Source: Flammeovirgaceae bacterium SG7u.111 (GTDB taxonomy: Bacteria > Bacteroidota > Bacteroidia > Cytophagales > Flammeovirgaceae). Taken from it: a DNA stretch of 64,000 bases. The notes under the pieces are model-generated. The model had not been told where the DNA came from and searched no databases. It saw only the letters and a list, made by a program, of their open reading frames with translations. Location: NCBI GenBank assembly GCA_034044135.1, contig CP139021.1, positions 1,255,635 to 1,319,634 of the forward strand. The letters run 5' to 3'. Of the stretch, positions 1 through 64,000 are shown piece after piece; the first letter of the stretch is position 1; each line of letters starts with the position of its first letter. The position numbers were made by a program, and so were the translations under genes.

Positions 1-1
1 C

Positions 2-214
2 AAAACGAATGGCTTTGCTTTGGGAGGGATCAAAAAAGGCTACTTCAAAACAAAAGAGGGTGAACTAGTGAAGTTAGTGGTGAATTCGGAAGAGTGTCCA
101 ACTATTTTGATTGAGACCAAAGAAGGTAAAAAGATTTATTTTTCAGATGAAAAAACCGTCATTGAGCAACTTACCAAACAGCTTCAAGAAAAATATTCAG
201 GAGTTCTTAATTGA
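2..214 (+). CDS. C-terminal end of a PH-like domain protein (5' truncated by window)
   Basis: The frame is open from base 2, with codons for KTNGFA before the first possible start (TTG at 20), so this is the tail of a gene beginning outside the window. The visible 70 residues (GYFKTKEGE, LIETKEGKKIYFS) resemble the last strands and C-terminal helix of bacterial PH-like domains, which are often found at the end of small membrane proteins. That family assignment is a judgement from pattern, not an alignment. Its 3' end converges on the kinase gene that ends at 235, only 20 bases away, and no clear terminator is visible between them. Confidence 0.55.
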   Translation, partial: KTNGFALGGIKKGYFKTKEGELVKLVVNSEECPTILIETKEGKKIYFSDEKTVIEQLTKQLQEKYSGVLN

Positions 215-234
215 AATAGGGTAGGAGGGCCAGG

Positions 235-1350
235 TTAAGAATTAGGAGGTAAGACAAACCAAAACTCACTTCCCTTGCCTTCCTCGCTTTCTACCCCTAT
301 AGTGCCTCCATGGCTTTCTATAATTTGTTTGCAAAGCAACAGGCCTAAACCTGTTCCTATTTCATCTTTTGTGCCCTTGGTGCTGAGGTGTTCCGCTCCA
401 AATAACTTTTGTAAGTTGGCATTGCTAATACCAATTCCAGAGTCTTTGATGGAAACTTTTACCCCCTCTTCGGTAGTAGAGGTAAATACATGAATATTGT
501 CTCCTTTTTGGCAAAATTTGATGGCGTTGGAAAGAAGGTTTCTCAGCACTATTTTAAGCATTTCCTCGTCGGCGAAAACTACATCTTTTCCATCTAGTGC
601 AGCTTTCAAGGTGATTTCCTTGGACTTAACCAAAGGGGTAACTAATTGAACTGTTGAGTTGATGGATGACTGGATATGAAATTTTTTACGTTCAAGATCG
701 GCTTTGGTAAGTTGGTTTTTTGCCCAGTTGAGTAAGTTTTCTAAAAAATCACTGATAGTATCTACTTGCAAACTCAGCTTGGAGGTCAGTTTGATCATTT
801 CCTCTTCCGAGAGCAATTTGTTTTTGAAAAGGCTGATCAGTCCTTTGAGAGAATTTATAGGACTTCGTACATCGTGTGAGATCACCGAAAGCAGTCTGTT
901 TTTGAGGATGTTTAGTTTTTCAAGCTCTTCCTTTTGGGCTTTTATTTGCCTAAAAGAAGCTGACAATTTGAGCATAGATTGGATTCTGGCCAGCAGTTCG
1001 ATCGATTCTATGGGTTTGCGGATATAATCTACAGCACCTGCTTGTAGGGCTTGCTTTAGGTTTTGCGGGGTAATCATTACCCCAGTGCACATGATGACGG
1101 GCGTATTTTCAGTTGCTTCGTGCTTTTTGAGTTCCTGCATGGCCTCAAGGCCGTTCATTCTAGGCATTTCCCAGTCACTTATGATCAGGTCTGGGTTTTC
1201 TTTCAGCGCCACTTCCACCATCTCTTTTCCGTCAGATGCGGTTACAAAATTGTACTCATCCTCTGCGGTGCTCAGAATATGGATTATTATGTCCCGGTTT
1301 GCCTCTTCATCGTCGGCAAGCAATATAGTTGGTGCTTTTGATGTCCCCAT
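235..1350 (-). CDS. Response regulator-histidine kinase hybrid (REC-HisKA-HATPase_c)
   Basis: A cytoplasmic signalling protein of 371 residues with no membrane segment. Residues 8-125 are a receiver domain with the acidic pair D13/D14, phospho-acceptor D59 (ISDWEMP) and the lysine of RKP at 112. A helical linker (130-150) leads to a HisKA dimerisation domain with the H-box histidine at about 159 (SHDVRSP). The C-terminal ATPase has an N-box (LRNLLSNAIKF), a G1 box (DSGIGIS) and a G2 box (GTGLGL). A receiver placed before the kinase core is typical of soluble hybrid kinases that take phosphate from another kinase or tune their own activity. No partner gene is adjacent, so the signal and target are unknown. 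The gene converges with the PH-like fragment to its left. Confidence 0.9.
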   Translation of the reverse strand: MGTSKAPTILLADDEEANRDIIIHILSTAEDEYNFVTASDGKEMVEVALKENPDLIISDWEMPRMNGLEAMQELKKHEATENTPVIMCTGVMITPQNLKQALQAGAVDYIRKPIESIELLARIQSMLKLSASFRQIKAQKEELEKLNILKNRLLSVISHDVRSPINSLKGLISLFKNKLLSEEEMIKLTSKLSLQVDTISDFLENLLNWAKNQLTKADLERKKFHIQSSINSTVQLVTPLVKSKEITLKAALDGKDVVFADEEMLKIVLRNLLSNAIKFCQKGDNIHVFTSTTEEGVKVSIKDSGIGISNANLQKLFGAEHLSTKGTKDEIGTGLGLLLCKQIIESHGGTIGVESEEGKGSEFWFVLPPNS

Positions 1351-1713
1351 ATCTTTGTTGCTAGTGCTGTTTATATATCAAGTTTACATAAAAGCCTCCT
1401 GAATCCTCTTATCGTTTATCGAATAAACTACTCATTTAGTCTTTTTTCACCTTTTTTTGGGATACCATTCTACCTGTTTTTTTGCATTAATTCCCGAATT
1501 TCCATGGTGTTGATGCCAGAGCTCTGTTTCAATTTAGCACATTTAGGTACTTAAACCATTCCTGATGTTATAATTAAGGAAAATAAGTAAATTAGCAAGG
1601 TGGCTGTTTGAAGACTTGTCCATTAGGTTTCAATATAGCTTTTTTAGCGAAACGGGTCAACTTTAAACATGCCCTGATATAAAACTCACAATTACTTTTA
1701 AAACCTTATCTCT
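1351..1713. other. Intergenic region between divergent kinase and SGNH hydrolase genes
   Basis: These 363 bases separate divergent starts and must hold promoters for both genes. The stretch is AT-rich with several T- and A-runs. I see no convincing paired Bacteroidetes promoter boxes, hairpin terminator, ORF or RNA gene. Confidence 0.4.
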
Positions 1714-2379
1714 ATGAAGACCTTTTTTTTGCTTGGCAGCTTACTTTTTGCCTTCCACCTAGTGTTAGCACAGGACGACCCCGATCCACTCCGCTTCTCA
1801 TCCGAAATAGCTGTTTTCGATTCGCTCGACGCTGCCAACATGCCACCAAAAGGTTGCGTGCTGTTCATTGGGAGTTCTTCTATAAGGATGTGGAAAAGTG
1901 CTGAAAAGACCTTTAAAAAGTATCAGGTGATAAACCGTGGATTTGGTGGCTCGCAAGCCAGTGATGCTAATTTCTTTTACGATAGACTGGTAAAAATGTA
2001 CAGCCCTTCCAAAATTTTATACTACGAAGGCGATAACGACTTGGCTGTAGGAAAATCACCCGAGCGAGTGCTGAAGGACTTTAAGGTTTTTGTGGGAAAA
2101 GTAGAAAAAGACCTTCCCTCTGCCATTATTTATTTTTTATCCATCAAGCCAAGTCCTTCACGTTGGGAACTAGCTGATGCCATGCAAACCACCAACAAAA
2201 TGGTAATTGACTATTGCCAAGAAAAAGAAAACCTTGAGTTTGTCGATGTCTTTGAGCCTATGCTAGGAAAAGACGGTCGCCCCATCCCTAAACTCTTCAC
2301 CTCGGATAGTTTGCACATGACCCCAAAGGGGTATAAGATCTGGAAAAAAGAAGTGAAGCCTTTTTTGGAGAGCCGATAA
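1714..2379 (+). CDS. Secreted SGNH/GDSL-family hydrolase
   Basis: A 221-residue exported esterase or acylhydrolase. Residues 1-20 are a signal peptide ending in LVLAQ. The family blocks are visible: block I FIGSSSIRMW (nucleophile Ser within 54-56), block II RGFGGS, block III around EGDNDL (oxyanion Asn), and block V SDSLHMTPKGY with the catalytic Asp and His. The substrate cannot be told from sequence; relatives deacetylate polysaccharides or act on platelet-activating-factor-like esters. The 3' end of this gene is special here: a near-identical partial copy lies at 12881-12970 and a diverged one at 22187-22253, each beside an adhesin module. The gene ends at a perfect hairpin shared with the convergent porP-ompA gene. 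Confidence 0.88.
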   Translation: MKTFFLLGSLLFAFHLVLAQDDPDPLRFSSEIAVFDSLDAANMPPKGCVLFIGSSSIRMWKSAEKTFKKYQVINRGFGGSQASDANFFYDRLVKMYSPSKILYYEGDNDLAVGKSPERVLKDFKVFVGKVEKDLPSAIIYFLSIKPSPSRWELADAMQTTNKMVIDYCQEKENLEFVDVFEPMLGKDGRPIPKLFTSDSLHMTPKGYKIWKKEVKPFLESR

Positions 2380-2396
2380 AAACTTTCGCATAAAAA

Positions 2397-2427
2397 AACA
2401 GCCAAGCAGTAAAGTTGCTTGGCTGTT
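2397..2427. terminator. Bidirectional hairpin terminator, orientation 1
   Basis: A 12-bp perfect stem (2397-2408 with 2416-2427) encloses the loop GTAAAGT and is flanked by A and T runs. It lies between the convergent SGNH hydrolase and porP-ompA genes. The same hairpin occurs at 12988-13018 with its loop reverse-complemented. Confidence 0.85.
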
Positions 2428-2451
2428 TGCAAAAACTGGTTAAACTTGGCT

Positions 2452-3948
2452 TTAATACACCAATCTGAATTCCACCCTGCGGTTTTTCCGGCGTCCCTCA
2501 ACCGTGCCGTTGTCTCCCACAGGATCTTGCTCGCCCATACCAAATGTTTTGATATTTTCGGTATTTACCCCTTTTCCACCCAAGTATTCTTTCACGACTT
2601 CAGCCCTGTTCAAAGACAAAAAGGTATTCACCCTTTCCGTGCCTTGGTCGCAGGTGTAGCCCCTAAGCTCTATCTGGTAATCTTCTGTTTCTTTTTCTTT
2701 CAGTATCTTGGCTACCTTGTCTAGGAAAGCTTTTGAGTCTTGGTCAAGGTCGTAGGTATTGAACTCGAACCCGACTGGCTGCGCTATCGTCTGCTTTTCC
2801 ACTTCGGTGAAAACCTCTTTAGCAGCTTCTTCGGTTTCCTCTTCCACTTCTTCTTCCTTTTGCTCTGGCGCGGCAGGTTCTTCCACGGTTTCTGCCGCAT
2901 CACCGGTTTCCTCTGCTACTACCTCCTCTTCGGGCTCTACTACATTTTGCACGGTCTTGCCAACAAAAGCAGGTTTTTCCTTCTTTTGCAACCTAAAGGA
3001 AATGGCCAACTCGAACACACCCTTTTGTGCACTTCCCAACTCCGTGCCTATCGTTTTGTCATAGCTGAGCGCCAAAGTGAAACGAGGCTGTTCGTAAGCC
3101 AAAGAGAACACTCCATAGTCGTTGGTGTTGTACCAAATGCCCAGCTCTATTTTCTTGGCATTTTCCCCGCTTTGGGAAAGCTCGTAGGCAAACCTAGAGC
3201 CCACGTTCAAGAAGCTGTTCCCTGCTTGGTAAACAAGCCTGGCAGTTGGTAGCACCGAAAAACTTGCCCCCCTGTACACCCTGTACCCTGCCGTCGACTT
3301 AATAGTCATGGGCAAGTTGTCTTTCAGGTCGCCCATCAGCGAGGTATTCGGTCCGTTCACATTGAAGATGGACGCGCCGATGAACGCTTTTTCCAAGCCC
3401 AAATCGTCCTTTACCTTGTAGAACAATCCTCCGCTGATCACGGGATATCCTACCGATTGGTTCAAAACGGCATCGGTCGAAATGGCGTTCGGGTCAAAAA
3501 AACCGTTGACAAACTGTTCGTCGGTGGTAAATTCCCCTCCAGTTTTCCGTTGGAAAAATCCTGCTTGGAGTCCCATAGCCAGTTCTGAGTTTTTGGTAGT
3601 CTTTAGGCTATATGACAGCCCCAGCATCCCTCCATTCGAAGAGAGGAATTCTGAGTTTTTATCGTTTAGAAAATTGATTGCCGTCACCAACCTGTTATGC
3701 CCAATATAGATCGGGTAATAGGCAGAGACCGAAGACGATGTGATGTTCTCGTCCAAGTCCAATTGTTGGTTTCGGTAATTGAGCATCACCCTCGTATCCT
3801 CTACCGCACCGATCTCACCTGGGTTGGTGAAAAAGGGCGTGTAGTGGTACAGGCTAAAATTTGGCTCTTGCGCCTGGGCTGGGAAAGCCAAGAGCATAAG
3901 GCCTGCAAAATAGCTCGGAAGAAACCGTATTATTAATTTATTTTTCAT
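2452..3948 (-). CDS. PorP/SprF-family outer-membrane protein fused to OmpA-like domain (copy 1)
   Basis: 498 residues. A signal peptide (1-27, ending PAQAQ) precedes a PorP/SprF-type barrel (about 30-320) that starts with FSLYHYTPFFTNPGEIGA, the usual opening of this family. An acidic Glu/Pro linker follows (about 325-385), then an OmpA-like peptidoglycan-binding domain (390-498) with LSLNRAEVV and the closing NRRVEF motif. PorP/SprF proteins are outer-membrane partners of T9SS type-B substrates, for example SprF for SprB. The OmpA tail suggests that this one also grips the cell wall. It lies 30 bases downstream of the adhesin gene, almost certainly in one operon with it. The barrel half is nearly identical to that of the paralogue at 13045-14568, while the linker and OmpA domain have diverged. 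Confidence 0.88.
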   Translation of the reverse strand: MKNKLIIRFLPSYFAGLMLLAFPAQAQEPNFSLYHYTPFFTNPGEIGAVEDTRVMLNYRNQQLDLDENITSSSVSAYYPIYIGHNRLVTAINFLNDKNSEFLSSNGGMLGLSYSLKTTKNSELAMGLQAGFFQRKTGGEFTTDEQFVNGFFDPNAISTDAVLNQSVGYPVISGGLFYKVKDDLGLEKAFIGASIFNVNGPNTSLMGDLKDNLPMTIKSTAGYRVYRGASFSVLPTARLVYQAGNSFLNVGSRFAYELSQSGENAKKIELGIWYNTNDYGVFSLAYEQPRFTLALSYDKTIGTELGSAQKGVFELAISFRLQKKEKPAFVGKTVQNVVEPEEEVVAEETGDAAETVEEPAAPEQKEEEVEEETEEAAKEVFTEVEKQTIAQPVGFEFNTYDLDQDSKAFLDKVAKILKEKETEDYQIELRGYTCDQGTERVNTFLSLNRAEVVKEYLGGKGVNTENIKTFGMGEQDPVGDNGTVEGRRKNRRVEFRLVY

Positions 3949-3978
3949 GGTAATCGAGTTTTTTAATTGGGTGGGTGG

Positions 3979-6900
3979 TTATCTAGCTAAGCGGATGGTA
4001 CCAGAAGTTTTTCCGTCTATGGCAAGAGGGGAGCCATCGTCAAACTGGCCCCTTATGGTCCATAGGTAGACGCCTTGTGGCTGTTTATTGCCGTTGGTGG
4101 TCCCGTCCCATCCTGTTTGGGAAAGCTCTTCCCAGCTTTCGGAACTAAAGACAAGGTTCCCCTCCCTGTCGAATATGGAGAAGCCCACGCTCGCCAGGTT
4201 TCCCCCTCCGCGCATAAGGAATAGGTCGTTGGTACCGTCGCCGTTAGGGCTGAAAAGTGTGGGAAGGAAGAGGGCGCTTTCCTGTATCTCAAAAGTTTGT
4301 GACAAATCTGGTGCAGCGGCGAATATATCATTGCCCGCTTGGCTGGCCGTTACCGTTACCGTGCCAGGTCCTTCTATAACGATGGTGCCATCTACAAGTG
4401 AGGCGACCCCCGATGAGGGCTCGGTCACGATCGAAAAGGTGACGGGCAAGCCCGATCCTCCGCCCGTCGCCTCAAGGGCAAATGGGTTTTGGCCAACGCT
4501 TTTGTCCGGCAAGATGGCAAACAGAATGGACTGTGAAACTTTTTCAAAGGCTACGGTCGCTGTAGCCGAGGCTGTGTTTCCACTATGGTCGGTTACTGTA
4601 AGTGTTACCGTGGTTGAGGGTGTTTTGGGTGTGTCAAAACTAGAAATATCAAGTGTCCGGCTTGCTATGGAGCAATTGTCGGCGCTGCCATTGTCGATAT
4701 CGTCCACGGTAATGGATGCCTGTCCGTTTGTAGCCAAGGGCAAGGTGATGTCTTTTACGATGACGGTTGGTGGAAGCGTGTCCTCCACTGTAACAAAGGC
4801 ATCACAAGTGGCTGTATTCCCATTTATATCGGTCACTGTGAGGGTTACCTTGTTTTTTCCAATGTTGCTGCAATCGAAAGTTGTTTTATCCAATGAAATG
4901 GACGCTATCCCATAATCGTCGGAAGACCCGTTGTCGATTTGTGACGCCTCTATAGATGCTGTCCCATTGGCATCCAATTGCACGGTGATGTTTTGGCAGA
5001 TGACCTGACTGACCGTGCCGTCGTATTCAATGCTGAATTGGGTAGCTTTCGTGTTTCCGTTGGTAGCATCATCTTGTGCCACATCGGCTGCCACGTCGAT
5101 GGTGACCGTCCCGTCGGTAGCCGGGGTTATCAGGGCTGTATATTCCGAAGCGCTGTTGGCGATAAAGTTGCTTGCCGTGCCGTTCCCTACCACAATATCC
5201 CCGATCCCAAAACCTGTCACGTTTTCTGAAAAGGTAAAGGTTGTGGTGAAAGTGGCGTTTGTCGGATTGGCTGTTGTGCTTGAAATTGCGACTGTCGGGC
5301 CGGTCAAGTCTGCCTCTATGCTGAACTGGGTGGCTGCGGTGTTGCCGTTTGTCGCCGCGTCTTGTGCCACATCGGCTGCCACGTCGATGGTGACCGTCCC
5401 GTCGGTAGCCGGGGTTATCAGGGCTGTATATTCCGAAGCACTGTTGGCGATAAAGTTGCTTGCCGTTCCGTTCCCTACCACAATATCCCCGATCCCAAAT
5501 CCTGTCACGTTTTCTGAAAAGGTGAAGGTAGCGGTGAAAGCGGCGTTTGTCGGATTGGCTGTTGTGCTTGAAATTGCGACTGTCGGACCGGTCAGGTCTG
5601 CCTCGATGCTGAACTGGGTGGCTGCGGTGTTGCCGTTTGTGGCTGCATCTTGTGCCACGTCGGCTGCCACGTCGATGGTGACCGTCCCGTCGGTAGCCGG
5701 GGTTATCAGGGCTGTATATTCCGAAGCGCTATTGGTGGTAAAGTTGCTTGCCGTACCGTTCCCTACCACAATATCCCCGATCCCAAAACCCGTAACTGAT
5801 TCTGAGAAAGTAAAAGTCGCTGTAAAAGCCCCATTGATGGGGTCAACGGCAGTGCTTGAAATTGCGATTGTCGGCTCGGTCAGATCTGCCTCGATGCTGA
5901 ACTGGGTGGCTGCGGTGTTGCCGTTGGTCGCCGCGTCTTGTGCCACATCGGCTGCCACGTCGATGGTGACCGTCCCGTCGGTAGCCGGGGTTATCAGGGC
6001 TGTATATTCCGAAGCGCTGTTGGCGATAAAGTTGCTTGCCGTGCCGTTCCCTACCACAATATCCCCGATCCCAAAACCTGTCACGTTTTCTGAAAAGGTA
6101 AAAGTCGCTGTAAAAGCCCCATTGATGGGGTCAACGGCAGTGCTTGAAATTGCGATTGTCGGGCCGGTCAGGTCTGCCTCTATGCTGAACTGGGTGGCTG
6201 CGGTGTTGCCGTTGGTCGCCGCGTCTTGTGCCACATCGGCTGCCACGTCGATGGTGACCGTCCCGTCGGTAGCCGGGGTTATCAGGGCTGTATATTCCGA
6301 AGCGCTGTTGGCGATAAAGTTGCTTGCCGTGCCGTTCCCTACCACAATATCCCCGATCCCAAAACCTGTCACGTTTTCTGAAAAGGTGAAGGTAGCGGTG
6401 AAAGCGGCGTTTGTCGGATTGGCTGTTGTGCTTGAAATTGCGACTGTCGGCTCGGTCAGGTCTGCCTTGATGCTGAACTGGGTGGCTGCGGTGTTTCCGT
6501 TTGTGGCGTCATCTTGTGCCAGATCCGCTGCCACGTCGATGGTGACCGTCCCGTCGGTAGCCGGGGTTATCAGGGCTGTATATTCCGAAGCGCTGTTGGC
6601 GATAAAGTTGCTTGCCGTGCCGTTCCCTACCACAATATCGGTAATGTCAAAGCCTGTCACGTTTTCTGAAAAGGTGAAGGTAGTGGTGAAAGCGGCGTTT
6701 GTCGGATTGGCTGTTGTGCTTGAAATTGCGACTGTCGGCTCGGTCAGGTCTGCCTCTATGCTGAACTGGGTGGCTGCGCTGTTCCCGTTTGTGGCTTCAT
6801 CTTGTGCCAGATCCGCTGCCACGTCGATGGTGACCGTCCCGTCGGTAGCCGGGGTTATCAGGGCTGTATATTCCGAAGCGCTGTTGGCGGTAAAGTTGCT

Positions 6901-8964
6901 TGCCGTGCCGTTCCCTACCACGATATCGCCAACCCCAAAACCCGTAACTGATTCTGAGAAAGTAAAAGTCGCTGTAAAAGTCCCATTGATGGGGTCAACG
7001 GCAGTGCTTGAAATTGCGATTGTCGGGCCGGTCAGGTCTGCCTCTATGCTGAACTGGGTGGCTGCGGTGTTCCCGTTTGTGGCGTCATCTTGTGCCAGGT
7101 CCGCTGCCACGTCGATGGTGACCGTCCCGTCGGTAGCCGGGGTTATCAGGGCTGTATATTCCGAAGCGCTGTTGGCGGTAAAGTTGCTTGCCGTTCCGTT
7201 CCCTACCACAATATCCCCGATCCCAAAACCTGTCACGTTTTCTGAAAAGGTGAAGGTAGCGGTGAAAGCGGCGTTTGTCGGATTGGCTGTTGTGCTTGAA
7301 ATTGCGACTGTCGGGCCGGTCAGGTCTGCCTCTATGCTGAACTGGGTGGCTGCGGTGTTCCCGTTGGTCGCCGCGTCTTGTGCCACGTCCGCTGCCACGT
7401 CGATGGTGACCGTCCCGTCGGTAGCCGGGGTTATCAGGGCTGTATATTCCGAAGCACTGTTGGCGGTAAAGTTGCTTGCCGTTCCGTTCCCTACCACAAT
7501 ATCCCCGATCCCAAAACCCGTAACTGATTCTGAGAAAGTAAAAGTCGCTGTAAAAGCCCCATTGATGGGGTCAGCTACCAGACTTGTGATTGTTACTACT
7601 GGTGGAGTAATATCTTGCACTAAGAGGTCAAATGTGCATGAAGCATCATTCGAAGATACGTCTTCAGCCGACAGAGTAATTGTGGTTGTGCCTAGCCCAA
7701 TACTACTGCCTGCTAAAGGCAATTGGGTAATAGTAGGACTTCCGTCACAATTATCGGTGGCTGTAACCAAGGATGTATAATCTGGTACTAGAGCTGAGGT
7801 AACTCCGTCAATGTTAATGGTTTGATTGCTTGGGCAGCTAATCACAGGATCGGTATTATCAGACGGAATCACTTCAAACGTACATTGCCTGATATTTCCA
7901 TCCCCATCATTTGCAGTGAGTGTAATGGTTTGAGTGGCGGACAAAATAGAGCCTGGAGCGGGGGATTGGGTAATGGTAGGTGTACTACAGTTGTCATTGG
8001 CAGTAGCCAAACTCCTATAGTCAGGCAAAGTATATTGACAACTCGCATTAAAAGCTATTGCCTGATTACTCGGGCAAGTAATTGTAGGTTGATCATTTAC
8101 AATTTCTACAGATTGGGTTTTGAACTGAGAACATGCTCCTCCCGTGGTGTACCTCACCATATAGGTGCCCTCATTACTAGCCGACAAATCTATTTTACCC
8201 GTAGAACTATTGATAGAAAGACCCGAAGGAGAACTGGTGAATGTACCTCCTGCATCCCCTGATATAGTAGGCGTGGGATCAGGTAGATTAGAACAATAGC
8301 TGCTGCTGCCGTAACTAAAAGAAGGATCTCTAACTATCCCCAGTTTTGCTATTATTTTCAGATCTATATCGCTACTATAAACGCTAAGTAATTTTTCATT
8401 TCCAAATTTGGTTGTTGTAATACTATTGGAGTCATCTCCATTGCCCTGTCCTTTAGCATTAGCTTGGACAACCAGTTGATCACTGGCATCCCCAGGGTGC
8501 ATCACTACGCCAATATAAAATCTACTGGTAGTCGGAACTGGCAAAGAAGGCAGCTCAATCCAAAACTCTCTAAAATTATGCACCACCCCTAACGAAGTAG
8601 GTGAAAGACCTGTTACACCCCCGACCTGAGTGCCTGGTCTGCCTGACCCATTGTCATCATAAACCATCACATCAATCCTAAGATTATCATTGGCGTCCGA
8701 AAGAAACCCAAGACCTAATAAAACAGCTCCTACTGAGGTCGTGCCAGGGTTCGGGCTAGTGAATCCTTCAAAGATTGTTTTTGTGTCTGTTGGGGTTGTA
8801 GAATTCGATGGATCTGGTATACCTGTAAGCCTACCAGAAGCATAATTATAAACAGTTGTGGTTGGAGTGGGGGTTTCCCACTCATAGGATAACGTGTCAC
8901 AGTCTTGAGCCTTACTTTCAGTTATTACTATTAGTGTAAGTAGTAAGAATAATATTTTCTTCAT
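3979..8964 (-). CDS. Giant T9SS type-B surface protein with nine near-identical Ig-like repeats
   Basis: 1661 residues from the ATG at 8964. A longer reading frame to 9066 adds 34 polar residues in front of a good signal peptide (MKKILFLLLTLIVITESKAQ) and is less likely. After an N-terminal region of about 200 residues come two HYR-like segments (CPSNQ...). Nine 96-residue bacterial Ig-like repeats (about 454-1317) follow, each running from L-T-G/E-P-T through DIVVGNGTASNF to FSIEAD. Two further HYR-like segments and an MBG-like segment lead to a gliding-motility-associated C-terminal domain (about 1567-1661: LFLPTLFSPNGDGTND, WDGT, GVYLW, GTIRLAR). That last domain is the type-B T9SS sorting signal. 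The protein is therefore expected to be exported to the cell surface, probably as an adhesin, with the adjacent PorP-OmpA as its partner. The repeats are GC-richer than the N-terminal third. Confidence 0.88.
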   Translation of the reverse strand: MKKILFLLLTLIVITESKAQDCDTLSYEWETPTPTTTVYNYASGRLTGIPDPSNSTTPTDTKTIFEGFTSPNPGTTSVGAVLLGLGFLSDANDNLRIDVMVYDDNGSGRPGTQVGGVTGLSPTSLGVVHNFREFWIELPSLPVPTTSRFYIGVVMHPGDASDQLVVQANAKGQGNGDDSNSITTTKFGNEKLLSVYSSDIDLKIIAKLGIVRDPSFSYGSSSYCSNLPDPTPTISGDAGGTFTSSPSGLSINSSTGKIDLSASNEGTYMVRYTTGGACSQFKTQSVEIVNDQPTITCPSNQAIAFNASCQYTLPDYRSLATANDNCSTPTITQSPAPGSILSATQTITLTANDGDGNIRQCTFEVIPSDNTDPVISCPSNQTINIDGVTSALVPDYTSLVTATDNCDGSPTITQLPLAGSSIGLGTTTITLSAEDVSSNDASCTFDLLVQDITPPVVTITSLVADPINGAFTATFTFSESVTGFGIGDIVVGNGTASNFTANSASEYTALITPATDGTVTIDVAADVAQDAATNGNTAATQFSIEADLTGPTVAISSTTANPTNAAFTATFTFSENVTGFGIGDIVVGNGTASNFTANSASEYTALITPATDGTVTIDVAADLAQDDATNGNTAATQFSIEADLTGPTIAISSTAVDPINGTFTATFTFSESVTGFGVGDIVVGNGTASNFTANSASEYTALITPATDGTVTIDVAADLAQDEATNGNSAATQFSIEADLTEPTVAISSTTANPTNAAFTTTFTFSENVTGFDITDIVVGNGTASNFIANSASEYTALITPATDGTVTIDVAADLAQDDATNGNTAATQFSIKADLTEPTVAISSTTANPTNAAFTATFTFSENVTGFGIGDIVVGNGTASNFIANSASEYTALITPATDGTVTIDVAADVAQDAATNGNTAATQFSIEADLTGPTIAISSTAVDPINGAFTATFTFSENVTGFGIGDIVVGNGTASNFIANSASEYTALITPATDGTVTIDVAADVAQDAATNGNTAATQFSIEADLTEPTIAISSTAVDPINGAFTATFTFSESVTGFGIGDIVVGNGTASNFTTNSASEYTALITPATDGTVTIDVAADVAQDAATNGNTAATQFSIEADLTGPTVAISSTTANPTNAAFTATFTFSENVTGFGIGDIVVGNGTASNFIANSASEYTALITPATDGTVTIDVAADVAQDAATNGNTAATQFSIEADLTGPTVAISSTTANPTNATFTTTFTFSENVTGFGIGDIVVGNGTASNFIANSASEYTALITPATDGTVTIDVAADVAQDDATNGNTKATQFSIEYDGTVSQVICQNITVQLDANGTASIEASQIDNGSSDDYGIASISLDKTTFDCSNIGKNKVTLTVTDINGNTATCDAFVTVEDTLPPTVIVKDITLPLATNGQASITVDDIDNGSADNCSIASRTLDISSFDTPKTPSTTVTLTVTDHSGNTASATATVAFEKVSQSILFAILPDKSVGQNPFALEATGGGSGLPVTFSIVTEPSSGVASLVDGTIVIEGPGTVTVTASQAGNDIFAAAPDLSQTFEIQESALFLPTLFSPNGDGTNDLFLMRGGGNLASVGFSIFDREGNLVFSSESWEELSQTGWDGTTNGNKQPQGVYLWTIRGQFDDGSPLAIDGKTSGTIRLAR
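5015..7606 (-). repeat. Nine tandem 288-bp coding repeats in adhesin 1
   Basis: The period is exactly 288 bp; for example the same stretch recurs at 5093 and 5381. Nine units encode 96-residue Ig-like domains. Units fall into two interleaved types, one with TTANPTNAAF and one with TAVDPINGAF near the start, while the remaining two thirds of each unit is almost invariant. Confidence 0.95.
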
Positions 8965-9697
8965 TTTATAATGCCTTTTGTTTTCTAATCTTATGACAGA
9001 GTGATTTTTTGTCTTCGTAGTCAAAGCCTTTTGATCTATCACATAATTTTTATTAGCCTCTCTCAATTTCTCATTGTGTCTATAACTATGTTGCCATCAG
9101 AACAAGCAGTATTCAATAATCCTATGGATTCTCGTCTATTTCAAAATTTTGGCATGAGTAGCTATTGGTGGAATATGTATGATAGGAGGTGTGATAGTTA
9201 GGCTGTCAGATGTAGTTGATGCATCTAAAATAGTTGCAGAAAGTGAACCGCGACTATACTCTGGGCTACCAAAAAAGGTAACAGTTAGGGCATTTACTTT
9301 AGAAAGATGAGCAAAGCAAATAAAAGCTATAAGAGTCGCTCTATAGACTATTCGTTTTATTACTCGGTATTGCTTATTTTTTTTGGTATTGCACCACAAA
9401 TCTATTCTCATGTCTTGTTTTGTTCTTTAAGATTAAAGCGGATGTATATTCTTATCTTGGCATACAAGGGTTCGTGCCTTGGGCCATGAACTTTTTTGGT
9501 TTGCAAAAAAAACTTAAAAAAGAGTGTGTTTATTCGGTTTTTGGCGTAGACAGCCGAAATATGGCGCGAACAACAAAAAATTGGAGGGAGGTGGCATTAT
9601 AAGAAGCTATTTTGAAGATATATTTCAAAACAGCTTCAAAATGGATACCCGTATGTGGAAAAATACAACGGTGATAAAAGTACTAATAAATAGTAGG
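8965..9697. other. Spacer upstream of adhesin 1
   Basis: 733 bases between the adhesin 1 start and the end of the LytTR regulator gene. It should contain the adhesin promoter. The only candidate gene is the weak small frame at 9136-9411. No terminator, RNA gene or repeat was recognised. Confidence 0.4.
9136..9411 (-). CDS. Doubtful small exported protein
   Basis: A 91-codon frame. A basic stretch precedes a hydrophobic segment resembling a signal peptide (RATLIAFICFAHLSKVNA), followed by about 50 Ser/Thr/Ile-rich residues. I recognise no family. It sits between the LytTR regulator and adhesin 1 in the same orientation. It could be a real small secreted protein, a decayed fragment of a surface protein, or chance; the lack of any recognisable domain keeps confidence low. 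Confidence 0.25.
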   Translation of the reverse strand: MRIDLWCNTKKNKQYRVIKRIVYRATLIAFICFAHLSKVNALTVTFFGSPEYSRGSLSATILDASTTSDSLTITPPIIHIPPIATHAKILK

Positions 9698-10453
9698 TCA
9701 GCCCATTGATGAACCAATGCTATTGAGAAAAGTCTCTTTATAAGACCTACCAATGGGTACTGTGTAAGTACCTAGCAGTACCTCGTTTTGTTGAATGTTT
9801 ATTTCTGAAATTTTGTCTTTATTTATAATAAAAGAGCGATGAATCCTTAAAAAATGGTCATTTGTAAGCTTTTCTTGCAGCTTTTGCAAGGACATCCTGA
9901 TTTCAATAGTTTCCTTGGCTAGCCCAATTAGGCAGAACTTGTCTTTGGCTTCTACACAGAAGATGCCGCTTAGTTTTATTTTAATAAGCCTTCTTTTGCT
10001 TTTTATAAATAATTCCTCCTCAATAACACGGTCCTCGTTCCATCCTCTATAGTCACCTTGGGCTTGGCTGCTTTTTGTTTTGGAGAGTTTGTATACGGCG
10101 AGCTCTATGGCCGCCTGTAAGGTATCCTTATCATAAGGTTTGACGATATAGGCGTAAGGATCGGTCAATTTTGCCCTTTCAAAAGTTTCCTTGTCTCTGT
10201 AAGACGTGATGAAAATGGCTGGAATCGCTTTTTTCTTATTTAGGTGTTCCACAATCTGCACGCCATCAAAATCACCCTCCAAGTGGATATCTACTAGCAA
10301 CAAATCTGGTTGTGCAGCTTCGATCATTTTTAGTGCTTGGGTTGCATTTGAGGCCATTCCCGCTAGGTAATAGCCCATCTCATCTAGGTACATCTCTAGT
10401 CGGTTGGCATGGATGAAATCGTCTTCTATGATAAATACGCTTACTTTTGACAT
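9698..10453 (-). CDS. LytTR-family response regulator
   Basis: 251 residues. The N-terminal receiver (about 4-120) has acidic residues E10/D11/D12, phospho-acceptor D55 (LLLVDIHLEG) and the KP motif in IVKPYDKDT. The C-terminal LytTR DNA-binding domain (about 145-247) has the characteristic FLRIHRSFIINKDKI segment. LytTR regulators bind paired direct repeats upstream of target genes. The gene starts 12 bases after the TPR histidine kinase stop, so the two form a two-component operon. Its position just upstream of adhesin 1 suggests, but does not show, that the adhesin is a target. Confidence 0.93.
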   Translation of the reverse strand: MSKVSVFIIEDDFIHANRLEMYLDEMGYYLAGMASNATQALKMIEAAQPDLLLVDIHLEGDFDGVQIVEHLNKKKAIPAIFITSYRDKETFERAKLTDPYAYIVKPYDKDTLQAAIELAVYKLSKTKSSQAQGDYRGWNEDRVIEEELFIKSKRRLIKIKLSGIFCVEAKDKFCLIGLAKETIEIRMSLQKLQEKLTNDHFLRIHRSFIINKDKISEINIQQNEVLLGTYTVPIGRSYKETFLNSIGSSMG

Positions 10454-10465
10454 TCTTATTACGAT

Positions 10466-12487
10466 TTAACTTGCCTTGGCGTAGTTTGTAGGCAGTGTGA
10501 TAGAAAATACGCTACCATGGTTTGGTTTACTTTTAATCTCGATAGTCCCGTGGTTCATATGCACAAAGTCATTTACCAATACAAGTCCCAGCCCGGTGCC
10601 TTTTTCGGCATTTGTTCCCGATGTGCTTTTAGCATCATTTAGGGCAAATAGTTTTTTGATCCTTTCTTCTTCTATTCCAGTTCCATTGTCTTTTACATCT
10701 ATTTGTACACCTTCGTGATTACCTATGGCCAATAAACTTACAGAACCTCCATTGGGAGTGAATTTAATACTGTTATTGATCAAATTTCTAAAAATAGTGC
10801 TCAGTGTTTCTTTATCGGCATGTACATGCACCTCTTGGGGGATATCTGCTTCTATGTGAATATCTTTTGCAGCTGCCATATCTTTGAAATACTGAACACT
10901 CTCCTCTACTATAGGTTTGAGAGCCAGTCGTTGGGGTTGAAAAGGCATTGCCCCTTCTTGGCTCAATGCCCATTTCAATAAATTGTCGAGTAGTGTATTT
11001 ACCTTTTGGGCAGAGTCTTCAATCTGTAAGGCTATTTTATGGAGATTTTCAATATTCCCCTTTTTAATGTTATAGTTCAATAGCCCGGAAATGCCTTGTA
11101 GTGCGGTAAGTGGACCTCGGAGGTCATGGGCAATAATACCAAAAAACCTGTTTTTGGTAGCATTGAGTTGGGTAAGTTCTTTCTTTTGTGCCGCCAACAG
11201 TTTGTTGTTCTTGTTTTTTTGTAGGTAAGCGTGATAAAGTAGACCTGCTAGTACCAGTAGTATAAGTGAGCCAACGATGAAGAATGTGACCAACTTGTTT
11301 TTTTGGGCAATAGTAGCCATTTGCTTTTCTGTTTCTAGCTTTAGCAGTGCATTTTCAGCTTCTTTTTTGGCGGTTTGGTATTTTGTTTCAATATCCGAGA
11401 TAATGACTTCTTTGTTTTTATCAAACACGGAGTCTTTTAAGGACGTAAAGTCTTGATAATATAAAAGCGCTTGTTCGTATTTGCCAAAGTGTTGGTAAAT
11501 GGAGGAAAGGGTTTTGTAAATATTTGCTGCCCTATTTGTATTGCCAATTTCCACCGCAATAGTCAGGCTTTTTTGGGCAAGCCTGTCCGCATTTTTAAAA
11601 TCGTTTAGTTTTGTATAGACTCTTGCCATCCGCTCAGAGGTATGTGATATCCCTTGCTGGTTGTCCATTCGTTCTTTGATTTCTAACGATTTTCTAAAAT
11701 AGTGCATAGCCTTTTCGAGATCTCCCTGCTCATCATATAGCTCTCCTAGATTATTATAACTGATGGCTAAGCCAAAGTCGTCTCCTGTTTCTTTATGAAT
11801 AGCTATTGCCTGCATCCTATATTCCAATGCTTTTTCAAAATCGCCTTTTTGTCGATAAATGATTTCAATATTGTTTAGTACTACCGAAATGTCTGACTTA
11901 TTCTGAGTTTTCCTAGCCTCTTTAAGAGCTTGAAAGTAATAATCCAAGGCTTTGTTATTGTCTTTTTTAGCACGATATACTTCCCCTATACTACTCAAGG
12001 TAATTGCTGCCTTTGCCTTCCCTAGCGAATTTTTTATTTTCAAGGCCTTGAATAAGCAATCCAATGACATGGGGTAATTTGCTTTATACAAATATACCAC
12101 CCCTGTATTATGCATTGTTGAAGCTTCAGCTTCTTTATTTTTTGTTTCTACAAATATTGCTAAGGCTTTCTTATAGAAATCTAATGCGGTCTCATATCGG
12201 CCTGTACGCAGATGAATACTTCCTAAATCCTCATATGCCGAACCCAATTGATCTTTATTACCTATTTCTGTGGCATATGACACAGCCTGTTCCCCATAAG
12301 AGACGGCAGCCATAAAATTGATGGAACGGCTGTAATAACATAAATCCCTAAGTACTTTTACTCTCTTTTCCCCAGAGGTAGTTGGTAGGATGCCTTTAAG
12401 ACTATCGATTTTCGCTTGGTTTTGGGCTATTCCAGCGGTGGACAAGTAAAGAATATAAAGTAGGATAAAAAAGAGGTATTTGTTCAT
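10466..12487 (-). CDS. TPR-containing sensor histidine kinase
   Basis: 673 residues. A signal peptide (1-21) is followed by roughly seven to eight TPR-like helical hairpins (about 60-350, for example AYEDLGSIHLRTGRYETALDFY), a coiled segment, and one transmembrane helix (about 396-420). The cytoplasmic kinase has its H-box histidine at 454 (IIAHDLRGPL) and N, G1 (DNGTGIEEE) and G2 (GTGLGLVLV) boxes. The TPR region would be periplasmic. This layout is common in Bacteroidetes and pairs with LytTR regulators such as the one encoded 12 bases downstream. The ligand is unknown. Confidence 0.93.
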   Translation of the reverse strand: MNKYLFFILLYILYLSTAGIAQNQAKIDSLKGILPTTSGEKRVKVLRDLCYYSRSINFMAAVSYGEQAVSYATEIGNKDQLGSAYEDLGSIHLRTGRYETALDFYKKALAIFVETKNKEAEASTMHNTGVVYLYKANYPMSLDCLFKALKIKNSLGKAKAAITLSSIGEVYRAKKDNNKALDYYFQALKEARKTQNKSDISVVLNNIEIIYRQKGDFEKALEYRMQAIAIHKETGDDFGLAISYNNLGELYDEQGDLEKAMHYFRKSLEIKERMDNQQGISHTSERMARVYTKLNDFKNADRLAQKSLTIAVEIGNTNRAANIYKTLSSIYQHFGKYEQALLYYQDFTSLKDSVFDKNKEVIISDIETKYQTAKKEAENALLKLETEKQMATIAQKNKLVTFFIVGSLILLVLAGLLYHAYLQKNKNNKLLAAQKKELTQLNATKNRFFGIIAHDLRGPLTALQGISGLLNYNIKKGNIENLHKIALQIEDSAQKVNTLLDNLLKWALSQEGAMPFQPQRLALKPIVEESVQYFKDMAAAKDIHIEADIPQEVHVHADKETLSTIFRNLINNSIKFTPNGGSVSLLAIGNHEGVQIDVKDNGTGIEEERIKKLFALNDAKSTSGTNAEKGTGLGLVLVNDFVHMNHGTIEIKSKPNHGSVFSITLPTNYAKAS

Positions 12488-12880
12488 ATGTTTTTGTCTT
12501 GATAAGTATCATTGGATTTCGCTGCAAATGGCTCTTGCTTTGGTTACGAAATGGAAACCAGTCATTTTGACTCTATCTGATTGTATTTTCTATTTAGTAA
12601 TCCTCACCAAAAGTATTATTAATATCAATTATATACTATGTTTTTTTGTGCGACTTTCTAGGTGTTGTACAAAAAAGGTGGCATTGACCTATGCGACCCC
12701 GTATGGGATACTGGATACTATCCTTAAAAACGGTCGGAGTAAACCGTTTTGTATACCTGTTTTGCTATCACAGTGAGCATACAGCTAGGTTTTGATGAAT
12801 CGATAAAGCTATACAAGATGACCTCTGGTTTGCCTGCTCTATGGGAAATGCATCTTAAATTTTTTCATTCAAAGACTTCA
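12488..12880. other. Spacer between TPR kinase gene and SGNH remnant
   Basis: 393 AT-rich bases upstream of the kinase start, presumably holding its promoter. A short hairpin (AAACGGT...ACCGTTT, around 12727-12748) is visible without a following T run. I see no credible gene. Confidence 0.35.
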
Positions 12881-12970
12881 AACTCTTCACCTCGGATAGT
12901 TTGCACATGACCCCAAAGGGGTATAAGATCTGGAAAGCAAGAAGTGAAGCCTTTTTTGGAGAGTCGATAA
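12881..12970 (+). pseudogene. 3'-end remnant of SGNH hydrolase gene (copy B)
   Basis: The first 56 bases match 2291-2346 of the intact SGNH hydrolase gene without a difference, covering the catalytic Asp/His block (SDSLHM). After TGG the A-run differs (AAAGCAA instead of AAAAAA), a net +1 that shifts the frame. Similarity then continues through the old stop codon and into the hairpin at 12988-13018. No upstream coding sequence survives. It marks the left boundary of adhesin module 2. Confidence 0.85.
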
Positions 12971-12987
12971 AAACTTTCGCATAAAAA

Positions 12988-13018
12988 AACAGCCAAGCAA
13001 CTTTACTGCTTGGCTGTT
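12988..13018. terminator. Bidirectional hairpin terminator, inverted copy
   Basis: Same 12-bp stem as at 2397-2427, but the loop reads ACTTTAC instead of GTAAAGT, so the whole element is the exact reverse complement of copy 1 while its flanks stay in direct orientation. It follows the porP-ompA copy 2 stop. Confidence 0.85.
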
Positions 13019-13044
13019 TTCAAAAGTTATAAAAGAGGTTGTTT

Positions 13045-14568
13045 CTAGTAAACGACTTTAAACTCGACCCTACGGTTATGTTCCCTACCCTCTGGGGTGT
13101 CGTTGCCTTCTAACGGGACCTCTTCGCCCATGCCCACGGTCTTGATGCTGTTTATGTCGACCCCCTTTCCCACAAGGTAATCCTTTACGGTCTCTGCCCT
13201 GTTCAGCGAGAGGAACTTGTTCACCTTTTCCGAACCTAGGTCACAGCTATGTCCCACCAGCTCAATCTCGAATCCTTCTTTTTCCCTAAGGATATCGGCA
13301 ATCCCATTCAAAAAGGCTTTGGATTCCTTATCAAGGTCATAAGTGTTTAAATCAAAGTTTACGATTTTTGCCAGGATGGCTTTTTCGGCAGGGGTGAAGG
13401 TCGTTTTGCTAACTGCGACTTCTTCGGGCACATCAGGTTTTTCCTCTGGGGCAGTTGTCTCTTCTTCCACTACCTTTTGCTCTGGTGCGGCAGGTTCTTC
13501 CACTTCTTCCATGGTTTCTGCCGCATCATCGATTTCCTCTACCGCTACTTCCTCGGGCCCAATAACCTCTTGCACCGCGGCTTCAACAAAAGTAGGTTTT
13601 TCCTTCTTCTGTAACCTAAAGGAAATGGCCAACTCGAACACACCCTTTTGTGCACTTCCCAACTCCGTGCCTATCGTTTTGTCATAGCTTAGCGCCAAAG
13701 TAAAGCTTGGTTGTTCGTAAGCCAAAGAGAATACACCATAATCATTGGTATTGTACCAAATACCCAGCTCTATTTTTTTTGCATTTTCTCCACTCTGCGA
13801 TAGCTCGTAGGCAAACCTAGAGCCTACGTTCAAAAAGCTGTTCCCTGCTTGGTAAACCCACCTTGCTGTAGGCAATACGGAAAAATTGCCCCCTCTGAAC
13901 ACCCGATATCCTGCCGTACCTTTTATACTCATGGGCAAGTTATCTTTCTGGTCGCCCATCAGCGAAATATTCGGTCCGTTCACATTGAAGATAGATGCGC
14001 CAATGAATGCCTTTTCCAAGCCCAAATCGTCCTTTACCTTATAAAACAACCCTCCGCTGATGATAGGATATCCTACCGACTGGTTTAATACCGCATCGGT
14101 AGAAATAGCATTCGGGTCGAATACACCGTTGACAAACTGCTCGTCGGTGGTGAACCCTTCCCCTATCTTTCTTTGGAAAAACCCGGCTTGGAGACCAAAG
14201 CTCAACTCAGAGCTTTTCGTTGTTTTTAGGCTATATGACAGCCCCAGCATCCCGCCATTGGACGAGAGAAACTCAGAGTTCTTGTCGTTTAGGAAATTGA
14301 TAGCCGTCACCAACCTGTTATGCCCAATATAGATCGGGTAATAGGCAGAGACCGAAGACGATGTGATGTTCTCGTCCAAGTCCAGTTGTTGGTTTCGGTA
14401 GTTGAGCATCACTCGTGTATCTTCTACCGCACCTATCTCACCCGGATTGGTGAAAAAAGGTGTGTAGTGATACAAACTGAAATTTGGCTCTTGCGCCTGA
14501 GCCGAACTGGCCAATAGCAGGCATCCTACTATTATCGGCAGCAGCCTTTTTATCGATTTCTTGTTCAT
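13045..14568 (-). CDS. PorP/SprF-family outer-membrane protein fused to OmpA-like domain (copy 2)
   Basis: 507 residues with the same plan as copy 1: signal peptide (1-26, ending SSAQAQ), PorP/SprF barrel (about 28-320), acidic Pro/Glu linker (about 330-395), and an OmpA-like domain (400-507) with LSLNRAETV and the closing NRRVEF motif. The barrel differs from copy 1 at only scattered positions, whereas linker and OmpA domain differ at roughly a third or more of positions. It lies 28 bases downstream of adhesin 2. The expected role is as the dedicated outer-membrane partner or anchor of that T9SS type-B adhesin, with a peptidoglycan contact. Confidence 0.88.
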   Translation of the reverse strand: MNKKSIKRLLPIIVGCLLLASSAQAQEPNFSLYHYTPFFTNPGEIGAVEDTRVMLNYRNQQLDLDENITSSSVSAYYPIYIGHNRLVTAINFLNDKNSEFLSSNGGMLGLSYSLKTTKSSELSFGLQAGFFQRKIGEGFTTDEQFVNGVFDPNAISTDAVLNQSVGYPIISGGLFYKVKDDLGLEKAFIGASIFNVNGPNISLMGDQKDNLPMSIKGTAGYRVFRGGNFSVLPTARWVYQAGNSFLNVGSRFAYELSQSGENAKKIELGIWYNTNDYGVFSLAYEQPSFTLALSYDKTIGTELGSAQKGVFELAISFRLQKKEKPTFVEAAVQEVIGPEEVAVEEIDDAAETMEEVEEPAAPEQKVVEEETTAPEEKPDVPEEVAVSKTTFTPAEKAILAKIVNFDLNTYDLDKESKAFLNGIADILREKEGFEIELVGHSCDLGSEKVNKFLSLNRAETVKDYLVGKGVDINSIKTVGMGEEVPLEGNDTPEGREHNRRVEFKVVY

Positions 14569-14596
14569 TTTAATGATGTCTTTAAAATTGGATTTA

Positions 14597-17500
14597 TTAT
14601 CTAGCTAACCTAATAGTGCCTTTGGTTTTCCCACCTACGGTAATAGGTGTGCCCGTGGTAAATTCGCCTTTCAACACCCAGATGTACACACCTTGCGGTT
14701 GCTTCGTACCATTGGTAGTTCCATCCCAGCCTATTTCCGAAAGCTCATCCAAACTTTCCGACCTGTACACCTCGTTTCCATCTCTATCGAAAATACTCAG
14801 GGTGATAGTGGAGATATTTCCCCCTCCTCTCAGTACAAATTGGTCGTTTGTTAGGTCGCCGTTCGGGCTAAACAAGGTTGGCAAGAACAGCTCGCCAGAA
14901 GTCACCTCAAAAGTGTGGGTTACGTCGGCTGCAACTGTATAAAACTCGTTGCCAGCTTGGCTAGCCGTTACCGTTACTGTTCCCGTTCCTTCAATGGTCA
15001 GTTCGCTGCCATTGAGCGTGGCAACATCAGAAGAAGGGCTCGTGCTAAGCGTATAAGTTACCGGCAATCCCGAATCGCCTCCTGTTGCCTCCAATTGGAT
15101 AACCTGGCCTCCGAAAGTCAGATCGGGCAAAGCAGAGAAGGTGATCGTTTGTACTATTTTTTCAACAGTCAATGTTGCTTTTAGCTCTACGCTAGCACAA
15201 TTAGAGTTCGGGTCAACAGTGGCTATTACCTCATAAGTCCCCGGTGCAGTATGCCCATTGTTTTGGTACGAAACTGTCGCCCCCGAAGGCAAGCCAGAAA
15301 CTGCAAGACTGTGTTCAGAACCATTGTAAGTAACCGTAGCGTCTTCAAACGTCACGTTTGCAATGGAAGAAGCTTCTACCGTGATATTTTGTGTTTGTGT
15401 AGAAGTATTCCCGCTTTCGTCTTCATAGGTCCAAGTGATGACCGTTGTGCCTGCCGTGGTGATGGGGAAAGTAACATCGTTGGTTACCGTTACCTTTCCA
15501 CTGCTATTATCCGTAGCAGTAGGGGTGGGAACATCCGCAGTCGTTACTTCACAATTCATCGTAATAGCCGATAGGCTTGCCACATCAGGTGTAGGAGCAA
15601 TTTTATCTTGAATGGTCACATCTACTTCCCCACTAACATTGGTTCCATCGCTTACTGTCAACGATAAGGTATATACCGATGCTGTTGCAAAATCTAAGGC
15701 TGAGACATCTTGAATGGTTACCTCACCAGTTGTAGGGTTGATGGCAAATACATTTCCTCTATTGCCGCTTATGATTGTCCAGTTGGAGAAGGTGGTTCCT
15801 GCATCTATATCTGTTGCTGCCACCGTTCCTACCGAAGTTCCGTTGCTTATAGAAGTTGGCAGATCGAAGTTTTGGCTAGCCGTGATTGCTGGGATATCAT
15901 TTACCGGGTCCACCGTCACGATCATGTCCACGGAAGCGGTCGTCTCCGTGCCGTCTGTCACCTTGACGGGGACGGTCAGCGTGCCGTGGAAGTTGGCTGC
16001 CGGCGTGATCGTAGAATCCGAGACCGTATAGTTTGCACCCGATTCTACTATCAAATAGAGGTTGTCGCCGTCAACATCATCAGCATCGGTCATTGCCATA
16101 CCTAGTTGCAAGCTGTTGTCCTCGTCGAGGCTCTGTGCGCTTGCCGAAGCCAAGGTCGGAGCGTCGTTCACCGGGTTCACCGCCACTGTCATGTCCACGG
16201 AAGCGGTCGTCTCCGTGCCGTCTGTCACCTTGACGGGGACGGTCAGCGTGCCGTGGAAGTTGGCTGCCGGCGTGATCGTAGAATCCGAGACCGTATAGTT
16301 TGCACCCGATTCTACTATCAAATAGAGGTTGTCGCCGTCAACATCATCAGCATCGGTCATTGCCATACCTAGTTGCAAGCTGTTGTCCTCGTCGAGGCTC
16401 TGTGCGCTTGCCGAAGCCAAGGTCGGAGCGTCGTTCACCGGGTTCACCGCCACTGTCATGTCCACGGAAGCGGTCGTCTCCGTGCCGTCTGTCACCTTGA
16501 CGGGGACGGTCAGCGTGCCGTGGAAGTTGGCTGCCGGCGTGATCGTAGAATCCGAGACCGTATAGTTTGCACCCGATTCTACTATCAAATAAAGTGCATC
16601 GTCTTCTATGTCTGCAGCGTTCGTCATCGCAACACCTAGTTGAAGACTGTTGTCCTCGTCCACGCTTTGTGCTGTTGCAGAAGTGAGGCTCGGTACATCA
16701 TTCACCGAATTCACCGTCACGATCATGTCCACCGAAGAGGTCGTATCCGTGCCGTCCGTGACCTTCACGGGTACGGTCAGCGTGCCGTTGAAATTAACCG
16801 TTGGCGTAATAGAAGAATCTGAGACCGTATAGTTTGCACCCGATTCTACTATCAAATAGAGGTTGTCACCATCGACATCAGAAGCATCCGTCATCGCAAC
16901 ACCAAACTGGAGGCTGTTGTCCTCGTCTACGCTTTGGGCGGTTGCGGTAGAAAGTGTTGGCGCATCATTTTCATTGGTTACTGTGATTACTATTGGAATG
17001 ATTACATCGCCTCCAAACACCTCATCGGTAAGGGTATCATTAAGGTTTAATATGTTTGAACCTCCATTATTAGCGATGATATCTTCAAAATCTACATCCG
17101 CTCTAGTGGTAACCTCTAAAGTAACTGGATTAATTACAAAATGGTCCCCAATATTTGGGTTAGCCGAGATAAAAATCCCTGATCCATTATCCACAGAAAT
17201 CGTACCTACACTAGTTCCTATAGCTACATTTTCAGCTACTGTAAGACTTGCTGTGACTGCTGGGGCAGTTGCTGGAATTACTTTACCTAAAAATACATTG
17301 TCGATACTAATTCCATCGGTATTTACTGGGAAATTATCGTTTTGTGAAAACCTAAGTTGACAAGTACTTGTAAAATTTAATGCGTTATCTCTTAAAATCT
17401 GATCTATATCAATACCTTGAACATCGGTCCAACTTCCGTTATTGCTATTTGTAGCAAAATCATAAATTTCAATAAAAGGATCACTTTCATTGGTTCTAAA

Positions 17501-19921
17501 CTCAACGACATCTCTAACATCTCCTTCGTCCCCATGATCATACCAAGAAAAGTATAACCGAATATCATCTGCAGGATTGTTTATATCAAAACTGCTTAAA
17601 TCTAAGTTTACTGTAACTTCATTAAAACTGTTACCTCCTGGATTATCCAATGTTACCATTTGTCTACTATTTCTAGTATAATCATTACGGACAGAAAATC
17701 TGCCACCAGAAGTGACTTGATCATATTCCCAACCTATTAAACCGTCAAAATAGAATCGATCTTCCTGAACAGTTAATAAAACAGATCCTGTACCTGTAGT
17801 AACAATACTTTCAAAATCTTCACTTAGAGGTGCTGTAACTCTAGACCTATTACCAATTATGAAAACAATTGAGTCGTTAGAAGCATCTGCATCGCTAGTT
17901 ACCTTGCTAGTAACTGTAAGTTTATAATTTCCATCCTTAGAAAAATCAAAATTATCTGGGAAGGTAAAATTAGTACTTGTTCCTGGCAGTACGTTTGCCA
18001 GTACGGTGCCTGAAGAAGTACCTAATAGTGTTCCATTGAAAGTTACCGATAAAGTCAACGGTATATTAGTTAACGGAACAGTTCCCATATTGCTTACTTC
18101 TACTTCTACAATAGTAGTTGTAATGTCAAATTGAGTAACTGGAGAAATAACTTGTGATATACTGGCATCTATCTCATCATACTGAATACTAAATTGAAGT
18201 GCCGTGTCATTATTATTACCCGCTAAATCTTGGGAAACCCCTGAAGCTATATCTACCGTTACATTACTTCCTGTAGGGTTAATATCAGCTGTAAAAACTA
18301 TATTATCTGTAGTATTAAAATTGGTAGCTGTCCCATTACCCACCGTAATATCACCTACTACAAAACCAGAAACTTCCTCGCTGAACGTAATTGTTACTGG
18401 GATAGGATTGTCGCTTGTTGGGTTGCTGGAGGTTGTAGATAAGGATACCGTTGGGGCTACAGTCTCCTTTGTCTCGGTATCTGTTGTTGCACTGCCCGTG
18501 TTCCCGTTTACATCTGTCAGGGTCACGCTCAGGGAGATCGTGCCATCAGCTAGGCCAGTTAGGTCTAAGCCCGTGATCTGGTCGGTAGCTGTCGCTATCG
18601 TCCCGCTGCCCGTGACCGAGCCTGCGCCGCCACTACTTGTAAAAGTATAGTTGTAGGTAGCCCCAATCTCTGCTCCTGCAAAGGTGAAACTCATTACATC
18701 ATCATTGTTGGCATTAATAACCGATTGATCAATAGTTACTAAATAGCCGGAAGGAGCCGTATTATCTACTACAAAAGTATTGTTGTTCGTTCCTGTCGGG
18801 GTCAAGTTAACCAGTGCATTGCCAGATGCATCTGCAATGTCTTGTCCTCCGGCAAAGCCTAAGGTCACTGTTGCAGTCAAACCTGCCAGGTCTCCGCCCG
18901 AAGCCGTCACACGATAAACATTCCCGCTTGGGTTTGTGACCGATGCAATCGTCCCTGTCGTTCCTGTCACAGTGAAATCTGTTGCGTCCACATTGGCTAC
19001 CGCTCCATCAAAAGTCACGTCCCAAACCAAAGCATCTGAATTCGTTGGGCTTGTAGTTGGGCTTTGACGTGCAATACTGCTAATTAAAGGAGCAACATTA
19101 TCAACAACAGTAATTGAAAAAACTTCTGCAAAATCATCAGTTCCATCATTGGTGTTGATTCTTACACTGTATGAACCTGCCGTAAGTGCCGATGATGTTC
19201 TTATGGTATTACCACTAATATTAAAACTTCCATTATTAGTATCACCTGTTCCACTTACTAAGGAGTATGTATGCGAATCCCCTGCATCGGCATCAGTAGT
19301 AGTTAATGTTCCAACTGTCACGTTAACTCCTGTAGCGGTCTGGTTAATAGAGTTATTGGATAATGAGATGTCTGTGGGAACTGCGTTGGAAGCTCCAACT
19401 ATATCGATTTCGAAAAGCAAGTCAAGTGTACTCTGAGCACCCCCTGCAAAATATAATATTCCGCCAGTATAACTTGGCGAATTGGACTGGTCATAATGTA
19501 ACTCTGCCGTTGAGAGATCAAATGTGTAGGTCTGTCCGGATGTCAGCGTAATACCTTCTCCAGAGAAATCAAATTCTGAATAGTCAGTGTATAATGCTGG
19601 AATTACTCCTGTTGCCTGGGTTATGCTTTGGCTAGTTAAGGATCCTAAGACGGAGCCTGCAAACCCATCCCCTTCATAAATAGTCACGGTAATACCTGAG
19701 ACATTGTTTGAAGCAACTACCCTGAGTGCATCCAGTGTCCCGGTGCAGGTAGCCTGAAAACTTTGACTCCATCGGGACGAACCACCAGCTTGAGGAAGGC
19801 TTATATCAGTATTGGCAGGAGTACATTGGGAAAACCCTTCGTTGACTAGTATAAATGATGAAATTATCCAGAAGGAAACTAATCCATAAAATTGCTTTTT
19901 CATTTTTTTTATCGTTATCAT
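14597..19921 (-). CDS. Giant T9SS type-B surface protein with cadherin-like repeats
   Basis: 1774 residues. The ATG at 19921 directly follows the stop of the formyltransferase gene; an alternative ATG at 19903 (MKKQFYG...) would give a cleaner signal peptide. Order: signal peptide; N-terminal domain; cadherin-like segments; one Ig-like unit like those of adhesin 1 (about 490-585, DITVGNGTATNF); CARDB-like region (about 590-690); a jelly-roll-like region beginning PLSEDFES (about 700-860); four 89-residue cadherin-like repeats (987-1342); another cadherin; HYR and MBG segments; and a type-B sorting domain (about 1680-1774, ending GTIRLAR). Export by T9SS to the surface is expected, probably as an adhesin. 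The MBG-plus-sorting tail is homologous to that of adhesin 1. Confidence 0.87.
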   Translation of the reverse strand: MITIKKMKKQFYGLVSFWIISSFILVNEGFSQCTPANTDISLPQAGGSSRWSQSFQATCTGTLDALRVVASNNVSGITVTIYEGDGFAGSVLGSLTSQSITQATGVIPALYTDYSEFDFSGEGITLTSGQTYTFDLSTAELHYDQSNSPSYTGGILYFAGGAQSTLDLLFEIDIVGASNAVPTDISLSNNSINQTATGVNVTVGTLTTTDADAGDSHTYSLVSGTGDTNNGSFNISGNTIRTSSALTAGSYSVRINTNDGTDDFAEVFSITVVDNVAPLISSIARQSPTTSPTNSDALVWDVTFDGAVANVDATDFTVTGTTGTIASVTNPSGNVYRVTASGGDLAGLTATVTLGFAGGQDIADASGNALVNLTPTGTNNNTFVVDNTAPSGYLVTIDQSVINANNDDVMSFTFAGAEIGATYNYTFTSSGGAGSVTGSGTIATATDQITGLDLTGLADGTISLSVTLTDVNGNTGSATTDTETKETVAPTVSLSTTSSNPTSDNPIPVTITFSEEVSGFVVGDITVGNGTATNFNTTDNIVFTADINPTGSNVTVDIASGVSQDLAGNNNDTALQFSIQYDEIDASISQVISPVTQFDITTTIVEVEVSNMGTVPLTNIPLTLSVTFNGTLLGTSSGTVLANVLPGTSTNFTFPDNFDFSKDGNYKLTVTSKVTSDADASNDSIVFIIGNRSRVTAPLSEDFESIVTTGTGSVLLTVQEDRFYFDGLIGWEYDQVTSGGRFSVRNDYTRNSRQMVTLDNPGGNSFNEVTVNLDLSSFDINNPADDIRLYFSWYDHGDEGDVRDVVEFRTNESDPFIEIYDFATNSNNGSWTDVQGIDIDQILRDNALNFTSTCQLRFSQNDNFPVNTDGISIDNVFLGKVIPATAPAVTASLTVAENVAIGTSVGTISVDNGSGIFISANPNIGDHFVINPVTLEVTTRADVDFEDIIANNGGSNILNLNDTLTDEVFGGDVIIPIVITVTNENDAPTLSTATAQSVDEDNSLQFGVAMTDASDVDGDNLYLIVESGANYTVSDSSITPTVNFNGTLTVPVKVTDGTDTTSSVDMIVTVNSVNDVPSLTSATAQSVDEDNSLQLGVAMTNAADIEDDALYLIVESGANYTVSDSTITPAANFHGTLTVPVKVTDGTETTASVDMTVAVNPVNDAPTLASASAQSLDEDNSLQLGMAMTDADDVDGDNLYLIVESGANYTVSDSTITPAANFHGTLTVPVKVTDGTETTASVDMTVAVNPVNDAPTLASASAQSLDEDNSLQLGMAMTDADDVDGDNLYLIVESGANYTVSDSTITPAANFHGTLTVPVKVTDGTETTASVDMIVTVDPVNDIPAITASQNFDLPTSISNGTSVGTVAATDIDAGTTFSNWTIISGNRGNVFAINPTTGEVTIQDVSALDFATASVYTLSLTVSDGTNVSGEVDVTIQDKIAPTPDVASLSAITMNCEVTTADVPTPTATDNSSGKVTVTNDVTFPITTAGTTVITWTYEDESGNTSTQTQNITVEASSIANVTFEDATVTYNGSEHSLAVSGLPSGATVSYQNNGHTAPGTYEVIATVDPNSNCASVELKATLTVEKIVQTITFSALPDLTFGGQVIQLEATGGDSGLPVTYTLSTSPSSDVATLNGSELTIEGTGTVTVTASQAGNEFYTVAADVTHTFEVTSGELFLPTLFSPNGDLTNDQFVLRGGGNISTITLSIFDRDGNEVYRSESLDELSEIGWDGTTNGTKQPQGVYIWVLKGEFTTGTPITVGGKTKGTIRLAR
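15897..16964 (-). repeat. Four tandem 267-bp cadherin-like coding repeats in adhesin 2
   Basis: The spacing is exactly 267 bp between landmark positions 15897, 16164, 16431, 16698 and 16965. The units at 15897-16163 and 16164-16430 are almost identical at the DNA level; the outer two are more diverged. Each encodes an 89-residue domain containing DEDNSLQ and YTVSDS. Confidence 0.93.
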
Positions 19922-20874
19922 TTATATAATAATCTTAGATTTCTTAATTGATGGATTTTGATTTTGTAATCCAAACTTTTCATCCTGACGAATCCCCAAA
20001 GCAGCAAGTTTATTACCTGATAATATTGCTTCCTGACTTCTAATAATATTTATTTTTAAAAACTTATAATCACTGCATAACACAAACAACCCCTCTATCT
20101 GACTCGCATGTACAATGCTTCCCGGCCTCAGTATTGTAGCATCAGCCATGGTGGCAGGACTTACTTCTAAAACTCGTACGATTGCATTTCTAAAATAGGT
20201 AATCGCTCCTCCATATACTGGGTTTGATGCATTTACCAATGCCTCAATCTGATCCGCTGTTTGGTTTTGCCAGTCAATTGTCAACTCTTCCTGTGTAGGT
20301 CTTTTTTTAAGGATTACATTATGTACTGTGGTAGGTCTTTCGTTCCTCTTTCGTTCCTCTTTAATTTCTCCAATAGAGGCCCCCTCATGTTGGCAGACAA
20401 TTGGCTGAGTCTACTACCTAGCAGTCCATAATTTTCTCCTGGATAAATCGCAGATTGTTCTCTGTGAATCACTGGTCCAGAATCCATCGTCTCAATCATC
20501 TGTTGCACAGTGATCGTTGCTGTTCTTTCTTCATTTTTAATCATCCAAAACAAAGGGTCTGATCCTCCATAAGTTGGTATTGGACCGAAATGGATGTTTA
20601 AAGGTCCTTTTTTAGGTGTACATATAACGTTCTCTGGGATTTTAAATGGAAAAGTAAGACATATCGCCAAATCAGGATTTAGTTCCTGCAACCATGGAAT
20701 AAGGTCTGCTGAGAGGTTTTCTTTGGAGACTTGAAAAATTGGTATGTTATTGTTGCCATATGATCCTCGTCTCGATCTGTAGTAGGAGGGAGAACCTATA
20801 GCTGATAGAGAACTGACTGAAAGTGTCAGTTGGAAGCATGCGGTACCAATAGATTTTAGGAAATTATTCTTCAT
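19922..20874 (-). pseudogene. Formyltransferase disrupted by an 11-bp tandem duplication
   Basis: The N-terminal part (20314-20874) has the formyltransferase core with the Asn-His pair (LNIHFGPIPTYGG) and the later Asp (ETMDSGPV), the catalytic trio of the Fmt family. The C-terminal part (TIDWQNQTADQIEALVNA) is an Fmt-C-like domain in another frame (19922 to about 20340). The frames are separated by the 11-bp direct repeat at 20338-20359. Removing one unit gives a continuous 313-residue protein (...KRNERPTTVHNVILKKRP...), the normal size for this family. Its start overlaps the sulfotransferase stop by ATGA and its stop abuts the adhesin 2 start. The acceptor is unknown, perhaps an amino sugar or amine rather than tRNA. 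It is inactive as it stands unless slippage restores the frame. Confidence 0.85.
20338..20359 (-). repeat. 11-bp tandem duplication causing a frameshift
   Basis: Two adjacent copies of TTTCGTTCCTC on the plus strand (20338-20348 and 20349-20359). Losing one copy joins the two formyltransferase frames exactly, so this unit is the likely lesion or a reversible switch. Confidence 0.92.
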
Positions 20875-21752
20875 ATTTTTAATATTAGGATCGATCCTAA
20901 TTTGTTTAAAGCGGTTAGTTGGTTTTGTTTTGGTGCTATGACACTAGCAGCTGTGTCAGCGGTGTCAGACCAAAAGACCATTTCGCTATATTTCTGAAAT
21001 AAATCGGGGGGCAATATGCTTCTCCTCGACCTGAACTCTACTTTCTTCTTTACGGCATGGAGTCCTTTCACCCCGATGTTCTCGTCAAACTCGTCGTGGG
21101 TAAACTCTACATTGTTGAAATCATGGTCAAACTAAGCTTCCCCAATGAACTGGTACATAAGCTTCATGGTCTTTTCGGGATGCGAGGCTAGCAAGTCATA
21201 ATCTATCAAAAGGAGCTTGTCTGAATATTCGCCATAGTAGGCCTCTTTGAGGGCGGTCCAAGCTGCCCCTACAATCCCCCCGTTCACCATACTCTCGCAC
21301 CATGAATAAACCGTGTGCCGGTTTCCCGGGCTGAACATCTTGCTGTAGTTAAAGGGGTTTTTCCTATACACTTTCTCAAAGCTGTCCATTACCCAAGCAG
21401 GGTTTCGTACACAGCAGATCACCTTGAAGTCGCCGAACAACTCTACCAACTGGTGTAGCTTAGAAGTCCACATTCGGTTGGTATCGAAGATAATATCATG
21501 CTGAAGTTTATCTTCGTAATACGCATTGAATACGGCATTGCACATGTTTTTGCGTTTCTGGTCATCAAAGAAACTATAAAACTCACTTCCTGCGCCTATT
21601 TGCTCTAGCACACCATTTATAAGAGAGCCTGCCGGACTGCTCATACTCGCATGAAAGCGTGGGTTTTGGCATAGGATACTTGATAATAAGGTGGAGCCCG
21701 AACGTGGCATTCCTGAAATAAAATGGACTTTCTGCATGATATTGAATTTCAA
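20871..21752 (-). pseudogene. PAPS-dependent sulfotransferase interrupted by an in-frame amber codon
   Basis: The first 206 residues (21132-21752) carry the PAPS-binding P-loop ISGMPRSGSTLL (12-23) and the second PAPS element VICCVRNPAWV. At 21132-21134 an in-frame TAG interrupts YQFIGEA*FDHDFNNVEF; beyond it the same frame runs to 20871 with the usual C-terminal features (SRRSILPPDLFQKYSEMVFW). The repaired product would be 293 residues, normal for this family. Such enzymes move sulfate from PAPS to sugars, peptides or lipids in the cytoplasm. The stop overlaps the formyltransferase start by four bases (ATGA), implying coupled translation and one operon with adhesin 2. As sequenced, only a truncated enzyme would be made. 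Confidence 0.85.
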
Positions 21753-22186
21753 AAAGTGTTAGATGATTCAAGTAGTTGGTGTATCGTTATTGATGAAAAT
21801 CTAGCGCTTTTGTGAAAAAAAAACACAATGTTGAAATAGGTTTAAAGGAGCTAAACCGCATGTAAATAGTTAGTGGAAATCTTCAGTAAAGGGGCGGGTT
21901 ATCTGCTTGAAAAAAGCTGTTGGGGAAGGGTTTTCTGTTGATTCAATTGCCTGGTTCATGTGCAGTAGTAATTTTTATCAATAGTTTTTTTCTTGTGAGC
22001 AAAACGATATTTTTCAGTTTTATTGAGAAAAGATTGTATTATCTTATCAAATAATTATAAAAACAATTTTATTAAAGTTTTTTTCTTTGTTAAAAGAATT
22101 TTGTTTCAAAACTTATTTCCTGTTCAAGCCTGTTTGCTTTTGCCGTTAACCTGCATATCTTCTTAGTAGAAAAAATATTTCTCCCA
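21753..22186. other. Spacer upstream of the sulfotransferase-adhesin 2 operon
   Basis: 434 AT-rich bases with several A and T tracts (around 21820, 22060-22110). They should contain the promoter of the sulfotransferase-formyltransferase-adhesin operon. No ORF, terminator or RNA gene is evident. They end in the SGNH remnant at 22187. Confidence 0.35.
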
Positions 22187-22253
22187 ATAGCTTGCACATG
22201 AAGGCAAAAGGTTATAAGATTTGGAAAAAAAGAAGTAGAACCTTTTTCTAAAA
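22187..22253 (+). pseudogene. Diverged 3'-end remnant of SGNH hydrolase gene (copy C)
   Basis: About four of five bases match 2307-2372 of the SGNH hydrolase gene, including codons for the block-V LHM and GYKIWKK. An extra A in the A-run after TGG shifts the frame, at the same place where copy B gained one base. It lies just before the ATG of the nucleotidyltransferase gene and in the same strand. It marks the right edge of adhesin module 2. Confidence 0.7.
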
Positions 22254-22259
22254 TAACAC

Positions 22260-23036
22260 ATGGAAATAGTAGGACTGATTCCGGCGGGAGGGCAAGCTAG
22301 GCGTTTGCAACCACTGCCTTGTAGCAAAGAGCTGATGCCCATAGGCTTTCGCCAAATGCCCGATGGCAGCAAAAAGCCGAAGGTGGTGGCTCAAGTACTG
22401 CTAGATAAATATGCCGCAGCGGGTGCTAGCAAGGTGTTTTTTGTGCTGAGAGATGGTAAATGGGATATTCCCCAGTACTTTGGGAATGGAAAAAACTACA
22501 GAATGGATTTTGCCTATCTCCTCATGGACGAACCCCATGGTGTGCCTTACACCATTGACCAAGCTTATTCTTTTATCAATAGAAGAAAAGTTTTGCTCGG
22601 CTTTCCCGACATCCTTTTTGAGCCTAAAGATGCTTATTCTAGGCTAGACAGCGTGCAGTTTGGAACTGGTGCAGACCTTGTAGTTGGTGGCTTTGAGTTA
22701 AGCAGCAAAGAGCAAGCAGCCAAATGTGACATGATTGACTTTGATAACGATGGAAATTTGACCGATATAGTCATCAAGCCAAAGAGCACCAACCTAACGT
22801 ATAGTTGGATCATTGCCCTTTGGACGCCAGTTTTTACCGAATTTATGCACGGTTTTCTGAAAAAGGAGTTAGAAGATAGAGAAGAAGGTTCGAAAGAGAT
22901 TTATTTGGGGGAAGTATTCAAAGAGGCGATAAAAGCGGGGCTAACCATCAAAACCTGTTTGTTCCCCAACGAAACCTTTAAAGATATAGGGACTTCCAAC
23001 GAACTTTCGGAAGCATGGAAAGGACATGACTATTAA
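22260..23036 (+). CDS. Sugar-phosphate nucleotidyltransferase
   Basis: 258 residues of the NTP-transferase fold. The N-terminal pyrophosphorylase signature is clear though slightly variant (IPAGGQARRLQPLPCSKELMPIG, residues 7-29), with the Arg and Lys that bind the nucleoside triphosphate. GFPDILFEPKD carries the metal-binding Asp region, and the later KPKSTNL and GTSNEL motifs fit glucose-1-phosphate thymidylyl- or uridylyltransferase-like proteins. It makes an NDP-sugar, but which one cannot be decided. It is followed after 15 bases by the SAM-hydrolase-family gene, so the two are probably co-transcribed. It starts six bases after SGNH remnant C. Confidence 0.85.
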   Translation: MEIVGLIPAGGQARRLQPLPCSKELMPIGFRQMPDGSKKPKVVAQVLLDKYAAAGASKVFFVLRDGKWDIPQYFGNGKNYRMDFAYLLMDEPHGVPYTIDQAYSFINRRKVLLGFPDILFEPKDAYSRLDSVQFGTGADLVVGGFELSSKEQAAKCDMIDFDNDGNLTDIVIKPKSTNLTYSWIIALWTPVFTEFMHGFLKKELEDREEGSKEIYLGEVFKEAIKAGLTIKTCLFPNETFKDIGTSNELSEAWKGHDY

Positions 23037-23051
23037 GCGTAAGCGAATAAA

Positions 23052-23822
23052 ATGGCACTTGTAACCCTTACCTCAGACTTTGGCTTGAAGGATTATTATG
23101 CAGCAGCGTTAAAAGCTGCCCTGCTCTCCTCGTGTCCATTGCAAAATATGGTTGATATCAGCCATGAGGTCAGTAGTTGCAACATTGCCGAAGCGGCTTT
23201 CACCCTCCGTTCTGTTTATCAAGACTTTCCCCTTGGCACTATTCACCTTGTAGCCGTTGGCTCGGCTATGACCCAGCAACATGTGTTGGCTTTTCACAAA
23301 GGGCATTTTTTCATTGGGCCCGACAACGGGATTTTAAGCTTGGTTTTCAATGGCCAACAACCAGAAATGCTACTGAGTTTGAATACTGCCGATATGCCAG
23401 GGCAAACTTTTCCTGCCAAACACATCTATGCTCCCATAGTTTGCTTACTGCTCGACGATGAGGCGCCCGAAAGTTTGGGAAGCCCCCTTGATCAGCTTCA
23501 GCAACGTATAGAATTGACCCCTAGGCTTGAGGCAGACAGAATAAAAGGACACGTAATTCATGTGGACCATTATGGCAACCTTATTTCCAACATCAGCCGA
23601 GAAGATTTTGAAAAAGTGCATGCCAACCGCAAGTATCGGATTACGTTTGAATACGAGCGGCACACACGCGTAGACGAAAACTACCATAGTCGAGATTTTG
23701 GAGACTGTGTGGCATTTTTCAATAGCAACAATCTCCTAGAAATTGCCATTAACCAAGGCAATGCTTCCGAACTGCTGGGTATGAAGCGGGAAAGCCCTGT
23801 TACCATCGAGTTCAAGAACTAG
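23052..23822 (+). CDS. SAM hydrolase (SAM hydroxide adenosyltransferase, DUF62 family)
   Basis: 256 residues, the usual size. Family hallmarks are LTSDFGLKDYY at the N terminus, FIGPDNGILSL (about 93-103), the AKHIYAPIV segment and HVDHYGNLISNI (about 175-186). Members cleave S-adenosylmethionine to adenosine and methionine using a water-derived hydroxide, and are related to the fluorinase. The physiological role is unclear, perhaps limiting SAM. It sits 15 bases after the nucleotidyltransferase gene in what looks like a two-gene operon. Confidence 0.9.
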   Translation: MALVTLTSDFGLKDYYAAALKAALLSSCPLQNMVDISHEVSSCNIAEAAFTLRSVYQDFPLGTIHLVAVGSAMTQQHVLAFHKGHFFIGPDNGILSLVFNGQQPEMLLSLNTADMPGQTFPAKHIYAPIVCLLLDDEAPESLGSPLDQLQQRIELTPRLEADRIKGHVIHVDHYGNLISNISREDFEKVHANRKYRITFEYERHTRVDENYHSRDFGDCVAFFNSNNLLEIAINQGNASELLGMKRESPVTIEFKN

Positions 23823-23947
23823 TTTTTCTAAGAAGAATTAAAATACTTTTCTCAAAAAAAAATCAATTTCTTGTCATATTTTCCCAAGGCTTGTCACTAA
23901 CCATAATAGAGACCCGAAAATCTATTATTGAAAGCAAAACCAGAAAA

Positions 23948-24163
23948 ATGGACAAGTCACCAGAAATGAATAGAATTCTGACACGGATTCAGATCATAAG
24001 CAGCATCGTTTGGGCTGCTTTACTCCTAGTTTGCTCCCAAGTACTGCGAGAGTCATTTAAAGAAACCAGCTTAATACTCACTTGTGGATTCTTTATTGAG
24101 TTTTTACTTATAAGTTCGTCTAAAAACCTTGTAAAAATCTCACCCACAAAGAAGTATAATTAG
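23948..24163 (+). CDS. Small two-helix membrane protein upstream of sigma factor
   Basis: 71 residues from the ATG at 23948; a longer frame from a TTG at 23891 is possible but adds a charged, unlikely leader. Two hydrophobic segments (about 16-33 and 41-58) predict a small integral membrane protein with both ends cytoplasmic. The stop is three bases before the sigma factor ATG, so it is the first gene of the sigma-factor operon. No family is recognised; it might take part in regulating the sigma factor. Confidence 0.55.
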   Translation: MDKSPEMNRILTRIQIISSIVWAALLLVCSQVLRESFKETSLILTCGFFIEFLLISSSKNLVKISPTKKYN

Positions 24164-24166
24164 CAT

Positions 24167-24662
24167 ATGGAAGAAAGCTTTGAGAAAGTGCTTGACGACA
24201 ACAAGCTCAAGATTTACCGAATGTGCAGAATATACGCAGCTATCCCACTCGAACCTCAAGACCTTTTTCAAGAAGTTGTATTTCAGCTTTGGAAATCCTT
24301 TTCAAGTTTCAAAGGGAATTCATCTATCGATACGTGGGTGTATAAGGTTGCCCTGAATGTTTGCCTGCGCTCCAAGGTGAAAATGGATAAAAGCAATAAT
24401 AAAACCGAGCGGTTTGAGTCGATCAACTTTATACCAGTAGAAAACGATAATAACGCCTCCGAAGATGAGAAATTTTCAACTTTTGAAGGAGTGCATTACT
24501 ACATTAAATGAAAGCGATGCCTCCATTATCACACTCTATCTGGAAGACTTGCCCTACAAAAAAATTGCACTGATCACGGGGCTTTCCGAAAATCATATTG
24601 CTGTAAAAATGAAGAGAATAAGGCAAAAACTCTTCGCTTGTATCACTCCAAAAATCAATTAA
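24167..24662 (+). pseudogene. ECF-type RNA polymerase sigma factor split by a one-base frameshift
   Basis: Region 2 lies in the first frame (24167-24511: PQDLFQEVVFQLWKSF, SSIDTWVYKVALNVCLR). Region 4 lies in the second frame (to 24662: LNESDASIITLYLEDLPYKK, then a helix-turn-helix LSENHIAVKMKRIRQKL). At 24473-24476 there is a run of four T; with three, the reading joins as EDEKFQLLKECITTLNE and gives 164 residues, the normal length for an ECF sigma factor. As sequenced, translation stops between the promoter-binding domains. It may be a true mutation, a sequencing error, or a site of slippage. The next gene begins two bases after the sigma stop. Confidence 0.85.
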
Positions 24663-24663
24663 T

Positions 24664-25305
24664 ATGCAAGAACAAGATTTGAGAAGCATCTGGAACAGTT
24701 CTTCTTCAAGTGTGCAAATTTCAATTGAACACGCTCAATTAGCGGAAGAATTGAATGGAAAACTGAGCAGTATCCATAATAAGATTCAAAAAAGAGACCT
24801 TTGGGAGATATTGGCATCTGTTCTTGGAATACTTATTTATAGCTGCTTTTTATATTTCTTTTCTCCTCCCTTACAAAAAATTGCTTGTGCCCTTACAATC
24901 GTTTGGTTTGTTTTTATCATTTATAGGTTCTACAAATCAAAAAAACAAGCAGTAAAACCTAACTTTACAATGCCACTTACCGAGCAACTAATGCAACAAA
25001 AAACTATACTGATCTCTCAGATGAAACTGTTGGGAACAGTAGCCTATTGGTATGTCTTACCTCCATTGCTTTTTAATACATTATTCATTTTTGGTTCAGA
25101 CGATTTTTCAGAGTACAACTGGGGAAATGGTATGGCCGACAAGGTATTCATATTAGTATTAATAGGAATTAAAATAATGATTTTGGCTATAATCAGCGCT
25201 TTTTGCATCTATATTGTTCGTATGAACAAAAGAGCTGCAAACGATTTACAGCCTTTCGTAGATAATATTGAAAGGCTTCAAGAGCAATTGGAAATGGATA
25301 AATAA
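24664..25305 (+). CDS. Multi-pass membrane protein, possible sigma-factor partner
   Basis: 213 residues. A soluble N terminus (1-45, with QEQDLRSIWN, a start common in proteins encoded after Bacteroidetes ECF sigma factors) precedes four predicted transmembrane helices (about 47-66, 68-88, 122-145 and 160-185) and a cytoplasmic coiled C terminus. The ATG follows the sigma stop by one base, so the two are translationally linked. An anti-sigma or signal-transducing role fits the context but no anti-sigma fold is recognisable. Its upstream sigma factor is frameshifted. Confidence 0.7.
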   Translation: MQEQDLRSIWNSSSSSVQISIEHAQLAEELNGKLSSIHNKIQKRDLWEILASVLGILIYSCFLYFFSPPLQKIACALTIVWFVFIIYRFYKSKKQAVKPNFTMPLTEQLMQQKTILISQMKLLGTVAYWYVLPPLLFNTLFIFGSDDFSEYNWGNGMADKVFILVLIGIKIMILAIISAFCIYIVRMNKRAANDLQPFVDNIERLQEQLEMDK

Positions 25306-25544
25306 GTTTATTGGACTCTTTTTTACTAAAAAATTCCTATCAGAGACCCCTGCCAAATCCTTGTAGATTATCCCTATATTTGCCCGCCCAATGCCTATTT
25401 GCCGCCTGTAAGGTTTTGTGTGCAAAACACATCTTTTTGGAAGGGTGGTGTTCAAAATGGGAAAAATCGAATAGATGATTCCCGAAACTTAAACCGTAAC
25501 ACTTGGTTGAGGGGATAAAGAGTTTAATTAAATCTAAGAATAGA

Positions 25545-26267
25545 ATGGCCGTATTACCATACAAAGGAGAAGATGCTGGGAAAAAGCAGCAAGTAGCAAA
25601 AATGTTTAACAGCATCGCTGGCAAATATGATTTTCTAAATCACTTCCTTAGCCTAGGGATTGATATACGCTGGCGCAAAAAAGCCATAGGATATTTGAAG
25701 GAACAGCAACCTGAGTCTATCTTGGATGTAGCAACTGGAACTGGCGACTTGGCAATTGAGGCACTATCTTTGAAGCCTAAGAAGATAGTTGGGGTGGATA
25801 TCTCCGAAGGGATGCTCGAAGTGGGCAAAAAGAAAATTGCCAAAATGGGGGTCGATAATGTGATCGAACTCCACGTAGGCGACTCAGAAAACCTTCAATT
25901 TCCCGACAAAACTTTTGATGCAGTGATGGTCGCTTTCGGTGTAAGAAATTTCGAAAATCTGGAAAAAGGCCTTGCCGATATCAAAAGAGTATTAAAAGAC
26001 GACGGCACTTTGGTGGTGCTCGAATTTTCTAAACCTCAAAAATTTCCATTTAAGCAGATATACAACTTTTACTTCAAATTCATCTTACCGGTTATTGGAA
26101 AAGTAGTCTCAAAAGACAATGCGGCATATACTTATTTGCCGGAGTCTGTGTCTGAGTTTCCATATGGTAAATCGTTTTTGGGTATTTTAAATAAGTTGGG
26201 CTATAAATCGACGCAATGCAAAGAATTAACTTTTGGAATAAGCTCTATTTACATTGGCAAAAAATAG
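25545..26267 (+). CDS. ubiE: Demethylmenaquinone methyltransferase (MenG/UbiE)
   Basis: 240 residues from the ATG at 25545 (MAVLPYKGE); a frame-extended GTG/TTG start upstream is unlikely. The family signature is plain: VAKMFNSIAGKYDFLNHFLS, RWRKKAIGYL, the SAM-binding LDVATGTGDLAIEA, and the closing motif DDGTLVVLEFSKPQ. It methylates demethylmenaquinol with SAM in the last step of menaquinone synthesis, at the inner membrane. Its end overlaps the porT gene by 52 bases; menG followed by porT is a recurrent arrangement in Bacteroidetes. A possible -7 box (TATATTTG, 25375-25382) lies upstream without a good -33 partner. Confidence 0.95.
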   Translation: MAVLPYKGEDAGKKQQVAKMFNSIAGKYDFLNHFLSLGIDIRWRKKAIGYLKEQQPESILDVATGTGDLAIEALSLKPKKIVGVDISEGMLEVGKKKIAKMGVDNVIELHVGDSENLQFPDKTFDAVMVAFGVRNFENLEKGLADIKRVLKDDGTLVVLEFSKPQKFPFKQIYNFYFKFILPVIGKVVSKDNAAYTYLPESVSEFPYGKSFLGILNKLGYKSTQCKELTFGISSIYIGKK

Positions 26268-26950
26268 CTGTTTTTGCCCTATTGGCAACACTTAGCACAG
26301 GTGCTTTTGCCCAAGAAGCAACAAATATCAGGCTTCTTGATTTTGACAAGAAAAAAATCCACTATGGCTTTCAGCTAGGACTTTTTACCACAAACCTTAA
26401 TGTCAAACACTCACAGCACTTTGTTGATGGGCTAGACAGCACAGTGGCAGTTATCCCAAATAGAACGTACAGTTTCTCACTGGGCTTTGTAGTCAACTTT
26501 GCCCTCCAAGATGAGCTGTGGGACTTGAGGCTGCTGCCTAATGTTTCTTTCTACAACCATTCGGTTACGTTCGATTATCCCGAATCGAGCAAAACAGAGT
26601 TGATAGAAAAGCCAACTACTTTCTTGGAACTGCCCGTATTGTTAAAATACACCTCTATCAGAAGGAAAAACCACCGTTTTTACCTACTAGGTGGGTTTAC
26701 AGGAGGCATAGGTGTTGGAGGAAAAAAAGGTGCTGAAGGAACAGAAAGCCTTTCCTTAAATAACATGTTACTTGATGTGACCTATGGTGTTGGGCTTAGT
26801 GGGTACATGCAGTTATTTCACTTTGCTCCCGAAATTCGGTTTTCACATGGGCTAATAAATATGCACTCTCCTCAGGATAATATTTTTTCAAATAATATTG
26901 ATAGAATAACAACTCACAAAGTGTCTTTTATTCTCAATTTTGAAGGGTAG
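26216..26950 (+). CDS. porT: Type IX secretion outer-membrane protein PorT
   Basis: 244 residues. The signal peptide ends TGAFAQ (about residue 33), followed by an eight-stranded-barrel-like protein beginning DFDKKKIHYGFQLGLFTTNL, typical of PorT. PorT is an outer-membrane component required for T9SS, the route used by the giant adhesins and the subtilase in this window. The gene overlaps the 3' end of ubiE by 52 bases in a different frame, suggesting coupled expression. A terminator hairpin follows at 26979-27012. Confidence 0.88.
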   Translation: MQRINFWNKLYLHWQKIAVFALLATLSTGAFAQEATNIRLLDFDKKKIHYGFQLGLFTTNLNVKHSQHFVDGLDSTVAVIPNRTYSFSLGFVVNFALQDELWDLRLLPNVSFYNHSVTFDYPESSKTELIEKPTTFLELPVLLKYTSIRRKNHRFYLLGGFTGGIGVGGKKGAEGTESLSLNNMLLDVTYGVGLSGYMQLFHFAPEIRFSHGLINMHSPQDNIFSNNIDRITTHKVSFILNFEG

Positions 26951-26978
26951 AAAAGAATAACTTTTATTAGAAGAAATT

Positions 26979-27012
26979 AAGCCCATGACCTAGATTTGCC
27001 ATGGGCTTTTTT
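26979..27012. terminator. Bidirectional terminator between porT and DUF5686 gene
   Basis: The stem AAGCCCATG/CATGGGCTT (26979-26987 with 27000-27008) is followed by a T run. It lies between two convergent genes. Confidence 0.8.
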
Positions 27013-27026
27013 ATGACCTTCTTCTT

Positions 27027-29531
27027 CTAATAGGACCAGTCCTTTTTCCAAGTATCTATTATATCGAAAGATACCTTAAACCCGGTATTTGCCCCAGCTT
27101 TGCTAGATTCAGACAGTACGCCATATACGCCAAGCCTCAGCCTTCTTCTTGCTCCGAGTTTGAAAACCCGTTCTACACCTGCAAAAATTTCTTCGTGCCT
27201 AAAATTACTTTGCTGTACCCACAAAGCTCCTGCTCCTGCTACAGCCCTCAATTGCAGTTTTTTTACAAGTGGAATATTATTGACCAGCGCTCCATTAAAA
27301 TGGTGAATATGATGGGCTTCTAAAAATAAGCCATTTGCTACCATTGAGGTGTCCAATAATTGAAAAGAATGCAGCGGATTTGAGTAAAGAATAGGATCTG
27401 ATTGCCTAAACCGTTTGAGATCGATATACTCTAACCCTTTGGTGTTTAAAAATTTCCCAGCTTGTAGGGTGTAGTTCGAATTTCCCAACATGCCGAAAAT
27501 GATATTTTGTGAGATGCCAGCTTCTACATAATCGAAATCAATATCACTACCTGCTATTCCATTCCACCCTTTTCTGTACAGCATACTAAAAGTGGGAAAT
27601 TTGCTGCCCAATACTACTTTCTGATGAGGCTCTGTAGTATATCTTTGAAAGGGGGTGTATGAAAATTTAAGGTCAGTGATAAGTGCTTGATAACCCTCAA
27701 ACTTGATAGGTTCTTCTTCTTCAATTACCTCATTGATAATCGATGTTACATCATATCCGTCTAGTGATTGCCTGTTATTAAATATACCACTTGTATGAAG
27801 GTAAAATCCGTTAAATAATTCGAAGTTATGTCCAACCCGGAAATTGTCATTTAGGTAGTACGTCGAAGTACTGAGTAAATTGAGGTACGCATCATAAGGG
27901 TTTACAGAGAAAAAAGACCTGCCTCCAGAAAAATAGAAATCTGCCAGTTTGTGGGGGTTGTACCTCATCCAAAACCTTGAATTGCCTTGTAAATCGACAT
28001 TTCTCAGACCAAAGTTGGCACTTCCACTCACGCTCATCATTTTGCCATTTTTCCACCGCTTAAAAAGCGAAGCATATGGACCCAGGCGAAGACCTCCAAT
28101 TACTTCAAAATTGATCAGGCTAGTTAAAGAAGTAATGTAGATATCGGTTTTCTTTTCCATATTCCTGAAACCTATGCCATGGAGCAGCACTTCACCCAAA
28201 GTGATTTTATTATAAGCTGCTTGCACAGAGTCTTTGTATTCTTTGCTATTGATCACCGCTTCTATGCTGTCTCTGTACAGTACCGTTTTTTTCTGCTGCA
28301 GAGTGAGTGCTTCTGGGCGAGACTTGTTCCAATAGGTGGAGTCTTTTTCGTAGGCTTCTTTGGTGGTTAAACTGACCTCATTCCCAAAAAACTTAGGGGG
28401 GAAATCAAAGTCCTTTTCATATTCTTTTTGGTGAATAATGGTATTTCCCCTAAAAGTTTTGTTTCTGTTTTGCCTGCTTTCGTAGATAAATTCTTGCCGG
28501 TAAGGCACCCAAACGCTATCCCCAATGGATTTGTAATCTTGTTTCAGCTCAAAGGCATCGTATATTTTCAGCCCGCCCTTATTCAGTTCAAGATGCAACC
28601 TGTTGATGTTCCACAAGCCATCGTTGATGTACAAATAGCCTTTACAGGTAGAGTTACCCGATTTTCGGGGGATTACCTCTATTTTATAAACCACTTGCCC
28701 ATTTTCACTCAGAATATCTTCGAGTTTGTATTTATAAGAAAGGATAGAAGTTCGGCTTATGGGGGAAATTACAGGAGCTTCCGCAATTCCTTTTAAGGCT
28801 ATCAAGTTTTGGTAAAAGTTAAAATCAGTCTCGCTAAAGCGGGGAATAAATAGCCCAGAAGTATTTCCATATGCCTTGTACCCATTCCTGATTTCCTTGT
28901 ATTTATTTGGATATTGGTAATTCAGCTCAACCTCGATTTCAAGCATATTCAGCTGCTTAGTCGCCAATTGTTTTTGCCTTTCCGCCTCAAAAGGATCTTC
29001 GGGTATGCCTGCTACCTCTATGCTTACTTCTTCTTTGTCATTTTTCTTTTTCACCTCCACCGTTTCTGTAGCCTTCACATACAATTGGCTCTTGAAACTT
29101 TGGACACTTGTGAGGTTATTCTTTTTATTGTCGATCACAAACTGGATGATTTCATACGCTGGATCTTTTCTTTTAGACCGAATGATGATTTCGTCTAGCT
29201 CAGTACTGGATGTTTGCAGCCATACATTTTCTTCAATTATGTCATCTCCTATAGTGACTTGTATAGTTTGGGTTTCGAAACCTACTGCCGAAAAAACTAC
29301 ATCGTAAATACCGGGATTCGAAGTGAAGAAATACTCTCCGTTAAAGTTGGTAGTTGTTCCGGTCTGTAATTGCTTGAAAAAGATGTTGACAAAAGGAATA
29401 GGCTCTTGTTTTTCGTTCCTTACCGTGCCTTTTATGCCCTGTGCATGGGTACTGTTGCATAAAATAATAAGCAAGAGCAAGCCGGTAATCACTGGTTCTG
29501 AACCCTTGAGTCGGAGGTAGATTTGTGCCAA
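27027..29531 (-). CDS. DUF5686 outer-membrane protein with carboxypeptidase-regulatory-like domain
   Basis: 834 residues. The signal peptide (to THAQ, about 31) is followed by a carboxypeptidase-regulatory-like beta-sandwich (about 33-110: IKGTVRNEKQEPIPFVNIFF), then a long region typical of DUF5686 proteins ending in a predicted beta-barrel (last strand FKVSFDIIDTWKKDWSY). The N-terminal sandwich is the same module found at the start of SusC proteins, but there is no TonB plug here. The function of the family is not established; outer-membrane location is inferred. It stands alone between terminators. Confidence 0.85.
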   Translation of the reverse strand: MAQIYLRLKGSEPVITGLLLLIILCNSTHAQGIKGTVRNEKQEPIPFVNIFFKQLQTGTTTNFNGEYFFTSNPGIYDVVFSAVGFETQTIQVTIGDDIIEENVWLQTSSTELDEIIIRSKRKDPAYEIIQFVIDNKKNNLTSVQSFKSQLYVKATETVEVKKKNDKEEVSIEVAGIPEDPFEAERQKQLATKQLNMLEIEVELNYQYPNKYKEIRNGYKAYGNTSGLFIPRFSETDFNFYQNLIALKGIAEAPVISPISRTSILSYKYKLEDILSENGQVVYKIEVIPRKSGNSTCKGYLYINDGLWNINRLHLELNKGGLKIYDAFELKQDYKSIGDSVWVPYRQEFIYESRQNRNKTFRGNTIIHQKEYEKDFDFPPKFFGNEVSLTTKEAYEKDSTYWNKSRPEALTLQQKKTVLYRDSIEAVINSKEYKDSVQAAYNKITLGEVLLHGIGFRNMEKKTDIYITSLTSLINFEVIGGLRLGPYASLFKRWKNGKMMSVSGSANFGLRNVDLQGNSRFWMRYNPHKLADFYFSGGRSFFSVNPYDAYLNLLSTSTYYLNDNFRVGHNFELFNGFYLHTSGIFNNRQSLDGYDVTSIINEVIEEEEPIKFEGYQALITDLKFSYTPFQRYTTEPHQKVVLGSKFPTFSMLYRKGWNGIAGSDIDFDYVEAGISQNIIFGMLGNSNYTLQAGKFLNTKGLEYIDLKRFRQSDPILYSNPLHSFQLLDTSMVANGLFLEAHHIHHFNGALVNNIPLVKKLQLRAVAGAGALWVQQSNFRHEEIFAGVERVFKLGARRRLRLGVYGVLSESSKAGANTGFKVSFDIIDTWKKDWSY

Positions 29532-30003
29532 TAGTGATAATTAATTAGTGGATAGTTGAAAATTAGTACAAATGTTTTACGTGTATTTTCCCGGTTGGAA
29601 ATAATACACAAATAGTAGACGCCAAGAAACAGTATTCCGGAAGTGTACTGATGGCATCAAGGAGGTTTCTGCAGTTACCCGATTTTTCCTATACAATGTG
29701 TTGTAGGCTTAAGAGGTTGCTTGCGTGTGAACCTGTTTTTCCAAGGTAGCTGGTTTCATTAGCTATAAATCTCCGATCTGCCATGAAGTACTACACCTGA
29801 GAAATGGCTCGGTTCGCTGGGTTTTGTCTTCTATGTAAAAAATTTTTGAAATAAGTTCAAATACACAAAATCTAGTGAGGCTCAAAAAAAAATGGGAGGT
29901 TGCGCTGCATTTGCAGCTTTTTTTTTAAACTTCGTCTGTTCAACAAATTCTAGCTAAAACGGATTTGTTTCATAAATTCCCTAACCTTAATTACAGTTTA
30001 AAA
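29532..30003 (+). other. Spacer with a possible structured leader or small RNA
   Basis: 472 bases between divergent genes. On the plus strand a pairing AGAAAC...GTTTCT encloses a nested CAGTA...TACTG helix (around 29626-29674). An intrinsic-terminator-like hairpin follows at 29904-29926, with no protein gene upstream of it. The remainder shows nothing recognisable. Confidence 0.3.
29904..29926 (+). terminator. Orphan terminator-like hairpin upstream of DUF1080 gene
   Basis: GCTGC/GCAGC stem with an ATTT loop followed by nine T. No plus-strand gene precedes it, so it may end a small RNA or attenuate the leader of the gene starting at 30004. Confidence 0.55.
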
Positions 30004-30750
30004 ATGAAAAGACTTTTTTTAATCACAATTACCCTCATCACCTTTGCTTCATTGAGCCAAGCACAAGACGACAAAGAGTTGTTGCCTCCAGAAGCTACAG
30101 AATTTTACACACCCACAATAAGAAAAATTGACCCGGGAAATGCAACTACAGCCCCTTCCGATGCCATCGTGTTGTTCAACGGCAACGACCTTTCAGCTTG
30201 GGAAGGCCAAAAAGGCAGCAGGCCAAAATGGAAAGTAGAAGGCGATCATTTTACCGTTGAGCCAAAAACGGGTGGAATTACTACCAAGCAAAGCTTTGGC
30301 GATATGCAGTTGCACATAGAATGGAGATCACCCCAAGAAGTAAAAGGCGAAGGCCAAGGCAGGGGAAACAGTGGTGTTTTCCTAATGGGGAGGTACGAAG
30401 TACAAGTGTTGGATTCGTATGAGAGCAAGACCTATGTAAACGGGCAAGCTGGTAGTATTTATAAGCAATCGCCCCCGCTAGTAAATGCGATGAAACCTGT
30501 CGATCAATGGGAAGTCTATGATATCATTTGGAAAGCTCCAAGGTTCAATAAAGACGGCGCTTTGGTAAGCCCCGCTTACGTAACCGTTCTTCATAATGGG
30601 ATAGTGGTGCAAAACCATTTCCAGCTTATGGGACCAACGGAATACAGAGGAATTCCTTATTACAAAGCACATGAGGATAAATTACCAATTTCCCTGCAAG
30701 ATCATGGAAATCCTGTGAGCTACAGAAATATCTGGGTAAGAGAACTGTAG
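30004..30750 (+). CDS. Secreted DUF1080 protein (3-keto-disaccharide hydrolase-like fold)
   Basis: 248 residues from the ATG at 30004; the upstream frame extension to 29965 places the signal peptide too far in. The signal peptide is MKRLFLITITLITFASLSQA. The remainder is a concanavalin-like jelly roll with the DUF1080 landmarks IVLFNGNDLSAWE, EWRSPQ, GNSGVFLMGRYEVQVLDS and the closing NPVSYRNIWVREL. Characterised members hydrolyse 3-keto-glycosides or bind glycans; the substrate here is unknown. It is a single-gene unit with a strong terminator. Confidence 0.88.
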   Translation: MKRLFLITITLITFASLSQAQDDKELLPPEATEFYTPTIRKIDPGNATTAPSDAIVLFNGNDLSAWEGQKGSRPKWKVEGDHFTVEPKTGGITTKQSFGDMQLHIEWRSPQEVKGEGQGRGNSGVFLMGRYEVQVLDSYESKTYVNGQAGSIYKQSPPLVNAMKPVDQWEVYDIIWKAPRFNKDGALVSPAYVTVLHNGIVVQNHFQLMGPTEYRGIPYYKAHEDKLPISLQDHGNPVSYRNIWVREL

Positions 30751-30766
30751 AAACTGCTTTTTGGAT

Positions 30767-30805
30767 AAACGGGCTGCTTTCACCATGAAAGCAGCCCGTT
30801 TTTTT
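30767..30805 (+). terminator. Intrinsic terminator after DUF1080 gene
   Basis: A 15-bp stem containing AACGGGCTGCTTT and its complement (30768-30782 with 30786-30800), followed by T residues. Confidence 0.85.
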
Positions 30806-30884
30806 AGATTTCTGTAAGGGGAAAATGGCGTGTACAACCAATACTCAAAAAAATGCCTTAATTTCCCGTCTGAATTAAGGTTTT

Positions 30885-31487
30885 ATGCATCAATCACAAC
30901 CATATGAAAACTATACTAATAGCCTTTACAGTATTTTTGCGCAAAGCCACCAAGAAGAAATCCTCGAATTTCAGGAGCATTTGAACCACGAGTTCAAAGA
31001 CCCAAAAGAATCTCCTTTGACCGAAGAAGATATAAAGACTTTTGAGCACTTGGACTTTTTCCCCATCAACAAGAAATACAAGGTAACCGCTAAGTTCCAA
31101 AGAACTAGGAATTCCATTCCCTTTAAAATGAAAACTACCACGGACAGAACGCCCACCTACGAAGTATATGGAATAGCTACATTTGAGTTTGAGGGAAAAG
31201 AATACAAACTGAACATCTACCAAAGCCACGATTTGAGGCTGATGCCACAATATGCAAAGCATTTATTCCTTCCTTTCACCGACCTTACCAACGGCAAAGA
31301 ATTTTACGGAGGAGGCAGGTTTATGGACTTAGAAATTCCTGAGGGTGACAGCATCGTTATCGATTTCAACAAGGCTTATAACCCTTACTGTGCTTACAAT
31401 GGAAAGTATTCTTGCCCCATTCCCCCCAAAGAAAACGACCTTTCCATTGAGGTAAAAGCGGGAGTGAAAAAATATGGGAAACATTAA
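30885..31487 (+). CDS. DUF1684 protein with apparently frameshifted signal peptide
   Basis: The body from about residue 18 (AQSHQEEILEFQ...) is a typical DUF1684 domain, including KYKVTAKFQRT, DLTNGKEFYGGGRFMDL and FNKAYNPYCAYNGKYSCPIPP. Members are usually secreted or lipoproteins. The in-frame ATG at 30885 gives MHQSQPYENYTNSLYSIFAQ, which is not a signal peptide. An ATG at 30904 in another frame gives MKTILIAFTVF, a signal-peptide start, and adding one T to the T-run at 30934-30938 would join it to FAQSHQEE. I therefore suspect a one-base deletion. If real, the product would lose export. Function of the family is not established. Confidence 0.75.
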   Translation: MHQSQPYENYTNSLYSIFAQSHQEEILEFQEHLNHEFKDPKESPLTEEDIKTFEHLDFFPINKKYKVTAKFQRTRNSIPFKMKTTTDRTPTYEVYGIATFEFEGKEYKLNIYQSHDLRLMPQYAKHLFLPFTDLTNGKEFYGGGRFMDLEIPEGDSIVIDFNKAYNPYCAYNGKYSCPIPPKENDLSIEVKAGVKKYGKH

Positions 31488-31680
31488 GAAGCTGATGAAT
31501 AGATATGTGAAAAAGTAGTTCCCATGCTTAAACCTTTCTCATAAAAGTGATAGAGAGATCGCTAGAAGCATAATTTTACAGAAAAATTTGCAAAGCAATT
31601 CGGTTTAGGTATAAATTAGGGAATACTAGCCTAATACATTTTCCCAACCAAAAACTTTTTCAATAAAACCAATCAGAAAA

Positions 31681-32784
31681 ATGAACCAAGAAAGCCGTTG
31701 GTACGAAAACAAAATATTACTCCTTTTCTCGCTTCTTTTTATGTACCCCGTTGGGTTGATTTTTTTGTGGATTAGGAAGACGAGTACAGTTAAAAAAGTG
31801 TTTTTCACTGCGGTAGGAGGATTTGCCGCGCTATTTACCACCACCTTTACTTTCGGGATACTTTTTGCTATTTTCCACACCACAGATTATTATGCCAACG
31901 GTATGAGGGACTATGAAAATAAAGCCTATGCCCAGGCGGTGCATTCCTTTAACCAAGTTCCCGAAGACGATGAAATGTATGCAGAGGCACAAAAAAAGCT
32001 GACCGAAGCCCAAGAGCAAATAAAGTTGGAAGAAGCCCGCAAGGAAAGTATCCGTAATACGGCTTACAATGATCTGTCGGCGAATGTGGAACCTCTTATA
32101 AGTGGTCAACAAAATTATTCTGTGCTGCTGTACGATATGGAAAGCCCGAGCTCAGGAAGTGAAGATGTGTATCAACAAAAGTACAAGGTTGTATTGGAAA
32201 ATGCCGAGGGAATTCCTTATGATACTATCACCGATTGGATGACGGTAAGCGATACTGCTTTTGATTATTTCATAGAAGACCAGGGCATGGAGCTTATGGG
32301 TGTTTCTGATCAACAAGTGAGTAGGCACAGCAGCCCTCCTGGTTATAATCGCTACGTGGGCAACACGCAATATGGTACATGGCACACCGATAGCAGTGGT
32401 GATAGTTTTTGGGAGTTTTATGGTAAGTATACCATGCTCCGAAGTATTTTTGGCTATTCCAGACCTATTTACCAATATTCTTACCACGATTACAACGATT
32501 ATTACAGAGGGAGGACTTCGTATTATGGACCACCTTCCACCACGGGGAAAGGCTATGCCTACGGGACTGGAAGTGCAAATGCATCCAAGCAAAACCCGAG
32601 AGGTCTTTCGGCAAAAGTACAGAGTAGGGTAACCCGAAGTGGAAGTAGTGGGTACACGGCTAAAAGCTCTTTCAAGTCGAACGTGAATAATTCCATAACC
32701 AGAAGTAGCAGCCGAATAAGCAGATCGAATTCCCGAACTTCTTCTATGCGAACTAGCTCTTCTTCGAGCCGAGGTGGAAAGTAA
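31681..32784 (+). CDS. Membrane protein with Ser/Arg-rich C-terminal tail
   Basis: 367 residues of no family I recognise. Two transmembrane helices near the N terminus (about 10-30 and 38-64) are followed by a charged helical stretch (about 75-120, EDDEMYAEAQKKLTEAQEQI) that resembles a single TPR-like or coiled-coil segment, then a Tyr-rich middle (about 215-275). The tail (about 300-367) is built of Ser, Arg, Thr and Gly with repeated SRxSR-like blocks and ends SSSSRGGK. Such tails are often disordered and may bind nucleic acid or other acidic polymers. A hairpin terminator follows. Confidence 0.7.
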   Translation: MNQESRWYENKILLLFSLLFMYPVGLIFLWIRKTSTVKKVFFTAVGGFAALFTTTFTFGILFAIFHTTDYYANGMRDYENKAYAQAVHSFNQVPEDDEMYAEAQKKLTEAQEQIKLEEARKESIRNTAYNDLSANVEPLISGQQNYSVLLYDMESPSSGSEDVYQQKYKVVLENAEGIPYDTITDWMTVSDTAFDYFIEDQGMELMGVSDQQVSRHSSPPGYNRYVGNTQYGTWHTDSSGDSFWEFYGKYTMLRSIFGYSRPIYQYSYHDYNDYYRGRTSYYGPPSTTGKGYAYGTGSANASKQNPRGLSAKVQSRVTRSGSSGYTAKSSFKSNVNNSITRSSSRISRSNSRTSSMRTSSSSSRGGK

Positions 32785-32810
32785 GTTTTTTTGGGATGCC
32801 TATTTATTCA

Positions 32811-32841
32811 ACCAACGGGGATTTACTCCGTTGGTTTTTTT
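32811..32841 (+). terminator. Terminator after Ser/Arg-rich membrane protein gene
   Basis: ACCAACGG pairs with CCGTTGGT across a short loop and is followed by seven T. Confidence 0.8.
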
Positions 32842-32871
32842 ATGCCTTTTTCTTATTTACTTTTCTAAACA

Positions 32872-32900
32872 CAAAAAAGCTCCACCATAATGGTGGAGCT
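32872..32900 (-). terminator. Terminator after subtilase operon
   Basis: GCTCCACCA/TGGTGGAGC stem preceded on the plus strand by six A, so on the minus strand the hairpin is followed by six T. It ends the operon that runs from 42382. Confidence 0.8.
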
Positions 32901-32929
32901 CCTGTCTAATTTATATAACCTAATCTTAT

Positions 32930-35900
32930 TTATTTCTTAATAAACCTCTTAGAAGAAGAATAATTTCCGAGTTCTACTTTTAATAAATACAAACCTTGAG
33001 GCAGTTGGTCTATCGGCATATTTACCTCGAAACTGTAGCCTGTTTTTTTAGTATTAAGCTCCAACAACTGTTTGCCTAACAGGTTGAATACTCCAATTTT
33101 CATCTCTCCTTTTTGTTCGTTGTCCAGGGCTAAGAATACCTCTTGGCTAGCAGGATTCGGATAAAGTTGCAATCCGTTTAGCTCAGCAAAATCTCCTAAT
33201 CCATTGATGATAGTAGGCTCAGAGATGAAGCGGCACTGATCGTTAAATACTTCCACTTGGTAGCCTCCTGGGTCGGAAGCGGTAATGCTTCTGTTGGTTG
33301 CCCCTGCAATGGCTACACCGTCTTTGTACCACTGATAATTAGATGAAACCAAGGAGCTTTCAAGGGTTTCGCCATCAATAAGAATGATAGGAACTGCCAA
33401 GCCAGAGTTGTTTTCATTTACTTCTACATTTCTCACAAGCGTTCTGGTAAGCGTTCCGTCAGACACTTTTAACGTGACCGTATAAGTACCGGGGAAGCTA
33501 TAAATATGGTTTGGATGCTGTTCTGTCGATGTATTCCTTTCAGGGAATTGCTTGTCTCCAAAATCCCATTCCCAGCTAGTTGGGCTACCTGTACTTTTGT
33601 CTTCAAACTGGGCTTTTCCAAGCTCGCAGAGCAAATCAGCTTCAAAAGCACCGAACAGTGCATCGGAGCAATCGCCTATGAGCCAGCCGATGCTTTCCAC
33701 CGAAATAGTACTGTTGTTTCCCGATACATAATCTGTTCTTCCCTCAATGGCTACATTGGTTACGTTGATGTAATCGAAGCAGAAACGGAGCGTAGGATCG
33801 TCTGTTTCAAGCGTGGCAAGTCCACCTTCTCCTTGTATCACAATTGGGTTTGCGGCAGTTCCCATCACACTAAAATCTTCGTTGATGAAGTGGGAAACGC
33901 CTCCTTGGAAGCTGATACTTGAACCAGCCGTAGCCGTAAGCGAATCTATCACCGAAGCTCCTGTAAGTTGGATGCTGCCGTCCACCGTTAATTTATTGAA
34001 CGAATTGTTGTTACCTTCTATGGTCAGGTCTACGCCTTCGGCAATGATGTTATGGAATTGCTTTCCACCGCCGTCGAATGTAAAGCTGCTAGCACCATCT
34101 GCATTAGAAAAGCGAATGGTAGAGTTTTCAAAGTCGGCTAAAAGAGTAGAGCTTAGGCTAAATTGCTCAGTAATAAGTAATTCGCTATTGGTAATGTTCA
34201 ATTCTTGCCCTGCCCCAAAAGTGACATCAAAAGAAGGGGAGGTTATTTTTTTATCAACAGCGCTCAAGCTGCCACTTTCTATGGTAATACTTTTTGTGGT
34301 AAGATCTGAAAGCATGTTCCAAGAAGCACTGTTGGCTTTGATAATTATATCCGATTCAGCCAAAGTCATTGCCGGTGCTTTTATCGAGTTCTTTTTGGTG
34401 ATGGGTCCGCTCAGTTCTACAGCTCCGTTGGTGAATTTTACCAGTTCCGAATCTATAGTGAAGTTCCCGTTTACCGAAAGGGTATTTGTACCAAGATCAA
34501 ACGTAGCATTGTTGGCATTTTCTTTCCAAGTAATATTGAAACATGCAGCATCGTCATTGAACGTGATACTAGCATTGTCGGTCGTAATGGAGTTAGCATC
34601 GAATACCACAGGATTTGTAATGCTCGGGACACCAACGCCTGCCGCTCCATTGCTAGAAAGCGACCAGTTGAGAGGGTCATTCCATTCACCGCCAGCTTTA
34701 CCCACCCAGTAATACGTGGTAAAGTCGAGATCCAAGCTACTAGTTGAAACAATGAGGGAAAAGTTTTGAGGCTCTTCCAAAGTGTTTTTGTGTGTGATTT
34801 GGATAGTATATGTTCCTGGTACAGGATCAAGTATTTCTATTTTTTCAACATTATCTCTAAAGTTATCACCTGTGGTAGCGGCTTGATCTACCCGAGAAGG
34901 ATCGAGGATCCAAGGGGAAAAAGTATTTCCCAACGGATCGGTGATTCTCATGTCAAGGTCGTTTACTAGCATGAGGTCGGCAGGGTCGAGTTGTGGTGCT
35001 ACTGGTGAGCCAGGCTGGTCTGTCCAGCAAATAGTGGCAACTACAGGCTGAACTCCATTCGATTGTACAGAAATAAATTGCGTTTGCTGATCGCGAATAG
35101 TCAGTTCTCTTATCAGGTTGTTCGAATTGTCTTCTTGCTGGATAAGCGCAGCTGCTTTATCGGTGCTGAGTAAGCCCCAGCCGTGTTGGTAATCTGGTCC
35201 TAGTTCAGGTCCAGCCTCGTTAGCCGTATGGATAACCAAGCCTTTGAGCGTAGCCGAAAGCATGTACTCACTAGCATGGGTTTCTGAATAAAGCTGTTGC
35301 AAAAGAGTGAGCGAGCCTGTGGTGGTAGGGGTGGCCATAGATGTACCAGAAAGTGTATCATATGCTGAGGGAGAGCTAGCCAAGGAAGAATAAACTGCCA
35401 CACCATCGGCAACTATATCTGGTTTTATACGGCCATCATCCGCAGGTCCCCAGCTACTGAACTTGCTCATTATGATGTCTTCGGGTTTTGAGTACCCATT
35501 CTCAATGGCTTCCACTGCACCTACTGTCAATACGTTTTTGGCAATTCCTTGTGGACCTATACAATCGTAAGGACCATCTGGTGGGCGAGAGCCATCCCCA
35601 ACATCTGTTCGGTCGTTACCGGCAGCTTGTACCATGAGGTAATAAGGCGCATTGGTGGTAAATTCATCCCAAAGGCGGCTTTTTTCATTGTAAAAACCAA
35701 ACAAGTAATCTTCTGAACTCGAGATGCTAGGTTCTCCGAGCCAAGTCCAGCCTGTACCTGCTGAATTCACTGTCCAGCCCAGTACCCTTCCATAGGAATG
35801 GTTTGAAAGCAGCAGCAGGCCTTGCGAAAGTTCGTTGGAGATTTCAGCGTCGTCGTTAGCAAAATCATACACAAACGCATTTGCTTCATAGGCCATCCCT

Positions 35901-36415
35901 CTAGCTTGAGGGTCAACACCTCCTGCTATAATAGTTCCTGTTACATGGGTGGAATGATCTGAGCTTAGGCCTAAAGGATCATCAGTGATTGAGCCTCTGG
36001 TTTCCGCTCTTCCTTGGAATTCTTGGTGGGTTTCGAGGAAATTGCCTCCGTCCCAAACGCCTACCAACATTCCTTTTCCAGTGATATCTAAGCCTAAGCC
36101 TTCTCCCAAGCTCAATCTTTGAGAGCCTGAAGTGATGGCTGCTTTTTCATTGAAAAGAGTATAGTAAATAGGCTGTCCAAATTGGGTGATGCCTACAATT
36201 TCGAAAACTTCCCCACTGGCTGTGGCACCTCTAATGGGAAGGTTTTTCTCCAAGGCTAGCTTCTCGGCTTCTGCTTTTCTTTTCCAAAAGGTCTCGGAAA
36301 GTTCGGCAGACCTCGTTTTGAGGTACTGCGTATTGGTCACGTCTTGCCAAGCTTGCGCCGAAACTTGGAAGCTGCTTAAAATGACCATTGCTGTTATAAT
36401 TATTGCTATTCTCAT
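32930..36415 (-). CDS. Secreted S8 subtilisin-like protease with PKD and T9SS type-A sorting domains
   Basis: 1161 residues. Signal peptide 1-20 (ending FQVSA). The S8 catalytic domain carries Asp122 (VGVWDGG), His154 (DHSTHVTG), the oxyanion Asn267 (AAGND) and Ser359 (SGTSMATP). A proprotein-convertase-like beta region follows (about 430-555), then a large beta-rich region, a PKD domain (about 935-1010, WEWDFGDK) and a T9SS type-A sorting domain (about 1085-1161: LYPNPASQEVFLAL, YLLKVE, KRFIKK). It should be secreted or surface-bound. It is the last gene of a SusC-SusD-lipoprotein operon, so it probably feeds peptides to that transporter. Confidence 0.92.
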   Translation of the reverse strand: MRIAIIITAMVILSSFQVSAQAWQDVTNTQYLKTRSAELSETFWKRKAEAEKLALEKNLPIRGATASGEVFEIVGITQFGQPIYYTLFNEKAAITSGSQRLSLGEGLGLDITGKGMLVGVWDGGNFLETHQEFQGRAETRGSITDDPLGLSSDHSTHVTGTIIAGGVDPQARGMAYEANAFVYDFANDDAEISNELSQGLLLLSNHSYGRVLGWTVNSAGTGWTWLGEPSISSSEDYLFGFYNEKSRLWDEFTTNAPYYLMVQAAGNDRTDVGDGSRPPDGPYDCIGPQGIAKNVLTVGAVEAIENGYSKPEDIIMSKFSSWGPADDGRIKPDIVADGVAVYSSLASSPSAYDTLSGTSMATPTTTGSLTLLQQLYSETHASEYMLSATLKGLVIHTANEAGPELGPDYQHGWGLLSTDKAAALIQQEDNSNNLIRELTIRDQQTQFISVQSNGVQPVVATICWTDQPGSPVAPQLDPADLMLVNDLDMRITDPLGNTFSPWILDPSRVDQAATTGDNFRDNVEKIEILDPVPGTYTIQITHKNTLEEPQNFSLIVSTSSLDLDFTTYYWVGKAGGEWNDPLNWSLSSNGAAGVGVPSITNPVVFDANSITTDNASITFNDDAACFNITWKENANNATFDLGTNTLSVNGNFTIDSELVKFTNGAVELSGPITKKNSIKAPAMTLAESDIIIKANSASWNMLSDLTTKSITIESGSLSAVDKKITSPSFDVTFGAGQELNITNSELLITEQFSLSSTLLADFENSTIRFSNADGASSFTFDGGGKQFHNIIAEGVDLTIEGNNNSFNKLTVDGSIQLTGASVIDSLTATAGSSISFQGGVSHFINEDFSVMGTAANPIVIQGEGGLATLETDDPTLRFCFDYINVTNVAIEGRTDYVSGNNSTISVESIGWLIGDCSDALFGAFEADLLCELGKAQFEDKSTGSPTSWEWDFGDKQFPERNTSTEQHPNHIYSFPGTYTVTLKVSDGTLTRTLVRNVEVNENNSGLAVPIILIDGETLESSLVSSNYQWYKDGVAIAGATNRSITASDPGGYQVEVFNDQCRFISEPTIINGLGDFAELNGLQLYPNPASQEVFLALDNEQKGEMKIGVFNLLGKQLLELNTKKTGYSFEVNMPIDQLPQGLYLLKVELGNYSSSKRFIKK

Positions 36416-36482
36416 AGACTAAAATCGTTGATAATGTATAGTTTAAGCTGGGACGAAGCTTGTTGTTTTATAAGGATAAATG

Positions 36483-36992
36483 CTATTCAACTTTTACTTT
36501 GTAGGTGTACCTGGCAAAGCCGCTTTGGTCTTGGTCGATACCAATATTGGTACTAAGGCTAAGGTTGGTCTTAAAACCAAATACTAAAGTAGTAGGGGTA
36601 AGTTCAACTAGATCATAAGGGTCTAACCCTCCAAGTGACAAGGTTGAGTTTGCTACATTGATACCCCAGTCAATACTTATCGGTTCAGGTTCTGCCGTAG
36701 GATCGCAGTTGTCTAAAATCTCTAATATTTTACCTTTTCGGTAAAAGGTGAACTTACCAGAAAATACACAGCCAGGGTCGAAAGTTTCCGTTCTAATAGA
36801 CTCGTCATCGAATATGAATTCAAACTTTTCAAACCTCCAAGATTTTTGAGTCTCTCCAGTGAGCATCTTCGAGTAAGTGGAAGGAATGGGGTCAAGGTCT
36901 TCGCTACAGCCTGCTAGGCTCAAGAGAGCTAATCCTAGCCCTAAGGTCTTCATTTTTCCTATAAGGGATTTCTTTGTAAAAAAACGTTTCAT
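36483..36992 (-). CDS. Small lipoprotein, lipocalin-like
   Basis: 169 residues from the first ATG; an internal ATG (MKTLGLGLALLSLAGC) at residue 14 would give a tighter lipoprotein signal. The lipobox LSLAGC puts the mature N terminus at the Cys. The mature part (about 135 residues) is beta-rich (KSWRFEKFEF, GKFTFYRKGK) and resembles lipocalin-like proteins common in Bacteroidetes. It lies between the DUF4843-like lipoprotein and the subtilase in the same operon, so it may assist substrate capture or protease handling. No specific function can be assigned. Confidence 0.7.
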   Translation of the reverse strand: MKRFFTKKSLIGKMKTLGLGLALLSLAGCSEDLDPIPSTYSKMLTGETQKSWRFEKFEFIFDDESIRTETFDPGCVFSGKFTFYRKGKILEILDNCDPTAEPEPISIDWGINVANSTLSLGGLDPYDLVELTPTTLVFGFKTNLSLSTNIGIDQDQSGFARYTYKVKVE

Positions 36993-37071
36993 ATCTATTG
37001 CAACATTTTGTGTCGGTATCGTTTATATTTTCCGTTCGGCGTTTCTTAAGTTTTTAAGCTTAGCCTTTCTA

Positions 37072-37926
37072 TTAATTCTTTTTTGAAGCGGTGAAGTTCC
37101 TTGTTACGTTACCTCGTACATCCATGGTATAGGTAAATACGATGCGGCCGCCTTCTTCGTCGAACGAGCCTGAAGCTTCTGTTCTTGTGCTTGTATTAAG
37201 GGACAACCCTTGCACGATTTGTTCGGGAAGGCTGAACCCTCTTTGGCAAAGGTCGAGATTGGCAAAAACTTCTGCATCGGCAACTCCACCCAAGCCTTTG
37301 ATGATCAATTGGTTGTTTGAGTCAAAGTTTGGGGCAATGGTGATATCATACTCTTCTTCGAAAGCACCCTCCTCTACACCAATGGTTTCGGTTACTGCCC
37401 AAGTTCCCTCCAACAAGCGAAGATCTACCAAGCAGTCGTCATCGGAAATGGTGTAGCTGGTTGATCTTCCAATTATTCCGCCGCCACTTCTGCCTATTTC
37501 CAAGCCATTGTTTACCCCGTTTATGGTAAAAACAATCTCTCTATCTCCATCAGTTTTGCGGTTGTTGATAGGGACAAATTGGATGATTGCTTCACTTTCT
37601 CCAGCTGGGATTACTATTTTTTTGTCAGTAGCATTCAGCAACCTATAATCTACATTTTCCACAGCATCGCCAAAGAGGTCAAAGGAAACTTCTGTATCGG
37701 CATTGAGCAGTGGGCTGGCGATATGCACCTTTACTTCTATACTTTCATTGCGGTTGAGGGTAGTAGGGTAGTTGTTGTTTTCAACTACTGCTCCGCTCAG
37801 CTCGGTAAACCTCACATGGTAAGGACCTTCGAACAAAATCCTCTCAGAATCTTCGCAACCACTTGCCAAGGCTAGGAAGAATAGAATAAGGCCAAGTTTT
37901 AATACTGATGTAGCTCTATTGTTCAT
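37072..37926 (-). CDS. Sus-associated surface lipoprotein (DUF4843/Calx-beta-like)
   Basis: 284 residues. Lipoprotein signal MNNRATSVLKLGLILFFLAL ending ASGC. A beta-sandwich domain follows (about 40-160) with the Calx-beta-like pattern DAVENVDYRLL, IPAGESEAIIQFVPINN and REIVFTIN, then a second domain beginning CLVDLRLLEGTWAVTE. Lipoproteins of this kind usually follow susD and act as accessory substrate-binding proteins on the surface. The gene is 53 bases after susD and 79 bases before the next lipoprotein gene. Confidence 0.78.
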   Translation of the reverse strand: MNNRATSVLKLGLILFFLALASGCEDSERILFEGPYHVRFTELSGAVVENNNYPTTLNRNESIEVKVHIASPLLNADTEVSFDLFGDAVENVDYRLLNATDKKIVIPAGESEAIIQFVPINNRKTDGDREIVFTINGVNNGLEIGRSGGGIIGRSTSYTISDDDCLVDLRLLEGTWAVTETIGVEEGAFEEEYDITIAPNFDSNNQLIIKGLGGVADAEVFANLDLCQRGFSLPEQIVQGLSLNTSTRTEASGSFDEEGGRIVFTYTMDVRGNVTRNFTASKKN

Positions 37927-37979
37927 ATAAATAATGCTCTCTATATTTTATAATTTTCTGAAAGTCAGTTTTTGTAGAT

Positions 37980-39323
37980 TTAGTACCCAGGGTTTTGAGA
38001 ACCAGCTAAGCCAGGGTTGTTTTGGATTTCCCTGAGTGGCACTGGCCACAGCAAGTTTTTATCCGACCAGTTTGGGGTAAAAGCTCTCATTACTTCGTTT
38101 ACCCTTCCCGTTCTTTTAAGATCGTACCAGCGATGACCTTCAAAGCCCAATTCTACTTGTCTTTCCCTTTCAATTTCCAGTAACAAAAGATTTTTGGTAT
38201 TGGTGTCTGTTGGGTCTACACCGCTCCTTTGCCTAATGATATTTAGGTCGGACCTGGCTGAGTTCAAGTTATTCTTCTGTGCACGGGCTTCAGCTCTTAT
38301 TAGGTACATTTCTGCAAGGCGGAACACAGGTACATTGTCGAAAGGTCCGTAGCGGGAAACAGTCCAGCCATTATCGCTGCCTTTAATAAGGTTGGGGTCG
38401 AAGGTGAGAACAGCTTCTCTGTCGCCTCCGCTCGACTGGAAAGTTGTCACAATATCGTTGGTCGGGATAATTTCCCTACGAGTAGAAAACAAGTTGTTCA
38501 ACCCGTAATTGGTAGAAGTACCCGGGTTGTCGTTCGCCGAATAGACAATTTCTAAAATAGACTCGCGACTAAAATCGGTAAGCACATCGCCAAAGTTTGC
38601 TTCTAACTCATAGTCTGTTGTTCCCACGCCATCTATAACATCCGTGGCAAATTCGTCTGCCTTGTCCCAGTTTTCTTGGTAGAGATAGAACCTTGCCAAA
38701 GCTGCTTTTACCGCACCGTTGGTAAGGTCGCCGCTGTTGAACGATTCTTCGGGAACTTTGTCGAGGGCAAAAAGTAAATCTGCTTCTATTTGTGCAATTA
38801 CCTCCGCTTTAGGTGAGCGGGGAATATCTCTGTTTGCAGTGATGTCTGTAGAAAGTACCAAAGGCATGTCTCCAAAGGTGTTTACCCCTACAAAATATCC
38901 GTACCCTCTGAAAAAGCGTGCATAAGCCAAGAACAATTCTTTTTGAGAATCCACCAAGTTATCCATCTCGGGAACACCTTCTAACAAAAAGTTGACGGTG
39001 TAGAGCATGGAATAAATTGTTCCCCACATCGCATTGGCCGAGCCATTGGATGCGGACATATCTTTGGTGCCAACCTCGATGTATTGGGTGAATGTGCCGT
39101 TGTGGGTAAGATGGTCGGCCGTCATGTCAGCAGCTATAATCTGAACTGCTTGCAAATTTGCCAAGCCCCTGTAAAGAGAAGTAATAACCGTGCGGACAGA
39201 CCCTGCATCCGTCAAAACCAAATCGTTGGTGATTCGGTCGTTGGGCTGAGGTTCTAGTACTTCTTGGCAAGAAGCGATAAGCAAAACGCCGGCAAAAAAT
39301 AAGTTGATAGAAAGTTTCTTCAT
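37980..39323 (-). CDS. SusD/RagB-family substrate-binding lipoprotein
   Basis: 447 residues. The lipoprotein signal ends LLIASC (Cys19). The SusD/RagB helical TPR scaffold includes YNPGY-like C-terminal features (NNPGLAGSQNPGY) and RLAEMYLIRAEARAQ with ELGFEGHRWYDLKRTG, hallmarks of the RagB/SusD C-terminal domain. It caps the SusC transporter and binds the substrate. The gene follows susC after 38 bases. The operon ends in a protease, which points to peptides rather than glycans as substrate, as with RagAB. Confidence 0.93.
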   Translation of the reverse strand: MKKLSINLFFAGVLLIASCQEVLEPQPNDRITNDLVLTDAGSVRTVITSLYRGLANLQAVQIIAADMTADHLTHNGTFTQYIEVGTKDMSASNGSANAMWGTIYSMLYTVNFLLEGVPEMDNLVDSQKELFLAYARFFRGYGYFVGVNTFGDMPLVLSTDITANRDIPRSPKAEVIAQIEADLLFALDKVPEESFNSGDLTNGAVKAALARFYLYQENWDKADEFATDVIDGVGTTDYELEANFGDVLTDFSRESILEIVYSANDNPGTSTNYGLNNLFSTRREIIPTNDIVTTFQSSGGDREAVLTFDPNLIKGSDNGWTVSRYGPFDNVPVFRLAEMYLIRAEARAQKNNLNSARSDLNIIRQRSGVDPTDTNTKNLLLLEIERERQVELGFEGHRWYDLKRTGRVNEVMRAFTPNWSDKNLLWPVPLREIQNNPGLAGSQNPGY

Positions 39324-39361
39324 CTATATGTAGTATTGAATATCCTTAGAAAAATTCATTC

Positions 39362-42300
39362 TTAAAATCCAATGTTTAAGCCAACTAACATCGTTCGTAC
39401 TTGTGGGAATGTGTAAAAGTCCATTCCTTGGGAAACGGTAGAACCATCATTGGTATTTACTTCGGGGTCGGCCCCGCTATAGTTGGTAAGTGTGTAGAGG
39501 TTCGTGCCTGAAACATAGATCCTCGCACTCGATAATTTGATCTTGTTGAGCATTACATCTGGGATATTATAGCCCAATGAAACGTTTTTGAGCCTCAAGT
39601 AGGAGCCATCTTCTACAAACCTGCTACTAAAGCGGTTATTGAAGGTATTGCCCAATTCGTACCTTGGCACATCGGTGATGTCACCTGGTTTTCTCCATCG
39701 TTGCAGCGCTTTGGTTATTTGATTCTCGTCTACATTTTCCCCAGAGTTGAGCAAGCCGGTATTGGCAAAGTTGATCATCTCGTTTCCGTAAGAAAACTGG
39801 AAGAAAATAGCGAGGTCAAAGTTTTTGTAATACATATTGGAAGTAAATCCACCTGTTAGGTCGGGCTGTGCGTTACCAATTATCACTCCATCGTCGGCGG
39901 TGAGCTGCCCATCATTGTTTATGTCATCGTAAATAGCATCGCCCGTTCCAGGATCGACCCCTAAGAACCTGAGTCCCCAAAATGTACCAAGTGGCGAGCC
40001 TGGGGTGATGATGTGGGTGCTATTGGTAAAGGTTTGATAGCCTGCATACTGAGGTTCATCGGTTGCTAGTTCTACCACCTCGTTTCTGTTGCCAGAAAGG
40101 TTCATGCCAGCATTCCATTTGAAGTTTTTGTCTATAATTACTCCGTTCAGGTTGAGTTCTAAGCCTTTGTTTACAATCTCTCCAAGGTTACCCTGTACCG
40201 AGCCAAATCCTGTGGTGAATGGCAAGGTTTCGGAAAGAAGGAGGTCGCCGGTTACGTTGTAGTAAGCATCTAAGTTGATTTCTAATCGATTGTCAAAAAA
40301 GCCAAGATCCAAACCTACGTTTCCTTCCAATGTCTGTTCCCATTGCAAAAGTGGGTTGGCCAAGTTAACAGGAGCAATGGCCGGAACGCCGTTGTAAGCA
40401 GTACCTGCCGCCCAAGATTCTAAGAACAAGAAATTGCCGATGCTTTGGTTACCCGTTACTCCCGCACTTGCTCTTAGCTTCAGTTCACTTATTTTTTCAA
40501 TATTTTCCATGAAGCTTTCTTGGGCTATTCTCCATCCGAGCGAGGCGGCTGGGAAAAACCCGAAGCGCTTGTCTTCACCAAAACGAGAAGATCCATCGTA
40601 CCGGGCATTCAGTTTTACTAAATATTTTTCTTCGTAGTCGTAATTAACTTCTGCAAAGGCTGAGAGCAAACCGCTTTCTACTAAGTAAGAGGAGCCATCG
40701 AAAACTAAACCTGCAGACTGGAGGTAGGTAAACTGATCATTGGGAAATAAAATACCAGAAGCGCTTCCGCCCCTGCTAGTTGATTTTAACACCTCGCCGC
40801 CAAGCAATATGCCTATTCGGTGTTTATCGCTTATCTGCTTGTTGTAAGTGAGCAAAGTGGTATTAAGTAAAGTTGCGCCTTCAAAAGTAGAATAGATTCC
40901 GTAGCCTTGCCCTTGTGTAAAATCTAATGTACCACCAATAGCTGTAGTAGAAGGTTCAAACTGGTCTTCTGCCGACCCGTTGTAATCAATACTGAATTTT
41001 GTTTTGAATACAAGGTCGGAAGTTAGGTCATATTCAGCATAAAGCCCACCTGTGAGTTTGTTGGCATGGGTATCGAACCGTGGTTCTGTTGCTTGTGCTA
41101 AAGGGTTGAAGTTGGGGAAATCTGCATAGCCAACATCGCCAGGAGCATTTAATCGACCTTCTTCATTGTAAGGTTCGTACCAAGGCAGGCTTCGGATAGC
41201 ACCCGAATATACTCCATCCAAAAAGTTATCACCTTTCACCCTTTTATTGAGAGTGCGGGCCATGGTCATGTTTATTCCAAACCTGAATTTATCAGTTGCA
41301 TTATGGTCAATATTAAAAGTACCTGACCACCTTTCAAACTTGTTGTTTTGGATAACCCCTTCCTCGTCCCTATACGCCGCACTGATGTAAAACTTCGTTT
41401 TGTTGCTCCCTCCTTGTGCCGAAAGTTGGTATGACTGAACAATGGCTTGTCGTGTCACTACATCAATCCAATCTGTGTCCACTCCATCGGTTATCCCAGG
41501 AATTCCTGCTTTGTCAGGATCGTCGCCTGCATTTGCATACGTTTCACGTTGGAGTTCGAGTAACTCTTCGGAATTAAGAAGGTCTATCCTGCCCACGGGG
41601 TCTATCACGCCTCTTTGGGTTTCAAAATTGATCTTAGTTTTTTGGCGGGTCTTTCCTTTTTTGGTGGTGATAAGTACCACTCCATTCGAAGCCCTAGAGC
41701 CGTAGATGGCTTTTGCCGAGGCATCTTTTAGTATTTGGATAGACTCGATATCGTTGGGGTTGATGGTGGAAAGGGCATTGTCACCCTGCCCGCCAAAGCT
41801 TCTTCCGGTTAGGTTGCCTTGTGCAACAGGAATACCGTCTACTATAAACAAAGGGCTATTTGAACCAGAAATAGACGAGTTTCCTCGTACCCGTATCATC
41901 ATGCCGCCTCCGGGAGTGCCTGAAGATTGGGTGACCATCACCCCGGCAGCTCTTCCTTGTAATGCTTGGTCCATACCGACCACGGGCATTTCCTTGAAAT
42001 CTTCTGCCGAAATTGAGCTGATTGAGCCTGAAATGGTTTTCTTTTCTTGTTGGGAATAGCCCGTCACCACTACTTCGTTTAGCTCCTGCACATCGGGCGA
42101 CATGGTCACATTTATACTGCGTTGCTTCTTCACCGCAATCTCTACATTTTGGTAACCTATGTAGGAAAATACCAAAATAGAATCGGAAGGGGAGAGGTTG
42201 ATGCGGTATTTGCCATCTATGTCGGTGATGGCACCATTTACGGTGTTTTTGACCAAAACGGTTACCCCAATGAGCGTAGCGCCATCTTCCTTAGATGTAA

Positions 42301-42382
42301 CTGTGCCAGTGACAACCCTGTCTTGTGAAAACCCTTGCAGGGCAATGGCTGAAAATGTTAGAAATAGTAGTAGTCTCTTCAT
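39362..42382 (-). CDS. SusC/RagA-family TonB-dependent outer-membrane transporter
   Basis: 1006 residues. Signal peptide 1-19; carboxypeptidase-regulatory-like domain (about 22-105: GTVTSKEDGATLIGVTVLVK); plug with the SusC signature DQALQGRAAGVMVTQ and GNSSISGSNSPLFIVDG; then a 22-strand-type barrel to the C terminus (MLVGLNIGF). It imports oligomers with its SusD partner, powered by TonB. First gene of a five-gene operon ending in the S8 protease. The long upstream region contains a perfect 22-bp palindrome (42944-42965). Confidence 0.95.
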   Translation of the reverse strand: MKRLLLFLTFSAIALQGFSQDRVVTGTVTSKEDGATLIGVTVLVKNTVNGAITDIDGKYRINLSPSDSILVFSYIGYQNVEIAVKKQRSINVTMSPDVQELNEVVVTGYSQQEKKTISGSISSISAEDFKEMPVVGMDQALQGRAAGVMVTQSSGTPGGGMMIRVRGNSSISGSNSPLFIVDGIPVAQGNLTGRSFGGQGDNALSTINPNDIESIQILKDASAKAIYGSRASNGVVLITTKKGKTRQKTKINFETQRGVIDPVGRIDLLNSEELLELQRETYANAGDDPDKAGIPGITDGVDTDWIDVVTRQAIVQSYQLSAQGGSNKTKFYISAAYRDEEGVIQNNKFERWSGTFNIDHNATDKFRFGINMTMARTLNKRVKGDNFLDGVYSGAIRSLPWYEPYNEEGRLNAPGDVGYADFPNFNPLAQATEPRFDTHANKLTGGLYAEYDLTSDLVFKTKFSIDYNGSAEDQFEPSTTAIGGTLDFTQGQGYGIYSTFEGATLLNTTLLTYNKQISDKHRIGILLGGEVLKSTSRGGSASGILFPNDQFTYLQSAGLVFDGSSYLVESGLLSAFAEVNYDYEEKYLVKLNARYDGSSRFGEDKRFGFFPAASLGWRIAQESFMENIEKISELKLRASAGVTGNQSIGNFLFLESWAAGTAYNGVPAIAPVNLANPLLQWEQTLEGNVGLDLGFFDNRLEINLDAYYNVTGDLLLSETLPFTTGFGSVQGNLGEIVNKGLELNLNGVIIDKNFKWNAGMNLSGNRNEVVELATDEPQYAGYQTFTNSTHIITPGSPLGTFWGLRFLGVDPGTGDAIYDDINNDGQLTADDGVIIGNAQPDLTGGFTSNMYYKNFDLAIFFQFSYGNEMINFANTGLLNSGENVDENQITKALQRWRKPGDITDVPRYELGNTFNNRFSSRFVEDGSYLRLKNVSLGYNIPDVMLNKIKLSSARIYVSGTNLYTLTNYSGADPEVNTNDGSTVSQGMDFYTFPQVRTMLVGLNIGF

Positions 42383-43289
42383 TAAATCAATGATTGTTGA
42401 GCTTCTTCAATAATTGCTGTCCCTGTAACTCCTACAGCAAGCCAGCTTTGAAAATTGGCAAATTTTATACTTTAATCAAAAGCTTTAAAGGTATTCTTTT
42501 TCACCTATGGGTTTTGAATAGCATGTATATGCCATAGGCAAGAACCCTGAGTAGAGGGACAGTTACCCCGCTAGCTTGATAGGTAGAAATAGATAATTTC
42601 CAAAGCTGAAAATTACAGATAAGGTCTTTAGTGTAGTGTGGTTATTTGTTGAATAGTAGTTTGTTAGTACTAATGCTGAAGTGGGAATTTGTTCAGTTGG
42701 TTGTGTTGAGCAAGTTAAGGCTTGTAGTATTTTCCTGAGAAAATATAATTTTAGTAAATCTATGAAGAATGATGCTTTATTTTATATTTGCAAGGAACGC
42801 TTATATAAAAAGTTTACCATCCTTATTCTATAGAATAATTAATAAACAGAAATTTAGCGGTTCGGTTTCAAAATTCATGATTTAGTCTTAAAAAATATTT
42901 TTGAGACCAACCAAATGCCGAATTCCAGCATCTGTCTTTTATAGCTATCTTCAGCTGAAGATAGCATCGACTTAACCTCTCTATTCTGACACATCCATCT
43001 TTTATAAGGTTGAAAAGCCTTAAAAGAAAATCACTCATTTTGGGGGATGTTTCCTTTGTGCTCTGGGCACAAAATCAGCTTTGCTCAAATTTATTTGGGT
43101 GGAAATGCAAAAATCACCGGGATTTTGAAACTAAAACTTATAAATAAAATTATATTTAGTTAGTGGTTGGGAAATAACTGCGGCAGTTTGGGGACTAATA
43201 AGTTGCGATTTGCCAAAGGATTTTGCTCCATTTTGAAGAAAGAAACTATACAATTTTTAGGCAAATCATTAATTAATAAATCAAGTGCT
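42383..43289. other. Long divergent intergenic region upstream of the SusCD operon
   Basis: 907 bases between divergent starts, AT-rich and without a credible gene. Promoters for the SusCD operon and the PKD lipoprotein should lie here. The one distinctive element is the palindrome at 42944-42965. No anti-sigma or hybrid-sensor gene is present beside the SusCD operon. Confidence 0.4.
42944..42965. promoter_or_regulatory. Perfect 22-bp palindrome, candidate operator
   Basis: GCTATCTTCAG is followed directly by its reverse complement with no loop. There is no T run on either side, so it is more likely a protein-binding site or cruciform than a terminator. It is 562 bases from the susC start and 325 from the PKD lipoprotein start. 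Confidence 0.4.
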
Positions 43290-44093
43290 ATGAGAAAATT
43301 AAAACTACTAGTTCTAGCCTTATCGTTCATTGCGATGGGAATAATATCAAGCTGTAGCGAAGAAGACCTAGGTCCCGCTCCTGTTACGGAGTTTGCGGCA
43401 AATGCCAAAGTCGCTGAAGTAGGAGAGTCAATTAAATTCACCAATAGTAGTAGCCTTACTTCAGGTGAAAGTCTTACTTATTCTTGGGATTTTGGCGATG
43501 GCTCTACTTCTACTGATGCAAACCCTACTAAAAGGTATCAATCAACTGGTACGTATCCAGTGATGCTTACTGCAACATCAGCGTCAGGTGCTTCTGCGGT
43601 TATGTCGGATACTATAAGAATAGGTGAAAGGTATCTGTCTTCATTATCTATTGCTGCTGTAGAGCTTGATGTATATACGGTCGTAAGTGAAGGTGACACG
43701 CTTTTTGGGTGGGATGAAGATGGTTCGGGTCCAGATATATTGTGGCAATTAGTTAATGTAAATGCTACATCACAAGAAGAGCAGGTAGTTGGGATAGAGA
43801 CACCAATCGAAAATTTTGATAATACGCAAGTCATAACCTTTACAGTTAGCTCGAATTTCATTTTAAAAAACTCAAACTATTATATAGAATTTGTTGATAG
43901 TGATGATGGCACTACTGCAGAAGCTATAATTGCAGGTTATTTTAATCCTTCGGATTTAGATGTATATAACCCAAATACTTTTGATTTTAATAATTTTTCG
44001 GGAGAGTTGGGTAAGGATCCTGAAACAGGAGAAGGAATGCTCATAATAGCAAGCAATCTTATGATATCATATCTTATCTTTGAAATTCGATAA
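43290..44093 (+). CDS. PKD-domain lipoprotein
   Basis: 267 residues from the ATG at 43290, chosen because the lipoprotein signal (MRKLKLLVLALSFIAMGIIS then Ser-Cys) begins there; the frame extends to 43167. A PKD domain spans about 30-110 (YSWDFGDGSTSTDANP, YQSTGTYPVMLTA). The remaining 150 residues are beta-rich with no family I recognise. Surface or periplasmic location is inferred. It stands as a single gene ending in a terminator shared with the convergent SMP-30-like gene. Confidence 0.75.
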   Translation: MRKLKLLVLALSFIAMGIISSCSEEDLGPAPVTEFAANAKVAEVGESIKFTNSSSLTSGESLTYSWDFGDGSTSTDANPTKRYQSTGTYPVMLTATSASGASAVMSDTIRIGERYLSSLSIAAVELDVYTVVSEGDTLFGWDEDGSGPDILWQLVNVNATSQEEQVVGIETPIENFDNTQVITFTVSSNFILKNSNYYIEFVDSDDGTTAEAIIAGYFNPSDLDVYNPNTFDFNNFSGELGKDPETGEGMLIIASNLMISYLIFEIR

Positions 44094-44111
44094 TCTTTTG
44101 TTGTGTTCAAA

Positions 44112-44151
44112 GCAAAAAGCCACTGTTCTTTCAAGAGCAGTGGCTTTTTGC
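44112..44151. terminator. Bidirectional terminator between PKD and SMP-30-like lipoprotein genes
   Basis: A 40-base hairpin, GCAAAAAGCCACTG paired with CAGTGGCTTTTTGC, extended by pairing in the interior, between convergent genes. Confidence 0.88.
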
Positions 44152-44168
44152 ATGTACTGGAAATAGTG

Positions 44169-45059
44169 TTACATCACCAATTTGTAGGCAACTACCCTGT
44201 CATCGCCAAAGGTGGGAACTAGTAAAATATTTTCCTCTTGTATAAACTCATGGTCTGCAGCATTTATGCTTTCTCCAGAGGTGTCTAGCAATAAAATAGG
44301 TTCTTCCCCAGGCTTTACTAGGTGCACATGCCCTACCCAGTCCGAAACAATGAAAGTTCCATTTTGCGTAGGCTTTAATCCATCTACTCCGGAGGGTGCA
44401 ACGCAATATTTATTTACTTGCCCTTCCTTATTTATTTTAGAAACTGCTTGGCTGCTGCCCACGTAAAGGTGTTGGCCATCGTGGTACAAACCATTGGGGC
44501 TCTTTAGGTCTAGTGTTATCCACTCTTCAAAAGTACCATTGGCAAGAGTATACACTTTCCCTGCATTCATATCGGTAACATATATTATTCCATCGTTTCC
44601 TACAGCTACATCGTTTAAAAACTCAGCTCCCTCGCCCTTGTACCTGTTTTTTACCTCTCCCGTTGCTAAGCTTACCTCCACTAGTTCGTCAATATCCGAT
44701 ACATAGAGAAAGTCTTCTTTAATAGCCATTCCTTTGGGCGCATTTAAGCCAGTGGTCCATTCCAATGTCTCTATTACCCCATCTTTTGTGAGTTTGCTAA
44801 TGAAGCCATTCCCATCTTTCTCGGTAGGGGCTCCGTTGATGTTGGTCACATAGAGGATGTCTGAAGCAGGATCGTAAAGGACAGATTCAGGGGTTTTTAA
44901 GCCTTCTGGTGTTGACCATATTTCAGTGAGGATGTACTCTTGCACATCAGGTAATATTTCAGTTTCTTCTTGTACCTCGTTTTTTTTAGGCGAGCAGGAA
45001 GGTAGTGTAAGCATAAGTATTACGAACCAACATGCAGTTTGTTTTAATTGTTTTTCCAT
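44169..45059 (-). CDS. SMP-30/gluconolactonase-like beta-propeller lipoprotein
   Basis: 296 residues. The lipoprotein signal ends TLPSC (Cys22). The mature part is a six-bladed propeller of the SMP-30/strictosidine-synthase-like group: PESVLYDPASDILYVTNINGAP, APKGMAIKEDFLYVSDI, FLNDVAVGNDGIIYVTD, SPNGLYHDGQHLYVGSS. The conserved Asn and Asp positions of the metal site are plausible (ND, NG, D). Enzymes of this fold hydrolyse lactones or act in aromatic metabolism, but lipoprotein members are mostly uncharacterised. A single-gene unit. Confidence 0.82.
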   Translation of the reverse strand: MEKQLKQTACWFVILMLTLPSCSPKKNEVQEETEILPDVQEYILTEIWSTPEGLKTPESVLYDPASDILYVTNINGAPTEKDGNGFISKLTKDGVIETLEWTTGLNAPKGMAIKEDFLYVSDIDELVEVSLATGEVKNRYKGEGAEFLNDVAVGNDGIIYVTDMNAGKVYTLANGTFEEWITLDLKSPNGLYHDGQHLYVGSSQAVSKINKEGQVNKYCVAPSGVDGLKPTQNGTFIVSDWVGHVHLVKPGEEPILLLDTSGESINAADHEFIQEENILLVPTFGDDRVVAYKLVM

Positions 45060-45285
45060 AGGAATTAGGAGGTTTTATTGTTGAAAAAATGATACTTCTT
45101 TTGAAGGTTAAATAGATAAGTTAATTTAGAACTGTCTTGTTGTTGGTAAGTTTGGTTGGGAGATAAAAAACTTCGTGTTTTCGGTTCTTTATCTTGTTTT
45201 TTGGTGAAATCGATATGTGATAATAGGCAGGTTGAAAAGAGTAATTTCAATTTAGGTATTAAAACCCAAGCATTCTATAATTTGG

Positions 45286-45765
45286 ATGAAAAAATATAAA
45301 GAAGAAATCATTAAAGTCCCGAGGTTCAGTGAGGAGAATGGGTTTTATACAACGAAAGCCCGCTCCAAGCTAATGGGGAAAATAAAAGGTAAAGAAACTA
45401 AGCCTGAGCAAAAGCTGCGCAAGGCACTCTGGAGCTTGGGAGTTCGCTACCGAAAAAATGTGAAAAAACTGCCCGGTTCACCAGATGTGGTCATTTCTAG
45501 GTACAAATTGATCGTATTTGTAGATGGAGAATTTTGGCATGGGCACAACTGGTCGGTCAGGAGGGGAAAGCTAAAATCTAACCGGGATTTTTGGATACCC
45601 AAAATAGAACGTAACATGCAGCGAGATAGGCAAAACAATGAGCAACTTCGTTACCGAGGCTGGGCTGTTATGCGATTTTGGGAATATGAAATTAAGAAAG
45701 AATTTGGGTCTGTGCTACACAAAATTTGCCAGTACATCGATGAATACGAGAAGTATCACCTATAG
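45286..45765 (+). CDS. vsr: Very-short-patch-repair DNA mismatch endonuclease (Vsr)
   Basis: 159 residues. The N-terminal helix YTTKARSKLMGKIKGKETKP is the typical opening. The catalytic Asp67 lies in GSPDVV, and the VDGEFWHGHNW segment (79-89) corresponds to the Vsr FWHGH active-site region. FWIPKIERNMQRDRQNN and GWAVMRFWEYEI complete the family pattern. Vsr nicks at T:G mismatches formed by deamination of 5-methylcytosine and normally accompanies a Dcm-type cytosine methylase. No methylase gene is present within this window, so it is an orphan here. It converges on the receiver gene 11 bases away. Confidence 0.92.
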   Translation: MKKYKEEIIKVPRFSEENGFYTTKARSKLMGKIKGKETKPEQKLRKALWSLGVRYRKNVKKLPGSPDVVISRYKLIVFVDGEFWHGHNWSVRRGKLKSNRDFWIPKIERNMQRDRQNNEQLRYRGWAVMRFWEYEIKKEFGSVLHKICQYIDEYEKYHL

Positions 45766-45776
45766 TCAACTTGCGG

Positions 45777-46151
45777 TTAGGCAGGTTTTAAGGCACTGGA
45801 CAACGTTGTGTCAATTTCTTGGATGTTAAAAGGCTTACTAAAATACTTTAAGATCAATCCCGAGTCTAGGGCTTGTTGTATGTCAGAACTGATTTCGAAC
45901 CCTGTTAAAATACAGAATTTTTTATCCTGATAAATTGCTTTTGCCTTTCTGATAAAGTTCAACCCATCCATTTTAGGCATTTTCATGTCGCTTATCACCA
46001 CCATGATGTTGGGATTGCTTTTCAGGGTATCAAGTCCATCGTAACCATTTTCTGCAGTAAGGATATCGAATTTCCCCAAGAAATTGATTTCAAAAAGCTG
46101 CAAGTTTATAGGCTCATCATCTACGTAGAGTATTTGTGCGCTGCTGCTCAT
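45777..46151 (-). CDS. Stand-alone response-regulator receiver domain
   Basis: 124 residues comprising one receiver domain: D11/D12, phospho-acceptor D55 (VISDMKMPKMDGL), Thr at about 83 (CILTGFE) and Lys in FSKPFN. No output domain. It may shuttle phosphate or act by protein contact, as CheY-like proteins do. No kinase is adjacent. Confidence 0.88.
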   Translation of the reverse strand: MSSSAQILYVDDEPINLQLFEINFLGKFDILTAENGYDGLDTLKSNPNIMVVISDMKMPKMDGLNFIRKAKAIYQDKKFCILTGFEISSDIQQALDSGLILKYFSKPFNIQEIDTTLSSALKPA

Positions 46152-46500
46152 GTTTTGGATATTTTATAGTTGCTATGAATGTTAATACCATAAATGAAAA
46201 CACCTGTTTTGAATTTATGCTAAGAGTAAGTAACTGTGTGGTTGTCATGCTGAGCAAAGTGGAGCTGGTAGTTAAGGTAGCTCTTTTTGCTGGTAGAGTA
46301 TTAGGGATGTTATAAGATTGTAAGTAAAATAGGAGGGAATTAGTTCATATTGAAACATAAAAAGTCTTAAAAATGATAGCTTGTTTTTCTCCTAATTGTA
46401 GGAGTGTGTGCAAGTGTGATTGAAAAGGAATATAAAAAAGAAAAGCTGCAAAGCCACTATTGGACATTGCAGCTTAGTTTGGAATGCCTAGCCTAGGAAC
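46152..46500. other. Intergenic region without recognised features
   Basis: 349 bases between the receiver start and the lipocalin-like gene end. A terminator-like hairpin (see 46444-46474) lies at its right end. Otherwise nothing is recognisable. Confidence 0.35.
46444..46474 (-). terminator. Probable terminator after the lipocalin-like gene
   Basis: AGCTGCAA pairs with TTGCAGCT; read on the minus strand the hairpin is followed by a T-rich tract. Placed just after the gene ending at 46501. Confidence 0.55.
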
Positions 46501-47217
46501 TTATCTTGGAAATTCGTTTATCCTCTCAAAAGTAAGTTTGAGATCCATGTTGCTGTCGGAAATTCCTGTCATGATGAGTTGGGTGTCTTCTACTTCAACT
46601 CTCCAGGTTTTAGGAGCTTTGCGTTCTTGGTGGCTAAGAAAAGTGACTTCAGGTTTGTGACCATTTATATGCCAATAACCGGTTGCTCGTTCCCCTTCGG
46701 GAGTTCTTTCTCTGTACAACCTATCCCATCGGATAAAAAGGTAACATTTATCATTTGCATCATATTCACTGGTAATGTTTTCCCCGCCTTTGGCAGCGCT
46801 GGTCAAATCCCATAAACCATGGATTTTATCGGCAGTAGACATGGGCTTTTTCTCAATGGGAATGAGGCTCACGACTACTTTCATCCCTTCTTCTTCTCTT
46901 TCCCACTTCATCTTTTTCCCATCTAAACTCACCGTGAATGCTCCAAACCCTTCTTTAATCCCATTTTTTTCTTCTGGGGAAAAAAGGTTGTTGTTTTTGT
47001 CAAATGTCCAAGTGCCTGTGGAGTTTTGGAGCCAGCCGTTTCCTGACTGGTACGTGCCATCAGCATTGATTTTTGTCCATTTGGCTACGGGTGTCATCAC
47101 TTCCTCTCCCACCATCACTTTTTCAATTTCCCAAAATCCCACAACATTTGATTGTTGGGAATAAGCACAAGAGATTAAAAAATAAAAAACAAGAAGGGTC
47201 AATAGGCTATTTTTCAT
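46501..47217 (-). CDS. Secreted two-domain lipocalin-like protein
   Basis: 238 residues. A signal peptide (about 1-20, FLISCAYSQ) could alternatively be a lipobox around Cys17. Two similar lipocalin-like halves follow: one beginning VVGFWEIEKVMVGEE (about 25-110), the other HGLWDLTSAAKGGEN (about 133-230). The gene overlaps the serine hydrolase stop region by 11 bases, so the two are co-transcribed. Function unknown; a role in binding a small ligand is only suggested by the fold. Confidence 0.7.
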   Translation of the reverse strand: MKNSLLTLLVFYFLISCAYSQQSNVVGFWEIEKVMVGEEVMTPVAKWTKINADGTYQSGNGWLQNSTGTWTFDKNNNLFSPEEKNGIKEGFGAFTVSLDGKKMKWEREEEGMKVVVSLIPIEKKPMSTADKIHGLWDLTSAAKGGENITSEYDANDKCYLFIRWDRLYRERTPEGERATGYWHINGHKPEVTFLSHQERKAPKTWRVEVEDTQLIMTGISDSNMDLKLTFERINEFPR

Positions 47218-48346
47218 ACGTTGGTTCGGTTATAATTTTTAAAATAGTACTTGATAATTTCAATTCATTGGTGCGGTCGCCCACATTGGAAAGGTGGGTG
47301 ACTATCCACTCGCCATCGTTTACCACGGTAAGCATGGCTCTGTACCCTTCCAGTGCTCCGCCATGGAGGAAATATGCGGACCTGATACCTAGGTTTCCCA
47401 TAGGTTGCTCGCTGTTTTCTGGGTGAATAGCTAAGCCGTATCCATAGTTCATCCCTATTTCGGTAAGGTGGTTGGTTTTCATCAGTGCCAGTGATTTTTC
47501 CGAAAGGAGGGTCGGTTTTGTTAAAGCTTCGCCCCATTTGTGTAAATCCCCAACCGTGCTGTAAATAGTGATTCCGAGAGAAATATCGATGAATTGATTG
47601 CGCTCATAAGCAAAAGTAGAGTCTGGCTGTTGCAACCAATTATACGCTTCGGCAAACTTTTCAACTACCTGTTCATTACTGTTGGGAGAAAGTGTGTTTT
47701 CCATTCCCAATGGCGTAGTAATCCGTTCTTTCAGCACTTGGGCAAAGGGTTTTATCTCTGTTTTTTCTACAATATCCATCAAAATATAATAGGCGAAGCT
47801 GCTGTAATTAAACTTCTCCCCAGGAGCGGAAAGCAAAGGATACTGTACTAATCGGTCGATGTATTCTTCGCGGGGCAAATTCCAGCGTTTGAAGTTGCGG
47901 TAGTTTTGTTGGTGTAGGCTGTCGGGAATCACTTCGTAATGCCCCATACCCGAAGTATGTGTGAGCAGATGATGAAGGGTTATTTTACTTGCCAAATCAT
48001 CCTTAAAATTGGGTACAAACTTCATTACAGGATCATCGAGCCGAAGCTTTCCTTCATCTACCAATTGTAGCACCAAACAAGCGATCATAGACTTGCTGAT
48101 GGAAGCTATGTGGTATTTTGTATCTATTGCGGCTGGCTCTTTCCATACCCTATTTGCTAAGCCAGTAGCTTTTGTATAAATGATGTTTCCACGATGGGAA
48201 ATTAGCACAGTTCCATCAAATTGGTTTTGATCGTGCCATTCTTCTATAAGTGAATCTAATGAAGTTTGAAACTGAATCTCGGAAGACTGCTTTTTTGCAC
48301 TACAAGCAGTTAGGAAAAATAAGAGTAAAATGATTGTTCTTGTCAT
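47207..48346 (-). CDS. Beta-lactamase-family (class C-like) serine hydrolase lipoprotein
   Basis: 379 residues. The lipoprotein signal ends FFLTAC (Cys15). The serine hydrolase fold has the SxxK nucleophile motif at S82-K85 (ASISKSM), a Tyr motif in FNYSSFAYY, and HGGALEGY (about 325-332) in the position of the KTG box. It resembles penicillin-binding-protein/esterase-type members (peptidase, esterase or peptidoglycan-active) more than true beta-lactamases. It is the first gene of a pair with the lipocalin-like gene, which overlaps it by 11 bases. Confidence 0.88.
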   Translation of the reverse strand: MTRTIILLLFFLTACSAKKQSSEIQFQTSLDSLIEEWHDQNQFDGTVLISHRGNIIYTKATGLANRVWKEPAAIDTKYHIASISKSMIACLVLQLVDEGKLRLDDPVMKFVPNFKDDLASKITLHHLLTHTSGMGHYEVIPDSLHQQNYRNFKRWNLPREEYIDRLVQYPLLSAPGEKFNYSSFAYYILMDIVEKTEIKPFAQVLKERITTPLGMENTLSPNSNEQVVEKFAEAYNWLQQPDSTFAYERNQFIDISLGITIYSTVGDLHKWGEALTKPTLLSEKSLALMKTNHLTEIGMNYGYGLAIHPENSEQPMGNLGIRSAYFLHGGALEGYRAMLTVVNDGEWIVTHLSNVGDRTNELKLSSTILKIITEPTYEK

Positions 48347-48620
48347 ATGCGTTTTTGTCCAAAGGAAAGAGGGATATGGGGCTGATACTAGTGTTTGGTG
48401 TGTAATGTGGCGAAAAACTCCAATTTGTGGTGAATTGGAAAACCTCCAAAGGAAACATTAATGGCTAGAGCAAAAACTGTGGATGGGCTTATTCTTGTCA
48501 AAAGGAAAGGGCGTTTCTGCTACGACAGAATTTAGTGTTTTTTTGTTTAGAAAGTTATGTTAAACAGGTAAATTCATCCAATGGTTTTATCATTAAAATA
48601 AGTCACAAATACTAAAATAT

Positions 48621-49748
48621 ATGAAAATGGAAAAACTGAAACTTTGGTCTGTAGAATCATCAAATAGAAGAGAGTTTGTAAAAAAACTTGGTGTGGGAGT
48701 AGGGGCTTTGGCTCTAGCCAGTCCGCTTACTTCTTGGGGAATAGTAGGCAGTGCAAAGCCTAAAAAGCTTGGGATTGCCTTGGTAGGCTTAGGCTATTAT
48801 AGTACTTCTGTACTTGCGCCAGCATTTCAGGAAACAGAACATTGCTATTTGGCAGGAATAGTCACCGGTACACCTCAAAAAGAGAAAAAGTGGCAAAAGG
48901 AGTATGGGATAAAAAAGGAAAATACGTATAACTACAAGACTTTTGAGCGAATAGCAGACAATAAGGAAATAGATATCATCTATATCGTTTTGCCGAACTC
49001 GATGCATAAAGAATATGTGATAAGGGCGGCGAAAACGGGTAAGCATATAATTTGTGAAAAGCCGATGGCGCTGAGTGCAGACGAGTGTAAAGAAATGATT
49101 GAAGCGTGTAAAAATGCAGGAGTGACACTTTCAATTGGCTATAGAATGCAACATGAAGCAAATACGCAGGAAGTGATGAGGATGGGGCAGGAGGAAGTAT
49201 TTGGTCCTGTGAGATTTGTAACTACAGGAGCCGGCTTTTATAATAGAAGCACCGATCATTGGAAACTACAAAAGGCAATGGGAGGAGGAGCCATGATGGA
49301 TATGGGTGTCTACTCGCTCCAAGGGGCAAGGTATGTGACTGGAGAGGAGCCTATTTCTGTTACCGCCCAGCATTTTGTGCAACGTCATGATATTTATACC
49401 GAAGTAGATGAGACTACTACTTTTCAATTAGAATTTCCCAGCGGGGCAATGGCAAATTGCCATACGAGTTTTGCTGTTTCTATGAATTACCTCGATGCAA
49501 GAGCGACAAACGGCTGGTTCAAATTAGACCCGTTCTCGTCTTACTCGGGCATAAAAGGGGAAAGCAAAAATGGTCCAATAGCATTTCCTAATCGAAACCA
49601 ACAAGCTAAGCAGATGGACGATGCAGCCATTTGTATAAAGGAAAGCAAGCCTGTACTTGTCCCTGGAGAAGAGGGACTAAGGGATATGGTAGTAGTAGAA
49701 GCAATTTATAAAGCAGCAGCAACAGGAGAGAAAGTCAAGATTGGTTAG
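48621..49748 (+). CDS. Gfo/Idh/MocA-family oxidoreductase with Tat-type leader
   Basis: 375 residues; an ATG two codons later is equally good. The leader contains twin arginines (SSNRREFVKKLGVGVGALAL), as in Tat-exported members. The Rossmann fold begins IALVGLGYYSTS, the cofactor-binding EKPMALSADEC motif is at about 145-155, and the C-terminal beta-sheet domain contains GGGAMMDMGVYSLQGARY. Members oxidise or reduce sugars with tightly bound NAD(P). The closest pattern is glucose-fructose oxidoreductase-like, but the substrate is unknown. It is a single gene ending in a strong palindromic terminator. Confidence 0.9.
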   Translation: MKMEKLKLWSVESSNRREFVKKLGVGVGALALASPLTSWGIVGSAKPKKLGIALVGLGYYSTSVLAPAFQETEHCYLAGIVTGTPQKEKKWQKEYGIKKENTYNYKTFERIADNKEIDIIYIVLPNSMHKEYVIRAAKTGKHIICEKPMALSADECKEMIEACKNAGVTLSIGYRMQHEANTQEVMRMGQEEVFGPVRFVTTGAGFYNRSTDHWKLQKAMGGGAMMDMGVYSLQGARYVTGEEPISVTAQHFVQRHDIYTEVDETTTFQLEFPSGAMANCHTSFAVSMNYLDARATNGWFKLDPFSSYSGIKGESKNGPIAFPNRNQQAKQMDDAAICIKESKPVLVPGEEGLRDMVVVEAIYKAAATGEKVKIG

Positions 49749-49755
49749 TCTCTAA

Positions 49756-49799
49756 AAACGAAAAGCGGCCTCCAGTTAACTGGAGGCCGCTTTTCGTTT
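49756..49799. terminator. Perfect 44-bp palindromic bidirectional terminator
   Basis: Two 22-base arms meet with no spacer (centre AGTT|AACT), GC-rich in the middle with A and T ends. It lies between convergent oxidoreductase and YfiR-like genes. Confidence 0.9.
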
Positions 49800-49814
49800 G
49801 ATTGGGGAGTGTTT

Positions 49815-50354
49815 TTATATGATAATAGCCAATTGCTTCAGTGGCATAGCTACTCGTAGGTGCGATTTTTCCATTGACTCCATATTGATTTCAAATTTCA
49901 AATACTTATTCACTTCTTTGAAATTGATTGAGCTACCTTCCTTGCCCAGCCCTTGCTGATCGGTAATCAATAAAGTGGCTTTTCCTGTTACTTGCTTTTG
50001 TATCGATTTAAAGTGTCGGCTCTCTTCTTTTGGAAGGTAAACAATAGAAGGTTCATGAATATCATTCACATCGTTTACTTGCTTAACAACCACCTTTCTG
50101 CCTCTATGAATTGATCCATTGAGAGATGTACTCAAACTTGTGTACATTTCTTCATTATTGACAATAGTAATTACGAACTCTTTGTTGATGTCCTCATTTG
50201 GCCAAAACACATACTTCATAAAATTGTACACAAATAACCTTCTTGCATCAGTACCCTTTGTAAGTTTGATTTGGGCATCAGATGTGTGGGAAATAGCAAA
50301 ACTAGAAATTAGTAGTATTAATACTACAAGAGCTTTCTTTGGTTTAGTGATCAT
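49815..50354 (-). CDS. YfiR-like (DUF4154) periplasmic protein, copy 1
   Basis: 179 residues. Signal peptide 1-27 (ending TSDA). The mature part matches the YfiR/DUF4154 pattern: an N-terminal NFMKYVFWPNED, a central IVYLPKEE, LLITDQQGLGKEGSSINF, and a closing KFEINMESMEKSHLRV. In Pseudomonas, YfiR is a periplasmic repressor of the diguanylate cyclase YfiN, but no such cyclase is nearby here. It is a paralogue of the gene at 50864-51409 in the same orientation. Confidence 0.83.
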   Translation of the reverse strand: MITKPKKALVVLILLISSFAISHTSDAQIKLTKGTDARRLFVYNFMKYVFWPNEDINKEFVITIVNNEEMYTSLSTSLNGSIHRGRKVVVKQVNDVNDIHEPSIVYLPKEESRHFKSIQKQVTGKATLLITDQQGLGKEGSSINFKEVNKYLKFEINMESMEKSHLRVAMPLKQLAIII

Positions 50355-50806
50355 GATAATTCAATTAGGGTTATACATTTTTATTAGGTGTTTAAGGTTA
50401 GTTGGGTATAAGTCAGTTTATGATCATTTTGCAATAGCTTAACGGCATTTTTTACTAACCCATAAGTATATGTGACTAAATCTTAATAGGTGTATAGCTA
50501 AGCTATTGATTCTAAATACATAAAATAACACCTAATATTAGGTTAACTTGTATATAATGTGGTGGAACTTACGCTTTGCTATTTTTCTGTATTAGATATA
50601 AGTAGGGTATTATGATGCTATTGAGCAGTATGTTGAACCTTTGTGTTTGGCTGAACAAATATTAAAAGGTATTTTTAGAAGATGCTATTGTTTTTTGACA
50701 AGGTGTTTAATTTGATTTACTTCAGCTTTGCAAAAAATCTTACCTGTGTAAGGGAAAAGGGTTGAGCAATCAAAAAGTGGTATAGTTAGATAAAAGTCAA
50801 CTCCAT
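50355..50806. other. Spacer between the two YfiR-like genes
   Basis: 452 AT-rich bases. It should hold the promoter of the downstream YfiR-like gene, since a terminator closes the upstream gene at 50807-50842. No ORF or RNA gene is evident. Confidence 0.4.
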
Positions 50807-50842
50807 AAAAAAGGCAAGTATGTTAACATACTTGCCTTTTTT
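50807..50842 (-). terminator. Perfect 36-bp palindromic terminator after YfiR-like copy 2
   Basis: AAAAAAGGCAAGTATGTT joined directly to its reverse complement. It follows the gene ending at 50864 on the minus strand and separates the two YfiR-like genes into independent units. Confidence 0.88.
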
Positions 50843-50863
50843 ATATATAGAGCTAAAAATGTA

Positions 50864-51409
50864 TTATAATAATATTGCAACTCCTTTAAGGAGGTTTGAT
50901 ACTTTTAGGTTTGCACTTTCCAATGATGCTGCATTCAATTCAAATTTTAAAACTTTTTTGTTTTGGTTGAAGTTGATGCCGCTTCCTTTTAAGCCTAGCC
51001 CTTTGGAATCAGAAACCAGAAGGGTTGAGTGGTTGCGGATTTTCTTCATTACTAAATCAAAAGAGTCACTATGCTCTTTTGGCAAATATAGAATGCTGCA
51101 TTTAGGCAACTCATTGACCGACCTGTAATTTTTGACTATTACCTTTCGCCCTCTATAATTGGTGTTATTATGTTGTTTATAAAGTATATCGTACATTTTT
51201 TTATTATCGACTACAGCAATTAAGAAGTCTTGTCCAAATTCTTCATTTGGCCAACGAATATATTTCATGAAATTATGAATGAATAATTTCCTAGCTTCAT
51301 AGTCGCCATCTGTAATCCTAGTGGTTTGTGCACTACTTGAAAATCCAATAATCATGAATAAACAGATCAGAATTGTTTTTTGTGTATTGTTGCTTTTTAG
51401 TATCATCAC
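50864..51409 (-). CDS. YfiR-like (DUF4154) periplasmic protein, copy 2
   Basis: 181 residues. Signal peptide 1-27 (ending FSSSAQ). The sequence aligns along its length with copy 1: HNFMKYIRWPNEE against YNFMKYVFWPNED, YRGRKVIVK against HRGRKVVVK, ILYLPKEH against IVYLPKEE, and KFELNAASLESANLKV at the end. Identity is moderate, so the duplication is old. As with copy 1, no YfiN-like cyclase partner is encoded nearby. An independent unit with its own terminator. Confidence 0.83.
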   Translation of the reverse strand: MMILKSNNTQKTILICLFMIIGFSSSAQTTRITDGDYEARKLFIHNFMKYIRWPNEEFGQDFLIAVVDNKKMYDILYKQHNNTNYRGRKVIVKNYRSVNELPKCSILYLPKEHSDSFDLVMKKIRNHSTLLVSDSKGLGLKGSGINFNQNKKVLKFELNAASLESANLKVSNLLKGVAILL

Positions 51410-51790
51410 CTTATTGTTTTCTAGTGGTTTGTTGTATATCTGAGCTTGTTATTTTTTTTTAACACGTATTGTTATTTGTAAAATTGCATATTGGCATATG
51501 AAAATAATTACTCTACAATAATCGCTATGATGTGATTAAATCAATAATTAGTTTAAATATATTTAGAAATGGTATGCGTTAGGAGATGTGCTTTTTAAGG
51601 CTCTATGGACTAAATGGAATAATTGTGCATATTATTTATTTGATATATATACATGCTATGTATGTAGCGAGCGACAGTAAAAATTGTTTTCTAAGTTGTA
51701 TAGACTAATTGTTGTATCTGAAAATATGCTGGTTTAACTATAATAGTACTTATGTAATATAATTGGCTTAGGATAATAGTTTGTGGTGAT
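51410..51790. other. Divergent intergenic region without recognised features
   Basis: 381 very AT-rich bases between YfiR-like copy 2 and the cyclo-ligase gene. Promoters for both must lie here; no clear boxes, ORFs or hairpins were recognised. Confidence 0.35.
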
Positions 51791-52327
51791 ATGAAGAGTA
51801 AAAAAGTTGTAAGAAAAGAGTTTCTTTTAAAAAGGAATTTGTTGCAAAATGAATTTATGTTTAAACATAAATTGTATTTATTAAATAAAATATCTGTTTA
51901 TCTCAAGGCTAAAGAGGTGAGTACTATGCATACATATTTGCCTTTAGGTAGTGAATGTGATACATGGGGTATTATTAAAGAGGCATGGCGTATTGGTATA
52001 AAGGTAGTAGTCCCCAAGACACTTCCAGATAGAAAGCTTGAGCATTATGAGCTCCTTCCGGATGCAGAGTTAGTGGAAGGTCTTCATAAAACATATTATC
52101 CTAAAACTGGAGAGCTTTATACTGGAGACTTAGACATAATTTTTATACCTGGAGCTGCCTTTGACTTAAAAAATAACCGGTTGGGTTATGGGGCTGGCTA
52201 CTACGATACTTTTTTAGCACAATATCCTTCTGCTCTGAAAGTTGGTTTAGCTTTCCCATGCCAAATATCGGAAGAAGATCTCCCTTGTGAACCTCATGAT
52301 ATTAAGCTCGATCATGTGTTTTATTAG
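51791..52327 (+). CDS. 5-formyltetrahydrofolate cyclo-ligase
   Basis: 178 residues, the usual size. The signature is FIPGAAFDLKNNRLGYGAGYYD (about 117-138), which holds the ATP/Mg and substrate loop. KEFLLKRNLL near the start and the closing DIKLDHVFY also fit. The enzyme converts 5-formyl-THF plus ATP to 5,10-methenyl-THF in the cytoplasm, clearing an inhibitor of folate enzymes. The gene stands alone and is not near other folate genes. Confidence 0.94.
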   Translation: MKSKKVVRKEFLLKRNLLQNEFMFKHKLYLLNKISVYLKAKEVSTMHTYLPLGSECDTWGIIKEAWRIGIKVVVPKTLPDRKLEHYELLPDAELVEGLHKTYYPKTGELYTGDLDIIFIPGAAFDLKNNRLGYGAGYYDTFLAQYPSALKVGLAFPCQISEEDLPCEPHDIKLDHVFY

Positions 52328-52867
52328 GAAATTAGCTTCCCTTACTATACAACTCAATTAGAACAGGTAGTGTCAGTGTATTTGTGTAGTCTCAAGAATA
52401 TCTGATTCGTTATTATTAACAGCATTTGTCAATTGTTATAAAAGGTGTTTAGTGTGGAAAGAGTTTTTGAGGAGATATTAGATGAAAGTCTATAATGTAT
52501 CGGTAAACTGATAAAATGACTCTGTGAATGGAGAATAGATGAGGTGATAACAAAAAGAAAGTGTTAATTGTAGTGGTTTTCAAAAATGTGTATAGAAAGA
52601 GAAATCATTAATTTATCTGCCTTACGGTGCAATTAATGTAAATTTGAGCTTTAATTTTGAAAGAAACCCTCAATACTATTATTTAATTGGTCAGATACCC
52701 AAAAAGATAATAGTTTACTAATTATTCCAGTTAAGGATATAACGTTCGGAAATGCTTGATTTGGAGTTATATCTAAAAATGTTTCAACAATAACAAGAAA
52801 ACCTTGGTTTTGACAGGCATTGGTGTATAACTTAAAATAATCTATTTCAATTATATATAAAATACAA
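52328..52867. other. Intergenic region without recognised features
   Basis: 540 AT-rich bases between two plus-strand genes. A minus-strand frame at its right end (52651-52890) overlaps the next start codon and does not look real. I recognise no terminator, RNA gene or repeat. Confidence 0.35.
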
Positions 52868-53764
52868 ATGGGCAAATACTTAAGGAACATGTTGGGCTTG
52901 CTTGCTATACTTATGATGGCATCTTGCGCTCGTTATACCTGCCCTACTTATTTTGATACATATAACCACGAGCCTGGCGCTGCAAACCAGTTTTTCAACT
53001 ACTTTAAAAGTACCGAGTCCCAAGGCTATGCTTCTAGCGGTGGTGGAGATGTTTTTGCCTCAGCAGATGAAGGTTTCTTAGAAACTGATGAAGAAGCAAC
53101 AGGTTTAGATGGTGAAGAAATTCCTTCTTCGAGTGGTTGGGTTGCCCAAAAAGATACCTTTAAGACGGAAAATGGAATGTTGATTTTGCCTGATGGGGAA
53201 GAACCAGCGGAAGGCAAGTTATTTAGAGGAAAGCCACGAAGTAAAAATGGTCTCGCTTCCCAGAAGCTGTTTTTAGGGGGAATATTCTCTTTTCCAGCCA
53301 AAAAAAGAGCGAGGAATACTCCCAAGGTAGTGAAAATGAAAACCAAGCCCGATAAGAAAAAAGGCACCGAGGAAGATTCTACAGCTACCCAAGAGTTGCT
53401 TTATCCGCCAGAAGCTACCGACCAGTTCTATTATAACTTAGAAATTGGAAACCCTGCTGATAGTACCCAAGCCGATTCAGTGGAAACAGAAGGTATTACT
53501 GATTCTCTTGCAGTAGAGGAAGACGAATACGGGGAGTTTGGAGTAGTTGAAAGTGTAGATGAGGGGGAAGAAGAGTATGAAACTGACAAGAAGGGAAGGC
53601 TAAAAAAGAAGAAAAAGAAAAATAAGAAAAAAGATAAGGGGGAGAAAGAACCAAAAGAAAAGAAGCCTAAAAAGAAAAAGGCTAAAAAAGAGAAGCCTAA
53701 AAAGGAGAAAAAAAATAAAGACGAGGAGTTAGATGATGGGATGGCAGCAATACAAGAGGAATGA
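52868..53764 (+). CDS. Lipoprotein with long Lys-rich tail
   Basis: 298 residues. The lipoprotein signal ends LMMASC (Cys18); the mature start (ARYTCPTYFDTYNH) is conserved-looking. The middle is acidic (EEDEYGEFGVVESVDEGEEE, about 217-236). Residues about 240-290 are a run of Lys with Pro, Gly and Glu (KKKKKK, EPKEKKPKKK), with no predicted fold. An outer-membrane-anchored basic tail might contact peptidoglycan, LPS or other polyanions. No family with known function is recognised. Convergent with the gene pair to its right. Confidence 0.75.
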   Translation: MGKYLRNMLGLLAILMMASCARYTCPTYFDTYNHEPGAANQFFNYFKSTESQGYASSGGGDVFASADEGFLETDEEATGLDGEEIPSSSGWVAQKDTFKTENGMLILPDGEEPAEGKLFRGKPRSKNGLASQKLFLGGIFSFPAKKRARNTPKVVKMKTKPDKKKGTEEDSTATQELLYPPEATDQFYYNLEIGNPADSTQADSVETEGITDSLAVEEDEYGEFGVVESVDEGEEEYETDKKGRLKKKKKKNKKKDKGEKEPKEKKPKKKKAKKEKPKKEKKNKDEELDDGMAAIQEE

Positions 53765-53793
53765 CAAAAAGACCGCTTCAAGCGGTCTTTTTG
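53765..53793. terminator. Bidirectional terminator after the Lys-rich lipoprotein gene
   Basis: CAAAAAGACCGCTT pairs with AAGCGGTCTTTTTG around a single-base loop, immediately after the stop codon. It lies between convergent genes. Confidence 0.88.
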
Positions 53794-53811
53794 TTTTGTA
53801 CCAGTTTCAAC

Positions 53812-54273
53812 CTATGCGAAAGCTCTCCTAGAACCTTTTATTAGATCCCAGATGGCAAAGGCGGCAAAGCCGATGGCATGCAGCATAATGGCAAACAGCC
53901 AAATTCCGATCAAAACAGTTGCCTCTAGCAAGTCATTGCCGAGAGATGAGGCTAAGTCCTTTGAGAAACTTACTTGACCTGCCATACTCTGTAGAAATGT
54001 CGAATCTTGATGCGTAATGCTAGAAAAGTCGAATACGAATGCAGAGGTAATTATTGCCAAAGTCATCAGTACAAATCCAATGAAGTTATTTGTAACGATC
54101 TTTGATTTTCTACGATTACTTTGCGGACTTTTCATCCACCAAAACACCAATATGGCTATAAATAACCCGATAAATATTAACATAGTGATAAGGGTTGGTT
54201 TGTAAAAAACGAGATGAATGTTTAACAGAAGCGTATGTGTGAATTTTACTTTAGCTTGCCATAAAACCATCAT
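53812..54273 (-). CDS. Small multi-pass membrane protein
   Basis: 153 residues with three predicted membrane helices (about 27-48, 66-86 and 117-145). Its ATG shares one base with the upstream stop (TAATG), so it is translationally coupled to the ArsC-like gene. An internal ATG at residue 31 would remove the first part and is less likely given the overlap. No family recognised. The end is followed by the shared terminator. Confidence 0.68.
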   Translation of the reverse strand: MMVLWQAKVKFTHTLLLNIHLVFYKPTLITMLIFIGLFIAILVFWWMKSPQSNRRKSKIVTNNFIGFVLMTLAIITSAFVFDFSSITHQDSTFLQSMAGQVSFSKDLASSLGNDLLEATVLIGIWLFAIMLHAIGFAAFAIWDLIKGSRRAFA

Positions 54274-54638
54274 TAATTTCCTTGTTCCAACCTTATAATA
54301 TCCCCTATGTCATCTACTAATAAGTACTTGTCATCTTTTATCAAGATAGGAGTCTGGATAGTCTGAGGAATTTTTTGCATCACCTTAAGCTTGCTGAGCT
54401 CATCCAGATTATGGGGTTCAGAAATGCCACATTCTATAGCATTTTTAGTATCAAAAAGGCGACTGAGTGGTACTTCCAAATTATCCGCAAGGTTCTTTAG
54501 TTGAGTTTGAGTCATACTTTCATGAGCAATATCTTTTTCCAAGAAATCGCTTTTGAGCGCATGTACATAGGCTAATTTTTTCCTGTCGGAAAATTGTTTT
54601 GAATTATATATGATTTGATTTTTTCTTGAGGTTGACAT
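54273..54638 (-). CDS. ArsC/Spx-like thioredoxin-fold protein lacking the catalytic cysteine
   Basis: 121 residues. The pattern matches the ArsC family: an N-terminal strand (QIIYNSKQF), a helix, DFLEKDIAHESMTQTQLKNL, then QTPILIKDDKYLLVD. The usual active-site Cys of the N-terminal loop is absent (NSKQFSDRK), so arsenate reductase or Spx-type redox chemistry is unlikely. It may be a regulatory or binding relative. Coupled by TAATG to the membrane protein downstream, which may be its partner. Confidence 0.68.
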   Translation of the reverse strand: MSTSRKNQIIYNSKQFSDRKKLAYVHALKSDFLEKDIAHESMTQTQLKNLADNLEVPLSRLFDTKNAIECGISEPHNLDELSKLKVMQKIPQTIQTPILIKDDKYLLVDDIGDIIRLEQGN

Positions 54639-54886
54639 GAGTTTTGTTAAGTTTTTTGCTTTAAGTAATAAAAATATAGTGCCAAGAGTAATTGTTTTAA
54701 TTGATGTTGATTATCAGTATTTTATAAATAATGCTTTTTGTTTTTAAGCTTAAAATATTCTACAATTGTGGAATTAAAACCACAGGTAAGTGGTTTTTGG
54801 ACTATGCGATAAAGAGGGTAAGTCTTGCATTTTGTGTGGATATACTAACTTTATACAAATTATTTAAATTACATTTTTAGGATAGG

Positions 54887-55396
54887 ATGAAAATACTAAC
54901 GAAGTCAATTTTGCTCCTGATTGCACTTTTTATGCTCACAGGATGCCCTTACCAATCTGCAGTTCCTGTTGGAGACCCAGAGCAAAAATTAATGAAGAGC
55001 CTATTGGGCAAATGGCAAAAAGGTGAAGAAGATAACAACTTTTATGTGGTTGATAAACTTGGTAAATACCAATATCAGATAGAAGAAAGTATTTTTAATA
55101 ATGAACTCCAAGATTTTGAAAAAGCCTATTACCAAGGGCATATCACAGAGGTGAAAGGTGAGAAGTTTTTGAGTATTATCAACCAAACGTTAGATGAGAA
55201 TGCCGGTCAAAACTATTTCTCTATCTACAAACTGGAAATCAACTCAGACAGTGAGTTTGTGCTTTTTCCTGTTTCCAATTATATCAGAGAAAACTTCGAT
55301 GAAAGTACCATGCTCAAAGAATTCATTGCTCAAAATATGCATCTGAGCTTTTTCTTTGGCGAGGAAGAAACCTACAGAAAAATAAGTAATCCGTAA
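54887..55396 (+). CDS. Small lipoprotein of unknown function
   Basis: 169 residues. The lipoprotein signal ends FMLTGC (Cys20). The mature part begins with a short motif (LMKSLLGKWQKGEEDNNFYVVD) of lipocalin-like character, followed by about 110 beta-rich residues. No family recognised. It precedes the double ligase gene by 144 bases in the same strand and may share its promoter. Confidence 0.7.
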   Translation: MKILTKSILLLIALFMLTGCPYQSAVPVGDPEQKLMKSLLGKWQKGEEDNNFYVVDKLGKYQYQIEESIFNNELQDFEKAYYQGHITEVKGEKFLSIINQTLDENAGQNYFSIYKLEINSDSEFVLFPVSNYIRENFDESTMLKEFIAQNMHLSFFFGEEETYRKISNP

Positions 55397-55540
55397 GTTA
55401 GAAAGCCTTTTCCTTCTTTTTTACAGCTTTGGTTGGCGTAACCTTGCCCACTTGTGTAGATTTGTATATCATTGACCTTTATTTCCAGCGTTGGTTAGAG
55501 CGTTAGGATAAAGGTTTGTATCAATAAAGCAAGGCACATA

Positions 55541-58243
55541 ATGAAAGTAGGGATATTTTTTGGAGGACCATCAAGGGAAAGAGAAGTTTCATTTGCAGGG
55601 GGTAGAACGGTTTACGACAACCTCAATAAAAGCATTTTTGAAGCAGTACCCATTTTTGTAGATAGCTTGGGCAACTTCATATTGCTCAATTGGGAATATG
55701 TATATAAAGGAACTATCCGTGATTTCTATCCGCCCATAAGCGAAGCACCGCCGTCTCCAAACGGATTTCAGGTGTATGTAGAATCGCTGGGTCAGTTGGA
55801 TTTGGAAGACCAAGAGCGGATTATCCGTAAAGTAGGTCGCCTAGTGCAGCCTACGGAGTTTCGCAACCTATTCGATTTTGCCTTTTTGGCACTTCATGGT
55901 CCTTATGGCGAAGATGGCAGCCTCCAAGGCTTGCTCGAATGGTACCGAATTCCTTACTCGGGGTCGGGCATTTTGCCTTCTGCCATAGGCATCAACAAAA
56001 TCACCCAAACCTCGCTTTCGGTGAGCCTGAACTTTGCCAAGCCAATCAGCCGAAACATCACCAAAGACCAATGGCTTTCTTACGATAAGCACCAGCTTTT
56101 CCACGAGCTAAAAGACCAAATAAGCTTGCCCATAGTGGTGAAAGCTGCTCAGCAAGGTTCTTCTATCGGGGTTTCTATCTTAAGCGATGATAATTTTGAA
56201 AACTTTGAAAAAGCGGTACATAGAGCACTTTTTATAGAAGAAATCACCCATGAGCAATGGTCGAAACTAGATGCTTCGGGCAGGGTGGCGTTTATCCACG
56301 AACTGATAGATATTAGGCAAGGCATCGGTTTGCCAGTTTTCTATTCTAAGCAAACCGAGGTAGATAAAGTAGAGATTATTTACCATCCCGAAAAACTCCT
56401 AAAAACACTCAACGAGCACTTCGATAGTTCGGAAGAAATGATCATTTTGCAGTCGCAAGACAGCGAAGAATCCTTGCTTTTCGAGAGTTTCATAGCTGGG
56501 CAAGAATTTTCGTGCATCATTATCCAAGACGAGGACGGAAAACCTATTCCGCTTCCTCCTACCGAAATAATCAAGTACGATGAAGTGTTTGACTACCGCT
56601 CCAAGTATTTGCCCGGGATGTCCCGAAAACTCACGCCTGTAAATACCAGTCCTGAAAATATTCGCAAAATTCAAGATAAATGCTGCGAGATGTTCGGAAA
56701 GTTGAAGTTCAACGTATATGCCCGAATCGACGGTTTCCTTACCAAAGAAGGAGAGGTGTATCTCAATGACCCGAACACAACTTCGGGCATGTTGCCTTCG
56801 TCCTTTTTCTTCCACCAAGCAGCGGAAATCGGGATGAACCCTTCCCAGTTTTTGACCTACATTTTGCGGACTTCCATAGCGGAGCGCATCAAGACGGGGA
56901 AAAATGGGCATGTGCTCAAAATGATGCTCAAAGACTTGGACAAGAAGATTCTGGCTTTGCAAAAGAAGGCAACCCAGCAGATTAAAGTAGGGGTGATTAT
57001 GGGTGGATATTCTTCAGAGCGCCATATTTCCATAGAAAGTGGAAGGAATATTTACGAAAAGCTTTCTTCTTCCGAAAAATACGAGCCTATCCCGATTTTC
57101 CTCACAGGAAACAAAGGAAAGCACGAGTTGTATATCACACCCATCAACATTATGTTGAAAGATAATGCGGATGATATTAGAGATAAAATATACCATTCGC
57201 TTGAAGCGAAAAAGCCGATAACGGTTCAGGAAAATATTAAAACGGCAAAAGCCATCACCAACAAATATGTGGGTGATGCCATTTTTATCCCCAAACAAAT
57301 TAACTACGAGGACCTAAAAGACGAGGTAGATGTGGTGTTCATAGCGTTGCACGGCAGGCCTGGCGAAGACGGGGAGGTGCAAAAAGAGTTGGAAAAACGA
57401 GGCATTCCGTATAATGGTTCTGCATCGGAGAGCTCCAACACTACCATCGATAAATTTAAGACGAACGAGATATTGGCTGACCATGGTGTACTGGTAGCCA
57501 AGCACAGGCTGGTGGAAAAGGCGGAATGGCTTAAAGGGGAACAAGAACTATTGGACAGTATTGAAGCGCAATTTAATTATCCGCTTATTACCAAACCCTC
57601 AGACGATGGTTGTAGCTCAGCAGTGAAAAAGATCAAAAATAGGGAAGAGCTTTCGGCTTTTGTTAAGATGATTTTCAGGGATTCCCTACCGTTTTTAGCA
57701 GAGGAGGCGAAGGTGTTGAAGTTGCAGAAGAACGAGGAGTTTCCCGTAAAAGAATACTTCTTGGTAGAAGAGCTGATTGACAGGAAAGGAGCGGATCATT
57801 TCTTGGAAATAACAGGAGGTTTGCTTACCAAGTATGAAAATGGGCAGACAGTTTATGAAGTATTCGAGCCATCCGAAGCCCTTGCCTCGGGAGATATCCT
57901 AACCCTAGAAGAGAAGTTTTTGGCTGGAGAAGGGCAAAATATCACGCCTGCAAGGTTCAACTCGGAGGCGTTGAGAAACAGAGAAATTTCGGCTGAGGTG
58001 AGGAGCGAGTTGGAAAAAGTGGCGAGGATTCTTCGTGTGCGAGGTTATGCACGAATTGATGCCTTTGTAAGGATTTATCCCGATAAAGTGGAAACTGTCA
58101 TTATCGAAATAAACTCTTTGCCGGGCATGACCCCTGCAACCTGTATTTTCCACCAAGCGGCACTCAAAAACTACAAGCCTTTCGACTTTATAGATAAGAT
58201 TTTGGAATACGGAAAAGAAAGGGTTGCCAATAAAGTAGATTGA
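55541..58243 (+). CDS. Tandem double D-alanine-D-alanine ligase
   Basis: 900 residues containing two complete Ddl-type ATP-grasp modules. The first (1 to about 470) has FFGGPSREREVS, LHGPYGEDGSLQGLLEW, KAAQQGSSIGVS, ESFIAGQEFS, YARIDGF and NDPNTTSGM. The second (about 480-900) has VIMGGYSSERHISIESG, LHGRPGEDGEVQKELE, KPSDDGCSSAV, YARIDAF and EINSLPGM. D-Ala-D-Ala ligase makes the peptidoglycan dipeptide from D-Ala and ATP. The first module has Asp-Pro-Asn in place of the usual Glu-x-Asn metal site. The second has GCSSAV in place of the GSSxGV loop. So each module differs from the standard at one site, and they may have divided roles or specificity. The organism may encode a separate canonical ddl elsewhere. 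Confidence 0.88.
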   Translation: MKVGIFFGGPSREREVSFAGGRTVYDNLNKSIFEAVPIFVDSLGNFILLNWEYVYKGTIRDFYPPISEAPPSPNGFQVYVESLGQLDLEDQERIIRKVGRLVQPTEFRNLFDFAFLALHGPYGEDGSLQGLLEWYRIPYSGSGILPSAIGINKITQTSLSVSLNFAKPISRNITKDQWLSYDKHQLFHELKDQISLPIVVKAAQQGSSIGVSILSDDNFENFEKAVHRALFIEEITHEQWSKLDASGRVAFIHELIDIRQGIGLPVFYSKQTEVDKVEIIYHPEKLLKTLNEHFDSSEEMIILQSQDSEESLLFESFIAGQEFSCIIIQDEDGKPIPLPPTEIIKYDEVFDYRSKYLPGMSRKLTPVNTSPENIRKIQDKCCEMFGKLKFNVYARIDGFLTKEGEVYLNDPNTTSGMLPSSFFFHQAAEIGMNPSQFLTYILRTSIAERIKTGKNGHVLKMMLKDLDKKILALQKKATQQIKVGVIMGGYSSERHISIESGRNIYEKLSSSEKYEPIPIFLTGNKGKHELYITPINIMLKDNADDIRDKIYHSLEAKKPITVQENIKTAKAITNKYVGDAIFIPKQINYEDLKDEVDVVFIALHGRPGEDGEVQKELEKRGIPYNGSASESSNTTIDKFKTNEILADHGVLVAKHRLVEKAEWLKGEQELLDSIEAQFNYPLITKPSDDGCSSAVKKIKNREELSAFVKMIFRDSLPFLAEEAKVLKLQKNEEFPVKEYFLVEELIDRKGADHFLEITGGLLTKYENGQTVYEVFEPSEALASGDILTLEEKFLAGEGQNITPARFNSEALRNREISAEVRSELEKVARILRVRGYARIDAFVRIYPDKVETVIIEINSLPGMTPATCIFHQAALKNYKPFDFIDKILEYGKERVANKVD

Positions 58244-58266
58244 TTTTAGAGCATTTTAGATATAAA

Positions 58267-58295
58267 AAAGGGCAGTTTTTACTGCCCTTTCCTTT
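58267..58295. terminator. Bidirectional terminator between double ligase and GH127 genes
   Basis: AAAGGGCAGT pairs with ACTGCCCTTT around a TTTT loop, flanked by A and T runs, between convergent genes. Confidence 0.85.
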
Positions 58296-58317
58296 TATTA
58301 TCATATCAAACGTTGTT

Positions 58318-60666
58318 CTACTTCATAAGTCGGATGTAGTAGATGCCTCCAGCAACTGAGCCTTCATGAGCGGCGAACTTTAAGTTTAGCTTATCGCTAT
58401 CGCGCATTTTTTCAGAAAGCTCATAATCTACATCCACAAATCCACTTCCTTTTAAATCGTCTATCTTTACCGTTGCCAATATTTCATCGTTGATGAGGAT
58501 ATCGAACGTTCTACCTTTATCGAGTGCCGAATAAGTTACCCGTAGCTTTGTAGCCTCATTTTTTTTGTTTTTCAGGTCATAGCTAAACCAGCCTTCGGCA
58601 TGCCTCCAAAACCTACCGTTGTAAATTCCCGATTCGGTTTTTTCCGCTTTGAAGTTGTGGTCAGATTCTGGCTGTTGCTCCCCAGGCGCTATTTGATCGA
58701 CCGTTTGGGCTTCTAGTGCTAACATCGCTTGTTCTTTTACCCGAATGTCCTCTTTTCTCTTTTCCCACTCTTCTGGCGTGGTCACAGGCCAATAGATCAT
58801 GTAGCGAGCCTCGTGAACGGTGTAAAATGGCACGAGCGTGAGGTCTTTGTATTGTTCAGGATAGATTTCTGAGAATGTGAAGGTAAGCGGCTTCCCTTCC
58901 ACAGGAACGACCTTGCTCACATAGTTTTTGGACGCGTCCACTAGGATAGGAGCCGTTTCTATAGGGTAGTAATCATCGCTGGCAATGTGCCCCATTCTGC
59001 TGCCGTCGGCAAACAGTCCCTTGAGCTTGGTAGTGTCGGTTTTGGCAGCCAATACGATCGGACCATGTACAAAAGAGATCCAAGGAGAGTTGTCCGGCAT
59101 GTATTCCGCTTTGGTGCTCATAGGCAGCTCAAAAGAGATTTTATCCCCATTTTTCCACTTTCTTTGGATGGAAGCAAATGTTGGGTTGGTTTTGTCTATG
59201 GCTACTTCTTTTCCATTTACCAACACTGAAAATCTTCCTTCGGTAACCCAACTTGGGTAGCGGATATTGATGGAAAATTTGGCCGCTTTTTTTAGCTTTA
59301 GCGTAAGCTCGGAATTCTCTTCGTAAGGAAACTTCGTTGTTTGTTCCAGTGAAAGCCCTTTTTCTTTCCATTCCAAAGTAGAAGGGATGAATAGGTTTAC
59401 ATAAAGGTTTTCACTGTCGTGGGCATAAATAAGCTCACCGTATTTACCATGGTTTTCAAGCCCAGAACCTACGCAGCACCAAAAGCCTTCTTGGGGCTGA
59501 GAATAGACCCTATAATGCCTCGGGCGCATAGGGGTGAAATACACGAACCCGCCTTTGGTGGGGTGCTGAGAAGAGAGAATATGGTTGTACATCGCTCTTT
59601 CAAAATAGTCGATGTATTTCTGCTGAGGGTTGCTGAGGTACAACATTTTGGCAAGCTTGATCATGTTGTACGTATTGCAAGTCTCTGGCCCTTGGTTGGA
59701 TTCTATCATGGAAGAGAAATCGCTTTCAGGGTGGAAATGCTCCCTTACGCTATTGCCACCAATCGACACAGTTCGTTTGTTGACCACCGTTTCCCAGAAG
59801 AAGTTGGATGCATTTGCCCAAGTAGAATCTTTGGCTACTTCAGCCACTCGTTTGAACCCAATAATTTTTGGGATCTGGGTGTTGGCATGCAAGCCTGTGA
59901 GCTTATCTTCTTGGTGGAGCAAAGGATCCAAAATCACTTCGTGCGAAAACCGTTTGGCTAGTTCCAAGTATTTGTCTTCACCCGTTATCGCTGTCACATC
60001 AGCAAACACTTCGTTCAGACCACCGTGTTCGCTTCGGAGAATATCCTGCACTTGTGCGTCGCTTAAGTTAGCAGTGAGGTCGATGCACCAATCGGTCAGC
60101 TTAATTAGCATCCCTTTTGCCTTTTCGTTACCGCCAATGAGGTAAGCGTCTCTTAACCCAGCGTATATTTTATGAATGTTGTAAAGCGGAACCCATTTGT
60201 GGTTGAGAGAAAATCCTCCTGCATCTATGTCTCCTTTTTTTATTTCTTCCCACATTTTTTGCCCGTCGGGAACTCCGCCCACGTAGCCATTACCGTTTTT
60301 TTCTTGGCATTTGGCTAATTCATTTATCATGTAATCCAGCCTTTTTTTAGCTTCTTCATCTCCCGTGGAAGCGTACATCAAAGACAATGCAGTGAGGTAG
60401 TGTCCACCAATGTGGCCGTCAAGACCTGTGTTTTCCCAATTGCCATAACGTTTTGCTTTTACAGGAATTCCTGCATCTATAAGGTAAGGGGCAAGTAGCC
60501 TGTCGGGGTCAAGGGCTTTAATATATTCCAAATCTACTTGTTGGGCTTGCTTAAATGGACCATCTAGCAGCCTTACCGACGAAAGTGGAAAAGGTTTGAG
60601 TTCTTGACTAAAGCAGTTGGTACTTATTAAAATAGCGGCGAGTAAATAAAATATAACCTGTTTCAT
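58318..60666 (-). CDS. Secreted GH127-family glycosidase (beta-L-arabinofuranosidase-like)
   Basis: 782 residues from the ATG at 60666 (MKQVIFYLLAAILISTNCFS), preferred over an upstream start at 60732 that would bury the signal peptide. The (alpha/alpha)6 catalytic domain contains the GH127 zinc-thiolate set: the Glu and Cys of GPETCNTYN and the Cys pair of EGFWCCVGSG, one of which is the nucleophile in characterised beta-L-arabinofuranosidases. HIGGHYLTALSLMYA and HKWVPLYNIHKIYAG are further family landmarks. A C-terminal beta domain follows. It lies downstream of susD, so it likely degrades an arabinose-containing glycan or glycoprotein, though a terminator between them suggests its own promoter. 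Confidence 0.9.
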   Translation of the reverse strand: MKQVIFYLLAAILISTNCFSQELKPFPLSSVRLLDGPFKQAQQVDLEYIKALDPDRLLAPYLIDAGIPVKAKRYGNWENTGLDGHIGGHYLTALSLMYASTGDEEAKKRLDYMINELAKCQEKNGNGYVGGVPDGQKMWEEIKKGDIDAGGFSLNHKWVPLYNIHKIYAGLRDAYLIGGNEKAKGMLIKLTDWCIDLTANLSDAQVQDILRSEHGGLNEVFADVTAITGEDKYLELAKRFSHEVILDPLLHQEDKLTGLHANTQIPKIIGFKRVAEVAKDSTWANASNFFWETVVNKRTVSIGGNSVREHFHPESDFSSMIESNQGPETCNTYNMIKLAKMLYLSNPQQKYIDYFERAMYNHILSSQHPTKGGFVYFTPMRPRHYRVYSQPQEGFWCCVGSGLENHGKYGELIYAHDSENLYVNLFIPSTLEWKEKGLSLEQTTKFPYEENSELTLKLKKAAKFSINIRYPSWVTEGRFSVLVNGKEVAIDKTNPTFASIQRKWKNGDKISFELPMSTKAEYMPDNSPWISFVHGPIVLAAKTDTTKLKGLFADGSRMGHIASDDYYPIETAPILVDASKNYVSKVVPVEGKPLTFTFSEIYPEQYKDLTLVPFYTVHEARYMIYWPVTTPEEWEKRKEDIRVKEQAMLALEAQTVDQIAPGEQQPESDHNFKAEKTESGIYNGRFWRHAEGWFSYDLKNKKNEATKLRVTYSALDKGRTFDILINDEILATVKIDDLKGSGFVDVDYELSEKMRDSDKLNLKFAAHEGSVAGGIYYIRLMK

Positions 60667-60764
60667 ATTTAATGTATAAACTGTTCGAGTTTTAATGGAA
60701 GATAAGGCTTTATCTTTTTTAGTAAATATCAATACATAATAAAATATGTATTTTGTACAATTAT

Positions 60765-60797
60765 AAAAAAGGTGTGAATATGACCCACACCTTTTTT
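60765..60797 (-). terminator. Terminator between susD and the GH127 gene
   Basis: GGTGTG pairs with CACACC (loop of nine), flanked by A6 and T6. It would end or reduce transcription after susD, before the GH127 gene. Confidence 0.75.
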
Positions 60798-60876
60798 AGT
60801 TTATATATCTAGGATTGTTTAAAAATATGAATGGATACTTTTGCTCGTATATTTTGGTTAAATAAAATATACTATG

Positions 60877-62502
60877 TTAATAGCCAGAGTTTTGTGATAG
60901 ATTAGGGTTGGTATTAAGCTCAACTCTAGGAATTGGGAAAATAATTTTGTTAGAACCATTTGGTGCGTGTGAAAGCCAAGACTTAGTGGTGAATACACCA
61001 AAGCGAATCAAGTCTTGCCTTCTATGGCCTTCTTGGGCAAATTCCCAGCCTAGTTCATCCAGCATCCTTCCAAATGTTATATCGTCGCCACCTTCAGTTG
61101 TGCTTTCCAAATGATTGCGTAAGCCATAGTCATAAGAGCTACCTCCGGCAAGTTCTGCTCCAGTAACAGTCGCCTTGCTTGGGTTGGCTTTGAAGCTTCT
61201 TTCCCTTACTTGGGTAACTATCGCCGCTGCTCCATCGGCATCGCCTAAGCGAAGCATAGACTCAGCTTTCATCAAAAGGACATCGGCATAGCGGAATACC
61301 GGCCAGTCGTTGTTTAGGATATTAGTCGATCCTGTCGCAATTTCAAATTTGCCCAATCTGTATCCGTTAACCTCTTCAGACTGATCGACACCGGGAAGTT
61401 CATTTATAAAGTTCAACGGCTGCCCCGAATAAGCTCCAAGCGTTGCATAAAGTGTATCTCCACCAGATGAATATTGCTGGCCATAAATCCAGTTGTCGGT
61501 AAGTCTGGCATCATCTTCATCAAAAGAGCTGATCCCTTGGGGAATAGCGCACATTCCACCCCAAGGAGTGAACTGTAGATCATAGGTAGCTTGGTTGGCA
61601 GGCTGCAAGGTTTGCATATGAATATCAAATGTATTCCAAGCGGTTGTATACGTCTCATCAATTGCCAAGGCAAAAATGAGCTCTTTAGAGTTTTGGTTTT
61701 CAGTGAGAAATGGGAATTTTTGGTCACTATCTAACCCATAACCAGCACCTGAGTTTATCACTGCATCACAAGCTTCAATACATTTTTGCCACTGTGTAGC
61801 TCCAGAATAGACCTCTGCATTGAGGTACATTTTAGCAAGTAAAGTGCTTGCAGCCCATTTGTTGAACCTGCCATAGGTAGTTTGGTCATTTTTTATGCTC
61901 AAATTAGGAATGCTTTCTGTGATTTCTTCCACAATGAAATCATATACTTCTTTTCTCGTATTTTGCTCAGGCAAGAAACCCTCTGGCACATCGAAATCGG
62001 TTATAATAGGCACATTTCCATATACATCGCACAAAATGTAATAATAGGAAGCACGGAGTACCCTTAGCTCGGCTATTACCTCGTTTTTACCTTCTGAAAC
62101 AGGTAAAGAACCTGATTCAATTTGGAAAAGGACTCTATTGGTTGTGGTAATCCCTGAATAAGCCCGACGCCAAGTCTGGATTACAAAATCATCGTCCGAG
62201 GTCCATTTGTGTTCGTGGAGTCTTCTATAAACGCCACCATCTACCCAGCCATTTGGCCTGGCAGGGATTACTACTTGGTCGGCAGAAACTTCTTGTACTC
62301 TCCAGTACCCATTCCATTCCAATACCGTTTGGCGCCATGCTACGTACGCTTCCCCAACTAAGGCTGCAAAGTCCGAATCTGTAGGTTCAAATTGGCTAGA
62401 AATAATTTGCCCAAAATTCTGATCTTCTAGTTTGGTACACGAGAAAACCGATAAGCCAAAAACAAGAATAATAACCTTATATATACATCTAATACTTTTC
62501 AT
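60877..62502 (-). CDS. SusD/RagB-family glycan-binding lipoprotein
   Basis: 541 residues. The lipoprotein signal ends LSVFSC (Cys22). The RagB/SusD scaffold shows FRYADVLLMKAESMLRLG and GWEFAQEGHRRQDLIRFG near the C-terminal domain and the closing PRVELNTNPNLSQNSGY. It binds substrate on the surface and caps the SusC pore. The start is 18 bases after the susC stop, so the two genes are one operon. The following GH127 gene points to an arabinose-bearing glycan. Confidence 0.93.
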   Translation of the reverse strand: MKSIRCIYKVIILVFGLSVFSCTKLEDQNFGQIISSQFEPTDSDFAALVGEAYVAWRQTVLEWNGYWRVQEVSADQVVIPARPNGWVDGGVYRRLHEHKWTSDDDFVIQTWRRAYSGITTTNRVLFQIESGSLPVSEGKNEVIAELRVLRASYYYILCDVYGNVPIITDFDVPEGFLPEQNTRKEVYDFIVEEITESIPNLSIKNDQTTYGRFNKWAASTLLAKMYLNAEVYSGATQWQKCIEACDAVINSGAGYGLDSDQKFPFLTENQNSKELIFALAIDETYTTAWNTFDIHMQTLQPANQATYDLQFTPWGGMCAIPQGISSFDEDDARLTDNWIYGQQYSSGGDTLYATLGAYSGQPLNFINELPGVDQSEEVNGYRLGKFEIATGSTNILNNDWPVFRYADVLLMKAESMLRLGDADGAAAIVTQVRERSFKANPSKATVTGAELAGGSSYDYGLRNHLESTTEGGDDITFGRMLDELGWEFAQEGHRRQDLIRFGVFTTKSWLSHAPNGSNKIIFPIPRVELNTNPNLSQNSGY

Positions 62503-62520
62503 TTTTCTTCTGTTTTGAGA

Positions 62521-64000
62521 TTAAAAACTTACATTAAAACCAGCTGTGAAAGTTCGAGTAGTTGGATATTTATCTCGATCATCGTTTCCAGGAGAAAGCC
62601 CAAGTCTGTTTACTTCAGGATCAATCCCTTTATAATCCGTAATAGTTACAGTGTTAAGCGTTGATATATATACCCTAGCTGATTTGAATATTTTAGAACC
62701 TCCCGTTTTGATATTATACCCTAAGGTGATGTTGTCAATTTTCCAGAAATCTCCATCTTCTACATAGTAGCTGTTGTATTCAAGTGGGGCATTCAACACC
62801 GCTTTTCCAAATACCTTGTCATCAGCTGTGTTTAGTTGATTGTATTGAGGAAGCGTAGGGTTTTCCAAATACATTCTCTGGAAGTTCAATATCTGGTAAT
62901 CGAAAGCACCTCTCATAGTCACTGAAAGATCCCAGCTTTTGTACCTGAAATTGTTATTCCAGCCCGCATAATATTTAGGGAGACCGTTGCCAAGTACTTG
63001 CTTTTCTTCAAATGAATGGTTGAAATCACCGTAGCTAACTTCTTCTCCTTCAGTACCTTCATAAACCCAATACCCATCTTCATCAATATCTACGACTTTG
63101 AATCCGTAAAAATCGCCAATGTTGTCACCGATTTTTACCATGTGGGTAAATGTTTGGATAGGTTCACCAGTGCCACCTGTTGTGAAATAATCATTAGTGG
63201 TCTGGTAATTATCATTTGAAAGGCTTACGAGCTTGTTGCTATTTGTAGAAAAGTTGACACTGGTCATCCATTCAAAATCTTGTGTTTGAACAGGTATCAC
63301 ATTTACTAAGACCTCAAGTCCTTTGTTTTCCATCACGCCGACATTCGCTCTAGTCGAAGGATACAAGTTTGGAGGGCTAGGTACTTGGTAATCGTACAAC
63401 AATCCGTCAATTTTCCGATTGTATGCATCGATACTACCGCTAAATCGATCATTTAGGAGAGAAAAATCAAGACCAAGGTTGGTTTCATGTTTTTCTTCCC
63501 AGCGCAAATCAGGGTTAGGGTTTTGAGATGGTACAAGTGTTCTTATCCATTCCCCATCGTAGTAGAAGAAGTTACTGTAAGATAGCAATGCTACACCTAA
63601 AAATTGAGCTGAAGGTTGAGAGCCAGTTACTCCATAACCAGCCCTAAGTTTAAGTTTGTTGACCACCGTTAGGTTTTCCATAAACGCTTCGTTGGAAATT
63701 TTCCAACCCAGTGAAACTGCTGGGAATGTGCCCCAAGGTTTTTCCGCACCATAGAGTTGGCTAGCCGCCTCATGTCGAATACTTGCAAGTAGCAGGTATT
63801 TATCTTTGTAACTATAAGTCGCTCTCCCAAAGAAACCGATCAAGTTGGTCAGGCTTCTACCGCTGTAGATATTCACCGCAGGGTTTCCATCTTTAAGGGC
63901 TTGACCTAGTCCAATATTATTGTAAGAGAAGATATCGGTAGGGAAATCCTGATTTTGCTGCCAAAATTCTTTACGGTCATGGTCTTGATAGCTATAACCT
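62521..64000 (-). CDS. SusC/RagA-family TonB-dependent transporter (5' part beyond window)
   Basis: The frame is open to the right edge of the window (codons GYSYQDHDRKEFWQQNQDF at the edge), so only the C-terminal 490 or so residues are visible. These are barrel strands of a SusC protein: FGRATYSYKDKYLLLASI, FPAVSLGWKISNEAFM, NLGLDFSLLNDRFSGSIDAY, MENKGLEVLVNV, and the C-terminal strand RTFTAGFNVSF. The plug and N-terminal domain lie outside. It forms the uptake pair with the SusD 18 bases downstream. Confidence 0.92.
   Translation of the reverse strand, partial: GYSYQDHDRKEFWQQNQDFPTDIFSYNNIGLGQALKDGNPAVNIYSGRSLTNLIGFFGRATYSYKDKYLLLASIRHEAASQLYGAEKPWGTFPAVSLGWKISNEAFMENLTVVNKLKLRAGYGVTGSQPSAQFLGVALLSYSNFFYYDGEWIRTLVPSQNPNPDLRWEEKHETNLGLDFSLLNDRFSGSIDAYNRKIDGLLYDYQVPSPPNLYPSTRANVGVMENKGLEVLVNVIPVQTQDFEWMTSVNFSTNSNKLVSLSNDNYQTTNDYFTTGGTGEPIQTFTHMVKIGDNIGDFYGFKVVDIDEDGYWVYEGTEGEEVSYGDFNHSFEEKQVLGNGLPKYYAGWNNNFRYKSWDLSVTMRGAFDYQILNFQRMYLENPTLPQYNQLNTADDKVFGKAVLNAPLEYNSYYVEDGDFWKIDNITLGYNIKTGGSKIFKSARVYISTLNTVTITDYKGIDPEVNRLGLSPGNDDRDKYPTTRTFTAGFNVSF

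Follow-up and report, generated by a model that had tools for sequence, protein, structure and literature searches.

Organization of the locus

The locus lies at positions 1714 to 23036 of the window (the whole 64,000-nucleotide stretch of the Flammeovirgaceae bacterium SG7u.111 genome analyzed here), between two genes on the plus strand. The left gene encodes an intact SGNH/GDSL hydrolase (1714 to 2379; 221 amino acids; Pfam Lipase_GDSL_2, PF13472, E value 7e-13) and is the sole full-length close copy found in a genome-wide search, while the right edge is formed by a nucleotidyltransferase gene (22260 to 23036; PF00483). The interval holds two groups of genes on the minus strand, here called cassettes 1 and 2. 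In minus-strand order, cassette 1 encodes a TPR histidine kinase (10466 to 12487) and a LytTR response regulator (9698 to 10453), both recognized by Pfam, followed by adhesin 1 (listed open reading frame, 3979 to 9066; the true start is probably an ATG later than the listed one) and a PorP/SprF-OmpA fusion (PorP-OmpA 1, 2452 to 3948; PF11751 and PF00691). Cassette 2 encodes a sulfotransferase-like protein (21132 to 21752; PF13469, E value 1e-15), a formyltransferase (19922 to 20874), adhesin 2 (14597 to 19921), and a second PorP/SprF-OmpA fusion (PorP-OmpA 2, 13045 to 14568; PF11751 above cut-off). The two accessory genes that an earlier note on this DNA had assigned to cassette 2 are both present, but the reading frame of the formyltransferase gene is broken in two, with Formyl_trans_N and Formyl_trans_C on separate open reading frames. 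Since it is a single open reading frame of 316 to 322 amino acids in relatives, the split copy is a probable pseudogene, judging from its reading frames.

Adhesin 1 contains an HYR domain and nine Big_12 stretches (288-bp repeats), and adhesin 2 contains Big_12, cadherin-like, and Big_9 domains. Both end in a C-terminal CHU_C type B sorting domain (PF13585; E values of 1e-13 and 3e-14), and each is directly followed downstream, in the same orientation and after a gap of about 30 bp, by its PorP/SprF gene. The description of both intervals as having the same core holds for the pairing of an adhesin with PorP-OmpA, but the adhesins themselves are alike over only about 260 C-terminal residues. 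Near-identical Ig-like repeats of 288 bp occur in adhesin 1 (5027 to 7573), and repeats of 267 bp occur in adhesin 2 (15896 to 16969); the number of repeats may therefore differ between strains.

Type B substrates of Flavobacterium johnsoniae need a cognate PorP/SprF shuttle (PMC12618676), and PorP-like proteins have been proposed as anchors of type B proteins at the surface (PMC9143113). By analogy, each adhesin is expected to use its own PorP/SprF-like shuttle for export through the type IX system and to be held at the cell surface. The whole genome contains 11 PorP/SprF and 17 CHU_C matches over the cut-off, including seven adjacent adhesin-PorP pairs, so the pairing itself is ordinary. By themselves, the PorP/SprF and CHU_C genes assign the organism to the Bacteroidota.

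Direct repeats of the SGNH 3′ end

Self-comparison confirmed three copies of the SGNH 3′ end, all on the plus strand, as the earlier note had reported. Copy 1 (2290 to 2428) consists of the final 90 bases of the intact SGNH gene and a terminator hairpin 3′ of the gene, with the loop GTAAAGT. Copy 2 (12880 to 13020) is a truncated and frameshifted SGNH 3′ end followed by the terminator, in which the 7-nt loop is inverted, and copy 3 (22187 to 22247) is a diverged and frameshifted SGNH tail lying immediately before the start of the nucleotidyltransferase gene. A direct repeat of the 3′ end of the presumptive target gene is present at the cassette borders, with copies starting at 2290, 12880, and 22187. 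The ends given previously for the first two copies were too short, as the terminator belongs to the repeat. Copy 3, for which an alignment no better than chance had been considered, is 82 to 84% identical (E value 5e-9), and its best local score against the SGNH gene was 39, compared with a maximum of 21 among 200 shuffles. No further SGNH-tail copy was found in a DNA search of the 7.7-Mb genome, which returned only these three places and a reverse match of the hairpin.

Copies 1 and 2 agree at 130 of 139 positions and are 98.5% identical outside the inverted loop, the differences being two substitutions, a one-base insertion, and the loop itself. This near-identity extends beyond the SGNH stop codon and through the terminator hairpin to 13020. 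On its left side, copy 2 begins abruptly at 12880, with no SGNH resemblance immediately before it. The points at which copies 2 and 3 are truncated nearly coincide in the SGNH codons, lying within about 16 bp of each other, and no similarity was seen between the sequences preceding them when these were compared directly. The SGNH tail and terminator stand directly downstream of PorP in both cassettes, and beyond the terminator the alignment of copies 1 and 2 goes on, lower and patchy, into both porP-ompA genes and the 3′ ends of the adhesin genes (75% identity overall for 2290 to 4377 against 12880 to 14995).

The hairpins of copies 1 and 2 have an unchanged 13-bp stem and an exactly inverted 7-nt loop. 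Because the stems are identical and the loops exactly inverted, the two hairpins (2396 to 2428 and 12987 to 13020), which are separated by 10.6 kb, constitute a perfect inverted repeat of 34 nt. The loop inversion fits a template-switch mutation, by analogy with the inversion of perfect hairpin loops through replication template switching (PMC8794818).

Uneven divergence along the repeated unit

The two PorP-OmpA genes are mosaics. Their products share 91% identity in the barrel (324 residues) and 63% in the OmpA part (105 residues), and the conserved barrel lies between an OmpA domain that is saturated at silent sites and an adhesin C terminus that is near or beyond saturation. Barrel dS is mostly 0.27 to 1.3 per 40-codon block, with a higher value in the first block and saturation in one block, and the longest identical run in the barrel is 82 nt, a length reached in none of 5,000 shuffles. 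PorP1 and PorP2 are sisters in both the barrel tree (100/100) and the OmpA tree (95/97). The adhesin C-terminus tree does not group the window pair as sisters, yet their sisterhood is not rejected (p-AU, 0.33). With its homogenized barrel next to OmpA and adhesin ends that diverge, the pair gives a hint as to which portion of the shuttle may be generic and which may be matched to its own adhesin.

Divergence is thus uneven along the unit, from 98.5% identity in the SGNH tail and terminator (loop excluded) to saturated dS in the OmpA and adhesin ends. The near-identity of a functionless SGNH tail beside saturated coding sequence means that the paralogues had split long before the tail was copied or overwritten. 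Tandem duplication followed by divergence, which had earlier been put forward as the simpler explanation, fails on its own to account for this contrast.

The two operons in other genomes

The order TPR kinase, LytTR, adhesin, and PorP recurs in one genome (G273) and, with two adhesins, in another (G411). The order formyltransferase, adhesin, and PorP-OmpA recurs in six (G252, G285, G525, G513, G496, and G476). These genomes with single cassette kinds belong to another family of the order. Because both operon kinds occur singly elsewhere, cassette 1 and the formyltransferase-adhesin-PorP-OmpA core of cassette 2 are distinct operons and not one duplicated unit. The mosaic structure together with the distinct operons shows that a single tandem duplication with later divergence is not an adequate explanation. 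The proposal of two separate cassettes with their own accessory genes stands in this respect, but it does not extend to the sulfotransferase, for which the relatives' cassettes yielded no counterpart. In the relatives' type 2 adhesin operons, a gene for a protein of about 375 amino acids adjoins the formyltransferase gene. The operon of G525 (L158, 16484 to 19266) has an additional gene of 192 amino acids, and in the two genomes subjected to Pfam analysis, Peripla_BP_6 was identified in G525 and G496 and a phage-tail Collar domain in G525.

The TPR kinase is 67 to 68% identical and LytTR 68 to 74% identical in G273 and G411. Across 390 genomes of the order, the kinase exceeded the cut-off (E value 1e-150) in three genomes, namely, that of the window, G273, and G411, and it was absent above this cut-off from every other member of the window's own family. 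In contrast, the SAM hydroxide adenosyltransferase encoded in the same window is only 38 to 43% identical to that group. A kinase so well conserved across families and, at this cut-off, missing from the other members of its own family makes horizontal transfer of the operons from outside the family likely, as read from these identities, and differential loss among those other members is an alternative that we do not favor over transfer. The sequence before the window's kinase gene has no match to the corresponding sequence of the relatives.

Homologues of the SGNH and nucleotidyltransferase genes in relatives (about 40 to 54% identity) sit in unrelated surroundings, and the family does not share a gene order around the locus; the genus is represented by one genome among those searched. 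Neither an empty SGNH-nucleotidyltransferase interval nor one with a single cassette was found in the genomes searched, where gene order is not conserved. A DUF5686 gene of the window (27027 to 29531) is 88% identical in G011, far above neighboring genes, and is the only gene shared there.

Survey of adhesin-PorP regions for flanking repeats

We compared 53 adhesin or PorP regions with 40 random control regions. Flanking direct repeats were found in 3 of the former and 2 of the latter (2 and 0, respectively, for repeats longer than 150 bp), and the comparison does not support the idea that direct repeats generally flank adhesin-PorP pairs. As a pattern in the subfamily, bracketing repeats are suggestive and not significant. 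In a distant relative (G450), a 1,057-bp direct repeat of 98.4% identity (L163, 4592 to 5645 and 16226 to 17281) lies on both sides of an adhesin-PorP pair. It consists of two neighboring genes, one for a LytTR protein and one for a serine hydrolase, and each gene is complete in one copy of the repeat and truncated in the other; sister genomes of G450 yielded no match to these two genes. In G476, an acyltransferase-like gene has its last ~130 codons repeated beyond an adhesin-PorP pair as a decayed, intergenic remnant of 75% identity (L166, 1540 to 2051 and 17265 to 17679).

Origin of the tandem arrangement

We tentatively favor, as an account that may well be correct, the stacking of alternative type IX adhesin operons at one site by recombination that carried the flanking SGNH 3′ end along, followed by gene conversion. 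The interval between the SGNH and nucleotidyltransferase genes would be a variable chromosomal site for such operons, whose alternative occupants would share the SGNH tail and terminator as their outer flank, and two of them, probably acquired from outside the family, would have come to stand side by side. Incoming DNA from a closely related strain, carrying the SGNH 3′ end, the terminator, PorP2, and adhesin 2 in this order, may have been placed beside cassette 1 by a recombination event with homology on one side and an illegitimate junction at 12880, where the truncated SGNH tail would have been left behind. The broken SGNH tails at the borders are thus probably scars of stacking recombination, copy 3 being perhaps an older one of the same kind, and subsequent gene conversion would have kept both PorP barrels alike.

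Several observations are consistent with the stacking of alternative operons: the two operon kinds are found singly elsewhere; the kinase and LytTR are far more similar across families than the adenosyltransferase, with the kinase not found above the cut-off in the rest of its own family; the SGNH tail and terminator are nearly identical beside OmpA and adhesin ends saturated at silent sites; the barrel combines low dS in most blocks with the 82-nt identical run; and the junction at 12880 is abrupt. The long bracketing repeat in G450 and the seven adhesin-PorP pairs in the genome that contains the window point the same way. Of the two proposed recombination junctions, the one at 12880 is sharp, and placing the homologous one would require a recipient sequence; no donor was found. 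On the other hand, PorP1 and PorP2 are sisters in both trees, which fits duplication within the lineage as well, and sisterhood of the adhesin C termini is not rejected. Frequent gene conversion could homogenize the SGNH tail too, copy 3 is short enough to be a leftover of another SGNH gene, and repeats around adhesin-PorP pairs are no commoner than in random regions.

The main rival is an old tandem duplication within the lineage, comprising the SGNH 3′ end, terminator, PorP-OmpA, and adhesin end, with later swaps of adhesin and accessory genes and repeated gene conversion of the tail, terminator, and barrel. It holds this place because PorP1 and PorP2 are sisters and because homology runs unbroken from the SGNH tail into the adhesin ends, and the patchy identity is of the kind that conversion makes. 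We regard it as possible, though not probable: it requires very recent conversion of a dead SGNH tail that left the adjacent OmpA part untouched, the accessory genes come from two operon kinds that exist separately elsewhere, and copy 3 needs an additional event.

A further reading concerns copy 3 alone and is compatible with any other explanation of copies 1 and 2, which would then remain to be explained. Copy 3 could be the decayed tail of a separate SGNH gene, unrelated to the cassettes, that once stood beside the nucleotidyltransferase gene. It is short, the conserved DxxH catalytic motif falls within the SGNH 3′ end, which would hence stay recognizable longest, and tandem SGNH genes exist in G011. 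This too is possible, though not probable: copy 3 has 84% DNA identity to copy 1, whereas the SGNH genes of relatives are mostly about 65 to 77% identical to either over comparable lengths.

A generalization, that adhesin-shuttle operons in these Bacteroidota accumulate at the 3′ ends of ordinary genes, integrase-free and duplicating the tails, so that remnants would record successive arrivals, appears improbable at present. The remaining possibility, raised in the earlier note, that each cassette is an integrating element with the SGNH 3′ end as attachment site, which supplies a new 3′ end and so builds a tandem array (the integrase being elsewhere or lost), would fit the nearly coincident cuts of copies 2 and 3 and an accretion order of copy 2 then copy 3 by age, but is very improbable, given that no recombinase was recognized among the annotated genes from 1714 to 23036, in agreement with that note's own remark that no integrase is seen between the copies, that near-identity passes the SGNH stop and runs into PorP homology, that most adhesin-PorP operons elsewhere lack such gene-end repeats, and that the same cassettes in other genomes show no SGNH-like border. 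The nearest transposase found is an IS4/5-type gene outside the window, to its left (L132, 8594 to 9376).

Under the stacking of alternative operons, the locus is a specific example of a way in which bacteria with type IX secretion may enlarge their adhesion repertoires, with whole adhesin operons acquired together with their own shuttle and regulators, stacked, and partly homogenized.

Comparison with known systems

The cassettes resemble the SprB/SprF pairs of Flavobacterium johnsoniae (PMC12618676, PMC9143113) in having a large CHU_C type B adhesin gene with a PorP/SprF gene directly after it. They differ in that PorP is here fused to an OmpA domain and that two unlike operons are arranged in tandem, their borders marked by probable gene-end scars. 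The loop inversion described in RNA genes (PMC8794818) is likewise exact and leaves the stem unchanged; here, it concerns 7 nt and distinguishes two copies of the terminator of a protein-coding gene.

Natural transformation and conjugation are known to give recombinants in which one junction is homologous and the second illegitimate (PMC3240628), and tandem duplications can result from transformation (PMC3784515). The proposed stacking resembles such merodiploids and homology-facilitated illegitimate recombination in that DNA is added beside a resident copy, with partial duplication of the flank or one nonhomologous junction. Those cases were laboratory crosses in other phyla. Within the same phylum, surface-protein loci of Porphyromonas gingivalis are described as diversified by recombination between strains through allelic exchange and domain rearrangement (PMC5266723). 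The likeness lies in surface-protein loci being diversified in this way, and the difference is that alleles are exchanged there, whereas two operons lie side by side here.
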